A DNA stretch of 31,395 nt from a virus, in the IMG/VR virus record IMGVR_UViG_3300037189_004340, positions 1-31,395 of that record. One strand, given 5' to 3'. The notes under the pieces are model-generated. The model ran no database searches, had not been told where the DNA came from, and saw only the letters and a program-made list of their open reading frames with translations. Both the position numbers and the translations under genes were made by a program. How positions within the stretch are numbered: position 1 is the first letter of the stretch; each line of letters begins with the position of its first letter. This document shows positions 1-31,395 of the stretch, piece after piece.

Positions 1-198
1 AAGCGTTCGGCGGATGGACACTCGGCAATAGTTCTCGAAATCTTTGAGCGCGGCGGCGTTCCCTTGGGCTTCGGCAAGTTCGCGTTCGAGCTGGCGGGCG
101 AAGTCATACCAGTGTGGCCATGATCGAGATTGCGGCACCCCCGCGTTGGTCATGGTGGTTGCGTGCGCATCCGTCCTCGGTGTTGGTTCTGTTTTCAT
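1..198 (-). CDS. Small phage protein, C-terminus cut off by window edge
   Basis: The frame is open from ATG at 198 to the window edge, giving 66 codons. The start overlaps the stop of the preceding gene as ATGA at 195-198. The visible protein has a polar N-terminus followed by a charged helix containing DFARQLERELAEA. Helices of this type (W/F-x-x-A-R-x-L-E-R-E-L) are common in small hypothetical proteins of phage early regions. The helix may form a coiled coil. No function can be assigned. Confidence 0.75.
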   Translation of the reverse strand, partial: MKTEPTPRTDAHATTMTNAGVPQSRSWPHWYDFARQLERELAEAQGNAAALKDFENYCRVSIRRTL

Positions 199-353
199 AA
201 TTTCTCAATGGTTAGCTTGTATCTGTTGCCGTCTGCGTCCGTGACAAGAATCACGTTGTCGCTGTCGGCGGATTCTGAGGCTGATTCGATGGTTGCTTGT
301 GCAAATTCGCATAGCACCTCGATAATGTCGGCTCGTATGTCGGTGATGTTCAT
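195..353 (-). CDS. Small acidic hypothetical protein (52 aa)
   Basis: ATG at 353 opens a 52-aa protein, MNITDIRADIIEVL..., with an acidic helical N-terminal half and a C-terminal part (VILVTDADGNRYKLTIEKL) that reads like a small beta hairpin. Its stop forms an ATGA overlap with the next gene. It lies 41 nt after the stop of the 64-aa CXXCH gene. An in-frame upstream extension to 431 would overlap that gene and is unlikely. The family is not recognised. Confidence 0.6.
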   Translation of the reverse strand: MNITDIRADIIEVLCEFAQATIESASESADSDNVILVTDADGNRYKLTIEKL

Positions 354-394
354 GGCTTGATTGCGCGTATTCAGCCGCGCCCCTGATTTTGGTT

Positions 395-589
395 TTAGGC
401 GAGATTTGCAGCGAGCCACGATTCCATCCACGCCTTCATGATTGGCAAACTAGCTCCCATTTGTTTGTTTTCGTGTTGGTCAATCAGGCTCATGAGGTTG
501 CTGTCATGGCAGGGAATGCATTTTTTGCCAGATTTGAAAGCGATGGTTCCAAGGACTGCGGCGGTGACGATTGCGGTTTCAGTTTTCAT
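395..589 (-). CDS. Small protein with N-terminal hydrophobic segment and CXXCH motif
   Basis: The product is 64 aa from ATG at 589. Residues 6-17 (AIVTAAVLGTIA) form a short hydrophobic stretch, followed by KSGKKCIPCHDSNLM. CIPCH matches the CXXCH haem-c attachment pattern, and a methionine follows. The protein is short for a cytochrome c and its hydrophobic segment is short for a signal peptide, so the motif may bind metal or be coincidental. ATG at 589 was chosen because it lies about 20 nt downstream of a good promoter at 615-642. The in-frame codon at 619 would fall inside that promoter's -10 box. Confidence 0.6.
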   Translation of the reverse strand: MKTETAIVTAAVLGTIAFKSGKKCIPCHDSNLMSLIDQHENKQMGASLPIMKAWMESWLAANLA

Positions 590-614
590 ATTGTTTATTT
601 CTGGTGACGCGCTC

Positions 615-642
615 ATCATAACGAAAACGCGTCCGTAATCAA
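615..642 (-). promoter_or_regulatory. Sigma70-like promoter P1 for the left-end operon
   Basis: On the minus strand TTGATT (637-642) and TATGAT (615-620) are separated by 16 nt. The spacer ends in GCGTTTTCGT, and CGCG follows the -10 box after exactly 3 nt. The same arrangement occurs at 7310, 8907 and 21624. The promoter would serve the gene starting at 589. Confidence 0.6.
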
Positions 643-673
643 GATTTATTTTGCGAAAATCGAAAAAAGTTTT

Positions 674-700
674 CTAGCCTTTATTTATCAAGGCTTCTAG
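674..700 (-). terminator. Weak hairpin at the end of the preceding operon
   Basis: AGCCTT (676-681) can pair with AAGGCT (690-695) across an 8-nt loop. On the minus strand the stem is followed by AGAAAAC and then six T. It overlaps the stop of the 65-aa gene and precedes promoter P1. The stem is only 6 bp and AT-rich, so termination would be inefficient. Confidence 0.35.
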
Positions 701-878
701 GCTCCCATTTTTTTGGCGGATAGTCGTCTGTAATCAGATTTTCGCACTCGAAAGCGACAATCAGCGGCGGTGCGATTATGCTTTCGCTGTTATTCCTAGG
801 CGCGATTCGCCGCAAGCATGTCTCGCATTCTTCCCATTCCGCGCCGTTGCAACGGGCAGTGTCGTTTGGTAGATTCAT
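681..878 (-). CDS. Small cysteine-rich phage protein (65 aa)
   Basis: ATG at 878 overlaps the upstream stop as ATGA, and the product is 65 aa. It contains four cysteines in the pattern C-x7-C-x2-C-x20-C (residues 10, 18, 21 and about 43), with EECETCLRRIAP and a later FECENLI. The spacing suggests a small zinc-binding protein or an oligomeric cysteine protein. Such short CxxC proteins are frequent in phage early operons, but no named family is claimed. A weak hairpin overlaps its 3' end. Confidence 0.65.
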   Translation of the reverse strand: MNLPNDTARCNGAEWEECETCLRRIAPRNNSESIIAPPLIVAFECENLITDDYPPKKWEPRSLDK

Positions 879-1081
879 GGCTCGCTGATGACATAGACTG
901 CGCACCCGTCACGCCGTCCGATTTGTTTGATTTTGCCCATGGCTTTTAGCTCGGTGATGCGTCCACTGATTGCGTTCATGCCGCATCCGTGCCGCTCTGC
1001 AATTTCCTTGCAAGTTGCGCCGTCACCAAGCGCGGATGATGGCGGCGATGAGATGGCAAGCAAAGCGCAAGGCAAGCGCAA
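875..1081 (-). CDS. Small winged-helix-like protein with no good start (possible frameshift)
   Basis: The C-terminal 50 residues read as a small winged-helix DNA-binding domain: GATCKEIAERHGCGMNAISG supplies the helix-turn-helix, then RITELKAMGKIK and a wing ending VYVISEP. The stop is ATGA-coupled to the next gene, which supports translation of this frame. No ATG exists in frame before residue 35; the longest option uses TTG at 1081. An ATG at 1106 in a neighbouring frame opens 27 codons ending CHLIAAIIRAW and stopping at 1023. A +1 shift near 1030 would join the two into a full-length winged-helix protein. It may be a frameshifted or TTG-started gene. Confidence 0.55.
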   Translation of the reverse strand: MRLPCALLAISSPPSSALGDGATCKEIAERHGCGMNAISGRITELKAMGKIKQIGRRDGCAVYVISEP

Positions 1082-1180
1082 GTGTGATGATGGTTGCGAG
1101 GTTCATGGTGAAACGATTGTTTGAATGAGTTATAAAACGGGCGTTTGATTGTTTTGGTGGTAATCGGGTTTGTGGGGTAA

Positions 1181-1240
1181 TGGGGGAATTATATACATTC
1201 CCCCATTCCCCCACTTTTTAGACGGGGAGTGTGGGGGAAT
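1181..1240. repeat. Nested GGGGGAAT inverted repeats after the helicase gene
   Basis: TGGGGGAAT (1181-1189) pairs with ATTCCCCCA (1197-1205) across a 7-nt AT loop. A second perfect 10-bp inverted repeat is ATTCCCCCAC (1205-1214) with GTGGGGGAAT (1231-1240). Two further GGGGAAAT units lie in the end of the upstream coding sequence (about 1251-1267). The AT loop contains TATAAT on the minus strand, so a promoter or protein-binding site is possible. No T-run follows, so it is not a canonical terminator. The 133 bp between genes (1107-1239) hold nothing else recognisable. Confidence 0.6.
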
Positions 1241-2268
1241 TAAAAATCAATTTCCCCATTTCCCCATTTATCTTTATTCTGTAAGGGTTTCAGCACAATT
1301 TGATTCCCCACTTTCTCCCACTGGCTAGCACACTCCCGCTTTCTATCGCCAAACGTATCAGCCCCCATGCCATAGGCTAGAACGGCAGCTTCGAGCCACT
1401 CATTCGGGCTTGGTTGCGGCAGTAGCTTTAGAATCATATCGCAAGTGAATTTCTTCTTGGCACCTGCTTTTTTCTTGCTCGCCTGTGCCATGATTTCATC
1501 CTCTGCTTTTACCACGCACGAAGTCACGACTTTCCCCCTGCGATTGGTTCCCACGTCCACGGGTTCCAGTGAGAAACATAAGGCGGGTATCGGTGCAAGG
1601 TCGCGTTGTTTGCATACGGTGGCGACTCGGTATTTGTCCTCGGGGTCGGGGTGCGTGATTTCAATCTCGGTATCAATAGCGGCACGCAAGCAACTATGCC
1701 CCCGCGCCCCCCGTGCTTGGTCTTTCCCGCTATGGTGAATCACGCACACGTGCGCCCCTGTGGTTTCCTTCACTGCGTCGATTGATTCCACGGCTTTTCC
1801 CATGTCCTCTCCCTTGTTTTCGTCGCCCCCTGCCATGGCTCGCGCCATTGTGTCGATGATGACAAAGCGAACGGGCATACCAGCGGCGGCTGATACGCTT
1901 TCAATCATTCGCTTGATTGCTTCGGGGTGGTCGGGGTGAAGTAGATTCACGGGCGAGAAGCATAGAAAGAACGGTGCGCCCTCGGGGAGTATGCCCCTTA
2001 GTCTCATCGCCTTGATTCTGTTTGCCGCGCCTGTGCGCCCTTCTAGGGCGATATACAGCACCGCGCCCTGTTCCACTTCCTTTCCTTGCCATTCGCGCCC
2101 TGTTGCCACGTGTGCGCCAATGTCGATGGCAAAGAATGTTTTTCCGCTGTTGCTCGCCCCGTAGATGACAGATGCCGCCCCATCGGTAAGCAAGTCTTCC
2201 ACGAAGTCAAACGCCTCATTACTCTGCGCGTTTCCGCCGTGTTTGTTTTTGGTGATGTCTGTTTTCAT
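1240..2268 (-). CDS. RepA/DnaB-like hexameric ATPase (AAA_25-type helicase)
   Basis: This 342-aa RecA-fold ATPase probably acts as the phage replicative helicase. The Walker A motif is GASNSGKT (residues 37-44), the Walker B is VRFVIIDT with D139, and VIHHSG at about 177-182 matches the histidine-containing motif of RepA/KaiC-like proteins. The layout resembles RSF1010 RepA and related phage and plasmid helicases. ATG at 2268 was chosen because it overlaps the upstream stop as ATGA. The gene directly follows the loader and initiator genes, so the three form a replication set. The last codons contain repeated GGGGAAAT units shared with the intergenic repeat. Confidence 0.8.
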   Translation of the reverse strand: MKTDITKNKHGGNAQSNEAFDFVEDLLTDGAASVIYGASNSGKTFFAIDIGAHVATGREWQGKEVEQGAVLYIALEGRTGAANRIKAMRLRGILPEGAPFFLCFSPVNLLHPDHPEAIKRMIESVSAAAGMPVRFVIIDTMARAMAGGDENKGEDMGKAVESIDAVKETTGAHVCVIHHSGKDQARGARGHSCLRAAIDTEIEITHPDPEDKYRVATVCKQRDLAPIPALCFSLEPVDVGTNRRGKVVTSCVVKAEDEIMAQASKKKAGAKKKFTCDMILKLLPQPSPNEWLEAAVLAYGMGADTFGDRKRECASQWEKVGNQIVLKPLQNKDKWGNGEIDF

Positions 2269-3023
2269 TTTGTGTGTGTTGTTTGTTTTCTGTAGGATTG
2301 CCAGTTGCATTCGATGCCGCCACCGATTTCGGTAATGCGGCTTAGGATGCTTGGCGATAGTTGAGCTGCAAAGTCTTTGTTTGTGAGATTTGTGATGAGC
2401 ATAGTGGGGCGCATCGCATCGTAACGCTTGTCGATGATGTGGGTCAGCTTGTCGTCTTCGTATTTTGTCTCACCCCTGACATGTGCCTCGTCGATGACCA
2501 GAAACGCCGCTTGCACCAGGCTCTCCACAATGTCCAATTCGCTCGGCTGGTCTTTGCGAGAAAATCCGTTCTTCATCCGCATGAAGATGTCCATAGCTTT
2601 GACGTAAACGCAGGGACGCGCTTTGATCGGCATTGAAAAGCCATCACGGTATGCCGGCGGGAAATACGGGTCATGGAAAATGCCGTGCGTGGCAATCTCA
2701 AATGCAATCTGAGTCTTGCCCGTTCCGCGGTCGCCCCACGCTACTACGATGCCGCCGCTCTGTGCGATTTCCAAGGCTCGCTGATACGCCGCTTGCCACT
2801 CGATGCCGCGCAACTCGCCTGCGTGCTTGTGGCGCTCTGGAAAGTCGATTAGCGGGTGATCTGCCCTTTTCAGCGCAGAAATCGCTTGCAGGGGCATTTC
2901 TGGCGCGGGAATCGAAATTTCTGTGTCGTCACGCTCTGGCATGTCAGGCGCGGCTTCGATTAGCGCGTCAATTTTGCTCATCACGGCATCTAGCGCCTCT
3001 TTGGTTTCGGTTTCGGTGTTCAT
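2265..3023 (-). CDS. DnaC-like AAA+ helicase loader
   Basis: The 252-aa protein has a variable acidic N-terminus (1-90) and an AAA+ domain: Walker A GDRGTGKTQ (97-105), Walker B AFLVIDEA (D178, E179), and a sensor-like LITNL with following Arg residues. This matches DnaC/IstB-type loaders, which place a hexameric helicase on ssDNA. It lies between the initiator and the putative helicase, with ATGA overlaps on both sides, which fits an initiator-loader-helicase operon. The length is typical of phage DnaC homologues. Confidence 0.85.
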   Translation of the reverse strand: MNTETETKEALDAVMSKIDALIEAAPDMPERDDTEISIPAPEMPLQAISALKRADHPLIDFPERHKHAGELRGIEWQAAYQRALEIAQSGGIVVAWGDRGTGKTQIAFEIATHGIFHDPYFPPAYRDGFSMPIKARPCVYVKAMDIFMRMKNGFSRKDQPSELDIVESLVQAAFLVIDEAHVRGETKYEDDKLTHIIDKRYDAMRPTMLITNLTNKDFAAQLSPSILSRITEIGGGIECNWQSYRKQTTHTK

Positions 3024-3805
3024 GCTTCGGGGATTTCGTGGGTTTCACCTGAGTCTTTAGGGTTGCGGTCTGCGTAGGTGGATTGAGTGCCGCCACTTAA
3101 ACGTGCGTTTGTTTTTTGACTAGGCATGTATTTTGCAGATTTCCATGAACGAATCATTGCTTGCCAATTTTTGATTGGCTTGCCGTTTTTCGTCCACCCG
3201 TTTGATTCCCAATGGTGAAACATGTATTCGCCATCAGATTCAGGCAATCCAAGTTCACGCGCAAAGACGCGAACAGCGTCAATAGACGGGCGATACATGA
3301 CGATACGCGCCTTATTGCTCTTAGTCTTACTTAGTTCTAGTTCTTCTGTATCTGCCTCTGCTTCTGCTTCTGCTTTGTCAGGCAAAAGCGTTACATCGGC
3401 GTTACAATGCGTTACAGGTGCGTTACATAGCGTTACATTTGCGTTACGCGCACGATGCCGCTTTACGCGCTTGGCGGTTGCTTCTTTGCGGTCCTCCAAG
3501 CTAGCCATGCGGCGATACTTGGCGTGATTCAATAACTCCCATCCTCCGTCAATTGGCACGATGCGCCGTCCGTCAAAGTCAGGCGTGCGGCTATGCTTAT
3601 CAGGCGATAAGAGCTTGCCAATTGCCATTTCAGCATCAGCAACAGAAACGCCTGATAATCGCGCAAGGCCTGGAATGCTTGCTTGCACTTCGCCGTTTTG
3701 GTCGCAGATTGCCAGCATGGTTATCCAGACAATGCGCGTTTTATCGTCCTCCGTCCAGATGGTGCTGGTCACAATCGAATTGAATAGTTTTGTGTAGTTA
3801 GCCAT
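3020..3805 (-). CDS. Phage replication initiator (lambda O-type position) containing the origin
   Basis: The 261-aa protein begins MANYTKLFNSIVTSTIW, followed by a winged-helix region (to about residue 100). This N-terminus is widespread in phage replication proteins. A basic stretch (RKEATAKRVKRHRARN) leads into a low-complexity linker (NVTLCNAPVTHCNADVTLL, then EAEAEAD). A C-terminal helical domain containing HHWESNGWTKNGKPIKNW follows. The linker's repeated NVT/PVT units are encoded by six direct repeats of GCGTTACA, so the origin appears to lie inside the gene as in lambda O. A perfect -35 TTGACA and further GCGTTAC motifs precede the gene, suggesting autoregulation. DnaC-like and helicase genes follow by ATGA overlaps. 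Confidence 0.8.
   Translation of the reverse strand: MANYTKLFNSIVTSTIWTEDDKTRIVWITMLAICDQNGEVQASIPGLARLSGVSVADAEMAIGKLLSPDKHSRTPDFDGRRIVPIDGGWELLNHAKYRRMASLEDRKEATAKRVKRHRARNANVTLCNAPVTHCNADVTLLPDKAEAEAEADTEELELSKTKSNKARIVMYRPSIDAVRVFARELGLPESDGEYMFHHWESNGWTKNGKPIKNWQAMIRSWKSAKYMPSQKTNARLSGGTQSTYADRNPKDSGETHEIPEA
3388..3448. repeat. Six phased iterons GCGTTACA: probable replication origin
   Basis: On the plus strand GCGTTACA starts at 3388, 3399, 3409, 3420 and 3430, with GCGTTACG at 3441. The steps are 11, 10, 11, 10 and 11 bp, an average of about one B-DNA turn, so bound monomers would sit on one face. The array lies in the linker-coding part of the initiator gene. The purine/pyrimidine-biased stretch just left of it (3340-3380, CTTCTG repeats) could be the unwinding region. 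Confidence 0.8.
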
Positions 3806-3821
3806 AAATTTGTGTTTCCTT

Positions 3822-3854
3822 GCGTTACTGTAACGATAAAGCGTTACATGTCAA
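3822..3854 (-). promoter_or_regulatory. Promoter of the replication operon overlapped by iteron-like operators
   Basis: On the minus strand TTGACA (3849-3854) and TACAGT (3827-3832) are 16 nt apart. The plus strand carries GCGTTACA at 3841-3848, next to the -35 box. The palindrome CGTTAC-T-GTAACG (3823-3835) lies over the -10 box. These are the same words as the iterons inside the gene, so the initiator likely represses its own promoter. The remaining gap bases (3855-3897) show nothing else. Confidence 0.65.
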
Positions 3855-3897
3855 AAACGATGTTTGCCCATAGATGGAAAATAATGCCGCTTTTGTG

Positions 3898-4194
3898 CTA
3901 TTTCATCAGCTTCGACAAATACTCCACGCCCTTTTTCGTCGTCTTGTAGTTGTTGCGCTGGTGACTGCCGTTCTTGCCTTTGACTTTCTGCCATTGTTTT
4001 TCAAGCAATCCTTGCGCGATGTATTCGTGAAAGCGAATCGACTTCTTAGGGGTCATGTTCGCCTTGTCGCGTATCTCTTTGCGCGTCTGCCATTTGCCAT
4101 GCGCAGCCATAAGGATTTTGATCTTTATCATCTCCTTGGCGGTCGGCTTCATGTTTCGCAGCAGTCGCAAAACGTCATTGATGCGGTCGTTCAT
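3898..4194 (-). CDS. Winged-helix DNA-binding protein (98 aa)
   Basis: The 98-aa basic protein contains a winged-helix pattern: AKEMIKIKILMAAHGKWQ as helix 1, TRKEIRDKANMTPKKSIRFH as the helix-turn-helix, then EYIAQGLLEKQW and a basic wing ending TTKKGVEYLSKLM. It resembles MarR/PadR-like small phage transcription factors. Its ATG overlaps the resolvase stop as ATGA. It is the last gene before the replication promoter region, so a role in controlling that switch is possible but not shown. Confidence 0.7.
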   Translation of the reverse strand: MNDRINDVLRLLRNMKPTAKEMIKIKILMAAHGKWQTRKEIRDKANMTPKKSIRFHEYIAQGLLEKQWQKVKGKNGSHQRNNYKTTKKGVEYLSKLMK

Positions 4195-4628
4195 GGCTGT
4201 CTCGTTCCGTAGGTTGCAATCAAAAGCGCATCAGCCGTGGCGTGAGTGACTTTTAACTGTGGGTATAGTTCCTGCGCTTTGCGCTTGGTGACGTTCTTAT
4301 TGCCTTTCGACATGCACCCCATAGCTTTCTGCCATGCTTGCGGACGGACGCGCTCAAAGGGGATGCCAGCAGCAGTGAGTGCCATTTCGAGATGTCCAAA
4401 GCCATTCCCGAAGGTGAAGGCGCTGACCACTCCCATGCCTGGACTGGAGGACACTTGCTCTATGTAGGCGTGAATGCCAGTGCCGCCAGTGTTGGCATTG
4501 AGACTAATATCAACAATGAGATCCCATAAATCAGCAAGCGTGTCCGGCATCTTCTCTGCGCATGGTTTGCCGTCTGCGATCCACGCGATGCCGCCGTTCT
4601 TGCCAGGGTCAATTCCGATTGTAATCAT
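4191..4628 (-). CDS. RuvC-like Holliday junction resolvase
   Basis: The 145-aa RNase H-fold nuclease starts MITIGIDPGKNGGIA, with the first catalytic Asp at D7. YIEQV supplies E57, and HATADALLIA near the C-terminus supplies H129 and D133, matching the acidic residues of the RuvC active site. PFERVRPQAWQK resembles the RuvC substrate-binding region. Phage resolvases of this kind trim branched DNA before packaging. The ATG at 4628 overlaps the exonuclease stop as ATGA. A longer in-frame reading to 4730 overlaps the exonuclease heavily and is rejected. Confidence 0.85.
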   Translation of the reverse strand: MITIGIDPGKNGGIAWIADGKPCAEKMPDTLADLWDLIVDISLNANTGGTGIHAYIEQVSSSPGMGVVSAFTFGNGFGHLEMALTAAGIPFERVRPQAWQKAMGCMSKGNKNVTKRKAQELYPQLKVTHATADALLIATYGTRQP

Positions 4629-5323
4629 AATTCCCCCTTTCCATGAATGCTCTGCCAAGCAACAGGCGCATACCGTTGCGGTGACTTGTTCAGCATCGCA
4701 TCCTTGTATTCCTGTAACCATCGCCCCCAATTATCGCGCAAGTCGCGCTCTGCGTCATCTAACGCGGCGGACAATGCTTTGGTGTAATCGTCAGGCGTGA
4801 CTTCGATGACGTTGAAATCTAACGGCCACGCCTCGGGGCAATAGTTGACGTAAAGCCATGACTGCAATCCCGTCACATCTAGCGAGCCATGCACCTGCGG
4901 CTTGTTCTCAGTCGGCAACTTGCCGCCGTTGATGATCGCAAGATGCTTTTCGAGCTTGTAGCATTTGATTTCCACGCCGCCAATCGGCTTGTCATTGTGG
5001 TAAATCAGCCCGTCAGGTGACGCGCCACGGATGGCGCCGTCTTTGATGCACAAGCCAGCGGTGCGAATGTCAAAGCCAGTTTCGTCAATCAGGCGTTGCA
5101 ATGCAATAGGCTCAAGCTCATGCCCTCGGTCAGTCCATTCGTTGCCAGAAAAGCCTGGCACTTCGAATTCGGTGGCGATAGCGAGCCTGCGCAAATACAT
5201 TTCGCGCTGTTCGCTGGTCTTGCCCGTGCCAGTGTAAATCTTGGCAAACTCGCTGGCCGTAGGGCGAACCGTGCGCCATTTGTGCCATTCGGCGCTTCCT
5301 TGGTCTAGGTTGAGGATTTTCAT
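4625..5323 (-). CDS. YqaJ/lambda-exo-type recombination exonuclease
   Basis: The 232-aa PD-(D/E)XK nuclease carries RGHELEP (about 66-72), GASPDGLI (D104) and GGVEIKCYK (E118, K120), the catalytic signature of the YqaJ/lambda exonuclease family. The N-terminal QGSAEWHKWR is also typical. It degrades the 5' strand of dsDNA ends to leave 3' tails for the annealase, here RecT, encoded four genes upstream. Together with SSB and the RuvC-like enzyme it forms a complete recombination module. The start is ATGA-coupled to the 107-aa gene. Confidence 0.88.
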   Translation of the reverse strand: MKILNLDQGSAEWHKWRTVRPTASEFAKIYTGTGKTSEQREMYLRRLAIATEFEVPGFSGNEWTDRGHELEPIALQRLIDETGFDIRTAGLCIKDGAIRGASPDGLIYHNDKPIGGVEIKCYKLEKHLAIINGGKLPTENKPQVHGSLDVTGLQSWLYVNYCPEAWPLDFNVIEVTPDDYTKALSAALDDAERDLRDNWGRWLQEYKDAMLNKSPQRYAPVAWQSIHGKGEL

Positions 5324-5643
5324 TGTTTTTTCAATATCAAAAGTTTCGACAATTCATCCGCCATTGCGCCGTATGCAATTGCCGCTCCAAGTGCTTTTTG
5401 TCCGCTTTCAAGCAAAAGATATTCTTCCTCATCCTTGAATTTTTGCACTGTGTCTTCTAGTTTTCTGACAACTTCAACGCATCGCATCGTTGCAGCAATT
5501 AGTCCACTTTCTCCCCAAAGCTCGCTGTCAGGATGCCCGTCTAGCGCAATTCTAAGATGTTCTTCGACTCGTTCTTGAGAGCATCCGTGCATTCTTTTTA
5601 TACCGGACGGGTCTGCGTATTTTTCTTTATCTGTCATTTTCAT
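5320..5643 (-). CDS. Hypothetical protein with helical bundle (107 aa)
   Basis: MKMTDKEKYADP opens a 107-aa protein that is mostly alpha-helical, with a charged middle (VVRKLEDTVQKFKDEEEYLL) likely to form a coiled coil. It has an ATGA overlap on both sides, between the 121-aa gene and the exonuclease. No family recognised. Its position suggests an early accessory or recombination-modulating role, but the sequence does not show one. Confidence 0.65.
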   Translation of the reverse strand: MKMTDKEKYADPSGIKRMHGCSQERVEEHLRIALDGHPDSELWGESGLIAATMRCVEVVRKLEDTVQKFKDEEEYLLLESGQKALGAAIAYGAMADELSKLLILKKQ

Positions 5644-6005
5644 ACGGCTTCGATGTGGAATTCAATACTGCCAAAATACTGCGTGCCTAGCCATTCATTA
5701 TCGGTTGCGTCCCAATATCGTATCTGGCGATTAGGCAATATGCCGCTGTCATAGCCCTTAAATTTGCCCCTGCCAACCCACCGTGATTTACCTTTCGGCA
5801 ACTCAGGCAGCGGAAACATCTCGGCAGGTATCTCAACCTCGCGCAAGGTCGGGTCGCTGTTAGCTTTTAGCGCATCGCATAAGAGTTGCATTGCGTCAAT
5901 GTCGCAGTCGTGCGCAAGCGTGATGCTTGTCACTACGTCCGCGCCGTCTGCGTCCACGATGTAGTTTTGCGGGTATTGCCCCGCGATTCGGAAAGGCGGT
6001 TTCAT
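5640..6005 (-). CDS. Hypothetical early protein (121 aa)
   Basis: The start MKPPFRIAG at 6005 overlaps the previous stop as ATGA, so the longer reading to 6059 is not preferred. The N-terminal half (FRIAGQYPQNYIVDADG..., then AMQLLCDALKANSD) resembles small phage proteins built of a beta-strand pair plus a helix. The C-terminal half is rich in Gly, Trp and aromatic residues (WVGRGKFKGYDSG, YWDATDNEWLGTQYFG). No function assigned. Confidence 0.65.
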   Translation of the reverse strand: MKPPFRIAGQYPQNYIVDADGADVVTSITLAHDCDIDAMQLLCDALKANSDPTLREVEIPAEMFPLPELPKGKSRWVGRGKFKGYDSGILPNRQIRYWDATDNEWLGTQYFGSIEFHIEAV

Positions 6006-6304
6006 GCGTCCTCCTTTCTTGCTTCGAGCATTGCGTCTGCGTAGCCATAAGCAGCCCACGCCATGCTATTCGATGGGCTATCAATTCCTTTTCTGGTGTT
6101 GCCAGGTCCGTTCATTAGCCCAAGGTGCGCTCCATCAGGAATCATGCCAGTATTGTTTCCGTCATCGTCGAAAACCGGAAGCGCACTAACTTGAAGCAAT
6201 CCCTGCAAAGCCGCCGCTGCGAAGTAGTCGCGGAGGGTCACGCCTTTTCCGTAGTCTCCGTGCAAGTGCAGCGGAAACGCGCTTGTATCTTGTTCTTCGC
6301 TCAT
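6002..6304 (-). CDS. Conserved phage hypothetical protein with LRDYFAAAALQGLL motif
   Basis: The 100-aa product contains GVTLRDYFAAAALQGLL and ends YADAMLEARKE, a pair of segments seen in many small proteins of proteobacterial phages and prophages, often near recombination genes. Its biochemical role is unknown. The ATG overlaps the recT stop (6301-6304), and it lies in the recT-exonuclease operon. Confidence 0.7.
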   Translation of the reverse strand: MSEEQDTSAFPLHLHGDYGKGVTLRDYFAAAALQGLLQVSALPVFDDDGNNTGMIPDGAHLGLMNGPGNTRKGIDSPSNSMAWAAYGYADAMLEARKEDA

Positions 6305-7068
6305 GACAACTCCTCCTCGATCACGGTTTGAGTTTCAATAGCCGCAAACGGATCAATGCGTTCTTCGCGCATGACTGGCGTTACATTACGAGCGTGCGCA
6401 AACTCAATTTCTTCCTCTTTGCGGATTACATCTTGAATCTCAGGCGATAGCGGCAACCACTTTGATGCGCGGCGAAATACGGTTTTCTTCGCCATTTCGT
6501 CAAAGTCAGATACCCACGGGCCGGATTGACCAGAACGCGAACGCTTGCGGATAGCTTCGATTTCATCGCGCGTCATGACTTCGCTTTTCTCGCTGCCATC
6601 TTTAAATGTAATCAGGACGTAGTAAGCGTAAGGCGTGCCACGGTCTGCCGCGTAGTTCGGCTTGTGCGTGACAATGCGGCCACGGTCAACCTCAAAAGCG
6701 TCATTGATACACACTTTGTCGGCATGAATGCTTGCCACTGTGCCGCTGCGCATGACAAGCTCGGCAATGCCTTTGTAATCCAATATCAAAGTGCATTCCT
6801 TGCCGTAGGGGATCAAATGCGCGCGGCGGCCGTCTGGCTCGATGCCAAGTGCGCTCAGGTCTAATAGGCACTTCATGAAGCTCTCAGGCGTGCATTCCTG
6901 CAACTTTGGCGTGCGTGTCAGCGCCGTGATGGCGACACGGGCAAAGCGGTCTGCGTTTAGGTGTTTCGGCAGCGCAAGGGCAAATTGCGCCTTTACGTTA
7001 TCTTCAGATAGCAAGCCTTTCAGCGTACGCGGTTTTGTTGGTTTGGTAATTTCGTTTTCTGATTGCAT
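6301..7068 (-). CDS. recT: RecT-family single-strand annealing protein
   Basis: The 255-aa protein matches the RecT family throughout: LLSEDNVKAQFALALPKHL at the N-terminus, LTRTPKLQECTPESF, then the core LSALGIEPDGRRAHLIPYG followed by ECTLILDYKGIAELV, and KKTVFRRASKWLPLS near the end. It anneals complementary ssDNA produced by the downstream YqaJ-type exonuclease. Homologues are about 250-270 aa, so it looks complete. The start codon has no Shine-Dalgarno, and promoter P3 lies about 240 bp upstream, before the 65-aa membrane-protein gene. Confidence 0.95.
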   Translation of the reverse strand: MQSENEITKPTKPRTLKGLLSEDNVKAQFALALPKHLNADRFARVAITALTRTPKLQECTPESFMKCLLDLSALGIEPDGRRAHLIPYGKECTLILDYKGIAELVMRSGTVASIHADKVCINDAFEVDRGRIVTHKPNYAADRGTPYAYYVLITFKDGSEKSEVMTRDEIEAIRKRSRSGQSGPWVSDFDEMAKKTVFRRASKWLPLSPEIQDVIRKEEEIEFAHARNVTPVMREERIDPFAAIETQTVIEEELS

Positions 7069-7082
7069 GGTATTGGTGTTGG

Positions 7083-7280
7083 TTAAAAAGCAAAGGTAAA
7101 GGCGAGCATGGCGATGCCAAAGCCGCTAGCGACTCCGAAAGCGTAAAGCGCGAACATGCCAAGCATAGGCGGCTGGCATTGCTCAGGCTCCGACAATCCA
7201 AGGCGAGCGCGTGTCTGGCTTGGCATTGAGTTAATTTCCGCTGGCATTGGCAGCGATGGTATTGATGGTAGTGTGGTCAT
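7083..7280 (-). CDS. Small protein with C-terminal membrane segment (65 aa)
   Basis: ATG at 7280 gives 65 aa: a Pro/Ser-rich N-terminus with no clear fold, then MFALYAFGVASGFGIAMLAF as a single transmembrane helix near the C-terminus. This tail-anchored layout would put the N-terminus in the cytoplasm. It is the first gene after promoter P3 and lies 14 nt before recT. A longer reading to 7337 would begin within the promoter -35 box. A 26-codon ORF (7294-7374) also starts in this gap but runs through the promoter and is not supported. Confidence 0.6.
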   Translation of the reverse strand: MTTLPSIPSLPMPAEINSMPSQTRARLGLSEPEQCQPPMLGMFALYAFGVASGFGIAMLAFTFAF

Positions 7281-7309
7281 GGTGTGTTGTTGGTTAGAAT
7301 TGCGCGTTG

Positions 7310-7337
7310 AAGTTAGCGAAAACGTTCCCGCTGTCAA
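7310..7337 (-). promoter_or_regulatory. Promoter P3 of the recT operon
   Basis: The minus strand shows TTGACA (7332-7337), a 16-nt spacer ending GTTTTCGC, and TAACTT (7310-7315), with CGCG 3 nt after the -10 box. The -35 is perfect and the -10 weak. The spacer/-10/CGCG layout is shared with P1, P2 and P4. It is the only gene-free gap (7281-7379) in the early operon. Confidence 0.6.
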
Positions 7338-7379
7338 AATAAAAATAAAGATTCTGCGTTTTTCCTGATTCCATAAGGC

Positions 7380-7565
7380 TTAGAACTCGTAGTTTTTCTT
7401 CTCGTAGCGCCGTTCGTGCGCCTCAATCCGCCGTTGCACGAACTCGCGATGTTCTGGATGATCGGCTTTCAACGCCGCCGCTGTGACGTTGATTGCTTGC
7501 CGCTCCCATGTGGGCGCTTGCTGCCACCATAGGCGGAGTTGCGCTAGTTTGTCTTCGGTGGTCAT
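7380..7565 (-). CDS. Small charged hypothetical protein (61 aa)
   Basis: ATG at 7565 overlaps the upstream stop as ATGA. The 61-aa product, MTTEDKLAQLRLWWQQAP..., is rich in Arg, Glu and His and appears all-helical (AAALKADHPEHREFVQRRIEA). It is the last gene before promoter P3. The family is not recognised. Confidence 0.6.
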   Translation of the reverse strand: MTTEDKLAQLRLWWQQAPTWERQAINVTAAALKADHPEHREFVQRRIEAHERRYEKKNYEF

Positions 7566-7780
7566 GGCTTCTCTCTCTTGCGCTTCCACGCCCGATGAGC
7601 GCGGTCGCTGTTCTCTTGCCACTTCGCCGCATAACCCGTTTCGCGTTGCATCAGAAATGCATCACAGGCGCGGTTGAATTCGACTTGCCAAAGCGGTGGC
7701 AGTTCTGGTTCTTCCTCAACGCAAAAGACTTCCGCCCGTTGCGCCCCGCCGCTGATGTTGGTCATGGTTTTGCGTTTCAT
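7562..7780 (-). CDS. Small hypothetical protein (72 aa)
   Basis: ATG at 7780 overlaps the preceding stop as ATGA. The 72-aa protein has an acidic/proline patch (VEEEPELPPLW), then a helix QVEFNRACDAFLMQRETG and a basic C-terminus ending KRKREKP. The basic tail suggests nucleic-acid contact, but there is no recognisable domain. Confidence 0.6.
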   Translation of the reverse strand: MKRKTMTNISGGAQRAEVFCVEEEPELPPLWQVEFNRACDAFLMQRETGYAAKWQENSDRAHRAWKRKREKP

Positions 7781-7965
7781 GGCTTTAGCTTCCATACATG
7801 CAACCTCCCTTCGCAGATCGGCGCGGTGATAACTACGCCCTCGCGCTGGAGCCGTTCCAGTGTCGCCATGACAGCAGGAAGCGACTTTTCAGCGCGTAGG
7901 GCGATTGCGTCCGCTGTGGATTGGCCTGCCTCTAAATCGCGGCGTATGCGTTGTTCTAGGGTCAT
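7777..7965 (-). CDS. Small winged-helix regulator-like protein (62 aa)
   Basis: From MTLEQRIRRDLEAG at 7965 (ATGA overlap) the 62 aa cover a minimal winged helix: helix 1 TLEQRIRRDLEAGQ, helix-turn-helix TADAIALRAEKSLPAVMATL, then ERLQREGVV and a beta wing RLHVWKL. It is one of several tiny winged-helix proteins in this phage (compare those ending at 875, 3898 and 9083). Likely DNA-binding; target unknown. Confidence 0.65.
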   Translation of the reverse strand: MTLEQRIRRDLEAGQSTADAIALRAEKSLPAVMATLERLQREGVVITAPICEGRLHVWKLKP

Positions 7966-8288
7966 TCTGATTCCTCCCATAATCCTAGAGTTCTCAGAAA
8001 AGCCTCGGCGCGTTGCGCGGCGGTGGCATCTAACAAATCAAGTCCAGATTGCTGATGGTATCCCCACGCCGGGCTCATAATGCGGGCTAATTTATCGACG
8101 AAATCATGCCGACTTGTCCAATCTTTTTCCCACAATGTTTGCTCCGCTTCGTGCATCGCGTTGAGGTCGTTGAGGTAGTCGGGGATACCACGCGAGCCGA
8201 CTTCTCCTACACGGCGAAAATATCCATCGGGGCGCATTTCAAAACCGCAAGCCTCGGCAATCTTGATTCGTTGTAGTTCTGGTGTCAT
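7962..8288 (-). CDS. Hypothetical protein, possible phage ABA-sandwich domain (108 aa)
   Basis: MTPELQRIKIAEACG at 8288 is the chosen start, one base after the SSB stop (TGA-T-ATG). The 108 aa include PDYLNDLNAMHEAEQTL and a C-terminal ATAAQRAEAFLRTLGLWEE. This pattern resembles the small phage ABA-sandwich proteins found in phage early regions, whose function is unknown. A longer in-frame reading to 8375 would overlap the SSB acidic tail and is rejected. Confidence 0.65.
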   Translation of the reverse strand: MTPELQRIKIAEACGFEMRPDGYFRRVGEVGSRGIPDYLNDLNAMHEAEQTLWEKDWTSRHDFVDKLARIMSPAWGYHQQSGLDLLDATAAQRAEAFLRTLGLWEESE

Positions 8289-8289
8289 A

Positions 8290-8643
8290 TCAAAACGGGA
8301 TTTCAGAATTATCATCCGTCGAATCAATCCACGAATCATCTTTCTTGGCAGGCGCGGATTGCTGCGAGCTGCCAAAGGTCAGCGTCTTGCCGTCTCCGAT
8401 AAACACACGCGGTTCTTTCGCTTGGCGTGCTTCCTTGCTTTGACGCATGGCGATGCTGTGCGTATTATCGAAGCGGTCAACTTCCTTGCGCTCTGACAGG
8501 TCACAGTCAAGATACGCGCCTTTCTCGCCAATGTAAACGGACGGATGCGGGATGGCAACATGCCATGTGCCGTCTTTCGATTGGAATTTCTTAGCGCCTG
8601 GGATTTTTAGCAGGTCGATTTTTAGTGGGTGTATTGTGCTCAT
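8290..8643 (-). CDS. ssb: Single-stranded DNA-binding protein (SSB-like)
   Basis: The 117-aa protein has a beta-rich body (residues 1-85, e.g. WHVAIPHPSVYIGEKGAYLD) that could be an OB fold. A flexible Ser/Gln/Lys linker follows, and the tail DSTDDNSEIPF matches the acidic C-terminal tip of bacterial SSB (consensus ending D-D-x-I-P-F) that recruits repair partners. It lies in the recombination operon upstream of recT. The body is shorter and more divergent than host SSB. The start is ATGA-coupled to a 45-aa gene. Confidence 0.75.
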   Translation of the reverse strand: MSTIHPLKIDLLKIPGAKKFQSKDGTWHVAIPHPSVYIGEKGAYLDCDLSERKEVDRFDNTHSIAMRQSKEARQAKEPRVFIGDGKTLTFGSSQQSAPAKKDDSWIDSTDDNSEIPF

Positions 8644-8777
8644 TTCGTTTTTTTCTTACGTGGTTGTTTTGCTGCCCGTTGCCGTTGCGCGATTGCTGCG
8701 GCACTCATTGTTTTTTTGATCCCTGCGCCAAGACGGGCTAATGCCTGTGCGTGTGGGTTCTTGCTTGTTGTGTTCAT
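8640..8777 (-). CDS. Very small basic protein (45 aa), first gene of the early operon
   Basis: ATG at 8777 opens 45 codons: MNTTSKNPHAQALARLGAGI, then KKTMSAAAIAQRQRAAK and a very basic tail ending KKKTK. Its stop overlaps the SSB ATG as ATGA (8640-8643), the same coupling used throughout the phage. It lies about 130 nt downstream of promoter P2. The composition suggests nucleic-acid binding. It could be a leader peptide coupling SSB translation. Confidence 0.6.
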   Translation of the reverse strand: MNTTSKNPHAQALARLGAGIKKTMSAAAIAQRQRAAKQPRKKKTK

Positions 8778-9016
8778 GATAAATTAGTTGGCGAGGTGAA
8801 TATGAGCGGAAACGCATCCGCTGTCTAGTGAGAAAATCAAAAAAGTTTGTTTTCCTTGTAAAATCAATGGTTGCATGGCGGTGATTTTGCGCACAAAGTC
8901 GCGTAAATCATACGAAAACCGCGCTTTTTGTGCGAGAAATTAGACGTTGACAATCCGCTCAGATGTGCGATTGTTTGCGCGAACCTGTAAAGCGCCGTAT
9001 GGCATGTAGTAGGTGA
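8778..9016. promoter_or_regulatory. Gene-free control region between late and early modules
   Basis: Together with the tRNA-like element this is the only stretch of about 300 bp without a gene. It holds promoter P2, a long imperfect inverted repeat (8890-8934) and recurring TGTGCGA/TCGCACA words (about 8892, 8929, 8964). A perfect plus-strand TTGACA at 8947-8952 has no good -10 at 16-18 nt. It is AT-richer between 8821 and 8880. No coding frame with supporting context was seen. Confidence 0.6.
8890..8934. promoter_or_regulatory. Promoter P2 inside an imperfect inverted repeat (operator)
   Basis: Left arm CGCACAAAGTCGCG (8890-8903) and right arm CGCGCTTTTTGTGCG (8920-8934) form a near-perfect inverted repeat. 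Between them, on the minus strand, GGTTTTCG runs directly into TATGAT (-10, 8907-8912), with CGCG 3 nt further on. The -35 is poor (CGCACA at 16 nt), which fits an activated or tightly regulated promoter for the SSB-led operon. Confidence 0.5.
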
Positions 9017-9084
9017 TGCGCCATGATCTAACGTAAAAGATGCTCCGCTTTCGGGGCTATGCGGGTTAAAATCCCGCTGGCGCT
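9017..9084 (+). other. tRNA-like cloverleaf on the plus strand
   Basis: Acceptor-like stem 9018-9023/9078-9083 (GCGCCA/TGGCGC). Linker TG. D-like stem ATCT/AGAT (9026-9029/9038-9041) with an 8-nt loop. Anticodon-like stem GCTCCG/CGGGGC (9042-9047/9052-9057), which needs a G-U pair present only in plus-strand RNA, with a 4-nt loop. T-like arm GCGGG-TTAAAAT-CCCGC (9061-9077) joins directly to the acceptor. It lacks a 7-nt anticodon loop, the D-loop GG and a CCA end, so it is not a functional tRNA as written. It could be a decayed tRNA, an attachment-site relic or another structured RNA. Confidence 0.45.
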
Positions 9085-9328
9085 ACTTCGCAGAATACGC
9101 GTTGCATTGCCGCCCGTTCATGCGAATCTTGCGCACGGTGAAAACGCCGCGAGCCACTAGCCTTGTCATTGCGCCTCGGCACGCATCATCGGTCACATCT
9201 GGCTCGCGCAGTCTGCGCTTTTCGATGTAGTCATCAATCGTAAATTCATCGTCACGCAACGTAAAATCGCACGACATTTCGAGCGCCTTTTCCAGTGCGC
9301 TCAAAGTATTCCTTGTGGCGAGATCCAT
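9083..9328 (-). CDS. Winged-helix-like protein (about 81 aa), last gene of the lysis block
   Basis: From MDLATRNTLSALEKAL at 9328 the product is 81 aa. DDEFTIDDYIEKRRL, then VTDDACRGAMTRLVARGVFTV and a basic end (RKIRMNGRQCNAYS), fits a winged-helix DNA-binding domain. Starts at 9355 or 9364 are also possible but increase the overlap with the metallophosphoesterase gene. Its stop touches the tRNA-like structure. A role in late-to-early regulation is plausible, not shown. Confidence 0.6.
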   Translation of the reverse strand: MDLATRNTLSALEKALEMSCDFTLRDDEFTIDDYIEKRRLREPDVTDDACRGAMTRLVARGVFTVRKIRMNGRQCNAYSAK

Positions 9329-10032
9329 ACTCCGTTTTCCTTTGTTACTTGCCATGCTTCCCATGCTCCCGATTTAGTGTTTATGATGCCGTAAAGAAAA
9401 CCGTTTCGATGCCCTAGCTTAGCGGGTTGGCGGTCGCTGTAACTCAGCTTGTCCAAGTCTGCCATGCACGCGACAGAAAACGCTTTGCCGCCGTCGATAT
9501 GCCGCGCCGTGTGTTCATCCTTCGTGTGACAGTGACCGTGCAGGCACTCGCCCCAATTGTCAAAATGCGCCTTTGCTGGATAGAGCGTCGAGCGGAAACC
9601 GTGAATCAGTTTCGGGCCGCCTTCGGGCATTCTCAGGAACTTCGTCACCTTGTATTCGCAAAACGTGATCTTGCGCCTCTTAAACTCTTTCTCGCTGGCT
9701 ATCACAAGTTCCTCGCACCGTTCGCGCAGCATCCCATCCGCGCAATGCGTGGCGTATTGGTAGATGCGGTCATCGTGATTGCCAAGCGTGAGAAAATTAG
9801 GCTTGTATTCGTCGAGAAAGTTCAGCCCTTCCACGTAGTCATCGGAAATTCCGAAAGCCTTTTCTTCCTGACTAGCGCCACGGCGCAACGGCGAGAAATC
9901 CCACAAGTCGCCAAGGTGAATACGGTAATTCGGTTTCCATGTCTCGCAAAATGCCAGCAATACCTTTTTCGCCTCGTTGCAGACTAAGCCGCCGTGATTG
10001 TCAGTGGCGACGATGAATTTTTTATGACTCAT
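9301..10032 (-). CDS. Calcineurin-like metallophosphoesterase
   Basis: The 243-aa protein shows the metallophosphoesterase metal-site series: ATDNHGG (D11, H13), HLGDLWD (D42), TLGNHDDR (84-91), and a late LIHGF and GHCHT. The family hydrolyses phosphodiesters or phosphomonoesters. Phage members often sit near lysis or replication genes and their substrates are unknown. The first motif reads DNH rather than the usual DxH spacing DTH/DLH, which is still compatible. ATG at 10032 overlaps the metallopeptidase stop as ATGA. Confidence 0.85.
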   Translation of the reverse strand: MSHKKFIVATDNHGGLVCNEAKKVLLAFCETWKPNYRIHLGDLWDFSPLRRGASQEEKAFGISDDYVEGLNFLDEYKPNFLTLGNHDDRIYQYATHCADGMLRERCEELVIASEKEFKRRKITFCEYKVTKFLRMPEGGPKLIHGFRSTLYPAKAHFDNWGECLHGHCHTKDEHTARHIDGGKAFSVACMADLDKLSYSDRQPAKLGHRNGFLYGIINTKSGAWEAWQVTKENGVWISPQGIL

Positions 10033-10328
10033 AATTTTGCTTTGATTCCATCCCACCCGGGGAAGTAGATGTTCTCAATTGCTCGCACTACGGTTTCTTC
10101 CTCGTAATGCTCCAAAAATGATGCGCCGCTAACATGCAAGGCGGCGTGTAGAATCTCATGACGTAGCGTTTCGCGTAACGTCTGCGCTTTGGCTAGGCAT
10201 GCCGTGCTTATCAAAATCCTGCGCTCGTCGAATAGCATTCTTCCGTAGTCCCCGCCGTCTAGCTTTTCCACGGCAATCGTGAACCGAATGCCGCCAATCA
10301 TGACTGACGATGGGAGTTTAGCCTTCAT
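10029..10328 (-). CDS. Small zinc metallopeptidase-like protein (HEXXH)
   Basis: The 99-aa protein carries LRHEILHAALHVSG, a zinc HEXXH site (H57, E58, H61), with EEE at 76-78 as a possible third ligand in the following helix. A beta-rich N-terminus (IGGIRFTIAVEKLDGG) resembles the small phage metallopeptidases related to ImmA/IrrE or SprT folds. Its start overlaps the endolysin stop by 11 bp. It may act on a host protein or on the cell wall; the sequence does not decide. Confidence 0.7.
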   Translation of the reverse strand: MKAKLPSSVMIGGIRFTIAVEKLDGGDYGRMLFDERRILISTACLAKAQTLRETLRHEILHAALHVSGASFLEHYEEETVVRAIENIYFPGWDGIKAKL

Positions 10329-10869
10329 TCGCGGAAATTGCGCCAGATGCCCTTACAAGGTAGGGCTTGACCGTTTCGGGTGTGTTTATGTAAATCGGTC
10401 TGCGCCGTGCAATACAGCGGCTTTTAGCGATGCGCGTGACGGTCACAGCGTCCGATTGGTTACCGCCAAGAACGTGATAGCATTCCGCATCCTCTGCGAC
10501 GTAGAATCCAACGTGCCCGCCGCCATTGCGCGAGAAAACCAGAATGTCGCCTAGTCCCGCGGTTCCCACGGGTTTTCCGTAGTTCGCCCAGCTTCGCGCC
10601 CATAGCGGTGATTTGACTACCTCGCCAATGTTCCCGCGCCGTTTGTAGGTGATATAAGCCGCAAAGAGTCCGCACCACGGGATTTCATCCGCCGTGTAAT
10701 CGGTAAGGTCGCAACCTGCGTCCATCAGTTCCCGCGCCCATGCCATGATTGCCGCTTCATGTCGGCGCCCGGGTATCTCTGTCACGCCATACAAGCGCAA
10801 CGCCTCGGCAATCGTGCGCGGCAGCGGATTGACGGATTCAAGCCAAGCGTATTTTTGTGGCAAGTTCAT
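10318..10869 (-). CDS. Endolysin, NlpC/P60-like (TIGR02594-type) amidase/peptidase
   Basis: The 183-aa protein has Cys-His-Asn residues in the order of NlpC/P60-CHAP enzymes: PWCGLFAAY (C66), GGGHVGFY (H119) and LGGNQSD (N137). The N-terminus (PRTIAEALRLYGVTEIPG) matches the TIGR02594 group of phage-associated lysins. It would cleave peptidoglycan peptide or amide bonds. No signal peptide is seen, so export needs a holin. The holin-like protein three genes upstream and the lipoprotein just upstream complete a lysis cassette. ATGA overlap with the lipoprotein gene. Confidence 0.85.
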   Translation of the reverse strand: MNLPQKYAWLESVNPLPRTIAEALRLYGVTEIPGRRHEAAIMAWARELMDAGCDLTDYTADEIPWCGLFAAYITYKRRGNIGEVVKSPLWARSWANYGKPVGTAGLGDILVFSRNGGGHVGFYVAEDAECYHVLGGNQSDAVTVTRIAKSRCIARRRPIYINTPETVKPYLVRASGAISANEG

Positions 10870-11030
10870 TTGTCGGTTTCAACTTCAATTGCGCGGTATG
10901 GTTTGAAAGAATATTCCCCATACTGCCCGTGAACGGTAACTTTTCTGATGCTGCATGAGTTTAGCACCACGATCAATACCGCAAGCGTGATTGCCAGCGC
11001 GGTGAGAATGATTTTGTCGAAGTTTTTCAT
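10866..11030 (-). CDS. 54-aa membrane/lipoprotein, possible spanin-like lysis protein
   Basis: ATG at 11030 opens 54 codons: a short basic N-terminus MKNFDK, a hydrophobic helix IILTALAITLAVLIVV, and LNSC (Cys about residue 29), which fits a lipobox. A 25-residue hydrophilic tail follows. Both ends are ATGA overlaps (11027-11030 and 10866-10869). Its size and place between the holin-like region and the endolysin recall Rz1-type o-spanins, although the tail lacks the usual proline-rich run. An inner-membrane helix with no lipidation is the alternative. Confidence 0.65.
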   Translation of the reverse strand: MKNFDKIILTALAITLAVLIVVLNSCSIRKVTVHGQYGEYSFKPYRAIEVETDK

Positions 11031-11446
11031 TGCTTCACGATTCTGATGCTCTTTTCCTCCCCGAAATGAATCCAGCCAAACAAGCGAACGCCAGCGAAAA
11101 CGATGCCAGAATGCTTTGCTTTGTTGGATTCCATGACTTCCTTTAGCGCAATATCCGCCTGCCGTCTAGTCAAAAGTGCCGTCTGGTATAAAAAATCATG
11201 CAGCAATGCGCATGGCAAGTTGGCGGCATCATCTGGCCAGTTCGTCATGCCGTCGAACGCATACCCTTTGTAAATCGTCAAAATGTTATGCAACACGCTT
11301 CCAAGCATCCGCTTCCCGTGGTAAATGTCGCAGTTCGGAATCGTCACGCCGTCGAAACGATAGCTTGCCAAGTTGGTCGTGCAATACAACCACGTTTTAT
11401 TAAAATCCGTGTGGAAGCTAGGGCGTTGGACGATGAAGACTTTCAT
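11027..11446 (-). CDS. DUF1353-like phage protein (139 aa)
   Basis: The 139-aa product has KGYAFDGMTNWPDDAAN followed by CALLHDFLYQTALLTRRQAD and a C-terminal aromatic segment with GVRLFGWIHFG. The order Y-x-x-DG-x-T-N-W-P, then HD-x-LY and the xAD helix, matches the DUF1353 family found in phage tail and lysis regions. That family has unknown function, with conserved Asp and His that could bind metal. ATGA-coupled to both neighbours in the lysis block. Confidence 0.75.
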   Translation of the reverse strand: MKVFIVQRPSFHTDFNKTWLYCTTNLASYRFDGVTIPNCDIYHGKRMLGSVLHNILTIYKGYAFDGMTNWPDDAANLPCALLHDFLYQTALLTRRQADIALKEVMESNKAKHSGIVFAGVRLFGWIHFGEEKSIRIVKQ

Positions 11447-11790
11447 TGTAATTTGCGTTCGATGGTTTCAATCAATTTCTCATTCGACTGATGCAGCTTG
11501 TCCAAAGTCGTGTCGAGTTTGATCCGCGCCTCGGTAGCTTTTTCGTGAATCTCCCTATCCTTCACCATAAGCTCGTCAAGTTTCGCTTCCCGCTTTTCGA
11601 GCTTGTCGCGTAGGTAGCGCAAGCCTAAGAGCAAAATGCCAACGCTTAAAACCGTGCCGCCGCTTTCAACCCATTTCGCAAGATCAGCCGCCATGACTTG
11701 TCCTAGTAGGTGGGAGCCGTATTTCGTGACTCCCGCACTCCCTAAGACAACCGCAAATTTCCACGCTTCAAATTCCATCGCGTTAGTCAT
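11443..11790 (-). CDS. Holin-like membrane protein with coiled-coil tail
   Basis: The 115-aa protein has a moderately hydrophobic N-terminal helix (WKFAVVLGSAGV) and a clear membrane helix GGTVLSVGILLLGLRYL (44-60). A long charged coiled coil follows to the end (KLEKREAKLDELMVK, IHEKATEARIKLDTTLDKL). This layout, with its position before the DUF1353 protein and endolysin, suggests a holin or holin-associated protein. The first codons overlap the previous stop by 8 bp. Confidence 0.65.
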   Translation of the reverse strand: MTNAMEFEAWKFAVVLGSAGVTKYGSHLLGQVMAADLAKWVESGGTVLSVGILLLGLRYLRDKLEKREAKLDELMVKDREIHEKATEARIKLDTTLDKLHQSNEKLIETIERKLQ

Positions 11791-12118
11791 TTTCTATGGG
11801 TTCAGGTTCAGGGTTTACGGGGGGACTGTAAACAAATTGACCGTCTTGGAAAGCGTAGCCGCTCGGCATGGTGACGATGACGCGCAACGTCTCGCCTGCT
11901 TGCTCCAGCGCATGATTAAGCGCGTTGCCTAGTAACGTATTCTCTTGGAATCGTGCCATGGTCAAAGCGATGTCATGATTCAGCATTGCCAGCACGTTAG
12001 GCGATTGCCAGAAAAGATTGTAGCACTCATTGAGCGTAATGGCGTGGTGCAAAGTCGCTTTGAGTCCTCGCAATGTCAATTCGCGGAAGTGCTGCTGTGG
12101 TGTGATTGGTTCTATCAT
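11783..12118 (-). CDS. Hypothetical protein after the tail fibre (111 aa)
   Basis: The 111-aa product begins MIEPITPQQHFRELTLRGL and is mainly helical up to residue 80 (NVLAMLNHDIALTMARFQEN, NALNHALEQAG). A short beta/proline end closes it (SPPVNPEPEPIEND). Four bases separate it from the fibre stop. Genes at this position are often fibre chaperones or fibre-tip accessory proteins, but no match can be named. Confidence 0.6.
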   Translation of the reverse strand: MIEPITPQQHFRELTLRGLKATLHHAITLNECYNLFWQSPNVLAMLNHDIALTMARFQENTLLGNALNHALEQAGETLRVIVTMPSGYAFQDGQFVYSPPVNPEPEPIEND

Positions 12119-12122
12119 GGCG

Positions 12123-14006
12123 TTAGCGGATTATGGAGGTATTTTCTGCGCTGATGTAATCAATGTCTAAGGATCGGGCGGCGTTGGTCTGCGTGTTGAC
12201 TCGAATATCTAACGCCATCGGGTCGCTTGAAGGCGTGTAACTTGTGATTGTGACGTTGGCATCATGGAGCGAAGTCCAAACGCTGCCGTTCCAGTCCGCT
12301 TCCTCAATCTTGACATATACCGTGGTCGCGTTAATCGGTCGCATGATTGTGCGATACCGCTTGCCGCTGGCAAAGCTCCCGTTCGCTGGACCATTGGTGC
12401 CGAAGTTGGTAAAAACTCCCGCGCCCGTTCCTGAAACGAGAACCCATCGCCCAGAGTTGAGCGAGGCCGCATAAAGCAGGAAATAACGCCCAAACGCCCC
12501 CGCCGTCTGTTCCATGCCAATGAACGCATCACACGTTGTCACATCGGGTATGGCAAAATGGGCGCGGATTTCGATGCCGAAGATTGTGCTTGTCGGAATC
12601 GCTAGAATCGTCCTTCGCTGATTGGTGCTTGTCGTGCCAGTTGTCATCCTGCGCACTCCCCAAACAAGTGGGCCGTTCGCGCCTACGGAATCGCTGCCCG
12701 TGCCTGAGTTTGTCCAAGTGTAAATGCCAGCTCCAGACGCGCCCAAGAAGTCTTCAAACAACGCGCATGGCGGGGATTGCGTCATGGTCATGGCTATGAT
12801 TCTGCCATGCGAATTGCGCTCAAGCGCGTTGATCGTAGGGCTTGTGATCGTTGGCGAGTCAGCAAAAACAAGCGAGCCGCTTCCTGTCTCATCGGTCACG
12901 GCGGCGGCGAGATTCGCGCTTGTCGGAGTGGCAAGAAATGTTGCTACGTTTGTGCCTAGTCCGCTAACGCCCGTGCTGATTGGCAGCCCCGTGCAAGATG
13001 TGAGCGTGCCGCTGCTCGGCGTTCCTAATGCGCCGCCGTTGACGACAAGCGCGCCTGCACTGCCGATGTTGACAGCAAGGGCAGTTGCTACGCCTGTGCC
13101 GCCGTTGACGGTTGCGAGCGTGCCATACTGCGCATGGTTTTTGTATTCGTAGCTCTGCCATGCGCCTGAGTGATAAATGCGCCGAATCAGACTCCCTGCC
13201 GTGCTGTATGCCGTGCCACCTACTGTCGCCGTGCCATTGCGCACAAGGACGGAAAAGTTCGCGCCCTCTGACGGTGTGGGGTCTGTCACAGTGGCGTTGT
13301 TCACGGTCACATAGCTGCCACCGTTCGCTGCCGTAAAGTTTGCGGATTTGACTTCTTGGGGCGCAATAACTGCTGTAAACGTGGCAGAGCCGCCGAGGAA
13401 GCGGTAGCCGTTGGCGAAGCGGAATGTTTTTTCGTTAGTCAGCAGGCTTTCAACGTCTGCGTCTTGTGAATCAGATTCGACCGATGCGCCGATGTGAATT
13501 GCTTTTGCGCGAAAACCCGTTGCATAGCCAAAATCAGCGCTTGCAACGCAAGATACACCGTTTGCAAAAGATGTCGTGCCGCTGGCCGTTGATCCGCTCC
13601 CAAACGCTATTGAAGCTCCGCCACTCGCGGTATTCTGATACCCTGCCGCGAAGGCGTAAGAAGATGATGCCGTGCATTCGCCGATTGCCGCTGCTGCTGA
13701 TCCTGTTACGACGCTATTTTGCCCGACTTGCAATGATTCAAGCGATAACTCGCATGTTGCATCGCTCGTCGTCGCGCTCGTCACGCTGTTCGGGCCTGCT
13801 GCGCCCGTTGCGCCCCGTGGTATCGTGAAATTGAATACAGCCGCGCTGCTTGTGCCGCTGTTTGTAACGCTTGCATTTGTGCCTGCGCTGCCTGTGGTGG
13901 TTGTTCCGACTGATACGGTGGCGGCGGCTCCACGCGCTCCATTAGGCTCAAGCGTGATAACCTTAACGGGAGTTTCTCTGTCAATGTGTATGTGAATATC
14001 GCTCAT
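12123..14006 (-). CDS. Tail fibre protein
   Basis: ATG at 14006 (ATGA overlap) gives 627 aa. The N-terminus has a short beta region and a collagen-like RGATGAAGP. Next come YadA-type head repeats (AAAIGECTASSSYAFAAG, then GASIAFGSGSTASG). A stretch typical of phage fibres follows (GTGVATALAVNIGSAGA, GALGTPSSGTLTSCTGLP, GLGTNVATFLATPTSANLA). The last 215 residues or so form a beta-rich domain beginning CALFEDFLG that looks like a concanavalin-type receptor-binding tip. The repeats predict a trimeric fibre. The longer frame to 14051 would overlap the upstream gene and is not preferred. Confidence 0.85.
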   Translation of the reverse strand: MSDIHIHIDRETPVKVITLEPNGARGAAATVSVGTTTTGSAGTNASVTNSGTSSAAVFNFTIPRGATGAAGPNSVTSATTSDATCELSLESLQVGQNSVVTGSAAAAIGECTASSSYAFAAGYQNTASGGASIAFGSGSTASGTTSFANGVSCVASADFGYATGFRAKAIHIGASVESDSQDADVESLLTNEKTFRFANGYRFLGGSATFTAVIAPQEVKSANFTAANGGSYVTVNNATVTDPTPSEGANFSVLVRNGTATVGGTAYSTAGSLIRRIYHSGAWQSYEYKNHAQYGTLATVNGGTGVATALAVNIGSAGALVVNGGALGTPSSGTLTSCTGLPISTGVSGLGTNVATFLATPTSANLAAAVTDETGSGSLVFADSPTITSPTINALERNSHGRIIAMTMTQSPPCALFEDFLGASGAGIYTWTNSGTGSDSVGANGPLVWGVRRMTTGTTSTNQRRTILAIPTSTIFGIEIRAHFAIPDVTTCDAFIGMEQTAGAFGRYFLLYAASLNSGRWVLVSGTGAGVFTNFGTNGPANGSFASGKRYRTIMRPINATTVYVKIEEADWNGSVWTSLHDANVTITSYTPSSDPMALDIRVNTQTNAARSLDIDYISAENTSIIR

Positions 14007-14347
14007 GCTCTTGTTACAGTTCCCGTTACGGTGACGTTGCCCTCCATCCATCGTTCCACTTGACCATCGCCATCAGTGACGCGCAAATCCCAAACGTAGC
14101 TGCCTGCGGTGAGCGCCAGTGTATCAGCGGCGAAAATAGAAACGACGATTTGCCCTGATGCGGCATTCGTGGTGGAAATGTCAAATTCAAAGATGACGGC
14201 AGTTGTAAAAGATGTTCGCACCTGCGCCCTGAAAGCGTAGCCAGATACGTTAAGCGTTTGCGTTCGCTGGCAATCGCTGTAAAACGTCACCGCCTGAGAA
14301 AAATCGGTGTCAATTAAGACGGTCAAGTTATAGACGGCGGGTGTCAT
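14003..14347 (-). CDS. Small beta-sandwich tail-tip protein (114 aa)
   Basis: The 114-aa protein is almost all beta: YNLTVLIDTDFSQAVTFYSD, GYAFRAQVRTSFTTAVIFEF, SGQIVVSIFAADTLALTAGS, then YVWDLRVTDGDGQVERWMEG and VTVTGTVTRA. This fits an immunoglobulin-like or BppU-N-like baseplate/fibre adaptor that precedes many phage fibre genes. ATGA overlap with the fibre gene supports joint assembly. TTGACACC lies 12 nt before its ATG. Confidence 0.6.
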   Translation of the reverse strand: MTPAVYNLTVLIDTDFSQAVTFYSDCQRTQTLNVSGYAFRAQVRTSFTTAVIFEFDISTTNAASGQIVVSIFAADTLALTAGSYVWDLRVTDGDGQVERWMEGNVTVTGTVTRA

Positions 14348-14350
14348 TTC

Positions 14351-14962
14351 TTATGGTGCGGTGTCAAATAGCTTTAATCCTTCAGTAACCCTATCGTGCC
14401 GCAAGTTGATTGGCAGCGTGGCGCAATATCCGCGCTCATCGCCATCTTGCCATTGTGTAACGTGATACGCTTTGACTTTGATTGAAGGCGGCACAAGGTA
14501 AAGCGCCCTCATGTTTAGCCATGCTTCTGCGCAGTTGCATCGGTCGATTGTATCGGCGGCGATGCGTGCCGCCTCTACGTGTTCGCGTGTTGCGCTCCAG
14601 ATGCCGCCCCACGCCTGCGTTTTGCCGTTATACATGATGCGCATGGATTTTGCCTGCCCTGCCTCTGCTAGCCAGTCTGCGCATTCTCGCGATAGCCAAA
14701 TGTCGCAATCCATTTTCATCAGCACCTCCCCTGCTTGTGAGTTCGCCAGCATTCCATCCATGATCGCCTTCGCGCAAGAATTGCCATATATGCCGCGACC
14801 GTGCGTGCTGTAATAGCCGTAAACAACGTCATCAGGCGGCGTTGTCCATTCCGTAGGGTCAATCATTATGTCAGCTTGCCAGCCTAGTGACCGCATCCGT
14901 GCTTGGCACGCACGCGCAACGGGCATGTCTGATTCTCTGGCTAGTATAAACGCTCTGGTCAT
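14351..14962 (-). CDS. Possible glycosyltransferase-like (GT-A) protein in the tail-tip region
   Basis: From ATG at 14962 (ATGA overlap) the protein is 203 aa. It starts MTRAFILARESDMPVARACQ, a beta strand followed by a helix, and has VLMKMDCDIWLS, where DCD could be a DxD metal/nucleotide-sugar site. GGIWSATREHVEAAR and a conserved Trp/Cys region (DRCNCAEAWLNM) follow. The layout resembles small GT-A-fold glycosyltransferases. A position between tail-tip genes is unusual and suggests modification of tail or fibre. Moderate to low certainty. Confidence 0.45.
   Translation of the reverse strand: MTRAFILARESDMPVARACQARMRSLGWQADIMIDPTEWTTPPDDVVYGYYSTHGRGIYGNSCAKAIMDGMLANSQAGEVLMKMDCDIWLSRECADWLAEAGQAKSMRIMYNGKTQAWGGIWSATREHVEAARIAADTIDRCNCAEAWLNMRALYLVPPSIKVKAYHVTQWQDGDERGYCATLPINLRHDRVTEGLKLFDTAP
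14360..14367 (-). promoter_or_regulatory. TTGACACC element before the tail-tip beta protein
   Basis: The octamer ends 12 nt before ATG 14347, inside the last codons of the preceding gene (encoding FDTAP). Confidence 0.55.
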
Positions 14963-15708
14963 GTGCATACGCTGTCGATTCCGATTTCCTCTAGGTTGTC
15001 AGATAGCGGTCTTGTAGCTACTGGCTGGCCGATTCCGTGAAGATAACCGCTGATAAATGACAACCGCGCAAGCTGTGTCGGCGTTGTCTCTGGCTCTGTC
15101 GGGCAGTCGATAATCCGAAAATCCGCCGTCAAGCCAGTGGTGTGGAAGATGTGTGAGCCAGTTAGGAATGGCACTAGCTTCACGCCGCTTCCGTTGGTCT
15201 GCAACTCTGCGAGCTTGTAGTTGTATACGCCATCAACCGTATCTGGGATGTAGTTGCGCGACTCGGCGGCGGTTGACCCTGCATTGATTACTACTAAAGT
15301 CAAATCTTCGCCGCCTTTGACCCTTCCAGATTCATCCTCTTTGACTTGCACGAAAATCCCGTCGCCAACGGCCATGGAGAACTTTGTAGGATCGTCATTT
15401 ACATCCAGCCGATTGTCGCATTCATGCAAAATCAATGCGTTTTCGCCGTCTAAGGCTGAAATCGCACGCTCGGCAACGTAGCCTTGCGCCACGGTGACGT
15501 AGTAAGCATCTGAAACAGGATCGCGCCCAAGCGTTAGCTGAAAAGGATTTTGCTCTACGTATTGGCGCGTGCTTGTTCCGACTGGCGTTCGGTCACGCAA
15601 TCGCTGCAATGACGAGCGAATGCCGTTTGCCCATTTTGCCGTGATCGGGTCACCTGATCGGATAAGATCAGGCAACTGAATCGGCGCTTCTCCGTTTCTT
15701 ATTTTCAT
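14959..15708 (-). CDS. Tail-tip/baseplate-associated protein (249 aa)
   Basis: ATG at 15708 overlaps the previous stop as ATGA and gives 249 aa. The N-terminus (PIQLPDLIRSGDPITAKWAN) carries a short helix, IRSSLQRLRDRTPVG. The rest is beta-rich with acidic turns (FSMAVGDGIFVQVKEDESG, LTLVVINAG). It is probably a structural tail-tip or fibre-attachment protein, judging from position and composition. No specific family recognised. Confidence 0.6.
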   Translation of the reverse strand: MKIRNGEAPIQLPDLIRSGDPITAKWANGIRSSLQRLRDRTPVGTSTRQYVEQNPFQLTLGRDPVSDAYYVTVAQGYVAERAISALDGENALILHECDNRLDVNDDPTKFSMAVGDGIFVQVKEDESGRVKGGEDLTLVVINAGSTAAESRNYIPDTVDGVYNYKLAELQTNGSGVKLVPFLTGSHIFHTTGLTADFRIIDCPTEPETTPTQLARLSFISGYLHGIGQPVATRPLSDNLEEIGIDSVCT

Positions 15709-16517
15709 GTGTCGTAAAGGAAAGAATCCCATCCATCATCCTCTGAAAGCGTCCATTCCAGATTTGTGCGGTATAGCTCGCCAGATTGCGATTGTGAAAC
15801 ACTTGTCAACATCCAGTCACGCGTTCCCGTCGGCTCTGGCGGCGTTCCTCGCGGTGTTGCAATCTTGCCAAGTTTGTTGATTTGCTGTGGCGTGAGTTGG
15901 TCAACGCCCTCCGTCGATTCGTTCCATGTATAGACACTTTTTTGATACGTGGTCTGTCCTTGCTGAATTCGTGTTGCAAATTCGATTGCGTCCGCGCCGG
16001 CTAACTGGTCAATGTATGCCACCTCAGCGTTTGCTTCATTGTTGAGATATAAAACGCCATCGCCTATGTTGTAGGTCAACTGCCCCGCAATTAGCATTCC
16101 AAGCAAAGTCTTATCAAGATCGACTAGCGGCTTCCATTTCGGATGCTGCGAGAAAGAAACGTCTGATAGCTGCCCTGTGAGCGTGTATGTTGGCTCTACT
16201 CCAGGCGTAAGCTCATCGCCTTCAAATTGCGCCGTGCCGCCCGTAGCGGTCACGTTGAAAGTGTAAAGATCGCCATCCGTGCGGACAAAGGTCACCGTGT
16301 CGATTGTCAGGAAAGAATCAAACGGCGCTGGCACGTTAGGGTCAACCGATGAAAGCAATGTCCCCCGCACAAAGTTTGGAATAACGTCCGCAAAGTCTGA
16401 TGCCTTTACAACGATTTCATGCGTTGCCGTCCATCCGCCTGATTCGCTGCGTGTGATTGAAAGCCCGGGTTGAGCTTTCATTTCATTTACCCCAAAACCA
16501 AAAATTGTTGCTGCCAT
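15705..16517 (-). CDS. Distal-tail-like structural protein (270 aa)
   Basis: The 270-aa protein lies directly after the tape measure gene (1-nt gap), the position of lambda gpM/gpL or distal tail proteins. It is beta-rich: WTATHEIVVKASDFADVIPN, TIDTVTFVRTDGDLYTFNV, YTLTGQLSDVSFSQHPKW, and a C-terminal SGELYRTNLEWTLSEDDGWD. No catalytic motif. A distal tail or baseplate hub role follows from synteny only. Confidence 0.6.
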   Translation of the reverse strand: MAATIFGFGVNEMKAQPGLSITRSESGGWTATHEIVVKASDFADVIPNFVRGTLLSSVDPNVPAPFDSFLTIDTVTFVRTDGDLYTFNVTATGGTAQFEGDELTPGVEPTYTLTGQLSDVSFSQHPKWKPLVDLDKTLLGMLIAGQLTYNIGDGVLYLNNEANAEVAYIDQLAGADAIEFATRIQQGQTTYQKSVYTWNESTEGVDQLTPQQINKLGKIATPRGTPPEPTGTRDWMLTSVSQSQSGELYRTNLEWTLSEDDGWDSFLYDT

Positions 16518-16518
16518 A

Positions 16519-17781
16519 TTAGTTTGAGAATCTTGCGCTTGTTGCGCTTGGTTGTTTTGCCCATGCCTCCAAAATGCCAGCTTTTACCGCATCGCTCATT
16601 TCTGCCGTGATGCCAGTTTTAATGCCTTTTTCCACTTGCGATTCAATGTTGACTTTTTCAAGTGCTGCGTTTGCGCCAGTGGTTTCCATCGCTCCCGTGA
16701 ATTGCTCGCGGAAGTTCGTTCCGCCTCGCGTAAATTCTCGGATGCCCTCGCCAATGCGTTTTGCTCTGTCAGGGTCAAGCATGGAAACTCCGCTTAGATT
16801 TTCCGCGCCGTATGCTAGTCCTTTTCCTAGTAATTCTCCTAAGTTGTCCAATCCTGCAATCAGACTTGCTTGTAATCCTGCCAGAAATACGGTTCCGACT
16901 GTTTCGCCAATCATGGCAAACTTGTCAGTGTTTCCCTGTAGTGATTCAGTGATTGCCGCGCCAAGAAACTCGCCAGTTGCAGCGAATTTGCCCTCCAATT
17001 GCGGCAGGAAATTATTGCTTGCGTCCAGCGCGTCTTTCAGCCCCTCATTGAATCCCGTGCCAAATGCGACTTGTAGTTGAGTTACAGCCGCTTTTGTCTG
17101 ATTGATTTTCGCGTTGGTGGTGGTGCTTCCTTTTTCAATCGCTTTATAGAATCTCCCGCCTTCGCTGGTTGCAACTTTCAATGCTTGCGCGACAACACCA
17201 ATGGTTATCTTGCCAGCTTCCATGTCCTTGAACAAATCAGAGTATGACCTGCCCGTTTTTTCTGCAATAATTTGCAGCGGGTTAAATCCACTTTCGGCAA
17301 GCTGGTTTAATTCTTGCCCCATTAGCTTTCCTTTCGCCGCAATTTGAGCAAACGCCACTGACAACCTCCCGAATCTCTCGCTGTTTCCAAGGGAAATATC
17401 GCCAATCATTTGCAGCAATGGCGTAACATCTTTAATTGCAACGCCGAATCCAAGCATGAGCTTTGCGCCCTCTGCGTAGTCTTGCAAATTCAGCGGCGAT
17501 TTCTTTTCTTCCTCCCTGAATGTTTTGATAAGGTCTTTAGCGATTTTTACGCTTCCAGTCAAAACCTCAAATTGCAATGTCAAATCCTCTACGGACGCGG
17601 CAGCGTTTGAACTAGATACGACAAGCGCACCAAGTCCAGCAGCACCAGCAGCGCCCATTGCGGTCAATCCAGCAACTCCAGTTGCCGTTGCGCTACCGAT
17701 GTTCGCAATCGAGCCTTTAACGCTGCGCAGCGTCTTCTCTAGATGCGTTGCGTTGCCGCGAATATCTACGGTAAATGCCAT
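16519..17781 (-). CDS. Tape measure protein (short)
   Basis: The 420-aa protein begins with MAFTVDIRGNATHLEKTLRS, followed by an Ala/Gly-rich hydrophobic run (GVAGLTAMGAAGAAGLGALV), then the TP901/lambda-H-type core: ALKSP-like KKSPLNLQDYAEGAKLMLGFG, LGNSERFGRLSVAFAQIAAK, GKLMGQELNQLAESGFNPL. A second hydrophobic segment (GTVFLAGLQASLIAGLDNL) follows. At about 0.15 nm per residue it implies a tail near 60 nm, shorter than lambda. The start overlaps the end of the frameshifted T extension, the standard G-T-H order. TTGACACC lies 17 nt before the ATG. Confidence 0.88.
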   Translation of the reverse strand: MAFTVDIRGNATHLEKTLRSVKGSIANIGSATATGVAGLTAMGAAGAAGLGALVVSSSNAAASVEDLTLQFEVLTGSVKIAKDLIKTFREEEKKSPLNLQDYAEGAKLMLGFGVAIKDVTPLLQMIGDISLGNSERFGRLSVAFAQIAAKGKLMGQELNQLAESGFNPLQIIAEKTGRSYSDLFKDMEAGKITIGVVAQALKVATSEGGRFYKAIEKGSTTTNAKINQTKAAVTQLQVAFGTGFNEGLKDALDASNNFLPQLEGKFAATGEFLGAAITESLQGNTDKFAMIGETVGTVFLAGLQASLIAGLDNLGELLGKGLAYGAENLSGVSMLDPDRAKRIGEGIREFTRGGTNFREQFTGAMETTGANAALEKVNIESQVEKGIKTGITAEMSDAVKAGILEAWAKQPSATSARFSN

Positions 17782-18020
17782 ACTTCTTCTAATTCGCTGG
17801 TGTCAATTTCATGCGCTGCAAATGCAATTGGTTCATGCTGTTCCGTTTGTATCTCTCGGCGGTAAGTCTTAGCGCCTTTGCGGTATAAGATCGCGTGAAA
17901 CAATTCCGCCTCTTCGTCGATTGGTAGCTCATCTATCTGCTTTCGTGTCCATCCGTATTCTGATGCCAGCAAGTCAACTATAAAGGCGCGGTCACTTGGC
18001 GGGTCACCTCGGTCTGTGGC
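17766..18020 (-). CDS. T-domain of tail assembly chaperone, reached by -1 frameshift
   Basis: After slippage at GGGAAAG the ribosome reads 84 further codons here (ATDRGDPPSDRAFIVDLLAS..., ending VWHLP), making a 192-aa G-T-type fusion with the first 108 residues of the upstream protein. The domain is acidic and helical (DLLASEYGWTRKQIDELPID, EEAELFHAILYRKGAK), like other T domains. No sensible independent start exists; the frame opens inside the G gene. In lambda, gpGT recruits gpH and gpV for tail assembly. The extension ends 16 nt inside the tape measure gene. Confidence 0.85.
   Translation of the reverse strand, partial: ATDRGDPPSDRAFIVDLLASEYGWTRKQIDELPIDEEAELFHAILYRKGAKTYRREIQTEQHEPIAFAAHEIDTSELEEVWHLP
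17799..17806 (-). promoter_or_regulatory. TTGACACC element before the tape measure gene
   Basis: The octamer ends 17 nt before ATG 17781, inside the T-frame coding region. The gap is purine-rich (GAATTAGAAGAAG). The spacing differs from the other sites. Confidence 0.4.
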
Positions 18021-18343
18021 TTTCCCTCGTCGGCAGTAACGACTTGAGCCGCCTCCCATCGGTTGATTACGCCTTGCACGTATGCGCCAATCTCGTTCTC
18101 GTCGTCTTCGCTAAGGTCGAGCGCAACGGCGGTCATCGCGTCGAAAAACTCATCGTCGGAACGCATCGCCTTTCGCACTTCCTGATCATCAGTCATTGCT
18201 AGTGCCGCATAGCCATAAATCAGCACCGTGCTATGACTTTTCCCGCGCCGTTTCTCGTCGGGGAGAAATTCGCATAACCGCGCCCAGATGAAGTGATTCA
18301 GTGGTCGCAATTCTTTTCCTTGTATTGTTGGTGGTGTGTTCAT
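17978..18343 (-). CDS. Tail assembly chaperone G-like protein
   Basis: The unshifted product is 121 aa, MNTPPTIQGKELRPLNHFIW..., with a helical body and an acidic part (VALDLSEDDENEIGAYVQGV). It lies immediately before the tape measure gene and overlaps the T frame by 82 nt. The slippery heptamer occurs at codons 107-108, so both a short G form and a long GT form are made. The position, overlap and heptamer match lambda G/GT. ATGA overlap with the 233-aa gene. Confidence 0.85.
   Translation of the reverse strand: MNTPPTIQGKELRPLNHFIWARLCEFLPDEKRRGKSHSTVLIYGYAALAMTDDQEVRKAMRSDDEFFDAMTAVALDLSEDDENEIGAYVQGVINRWEAAQVVTADEGKPQTEVTRQVTAPL
18020..18026 (-). promoter_or_regulatory. Programmed -1 frameshift site GGGAAAG
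   Basis: On the minus strand the codons read G-GGA-AAG in the G frame, exactly the X-XXY-YYZ heptamer used in lambda G/T. Slippage moves GGA-AAG to GGG-AAA and continues with GCC in the T frame. Confidence 0.88.
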
Positions 18344-19041
18344 TTTCGATAGAGTAGTTTTTCAAGCGTGAGAATCGTTTTCTGGTCGTCGTCTTTTCCG
18401 ATGTATGCCGTTCGCCCCTTGTGTTTTACTGCCGTATGCGTAGCGGTTTTAATGTCGGCTAATAGCTGTTTCCAGTTGAGCAACGCAGCTTTGATATAGG
18501 ACAAATCAGCCGTTGGCAGCTTTAGGTGAATCTCCTTGTCCATCCACAAATCAAGATCAACTGCCGCGGCGCGGTTAAAGTGCCACCATGTCGAGCCTGC
18601 ATGTTCATTGTAGCCGACGCACGGATGCCCTAGCGCAACAAGAGTTGCGGCAATCGGTGTTCCCGCCGTGCTGATGGTATCGCCACTGTTGACCCGTGAG
18701 ACGTATTCCGCGCCTCCTTTGGCATGTTCCGCCATCTGCCACATGACCGTGAACGCACGTTTAATTCTGGCTAACGTATGTTCAGGATTTTTCAACATCC
18801 ATGCTTCGTCAAACCACGCCTTCATTATGACTTCTGCCGTATTGCCCGTTGGTGATGCACCGCAAAACTGCCAAATGATTTTTTGCGTCCTGATGCCATC
18901 GCCTACGATAACGCGCATCGGAGCCGCTGGATGCAATGGAACGTCAATGCTAATGATCGCCGCCGCTAGTTTCGGATCGGTGACTTCCTGCATGATGTGC
19001 GCGACACTATCGCCGCGCACGCCTGTAAAGGGCTTGTTCAT
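18340..19041 (-). CDS. Unknown protein between tail tube and chaperone (233 aa)
   Basis: The 233-aa protein starts MNKPFTGVRGDSVAHIMQEV. It has a middle rich in Trp/Met/His (RIKRAFTVMWQMAEHAKGG, HAGSTWWHFNRAAAVDLDLW) and a C-terminal helix-rich part (LSYIKAALLNWKQLLADIK). No recognised domain. Lambda has no gene between V and G, so this is an insertion in the tail module. A tail-associated or accessory role is possible. There is a 15-nt gap from the tail tube gene, and the ATG lacks both TTGACACC and a Shine-Dalgarno. Confidence 0.65.
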   Translation of the reverse strand: MNKPFTGVRGDSVAHIMQEVTDPKLAAAIISIDVPLHPAAPMRVIVGDGIRTQKIIWQFCGASPTGNTAEVIMKAWFDEAWMLKNPEHTLARIKRAFTVMWQMAEHAKGGAEYVSRVNSGDTISTAGTPIAATLVALGHPCVGYNEHAGSTWWHFNRAAAVDLDLWMDKEIHLKLPTADLSYIKAALLNWKQLLADIKTATHTAVKHKGRTAYIGKDDDQKTILTLEKLLYRK

Positions 19042-19056
19042 TTTAAGTTGTAAGCG

Positions 19057-19434
19057 TTACGCGCTGGCGATAGTCGGGACGTAAGTAGCGGAAAGGGAGA
19101 TGCTGCGGTAGTCGTCAGCGGCCTGTGTGACCTCGATGGTATCAATGATGGTCAATCCGCCTGTCATTGCGCCGATCAAGTGATCGGTCGGAACGGTTGC
19201 AAGAGATAAGCTAGTGCTGATACTTGCGGAAAATGGCGATGTGGCGGGAATCTTGCCGTTTAGGGCAATCGTGCAATCTTCGTCAAAGTCGCTGCGCCCT
19301 GTGCGGTCGCCCGTGATATTCATGACGTTCTTGGTTTGGCACTTGTAACTCCATGTTACGCCCTCCAATAAAAAGCCAGTTTGCTGCGCAGGAATGCCCC
19401 ACACTCCGTTCACAGATCCAAGTAAAGTTGCCAT
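19057..19434 (-). CDS. Major tail tube protein candidate
   Basis: The 125-aa beta-rich protein lies after the tail terminator, the lambda V position. Segments such as GFLLEGVTWSYKCQTKNVM and ITGDRTGRSDFDEDCTIALN, then SISTSLSLATVP and DYRSISLSATYVPTIAS, fit the single-domain tail tube fold. It is shorter than lambda gpV because it lacks the C-terminal Ig-like domain. TTGACACC lies 11 nt before the ATG, and the ATG is in the arm of a short CCATGC/GCATGG hairpin. Confidence 0.65.
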   Translation of the reverse strand: MATLLGSVNGVWGIPAQQTGFLLEGVTWSYKCQTKNVMNITGDRTGRSDFDEDCTIALNGKIPATSPFSASISTSLSLATVPTDHLIGAMTGGLTIIDTIEVTQAADDYRSISLSATYVPTIASA

Positions 19435-19445
19435 GCCTTTTGCAT

Positions 19446-19453
19446 GGTGTCAA
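19446..19453 (-). promoter_or_regulatory. TTGACACC element before the tail tube gene
   Basis: The octamer ends 11 nt before ATG 19434. The gap is ATGCAAAAGGC, giving a CCATGC/GCATGG hairpin that includes the start codon. Confidence 0.6.
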
Positions 19454-19456
19454 AAT

Positions 19457-19858
19457 TTACGTTGTCTGAAATACAATGTCGCAGTCAAACGCGCATTCCA
19501 AGCTATCAGACTCCCATTGCGGCACGCCTCCGTTCGGCGCGAAGTAGTCAATGTAAATGCTGCTCAATTCCGCATTGACGAGCGTGGCGAAACTGGATGC
19601 AAGCAAGGTTTCCAAATCATTCGTAATGTCATTGATTTGATCGACCGTCAAAGAATCGCCAGAATGCGCCCTTAGCTTGATTTCCACCGTGCCGCGATAT
19701 GCTTTCGGCAGCGCGTTTGAAATGCGCTCTGTGGTCATCGTAACGCCAATAAAGGGCAATTCCACCTCCGCGAACTGTTCTGCGTCCACGGCGGGAATGT
19801 CGGTGATGTTCGCGCCAATGACTGAAACAATGGCGGCTTTGATTTGTTGTGTTGTCAT
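19457..19858 (-). CDS. Tail terminator (lambda gpU-like)
   Basis: The 133-aa protein has an N-terminal helix (TTQQIKAAIVSVIGANI), then ELPFIGVTMTTERISN, a strand YRGTVEIKLRAHSG, a helix TVDQINDITNDLETLLASS, and a C-terminal strand LECAFDCDIVFQT. This alpha/beta order is that of gpU and phage minor tail terminators. It is ATGA-coupled to the gpZ-like gene, as in lambda Z-U-V. Confidence 0.7.
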   Translation of the reverse strand: MTTQQIKAAIVSVIGANITDIPAVDAEQFAEVELPFIGVTMTTERISNALPKAYRGTVEIKLRAHSGDSLTVDQINDITNDLETLLASSFATLVNAELSSIYIDYFAPNGGVPQWESDSLECAFDCDIVFQTT

Positions 19859-20559
19859 TTAAGATTTCGGAAAATTCTTTTAGCTGCGGTGATACTGCGT
19901 CGATAGCCGTCCGCAATTGCCGATTGCACGTTGCCATGATTTGAGTTGCGCTTGGCGTAGGCATAGTCAACCTTGTTCGTGAGAAGAACGGAGCTGCTCA
20001 TAAGTTGCCGCTTGACTAGTTTTGACTCGCCAGCACGCGCATTTACATGGCGGCGAACCCATCGCGGAACGCCTTTGATTTTGCGGATTTTGCCGCGCAC
20101 GGTTTTTAGCAATGGCGAATCAATTGTTTCTCCCGCCTGAATCCATCCCGCTTTTGCCAATCCCGCTTTCGCCATCTGTGAATCGACATATTGCTTTAGC
20201 TCGGAGCGGTCAAAGGTCTTGCGCTTTGGCTGAAACTTCGCAGGCGGCCTAACCAACACTTGAAACTTGGCATTCTGGGAACGAAGCTGCCGATGGATGC
20301 TTTTAATGTCACCCTCAAATCCCTTGAACTCGGCATAACGAGCCGCTTTATGAACCTGCTTTGCGATGCTGCCCATGTATTCCTGCCCAACGTCATTCGA
20401 CAATCCGAACGGTTGAACCTTCCGCGCAAGTTCTTTTGCAACGGACGTTCCAATGATCGCGACAGTTTCAGCAACGCTCACTTGCGCCCTAGCTGCAAAC
20501 GCTTTCAATTCTGCCTCTAGCTTCGCTGATTGGCGCTTGCTTATTTTTACGTCAATCAT
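19855..20559 (-). CDS. Neck/minor tail protein, gpZ-like
   Basis: The 234-aa basic protein lies between head closure and tail terminator. Features include an N-terminal helix (AELKAFAARAQVSVAETVAI), LARKVQPFGLS, and Arg/Lys-rich segments (RPPAKFQPKRKTFDRSELKQ, GKIRKIKGVPRWVRRHVNAR) typical of lambda gpZ and HK97 gp10-type neck proteins that attach tail to head. It has ATGA overlaps on both sides. Confidence 0.65.
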   Translation of the reverse strand: MIDVKISKRQSAKLEAELKAFAARAQVSVAETVAIIGTSVAKELARKVQPFGLSNDVGQEYMGSIAKQVHKAARYAEFKGFEGDIKSIHRQLRSQNAKFQVLVRPPAKFQPKRKTFDRSELKQYVDSQMAKAGLAKAGWIQAGETIDSPLLKTVRGKIRKIKGVPRWVRRHVNARAGESKLVKRQLMSSSVLLTNKVDYAYAKRNSNHGNVQSAIADGYRRSITAAKRIFRNLK

Positions 20560-20870
20560 TTCTCGTTAGGGTCTGCTAGGGTGAAATGAATGCCAATCGT
20601 GCCAACGTCCACTTGTGAGACACGATAAGCCGCGCCGTTGATTGTGCATCGTTTGTTGAGTAGCGTTAGCGGCGAAGTTACGTCCGCAGGTTGCGCCGTG
20701 ACAACTCCGCGCACTTGCGGTTCTAAGCCGCCAAACTCGCCATCCACTGACTTGCTGGTGAGATTGTCCACAACGGAAAATGTCTGCCCTGCGCAGATCA
20801 TTGTCGCAATACCCATTGTTGTGTCGCATTGGTCGTTATGCGACAGCATGAAATCATCCACCAAGCTCAT
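20556..20870 (-). CDS. Head closure/head-tail joining protein candidate
   Basis: The 104-aa protein starts MSLVDDFMLSHNDQCDTTMG and continues as beta-rich segments (TFSVVDNLTSK, VRGVVTAQPADV, AAYRVSQVDVGTIGIHFTLA). Its size, beta content and place before the gpZ-like gene match lambda gpFII-type head-tail connectors. TTGACACC lies 11 nt before the ATG. CATGC/GCATG forms a small hairpin holding the start codon, and a 4-codon ORF within it ends in ATGA at the start. Confidence 0.6.
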   Translation of the reverse strand: MSLVDDFMLSHNDQCDTTMGIATMICAGQTFSVVDNLTSKSVDGEFGGLEPQVRGVVTAQPADVTSPLTLLNKRCTINGAAYRVSQVDVGTIGIHFTLADPNEK

Positions 20871-20881
20871 GCTTTACGCAT

Positions 20882-20889
20882 GGTGTCAA
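20882..20889 (-). promoter_or_regulatory. TTGACACC element before the head closure gene
   Basis: The octamer ends 11 nt before ATG 20870. The gap is ATGCGTAAAGC, giving a CATGC/GCATG hairpin that includes the start codon. Confidence 0.6.
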
Positions 20890-20891
20890 CT

Positions 20892-21623
20892 TCACTCGTA
20901 ATCACGCACGGCGAGGAACGTAGGGAAACGAGGCTTGCCGCTGTCGGTCGTGCCGCAAAATGCAAACGATACTTGCGCCCCGATTGCGGGAAGCGATGCG
21001 CGAACGGCGTTAGTGAATCCCGCGCCAAGGTCAAAAATCATGCCCATCCAATCGACTGTAACGGCGTTTGTCTTGTGAGCAATCACGGTCGCCTCGTCGC
21101 TGTCCACCCATTTGATTTTCAGTAAGTTGTTTGTGCGTTTTTGCTCGTATGCCATAACTGGATTACGGAGCATAACGCCTTCCGCACCCACTGCTCGCAA
21201 TGCGTCAAAATAGCCGTCTAAATGCGCCTCAGACTGGCAAACGATATGCTCCACCACTTGCGCCACAGAAACGCCCTGCAAGGCATCCCGCGCGTATTGC
21301 AAGCGTGCCGTGAAATCGCCTTGTGCCTCTGGTGCGTCGAAAACGTGAAACTTGATTTGCGACCAGTCGCCTGCTTTGCTGCGCACGATTCCGACCGCTT
21401 GCTGAAACATGCCGCGCCCCATGAACAACTCACCATCTAGGGCGATGCTTGGCAGTTGCGCCGTGAACCATGCGGGCGCGTGAAACTTGTTTCCATTGCG
21501 GGAAATGAATTGCTTTCCATCCCACAATGCACGCACTCCATCGAGCTTTTCAGACATGAGCCACCCTGTCGGGTCTTGCCCTTCGTAGGTGTTGGCTAGT
21601 GTCGGTTTCGTGGTCACGCGCAA
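20892..21623 (-). CDS. ATP-dependent DNA ligase
   Basis: The 243-aa protein has all nucleotidyltransferase motifs: I SEKLDGVRA (adenylated K26), Ia-like ISRNGN, III FHVFD, IV EGVMLRNP and V LLKIKW, followed by a short OB-like C-terminal part ending FPTFLAVRDYE. This is the minimal ligase size seen in phages. It seals nicks in dsDNA using ATP. No in-frame ATG exists; TTG at 21623 or GTG at 21617 must be used. Promoter P4 ends right at this point, so the mRNA may be leaderless at GTG. Its place among head-tail genes is unusual. Confidence 0.88.
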   Translation of the reverse strand: MRVTTKPTLANTYEGQDPTGWLMSEKLDGVRALWDGKQFISRNGNKFHAPAWFTAQLPSIALDGELFMGRGMFQQAVGIVRSKAGDWSQIKFHVFDAPEAQGDFTARLQYARDALQGVSVAQVVEHIVCQSEAHLDGYFDALRAVGAEGVMLRNPVMAYEQKRTNNLLKIKWVDSDEATVIAHKTNAVTVDWMGMIFDLGAGFTNAVRASLPAIGAQVSFAFCGTTDSGKPRFPTFLAVRDYE

Positions 21624-21652
21624 GATTTAGCGAAAACCATTTCGCTCGTCAA
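21624..21652 (-). promoter_or_regulatory. Promoter P4 with palindromic spacer, before the ligase gene
   Basis: On the minus strand TTGACG (21647-21652), a 17-nt spacer and TAAATC (21624-21629) lie just after the terminator. AGCGAAA/TTTCGCT (21629-21635/21640-21646) fills the spacer as a palindrome. GTTTTCGC before the -10 and CGCG 3 nt after it match P1-P3. Transcription would begin at about the GTG at 21617. Confidence 0.55.
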
Positions 21653-21664
21653 TCTTTTTTTACA

Positions 21665-21697
21665 GAAAAAAGCCTCGCACCGTTTCCGATGCGAGGC
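21665..21697 (-). terminator. Strong intrinsic terminator after the GT2 gene
   Basis: Minus-strand RNA forms an 11-bp stem from GCCTCGCATCG and CGGTGCGAGGC (21687-21697 with 21672-21682, one A-C mismatch) and a 4-nt loop, followed directly by six U (21666-21671). It closes the sugar-modification cassette. Confidence 0.88.
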
Positions 21698-21730
21698 AGA
21701 CGCAATACACACATCAACCAGACAAAAAAT

Positions 21731-22288
21731 TTACTCAGGCGCAAGCGTTGTTGACGCGTCATGCCTGTAATAATGGAGAACCGTGTCAATATGCAACGCG
21801 GATTTGACTAGCTGCCGCGCTTGCACGCACCACGCCAGGTCTTCGCCGTAGTTCACACTCAGAAATTGGCACTCCTTCACTTTTTCGCGCTTCCATGCGC
21901 AAACGTGCCACGGCGCTCGGAGAGTAACGCCGCCAGCAACGAAGTTCTGGTCTGGATTGTTCAATCCAAAATGCACAATACTTTTCAGCCCGTTGTAAGT
22001 GCTGTCCTGCTTGAATGTAATCACATCAGGCTTGCGCTCAATCGCGGCGAGCAAGCGTGAAACATAGTCATTTGAAATGTCGTCGTCGTCATCCACAAAA
22101 GCGACATACTCGCCCTGTGCAATGTCAACCAATGACTGCCGCTTCTCGCCAATGCTGCGCTTGCGATTGTCGGAAAACACAAGATGTTCTACCTCATGCG
22201 TCCCGATCTGCTTTTCGATTTTTGCGGTTAGCTTTTCGAGTTGGTTTGCCCTGCTCGGAACTGTCGGTGTTAGTATGCTTAGTTTCAT
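21731..22288 (-). CDS. GT2-family glycosyltransferase (185 aa)
   Basis: The 185-aa protein is a compact GT-A enzyme: MKLSILTPTVPSRANQLEKL, GEKRQSLVDIAQGEYVAFVD running into DDDDDIS (the DxD metal site), and NYGEDLAWCVQ as the acceptor/catalytic ED segment. It would transfer a sugar from a nucleotide sugar. It is the last gene of the cassette that begins with the GT/methyltransferase fusion, and a strong terminator follows. Its N-terminal coding region overlaps the small KGD protein by 95 bp in another frame. Confidence 0.85.
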   Translation of the reverse strand: MKLSILTPTVPSRANQLEKLTAKIEKQIGTHEVEHLVFSDNRKRSIGEKRQSLVDIAQGEYVAFVDDDDDISNDYVSRLLAAIERKPDVITFKQDSTYNGLKSIVHFGLNNPDQNFVAGGVTLRAPWHVCAWKREKVKECQFLSVNYGEDLAWCVQARQLVKSALHIDTVLHYYRHDASTTLAPE

Positions 22289-22370
22289 TTTTTCTGAATA
22301 TGTTTTCGTAGTTGTTTCTGTATGCCTCGCCTTTTACTGGTCGCGGCAAATCTCCTTTTCCTGCGCTCAT
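22194..22370 (-). CDS. Small KGDxPRP-motif phage protein (58 aa)
   Basis: ATG at 22370 overlaps the stop of the large fusion gene as ATGA. The first 27 residues, MSAGKGDLPRPVKGEAYRNN then YENIFRK, match a short motif I recognise from many phage hypothetical proteins (S-x-K-G-D-x-P-R-P-V...NY-x-x-IF). The remaining 31 residues are very basic and polar and overlap the next gene in another frame, so the conserved part lies exactly outside the overlap. Function unknown. Confidence 0.65.
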   Translation of the reverse strand: MSAGKGDLPRPVKGEAYRNNYENIFRKNETKHTNTDSSEQGKPTRKANRKNRKADRDA

Positions 22371-24583
22371 TCGTTTTCTTGTTTTGGTTTTTTGACCCAG
22401 CATCGACCAACTGTCAGATAATCCACGCCAGATGTTTCCACAGCGTCTTTCACGCTGTCAACATCAATGTCGTGACCCGCGAAAAAGCCCCCTTGTTTTA
22501 CCTTTGGCGACCATGCTGCAATGTCCGCTTTCACGGAATCGAAATCATGCCCCCCGTCAATGAAAATGCCGTCAATCTCGCCGTCGATGAACTGTTCTGC
22601 CGCTTGCACGCTTTCCATTTCCACAATCTGAATCATATCCGCAACGCCCGCGCGTTCGATGTTGTCTTTGAATTGAGCGAGGATGCTGCCGCCGCAATGC
22701 TCAACATATTGTTGTTGGTCTGCCTTGTCTAGCTCGCCTTTCCATGTGTCAACACAGTAGAGCGTTACGTTCTTGCCCATGCTTTGCAATTCCTGAGCAA
22801 GCGCAATGATGCTTTGCCCTAGCCATGCGCCAACCTCCACGAACTTGCCGCCCTCTGGCAATGCCTCGGCAAGCGCAAAGTAAAGGTTCTGGAAATCGCA
22901 CCATCCATGCACCTGCGAAGGCGTGAGTTTCCCATCCACGAGAAGGTCGAACGTCTTCTTGCCGCGCCGATAGTTCACATCGCTATTGCTTCGCTTGTAA
23001 GTTTCGTCCCACTCGCCTTTTCCGAACAATGGATGATAATGATTGAAAACCAATCTGTCGCGTGCGTCGATGACCACGCCATCCATGAACGCTTTGTGCG
23101 AAAACCACGTATCGGAATACATGGAGAAAAACTCAGGGTGATAGAGATAGCCTTGTTCTTCGTAGCGTTTGCGCGTCAGAATCGACATGCAAAGCAAATC
23201 ATCCTTGCGGTTGCCGTCACTGACTGCTAGCACCTTTGATTCGCTCAAATCGCCAAGCTCGGCAAGGATAAGTTCATCCCATCCCATCGGCGGTTCAAAG
23301 TCATCCGATACTTGCACCAGCACATCGCCGCGGCTTTTCTTTGCCGCTGCGTTCCATGCGCCTACGCATCCGCCAGACAGGACGATTGTGTGATTCGCCA
23401 GGCACAGCGGCAGGCTCGCTTCGTCGTCGTGGTCGATAGCAAAAATATGCTCAATAGCATCTGGATTCTTGGCGCGGCGCAACCATTCCTTGCGGCACAT
23501 CCATGCCTTTTGCGGTCTGCCTCGCGTGGCGTGAAGCAGGCTGATTTTTTTACCGTTCTTGATGAAGTGATTTGTTTCCAGAACATCGGCTTGCGCGATA
23601 GCATTGTTTGCGCGTAAAGCCATGCCACGGAGCGAGACGCCTAAAGAACCGTAATACGGGCGGCGCAAGTTCCATGGTGGATTCTGCGGTATGTCTAGCG
23701 CAAGCATTGCCTTGGTTAGCCCTAGCGCCTTTTCTGGCTCCACGGTCAGCAATGCAAGCGCAAGCTCGCCGTATGCCTCGCGCCGATTCGGGTCGGTCAT
23801 GAGCGCCTGCCCCAGCATCGTGATTCTTGTTTGCAGGTCATCCGACAACTGCGCCAATTGGAAAAACGCTTCGTATTTCTCATTCGTTCCCGCTTCATCA
23901 TCACGCACAAAGTCAATCGCCGCCATGGTCGCATCATCGCGGCGGTCGAGCGCAATCAGCGATTGCATACGATGAAACTTCTGCGAAATGCTGCGCTCGT
24001 CTTCTGGAACGCTTTCGATGATTCGCAAGTTGCGCTCATCGCGCGAACTATGGCGCGGCTCGCTTGCGTGGACAATTTGCGCATGTTCCAGAACTACCGC
24101 TTTGTGGTCTTCTTTCAGCTTGAAGCACTCGTGAATCGGATTTACCCACCGCCCCGCGCCTTTGCGCCAGATGCGTTCGCGAATGTTGATAACGCCGTCT
24201 TCTGGCACTACGTAAGGCATCAGCACGCAATCGACTTCCTTGTCTCGAATGTCTTTCAGCAACAACTTGATTTGCTCGATAGATTCGGCGCTGATTATGT
24301 CATCCGTATCAGCCCACATAACCCATTCATTTTTCGCCATGTCGCAAGCAAGATTCCTCGCACGTCCGAAGTCGTCACAATGTGGCCAATCGCAATCTGG
24401 CTTGTTGAAATACTCAGAAATGCGAACGCCGCGCTTCTCACAGATTTTAAGCGTTCTATCCGCTTTTTGGTTGCCAATCGCACGAACCGCGATTATCTCG
24501 TCAGCTAGTGGTTGGAAGTGATCTAGGAAGCGACCAATGATGGATTCAACATTGCCAACGATAATACATAGACTGATTTTCAT
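22367..24583 (-). CDS. Multidomain glycosyltransferase-glycosyltransferase-methyltransferase fusion
   Basis: From ATG at 24583 the protein is 738 aa. Residues 1-190 are a GT2 domain (MKISLCIIVGNVES, VMWADTDDII with DTDD at 92-95). Residues 190-310 look helical and TPR-like (FFQLAQLSDDLQTRITMLGQ, REAYGELALALLTVEPEKAL). A second GT-A-like domain follows (ISLLHATRGRPQKAWMC, VLVQVSDDFEPP). The last 180 residues are a class I SAM methyltransferase of the Methyltransf_24 type (KFVEVGAWLGQSI, IFIDGGHDFDSVKAD). It could build and O-methylate a glycan on virion proteins, DNA or the host surface. The longer start at 24613 lies inside the terminator stem and is rejected. Confidence 0.85.
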   Translation of the reverse strand: MKISLCIIVGNVESIIGRFLDHFQPLADEIIAVRAIGNQKADRTLKICEKRGVRISEYFNKPDCDWPHCDDFGRARNLACDMAKNEWVMWADTDDIISAESIEQIKLLLKDIRDKEVDCVLMPYVVPEDGVINIRERIWRKGAGRWVNPIHECFKLKEDHKAVVLEHAQIVHASEPRHSSRDERNLRIIESVPEDERSISQKFHRMQSLIALDRRDDATMAAIDFVRDDEAGTNEKYEAFFQLAQLSDDLQTRITMLGQALMTDPNRREAYGELALALLTVEPEKALGLTKAMLALDIPQNPPWNLRRPYYGSLGVSLRGMALRANNAIAQADVLETNHFIKNGKKISLLHATRGRPQKAWMCRKEWLRRAKNPDAIEHIFAIDHDDEASLPLCLANHTIVLSGGCVGAWNAAAKKSRGDVLVQVSDDFEPPMGWDELILAELGDLSESKVLAVSDGNRKDDLLCMSILTRKRYEEQGYLYHPEFFSMYSDTWFSHKAFMDGVVIDARDRLVFNHYHPLFGKGEWDETYKRSNSDVNYRRGKKTFDLLVDGKLTPSQVHGWCDFQNLYFALAEALPEGGKFVEVGAWLGQSIIALAQELQSMGKNVTLYCVDTWKGELDKADQQQYVEHCGGSILAQFKDNIERAGVADMIQIVEMESVQAAEQFIDGEIDGIFIDGGHDFDSVKADIAAWSPKVKQGGFFAGHDIDVDSVKDAVETSGVDYLTVGRCWVKKPKQENE

Positions 24584-24623
24584 AATAAGAAAAAGCGCAC
24601 CGTGCAAACACACGATGCGCTTT
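24584..24623 (-). terminator. Intrinsic terminator after the major capsid gene
   Basis: Minus-strand RNA pairs AAAGCGCATCGTG (24611-24623) with CACGGTGCGCTTT (24592-24604) around a 6-nt loop, 13 bp with one mismatch, followed by TTCTTATT. The ATG of the glycosyltransferase fusion lies only 8 nt beyond the stem, so that gene depends on read-through. The hairpin resembles the one at 21672-21697 (GCATCG...CGGTGC). Confidence 0.82.
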
Positions 24624-24648
24624 AGTCATGCAATTGTCAACCAGAAAA

Positions 24649-25539
24649 TTATGGTTTCGTCGCAAGCGCCAAGCCAAGGGTCAGGCCAGTCGCCATACCG
24701 TAAAGGCACTCAAGAGCGATGTAGTGAACGCCAGCGGCTTCGTTATAGCTGCGGCGAAGACCCATCACGATGCCCGAAGGATCAGCAACGCGTTCCACGG
24801 CCAGGTAAGCCTCGGGAGCTTGCGGGGCGAGATAGCGCATCGCAACACTAATGGCGTCAGGGTGAGCGGCGAAGGCAACTAGCGAAGTGGAGGAAGTCGG
24901 CAGCAGGTTGGTTTCGTAAGGAGTAAAGCCGACCAACTTGCGACCAAGCGAACCATCGCGAGCGGCGAGATTGTCGCCCATGGCGTAGGCTTGCAGCACG
25001 TTGGAAGAACCAAGCAGGGCAGCGCCGACGATGGGATTGAAAAGCACGGAGCAATCGTCGATGTTGACGTTGTTCTGAGCCAGCTTGGAACGCAGGGCGA
25101 TGATTTGCGCCAGCGTGTAGTTAGCCTCGGCGGTGGTAACGGTAGCGGCACCAAAGTTAGCAGTCGTTACCAGCTTGAAGATGTTTTCCAAAACTTTAGC
25201 ACCAAGAGCGCGACCAGCTTGTGCGGCCATCGCGTCAATACGAGCGGCCGAGCTGTTGGCGAACTGCAAATCGGTAACATCAACCGAAATCACGTTGTGT
25301 TGGTTAAGATTGACCGTGTTGTGAGTCACAGCGCCGCCAGCAGTCTGATAGTTGGCAGTCGTGGCGTTGAAGGTGGTTGCAGTCAATGCGCTGATTTGAG
25401 GCACAAGGATTGCGTCACCTTTGCCGCGAGCATCGGAACTAAAGTCACGGGAAAATGCGTTGATTGGTGCAAGAACGGCAGTAAATGCCCGAAGTGCTTC
25501 TTGCGCGAAAATGGTGTCGTTAAACGATAGTGTGGACAT
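24649..25539 (-). CDS. Major capsid protein
   Basis: The 296-aa protein follows the protease-scaffold gene by 2 nt. It is Ala/Asn/Thr-rich with HK97-like features: an N-terminal helix (NDTIFAQEALRAFTAVLAPI), FSSDARGKGDAILVPQI as the start of the E-loop region, SSAARIDAMAAQAGRALGAK as the spine helix, and VAFAAHPDAISVAMRYLAP in the C-terminal core. The size is close to small HK97-fold capsids. A terminator directly after the stop would isolate its abundant mRNA. Codon 1 has neither a Shine-Dalgarno nor TTGACACC. Confidence 0.85.
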   Translation of the reverse strand: MSTLSFNDTIFAQEALRAFTAVLAPINAFSRDFSSDARGKGDAILVPQISALTATTFNATTANYQTAGGAVTHNTVNLNQHNVISVDVTDLQFANSSAARIDAMAAQAGRALGAKVLENIFKLVTTANFGAATVTTAEANYTLAQIIALRSKLAQNNVNIDDCSVLFNPIVGAALLGSSNVLQAYAMGDNLAARDGSLGRKLVGFTPYETNLLPTSSTSLVAFAAHPDAISVAMRYLAPQAPEAYLAVERVADPSGIVMGLRRSYNEAAGVHYIALECLYGMATGLTLGLALATKP

Positions 25540-25541
25540 AA

Positions 25542-25997
25542 TTATTTGATAAGTTGAGCTTTAATTTCTTTTTGGTTTTGATTGTAATACTTGGTTTTTT
25601 CTTCAGGCGAGAGAGTCGCCATGATTGAAATATGGTCGGTTGGCGCTGCTTCGTCGGCGCTTGCGTCAACAGGCGCGATGCCTGCTTGTGCTACGATTTC
25701 AGCGGCGCGAGCTTCGGCGGAAGTGCTGGCTTCGATAACGCTTGCTTCCAGTTCCGCGACTTTGCTTTGAGCTTCGGCAAGCGATGCCGTGAGCGTGTCG
25801 CGTTCTGCGGTGATGCTGTCGAGTTGCGCCTTTACGCTAGCAAGCTCGCCAATCGCGTTCTCAAGGTCTGCCGTGCGCTCGGTGAGTGCTGCGGTCATGT
25901 CGCTGATTTCCGTTTGCGCGGATTCCAGACTAGCTTCCAGCCCTTGCACTTTTTCAGTGAGAGCTGCATCAGGGCGGAATTTGTCGAGGATGCTCAT
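25542..25997 (-). CDS. Nested scaffold protein from an internal start (predicted)
   Basis: Met303 of the protease gene (ATG at 25997) begins MSILDKFRPDAALTEK and a 151-aa product equal to the coiled-coil C-terminal third. TTGACACC lies 12 nt upstream of this internal ATG, as at true gene starts. Lambda Nu3 is made the same way, from an in-frame start inside gene C. Repeated coiled-coil heptads (EKVQGLEASLESAQTEISDM, ERTADLENAIGELASVKAQL) suit a scaffold. Confidence 0.6.
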   Translation of the reverse strand: MSILDKFRPDAALTEKVQGLEASLESAQTEISDMTAALTERTADLENAIGELASVKAQLDSITAERDTLTASLAEAQSKVAELEASVIEASTSAEARAAEIVAQAGIAPVDASADEAAPTDHISIMATLSPEEKTKYYNQNQKEIKAQLIK

Positions 25998-26903
25998 TGC
26001 ATTTATTTTGGTGTCAAAAATTTCGTCGGCAAATCCCATCTCAATTGCCTGCTTTGCGGTCATCCATGTTTCTTTTTTCATGAGAGCGCGAATGTCGTCT
26101 TTGTCGCGTTTTGTCTTCCCGGCGTAGATGCCCGCGATTTCGTCGCTGATGTTTTCGAGCAATTCCGCATACCGTAGCAAGGTTTCACTGTCGCCTTGTG
26201 CGCCGCCTGATGCCTCATGAATCATGATTTTCCCGTTGCTGGCAATCTCCACTTTGTCAGCCGCCATCGCAATTACGCTGCCCATGGATGCTGCCAGGGT
26301 ATTGATTCGCGCCGTGACGTAAACGCCGCGCTCGCGTAGCTTTTTCATTTCGTTGAAAATGCGATAGCCCTCGAAAACGCTGCCACCGTCTGAATGGATT
26401 TCAACGTCGAGCGTATCAATGGCGTTATCTGCGCAGGCTATGATTTCACCGAATGCGTAGTGATTCTCCACGGCTTTCATTCCGTAAACCTTGGCAATGT
26501 CGTCGATGAGTTTGTCCACGCTGATCTTGTCCACGTGGTCATTCAATTTCACCTTTGCCGCTTTGTTATCAATCGTAATCATAAAATTATCTGCGTTTAG
26601 TTGTTTGTTTTTTTGATTTGCCCATGACTTGCCAGCATCGCCGCCCCATAGCGCCCATGCGATGCGCCCCGCTGACGGGTAACCCTCCTCGCCTTGCCGG
26701 AATCCTTGCGCCTCCTTGTCAACTTCGTGCCGTGCAAAATAGCTAACCATGCGCCGAACTGTCTCAGGCGATAGATTAGCGCGATTGCTAATGTCTCGCG
26801 CACGCGCAACGCCGATTGCCGTCCCTCCACGGTTGAACTCGGCACGCCACGCAAGTCCGCGCCGCGCCTCGTCTGCCATTTCGGTTGTCGGCTTTAGGGT
26901 CAT
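25542..26903 (-). CDS. ClpP/S49-type prohead protease fused to scaffold
   Basis: The 453-aa protein has three parts. Residues 1-100 form a phage-specific N-terminal domain (RARDISNRANLSPETVRRMV, FARHEVDKEAQGF, GYPSAGRIAWALWGGDAGKS). Residues 105-300 form a ClpP fold with EIHSDGGSVFEGYRIF, the catalytic Ser in LAASMGS (S206), His in KIMIHEASGG (H229) and an Asp near TKRDKDD. Residues 303-453 are a coiled-coil scaffold tail. It would process capsid and scaffold during head assembly, like lambda C/Nu3. The start overlaps the 120-aa gene as ATGA. Confidence 0.88.
   Translation of the reverse strand: MTLKPTTEMADEARRGLAWRAEFNRGGTAIGVARARDISNRANLSPETVRRMVSYFARHEVDKEAQGFRQGEEGYPSAGRIAWALWGGDAGKSWANQKNKQLNADNFMITIDNKAAKVKLNDHVDKISVDKLIDDIAKVYGMKAVENHYAFGEIIACADNAIDTLDVEIHSDGGSVFEGYRIFNEMKKLRERGVYVTARINTLAASMGSVIAMAADKVEIASNGKIMIHEASGGAQGDSETLLRYAELLENISDEIAGIYAGKTKRDKDDIRALMKKETWMTAKQAIEMGFADEIFDTKINAMSILDKFRPDAALTEKVQGLEASLESAQTEISDMTAALTERTADLENAIGELASVKAQLDSITAERDTLTASLAEAQSKVAELEASVIEASTSAEARAAEIVAQAGIAPVDASADEAAPTDHISIMATLSPEEKTKYYNQNQKEIKAQLIK
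26010..26017 (-). promoter_or_regulatory. TTGACACC element before the internal scaffold start
   Basis: The octamer ends 12 nt before ATG 25997, inside the protease coding region (it encodes part of FDTK). Confidence 0.55.
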
Positions 26904-27262
26904 GCTTCCACTGCTACAATAAGAATGTTCGCCGCCGATGTGTTGGCTTTAGCGTAAAGCGTTGCACTGCTCGGCGTGAACAGGCACGCACCGCCTGCCG
27001 CAATCTTCGTTTTGAATACGGTCAAGCCAGAATCGCCGCCAAGCTCAACAAATCGCGTGGTGCTGAGGTTGCGAATCATGACTAGCTGCGGAGCGCCAGT
27101 AATGTCGCCAAAATCCACAAGCTCGGCAGTCGTGCCGATGTTCTGCGTAACCTGCGTCATTTGTGCGCCCGCCATGTCCGCAAACAGGTTAGCGGTTTGA
27201 TTTACTGTCGCGTTGTCTTTGCTCGCCTTAAGCGATACGGAAAATGTTACTTCGTTAGCCAT
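26900..27262 (-). CDS. Small beta-rich head protein candidate (120 aa)
   Basis: The 120-aa product MANEVTFSVSLKASKDN... is almost entirely beta: QMTQVTQNIGTTAELVDFGD, APQLVMIRNLSTTRFVELGG, ATLYAKANTSAANILIVAVE. No charged surface helices. It lies between portal and protease, overlapping the portal stop by 8 bp and the protease ATG. This position is not occupied in lambda. It may be a decoration or spike-like head protein, but no family is recognised. Confidence 0.65.
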   Translation of the reverse strand: MANEVTFSVSLKASKDNATVNQTANLFADMAGAQMTQVTQNIGTTAELVDFGDITGAPQLVMIRNLSTTRFVELGGDSGLTVFKTKIAAGGACLFTPSSATLYAKANTSAANILIVAVEA

Positions 27263-28712
27263 TTGCTTGTGGTGTTTGTGTTGGTGTTTCGTTCGGTGTC
27301 AGCATCGCCATTTCTCGGTCTTCGATTGTGATGCCTAGCCCTGATTCGTTGACTGCTTTTTGCTTGAGCTTCTGCATCGTGAGATAGGCGAGGCGTTCGT
27401 CGAGACTTTCCTCGGCGGATTTGCCAAGATAGCCCAAAATGTCTTGCGGATTCAAGAATCCCGCTTTCCACATCTCGATCAGTTCTTTTGATACGCGCCC
27501 ATCGTCGATGGTGAGTTTTTTAGGATAGGTAAACTTCCACTTCCACCAATCGTTCGCGGCTTGCAGTCTGCCAAGTTTGATGAACTTCGCGGTGACGTAG
27601 TTGACGATGCGTGCCGCTGCATACTCCAGCAGGTCTTGACGGTCTTCTACGGCTCGCTGTGCGCGTCCAAGGTCGGCGCGTTCTGCTGTGCCTTGTCCCG
27701 TTGCGTGCCATACCATCGAATACGGCCAGTTAATGCCGGCAAGCGCCTTGCGGATGATGCGATTTTGGAAACTCTCCCACATGTCGCCTGGGCGGTCGTT
27801 TTTTACGACTTCTAGCTTGCCGCCGCTCTTGGCTGCAAAATAACGCACAGTGCCGCCTTGATAGTTCTCGGAGATGATTCCTTGCTCATTGGTGCAACTT
27901 GTGCCGCCGATGACATTCGCGTTGTCGTCAATGTCGGGCAGTCCAGTTTCATTGTGTTCCGTCATGACAATGGACGAAAGCATCAACTGCGCGTATCGCT
28001 CCCATTCGTGAGATTGCAGAGCATCGCGCAGGTCATTGATCGCGTGAGTGAATGCTGGCAATCCGCGCCCTTGTTCCTGCCATGACGGGTCAAAGATATG
28101 CACCATGTCGGCGGCGGCGATGTATTGGATAAGCTCGCCGTATTCGTCGTTGAAGCAATACGCCAATGGCGCACCGTTGCTATAAATGATGCCATCGGTT
28201 AGCGTCTTGCCGCGATACTGCCCCGTGGTCAACTTCCCGTCTTCCATTCCAACGGGCGTTGCAATCCGATGCGCGGGAATTTGCTGAATACGCGGGTAGT
28301 CGTTCTCCGTTTTTGTCAGCAGAATGAACGCCTCACCATCGCGGTCAATGGCGCACGACATGCTGTAAAGGTTCGTCTGAAAAGTATTCTGACCGCCGCG
28401 AACGTCGCAGATTTTATACCATTCGTCATTCAGCAAATCCTCGGCGGATTGCGCGAACTCTCGATCTTTCGACTTGCTTTGCGCCTGCCATGAGCGACCT
28501 ACGGAATACATCGCTTTTTGCTGAATCGCTCCAAGCAAAATGCCATCATTCAGATACAGACGGCGCGAAAACGAAACGAGTGCCTTGCGATCATACGCAG
28601 GCACAAGCTCGCCAATGTCCTTCATCTGCACGGGCTGAAACGGTCTCGCTGCTGAGTAGCGAACCGCCCCTTGTGCTGCCTTCCATGGCTGTCCGTATTG
28701 GTCAACTATCAT
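27255..28712 (-). CDS. Portal protein (lambda gpB family)
   Basis: ATG at 28712 (MIVDQYGQPWKAAQGAVRYS) gives 485 aa. Lambda-type portal signatures include SFSRRLYLNDGILLGAIQQK, MSCAIDRDGEAFILLTKTEN, RIQQIPAHRI, DMVHIFDPSWQEQGRGLPAF, and INWPYSMVWHATGQGTAERA DLGRAQRAVEDRQ in the C-terminal stem/crown region. Twelve copies form the DNA channel and docking site for terminase. A longer reading to 28766 would extend deeper into the gpW-like gene; the chosen start overlaps it by 11 bp. Length is near the family norm. Confidence 0.9.
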   Translation of the reverse strand: MIVDQYGQPWKAAQGAVRYSAARPFQPVQMKDIGELVPAYDRKALVSFSRRLYLNDGILLGAIQQKAMYSVGRSWQAQSKSKDREFAQSAEDLLNDEWYKICDVRGGQNTFQTNLYSMSCAIDRDGEAFILLTKTENDYPRIQQIPAHRIATPVGMEDGKLTTGQYRGKTLTDGIIYSNGAPLAYCFNDEYGELIQYIAAADMVHIFDPSWQEQGRGLPAFTHAINDLRDALQSHEWERYAQLMLSSIVMTEHNETGLPDIDDNANVIGGTSCTNEQGIISENYQGGTVRYFAAKSGGKLEVVKNDRPGDMWESFQNRIIRKALAGINWPYSMVWHATGQGTAERADLGRAQRAVEDRQDLLEYAAARIVNYVTAKFIKLGRLQAANDWWKWKFTYPKKLTIDDGRVSKELIEMWKAGFLNPQDILGYLGKSAEESLDERLAYLTMQKLKQKAVNESGLGITIEDREMAMLTPNETPTQTPQANG

Positions 28713-29004
28713 AAACGGTTCTGTTAAGCAAATCTCCCACCGTGCGCGATTGTGGACGGATTCCACGCTTAATCCACGCGATTGCTTGGTTCAAAACGAC
28801 AAGCCGCGTGGTTTCTGGTAAAGATACGAGAACGGTGTAGCTGATGCCGTTCTTTTGCGAGTTAGTCAGGGTGTTGCCGCCACCTTTGGAAAGCATACCC
28901 GTAAGCGCCGCCGTGCGTGCGTCGATGAGTGAACGCAAAATTGATGGGTCGTCCTGCGCTGCGTCATAATACGCCTGAATCAGTTGTTTTGCCGATACGT
29001 CCAC
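28702..29004 (-). CDS. gpW-like head-tail joining protein, GTG start
   Basis: The 100-aa protein has a helix (QAYYDAAQDDPSILRSLIDA), a central beta hairpin (TNSQKNGISYTVLVSLPETT) and a second helix (LVVLNQAIAWIKRGIRP). This alpha-beta-alpha order matches lambda gpW, and the gene sits between large terminase and portal exactly as W does. It is somewhat longer than gpW (68 aa). No ATG is available: a stop lies at 29020 and GTG at 29004 is the only start. TTGACACC lies 11 nt before it. Confidence 0.65.
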   Translation of the reverse strand: MDVSAKQLIQAYYDAAQDDPSILRSLIDARTAALTGMLSKGGGNTLTNSQKNGISYTVLVSLPETTRLVVLNQAIAWIKRGIRPQSRTVGDLLNRTVYDS

Positions 29005-29015
29005 GCATGATGCGC

Positions 29016-29023
29016 GGTGTCAA
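29016..29023 (-). promoter_or_regulatory. TTGACACC element before the gpW-like gene
   Basis: The octamer ends 11 nt before the GTG start at 29004 and follows the terL stop. The bases between are GCGCATCATGC. Confidence 0.6.
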
Positions 29024-29026
29024 AAC

Positions 29027-30745
29027 TTACTCCGCTTCTTCCTCGTCTTGGCGCGTTCCGATTAGTCCAAACATGGAAGCAAGAACAACTTGCATGGCTT
29101 CGCAGTCAACGGCATGGTTATCATTGTGCCGCTTTTTCCAGACTGCCGTCTTGCCTTCGCCGCGCCTAGCCTCTGCGTCGATTTGCCGCAAGTATTCGCG
29201 TCCTACATCGTCGGGAATCTCCCACGCCACGCCTTTTTGGTTGCGTAGCTGATGCAAAATGTCCTTATGCCGCAAGTTCGACCAGTAGCAAACCATCGTT
29301 TTCTTGCCGTTCGCGCTGGTCACGTTCTGATACCGTGAAAACGCCTTGTAAATCGGTTTCCCGCTCTTTGACGGATGCGGGTAACTGTCGCGCCCATCAC
29401 CGCGCAATGCCAGCCATCCGTATTGATTGCATCGTGAGTAAACTTCGCTTGTCTGATAGCCGCAGTCAATTTGCGTCTTGCGGTTTTCGACTTTGTAAGT
29501 TTCTTGGATGACTTTGCATCGCTCCCATGTGTCAACTTTGCCAAACCACAGCAAGCGGGAGCTGCCATCGTGCCGCCATGCGCGAATCACGCACCAGAAA
29601 TGGTCTGCTTGCCTATCAAGGGTCATAAACCGATGCGCCTCATCGTCGATCAACTCGCCCTTGTCATACTCGGAAATCAGATACCCAAAGTCCGACAACG
29701 TGACGCGGTTATCTTCTTGCTCGTCGCTCCAAAAATCCGCCAAGCGTTTCTGGATGAACTGCCGCAACAAATCAAGGTTTCCCCGCGATACCTCGTCCAT
29801 TGCTTCGCATCGTTCGATTACCAAGCGCCACAATGGGAGTCGCCAATTGGCCAATGCGTTGTAATGGTAGCCCTTTGAATCTGGCATTCCCTCCGTTTGC
29901 TGAATGTATTTTCCCGCCGTAGCAAGTTCGCGCCTGATTTGCGGCTTGTCTTCGATGTGATAGCTGCAATCAGCATTCGCGCACTTGATTCTTGCCGTTT
30001 GCGCCATCGTTACGCGGTCCGCGATTGTCTCATCATAAACCACGTTATCCCATCGCCAGCCCTGCCATGTGCGGCACGCCGGGCATTCATAGCTGAACTC
30101 ATGCTGTGAAGTTGCCGCCCATTTCTTGTGCCAGTCGTCGCCAACGTAGCCGCCCTGAGAGAGTAGGTAGAACTGCCGATTCCAACGGTCATGCAATCGC
30201 CCTTGCGCCTCGCGGATCATGCCCTTGTCCCATGTCCACACCTCGTCGCACAATACGCGACGCATGGATTTTGCTTGTAGTCCGCTGATATTCGCGCCCG
30301 TGAGAAACATGCTCATGTGCGGGAAAATGATCGCGTCTTTCCGCAGCTTGTGACGGTGCTTTCCCGTTGGCAGCAGGCTTGCTGTTTCCTTGGTGTTACG
30401 CAACGTGTATTGCATCCGCGTCTCTGACCAGTCTTTGATGTCGGAATCCGTTTGCCCTACGATCATTGTGCCGCCAGGGTCTTCGGAAATTACGAACGCT
30501 AGGGCCGCCTCGATCATCGTGGTTTTGCCAGTGCCTACGGGAGCGAGCAAGCACACCTCTTTCGCGTCAATATCAGCGAAGGCGTCGAGCGGTTCTTTCA
30601 GCCATGGCGCCGAGTCTGCTTCGTAGGTTGGCGAGAGTCCTTCGTAAAGCGCCACCCTGCCAGTTGCCCATTTGCTGGGCGTGGTTTTCGCAGGTGGACG
30701 GCACGCGGTTCGGAAGGCGGAGAAAAGGATCTCTGTTTTATTCAT
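29027..30745 (-). CDS. terL: Terminase large subunit (lambda gpA/GpA family)
   Basis: The 572-aa packaging motor has a Walker A (LLAPVGTGKTT, about 67-77) and Walker B/acid pair MRRVLCDEVW (D168, E169), plus a zinc-binding insert CPACRTW ... CANADC (about 215-255) typical of GpA proteins. The C-terminal nuclease part contains KTQIDCGYQTSEVYSRCNQY and a late HNDNHAVDCEAMQV. It is shorter than lambda gpA (641 aa) but complete in motifs. It follows the small subunit by 17 nt with TTGACACC in the junction. It cuts and translocates DNA into proheads. Confidence 0.93.
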   Translation of the reverse strand: MNKTEILFSAFRTACRPPAKTTPSKWATGRVALYEGLSPTYEADSAPWLKEPLDAFADIDAKEVCLLAPVGTGKTTMIEAALAFVISEDPGGTMIVGQTDSDIKDWSETRMQYTLRNTKETASLLPTGKHRHKLRKDAIIFPHMSMFLTGANISGLQAKSMRRVLCDEVWTWDKGMIREAQGRLHDRWNRQFYLLSQGGYVGDDWHKKWAATSQHEFSYECPACRTWQGWRWDNVVYDETIADRVTMAQTARIKCANADCSYHIEDKPQIRRELATAGKYIQQTEGMPDSKGYHYNALANWRLPLWRLVIERCEAMDEVSRGNLDLLRQFIQKRLADFWSDEQEDNRVTLSDFGYLISEYDKGELIDDEAHRFMTLDRQADHFWCVIRAWRHDGSSRLLWFGKVDTWERCKVIQETYKVENRKTQIDCGYQTSEVYSRCNQYGWLALRGDGRDSYPHPSKSGKPIYKAFSRYQNVTSANGKKTMVCYWSNLRHKDILHQLRNQKGVAWEIPDDVGREYLRQIDAEARRGEGKTAVWKKRHNDNHAVDCEAMQVVLASMFGLIGTRQDEEEAE

Positions 30746-30758
30746 CTACCGCAGGCGC

Positions 30759-30766
30759 GGTGTCAA
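30759..30766 (-). promoter_or_regulatory. TTGACACC element before terL
   Basis: The octamer ends 13 nt before the terL ATG (30745). Its TGA is also the terS stop. ACCGC/GCGGT forms a small hairpin in the gap. Confidence 0.6.
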
Positions 30767-31326
30767 TCAATCTGCCATAGCTCCGATTCTGTTTCACTTA
30801 GTTCTGTCAGTAGCTTCTCCGATGACTCTCCGATGATCTTTGCCATGCGGCTGGGTGATTGCCCCTCTAATGCTGGAGGAAGGTCGGCTTGCATTCGCAT
30901 TATGCCTGCGCGAATTACCGCGCCTAGCTTCGTGAATGCGTCTCTGACTTCGTTGACGCTGATGTATGAGGCGTTGAGAACTTCGAGCTTTTGCGCCGAA
31001 AGCAAGCCGTCGATCTGCGTCTTTAGCCGCCGCGCCTCTCGCTCGTCAAGCGTGCGCATCAGCGCGTTTTTCAGCGCCTCGATGTCTTGGTTTTCTTCCG
31101 ATTGCGCGGGTATTGGCAGGTAATCGGGATTGATTGTCTTTGGGCGCTTTTGCAACTTGGCAACGTGCGCTTTCACACTCTCGTCGTCTTGGATGTTGCA
31201 CCCGTCATTCTCCCAATGAGCCAAGGTTGCCACGCTAACGCCAATCGCAAGGCCACGCGCACGAAGCATATCTGTGCGTCCTGTTTTTGGTCTGCCTGCT
31301 GGCAATTTTGATGGTTTGTTCGCCAT
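30763..31326 (-). CDS. terS: Terminase small subunit (Nu1-like)
   Basis: ATG at 31326 (MANKPSKLPAGRPKTGRTDM) gives 187 aa. It has an N-terminal helix-turn-helix (MLRARGLAIGVSVATLAHWE), a central charged helix (DEREARRLKTQIDGLLSAQK), and a C-terminal block with NEVRDAFTKLGAVIRAGIMR and ADLPPALEGQSPSRM that is typical of Nu1-type small terminases. It recognises the packaging site and recruits the large subunit. A start at 31356 adds ten residues and is less likely. The gene starts the late operon. Confidence 0.8.
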   Translation of the reverse strand: MANKPSKLPAGRPKTGRTDMLRARGLAIGVSVATLAHWENDGCNIQDDESVKAHVAKLQKRPKTINPDYLPIPAQSEENQDIEALKNALMRTLDEREARRLKTQIDGLLSAQKLEVLNASYISVNEVRDAFTKLGAVIRAGIMRMQADLPPALEGQSPSRMAKIIGESSEKLLTELSETESELWQID

Positions 31327-31350
31327 GAAATACTGCTTTTTCCCGCAATT

Positions 31351-31375
31351 AGTCAAAAAATCGGCTCATTTTGAC
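31351..31375 (-). promoter_or_regulatory. Inverted repeat upstream of the terminase operon
   Basis: GTCAAAA (31352-31358) and TTTTGAC (31369-31375) form a 7-bp inverted repeat 26 nt before the terS start. On the minus strand this gives TTGTCA and TTGACT, both -35-like, but no good -10 follows. It may be an operator or part of a promoter or packaging region. Confidence 0.3.
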
Positions 31376-31395
31376 AAAGGGCGATGAGTCCGCCA

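Follow-up and report, generated by a model that had tools for sequence, protein, structure and literature searches.

A TTGACA element at a fixed distance upstream of late-gene starts in phages and prophages of Verrucomicrobiota, a candidate non-Shine-Dalgarno translation-initiation signal

A phage genome in which the same octamer recurs shortly upstream of one late gene after another raises the question of what this octamer does and what reads it. The window analysed here, the whole 31,395-nucleotide stretch of IMG/VR virus record IMGVR_UViG_3300037189_004340 (positions 1 to 31,395), carries eight copies of TTGACACC (Table 1). Each of them is on the minus strand, the coding strand of the late genes, and the plus strand has none. 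Shuffled versions of the window contain a mean of 0.87 copies on both strands together, with a maximum of three, and 0 of 100 shuffles reached eight, which bears out the excess reported in an initial annotation of this DNA. Six of the eight copies lie 11-13 nt upstream of late-gene starts, and the distances that the annotation had given for terL, the gpW-like gene, the scaffold ATG, the head-closure, tail-tube and 114-aa tail genes and the tape measure gene all agree with those listed. Also as annotated, one intragenic copy is linked to no start, and it is probably not a functional copy. The octamer upstream of the tape measure gene may be mere coding sequence, with a spacing of 17 nt here and 23 nt in relatives. 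There is no GGAG or GAGG near these starts, in keeping with the claim that they lack a Shine-Dalgarno sequence, and the tape measure leader has a purine run, GAAGAAG. An Rfam search returned no match.

Table 1. Copies of TTGACACC in the window and the starts that they precede
Position	Strand	Distance to start (nt)	Gene (coordinates)	Remarks
30759..30766	-	13	terL (29027-30745)	
29016..29023	-	11	gpW-like gene (28702-29004)	start codon GTG
26010..26017	-	12	internal scaffold ATG (25995-25997)	within protease ORF (25542-26903)
20882..20889	-	11	head-closure-like gene (20556-20870)	
19446..19453	-	11	tail-tube-like gene (19057-19434)	
17799..17806	-	17	tape measure gene (16519-17781)	spacing non-canonical, function doubtful
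14360..14367	-	12	114-aa tail gene (14003-14347)	also present in L114
14306..14313	-			inside the 114-aa gene, no start after it

Between the capsid and head-closure genes lies a cargo cassette (20892-24613, minus strand) encoding an ATP-dependent DNA ligase, a 185-aa protein and a 748-aa glycosyltransferase/methyltransferase, the last being the product of the gene at 22367-24613; the tape measure is encoded at 16519-17781. This cassette recurs in G007 and G008, which are distantly related phages with the element. Upstream of the ligase gene, positions 21623-21655 of the minus strand hold TTGACG followed by a perfect-looking hairpin, AGCGAAA-tggt-TTTCGCT, an arrangement that recalls the element with a hairpin but falls outside element spacing.

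A terminase-based scan recovered 42 viral loci, comprising the 26 closest relatives and 16 distant ones (terL identity about 28-35%, several of them short). The octamer occurs in 24 of the 26 closest relatives, with 0 of 26 having it on the opposite strand, and no copy was found on the coding strand of the 16 distant relatives. Upstream of the gpW-like, tail-tube and head-closure genes of the relatives the spacer is mostly 11 nt long while its sequence has diverged. The initial annotation had named loss of the octamer from retained genes at the same spacing as the observation that would speak against the element; for most genes the opposite was found, and the exceptions at terL (L013, L014 and L025) have a start in an ATGA-type overlap with no element. 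In two relatives, L015 and L020, TTGACACG stands in place of the octamer at several genes, with L015 having TTGACACC at terL and TTGACACG at other genes. Megablast against cultured phages gave no match.

Comparison across phages reduces the element to (T/G)TTGACA-N13..16-(A/G)TG. As a recurring sequence the octamer is real. Its essential part, however, is the hexamer TTGACA and not all eight nucleotides; the base immediately 5' of the hexamer is preferably T or G (C in 0 of 126 elements from many phages). When starts from 50 dissimilar proteins are aligned, the consensus is (T)TTTGACA-C/T-C/G-N8-GGC-(A/G)TG, in which the C before ATG was partly forced by the search pattern, and the alignment holds information only in the hexamer, its immediate flanks and the bases beside the start codon. 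The distance from hexamer to start is fixed and short on the coding strand (13 nt, in some cases 14-16 nt). Among orthologues the length of the spacer shifts by 1-3 nt while TTGACA stays constant, a flexibility that resembles the behaviour of a ribosome-binding site.

The same arrangement is found well beyond the relatives of this phage. Scanning the viral_contigs collection with TTTTGACACCNNGCNNNNNNCATG gave 48 hits in 47 stretches. Of these, 43 stand ahead of an ORF that either has 50 aa or more or is still open where the contig ends, and the encoded proteins are highly varied. For a second form, TTTTGACATG-N8-GGCATG, 36 of 53 hits precede real ORFs, whereas a control pattern with lengthened spacing does so in 10 of 41 cases (Fisher 2e-10 versus the first form and 3e-5 versus the second). 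A second element of the same kind is present on the same stretch for 26/48 and 18/53 of the hits, compared with 2/41 in the control. On nine other metagenomic phage contigs, a start follows at exactly 13 nt for 35 of 111 TTGACA, as against 2 of 628 control hexamers, with about one TTGACA per contig being the hit by which that contig was selected. Chance is thus ruled out as an explanation by the window shuffles, the control hexamers and the control spacing.

The cultured relatives indicate Verrucomicrobiota as hosts, these being phage P8625 by terL and Akkermansia phage Moulinsart by one portal. Phage P8625 (L118) carries, at 5412, 10736 and 15558, TTGACA-N17-TATTGG/TATCTG a short way upstream of genes, with a palindrome of the GTATCC..GGATAC type inside it; we rejected these sites as copies of the element, as they form a repeated promoter/operator-like unit and are a different thing. 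A pattern scan of genome_contigs gave eight hits, only three of which are followed by real ORFs, all in Verrucomicrobiota MAGs; the other five are chance matches with tiny ORFs. Short peptide patterns for terL found nothing in genome_contigs, and a terL profile search within Verrucomicrobiota found matches in 28 of the 388 genomes, one of them being G151, where the match lies on a 3.75-Mb contig. In eight prophages picked by terminase homology regardless of the element (one of which, G154, also matched in the octamer-form genome search), 67 of 135 TTGACA lie 12-16 nt upstream of ORF starts and 122 of 135 are on the late-gene strand. By comparison, 4 of 114 TTGACA in 400 kb of chromosome from two hosts lie at that distance, and TTGACA 13-16 nt upstream was found for 0/145 and 0/124 long genes of two hosts. 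The element was not seen in the prophage regions of G134, G136 and G313. Those of G134 and G136 (L281 and L282) have terminase genes with an in-frame TAA and are either decayed or belong to another phage lineage.

A chromosomal signal was likewise rejected, since 59 genomes gave 16 hits at the phage spacing and 27 when the spacing was shortened by 2 nt as a control. The octamer-form pattern has four hits across 145 genomes, and counts of the TTGACA pattern in three host MAGs are close to those expected from base composition. Shine-Dalgarno enrichment of host chromosomal genes is little or none. The element is specific to phages and prophages, is tied to gene starts, and is absent from chromosomal starts.

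The genes that carry the element differ from their neighbours in how they are joined to the gene before them. Only 3 of 70 element genes overlap the upstream stop codon, compared with 183 of 505 other genes (Fisher p 2.5e-9). Stop-to-start gaps of 13-30 nt are found in 36 of the 70, with clusters at 15, 17 and 22 nt. The element often provides the stop codon of the gene before it: a 15-nt gap combined with a 13-nt spacer makes the TGA within TTGACA that stop, and at terL the TGA within TTGA is the stop codon of the upstream gene in relatives; with a gap of 22 nt the upstream stop ends 3 nt before the hexamer. The element is also conserved inside a coding frame, that of the protease. Ahead of the internal scaffold ATG, all 14 distinct sequences share an unchanged TTTGACAC, neighbouring codons (Phe, Asp) show synonymous variation, and the last position is C or G only. 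The element is linked to starts without translational coupling, as expected of a translation-initiation element in the wide sense.

The position of the element, its strand, its conservation, its tie to uncoupled starts and its restriction to phages and prophages are established by these counts, and the fixed distance to the start holds in the window, the 26 relatives, the nine other contigs and the eight prophages. The reading that we prefer, with a probability of roughly 0.58, is that (T/G)UUGACA located 13-16 nt upstream of a start is a phage-specific non-Shine-Dalgarno element for translation initiation or reinitiation in the late operon. This was the first of the options offered in the initial annotation and is the best supported of them, given the fixed spacing, the avoidance of overlaps, the conservation at an internal start, hosts in which Shine-Dalgarno sequences are scarce and the lack of a -10 box; we infer that the element acts in translation by recruiting ribosomes and that its reader is encoded by the host. 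Ribosomes of these hosts hardly use Shine-Dalgarno pairing, and the hexamer may hold or recruit the 30S subunit through a host factor. Alternatively, the substrate could be a ribosome that has freshly terminated 15-22 nt upstream and would be placed on the next AUG or GUG. Late genes that overlap the upstream stop are coupled by the overlap and carry no copy.

Several candidate readers can be weighed. Host 16S 3' ends are canonical (ACCTCCTTTCT) and TTGACA is unable to pair with them; a search for 16S complementarity found no consistent complement, with TGTCAA present in just two of the nine full 16S sequences. Re-targeting of the ribosome by a phage-encoded bS21 was rejected as well, bS21 being found in 0 of 12 records of element phages, some of them incomplete. 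Proteins near-universal among element phages (terminase, portal, protease, capsid and tape measure) also occur in phages without the element, and no gene exclusive to element phages was found beyond this common virion module. The lack of an exclusively shared gene favours a host-encoded reader, possibly a host RNA-binding complex and possibly NusB-S10, and it leaves the suggestion of a phage RNA-binding protein without backing. That a phage-encoded RNA-binding regulator controls the timing of late translation by binding the element and a hairpin in its spacer is consequently improbable, even with the confinement of the element to phages and its location mostly upstream of virion genes. Such a regulator would also fit the excess of stems in the stretch from the hexamer to the first codons: 23 of 70 elements have one of at least 6 bp, versus about 7 expected from shuffled spacers, and the start codon is often paired. 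For example, some phages have a near-perfect palindrome, GACATGCCG-TCTC-CGGCATGTC, and in the window the spacer of the head-closure-like gene is able to pair with the start region (CATGC..GCATG) while the start codon of the tail-tube-like gene falls in a CCATGCaaaagGCATGG hairpin. However, most elements lack a strong stem and the register of the hairpin differs between genes, so the hairpin is probably auxiliary and might serve to reduce the effective spacing or to adjust access. The main rival is that the element is a boxA-like RNA site for host NusB-S10 (NusE) whose main role would lie in elongation or antitermination in the late operon or in control of access to start sites, as at the E. 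coli suhB leader; we regard this as unlikely, but serious, because host rRNA spacers carry a boxA-like TTTGACA. Upstream of 23S, Verrucomicrobiota 16S-23S spacers (L165-L172) contain T(C/G)TTTGACAATT, ATTGACATC or AAAATTGACATC, with listed forms TGTTTGACAATT, TTCTTTGACAATT, ATCTTTGACAATT and AAAATTGACATC, which we call boxA by position and resemblance. TTGACA is present in the spacer of 8 of 9 rRNA loci, several of which come from one lineage or genome, and judged by this likeness the phage hexamer belongs to a probable NusB-S10 site of the host. A host reader of this kind is consistent with the absence of a shared phage factor. In lambda nut sites the boxB hairpin comes after boxA, and some elements are likewise followed by a hairpin. 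Translation of suhB is repressed by Nus factors that act at a boxA near its start codon (PMC5725501). Nevertheless, the 5' half of boxA (GCTC/TTCT type) is not conserved in the phage elements, in which only the base next to the hexamer is biased upstream, and for this reason the NusB-S10 reading is kept as the main rival only. Moreover, antitermination requires no fixed distance to AUG, and no dependence on overlap coupling would be expected of it.

TTGACA is also identical to the sigma-70 -35 consensus, and a promoter, or a leaderless transcript beginning near the start codon, would make sense where a new transcript is needed after a terminator-like hairpin with a T-run, as is found upstream of a few elements (L054). 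We consider this quite improbable. TANNNT at a spacer of 16-18 nt follows only 1 of 126 elements and there is no information at that position, which upholds the initial judgement that the element is not a promoter; a sigma-70 start would fall within the gene beyond its start codon, the spacing is tied to that codon, and no single-subunit RNA polymerase was seen among the phage genes examined. The T-run of such a terminator-like hairpin merges into the element in L054 and in some further contigs with the element (CCCGCCtccGGCGGGTTTTGACA). The remaining proposal, that the element is a short linker at boundaries that furthers modular recombination among phages, is very hard to sustain. The element does lie mostly at gene junctions, and the mixture of forms in L015 can be taken as a sign of past recombination; but a conserved stretch of just 6-8 nt is too short for exchange driven by homology, the position follows the start codon and not the junction, overlapping junctions have no element, and the element is conserved within one ORF, that of the protease.

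Several observations count against a translation-initiation element read by the host. The signal is not used by the host's own chromosomal genes; for a sequence with a host factor as its reader this is odd, and it is here that the explanation is weakest. In addition, there is no consistent 16S complement, and the major capsid gene in relatives starts without the element. Other functions are conceivable because TTGACA is identical to the sigma-70 -35 box and also forms part of the host boxA, and the enriched hairpins that pair the start codon make repression conceivable in place of recruitment. The leader of the capsid gene in L013, L021 and L024 is A/T-rich, AACTGAAAACTAACT(A/T)TT-ATG. CTAAC is enriched upstream of genes in host MAG G022 too.

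How ribosomes select starts in bacteria that make little use of Shine-Dalgarno pairing is an open question, which becomes testable with a phage-only hexamer that stands at a fixed distance from starts, occurs in prophages of one phylum and is absent from chromosomal starts. The element suggests that a sequence-specific non-Shine-Dalgarno reader exists. A broader proposal, which we hold tentatively and at somewhat less than even odds, is that Verrucomicrobiota phages share UUGACA 13-16 nt upstream of AUG as a private start signal, a code for ribosome recruitment that is independent of the anti-Shine-Dalgarno sequence and separate from the rules of the host. The element provides a gene-start rule with which verrucomicrobial phages can be annotated and recognised in metagenomic data, and on which expression tools for these hosts can be built. 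No earlier description of it was found in the literature searched, the coverage of which was incomplete.

The element can be set beside four known systems. Like a Shine-Dalgarno site, it is a short strand-specific sequence at a near-fixed distance from the starts of operon genes with a spacing that flexes by a few nucleotides, but it is unable to pair with the CCUCC anti-Shine-Dalgarno sequence, lies farther upstream (13-16 nt) and serves phage genes only. Kozak-like and A-rich start contexts, as in Flavobacterium, also direct start choice without a Shine-Dalgarno sequence in hosts that retain the anti-Shine-Dalgarno; these are single-position composition preferences near the start that host genes use (PMC6847099), whereas the element is a specific hexamer used by phages only. 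With boxA of rRNA operons, suhB and lambdoid nut sites it has in common the TTTGACA of the host 16S-23S spacer site and a place beside a start codon, where boxA can act at suhB, yet it lacks the boxA 5' half, keeps a fixed distance to the start codon and is repeated upstream of many genes. Finally, it has the same hexamer as the sigma-70 -35 box and differs from it in that no -10 box follows and the start codon lies inside the would-be spacer.
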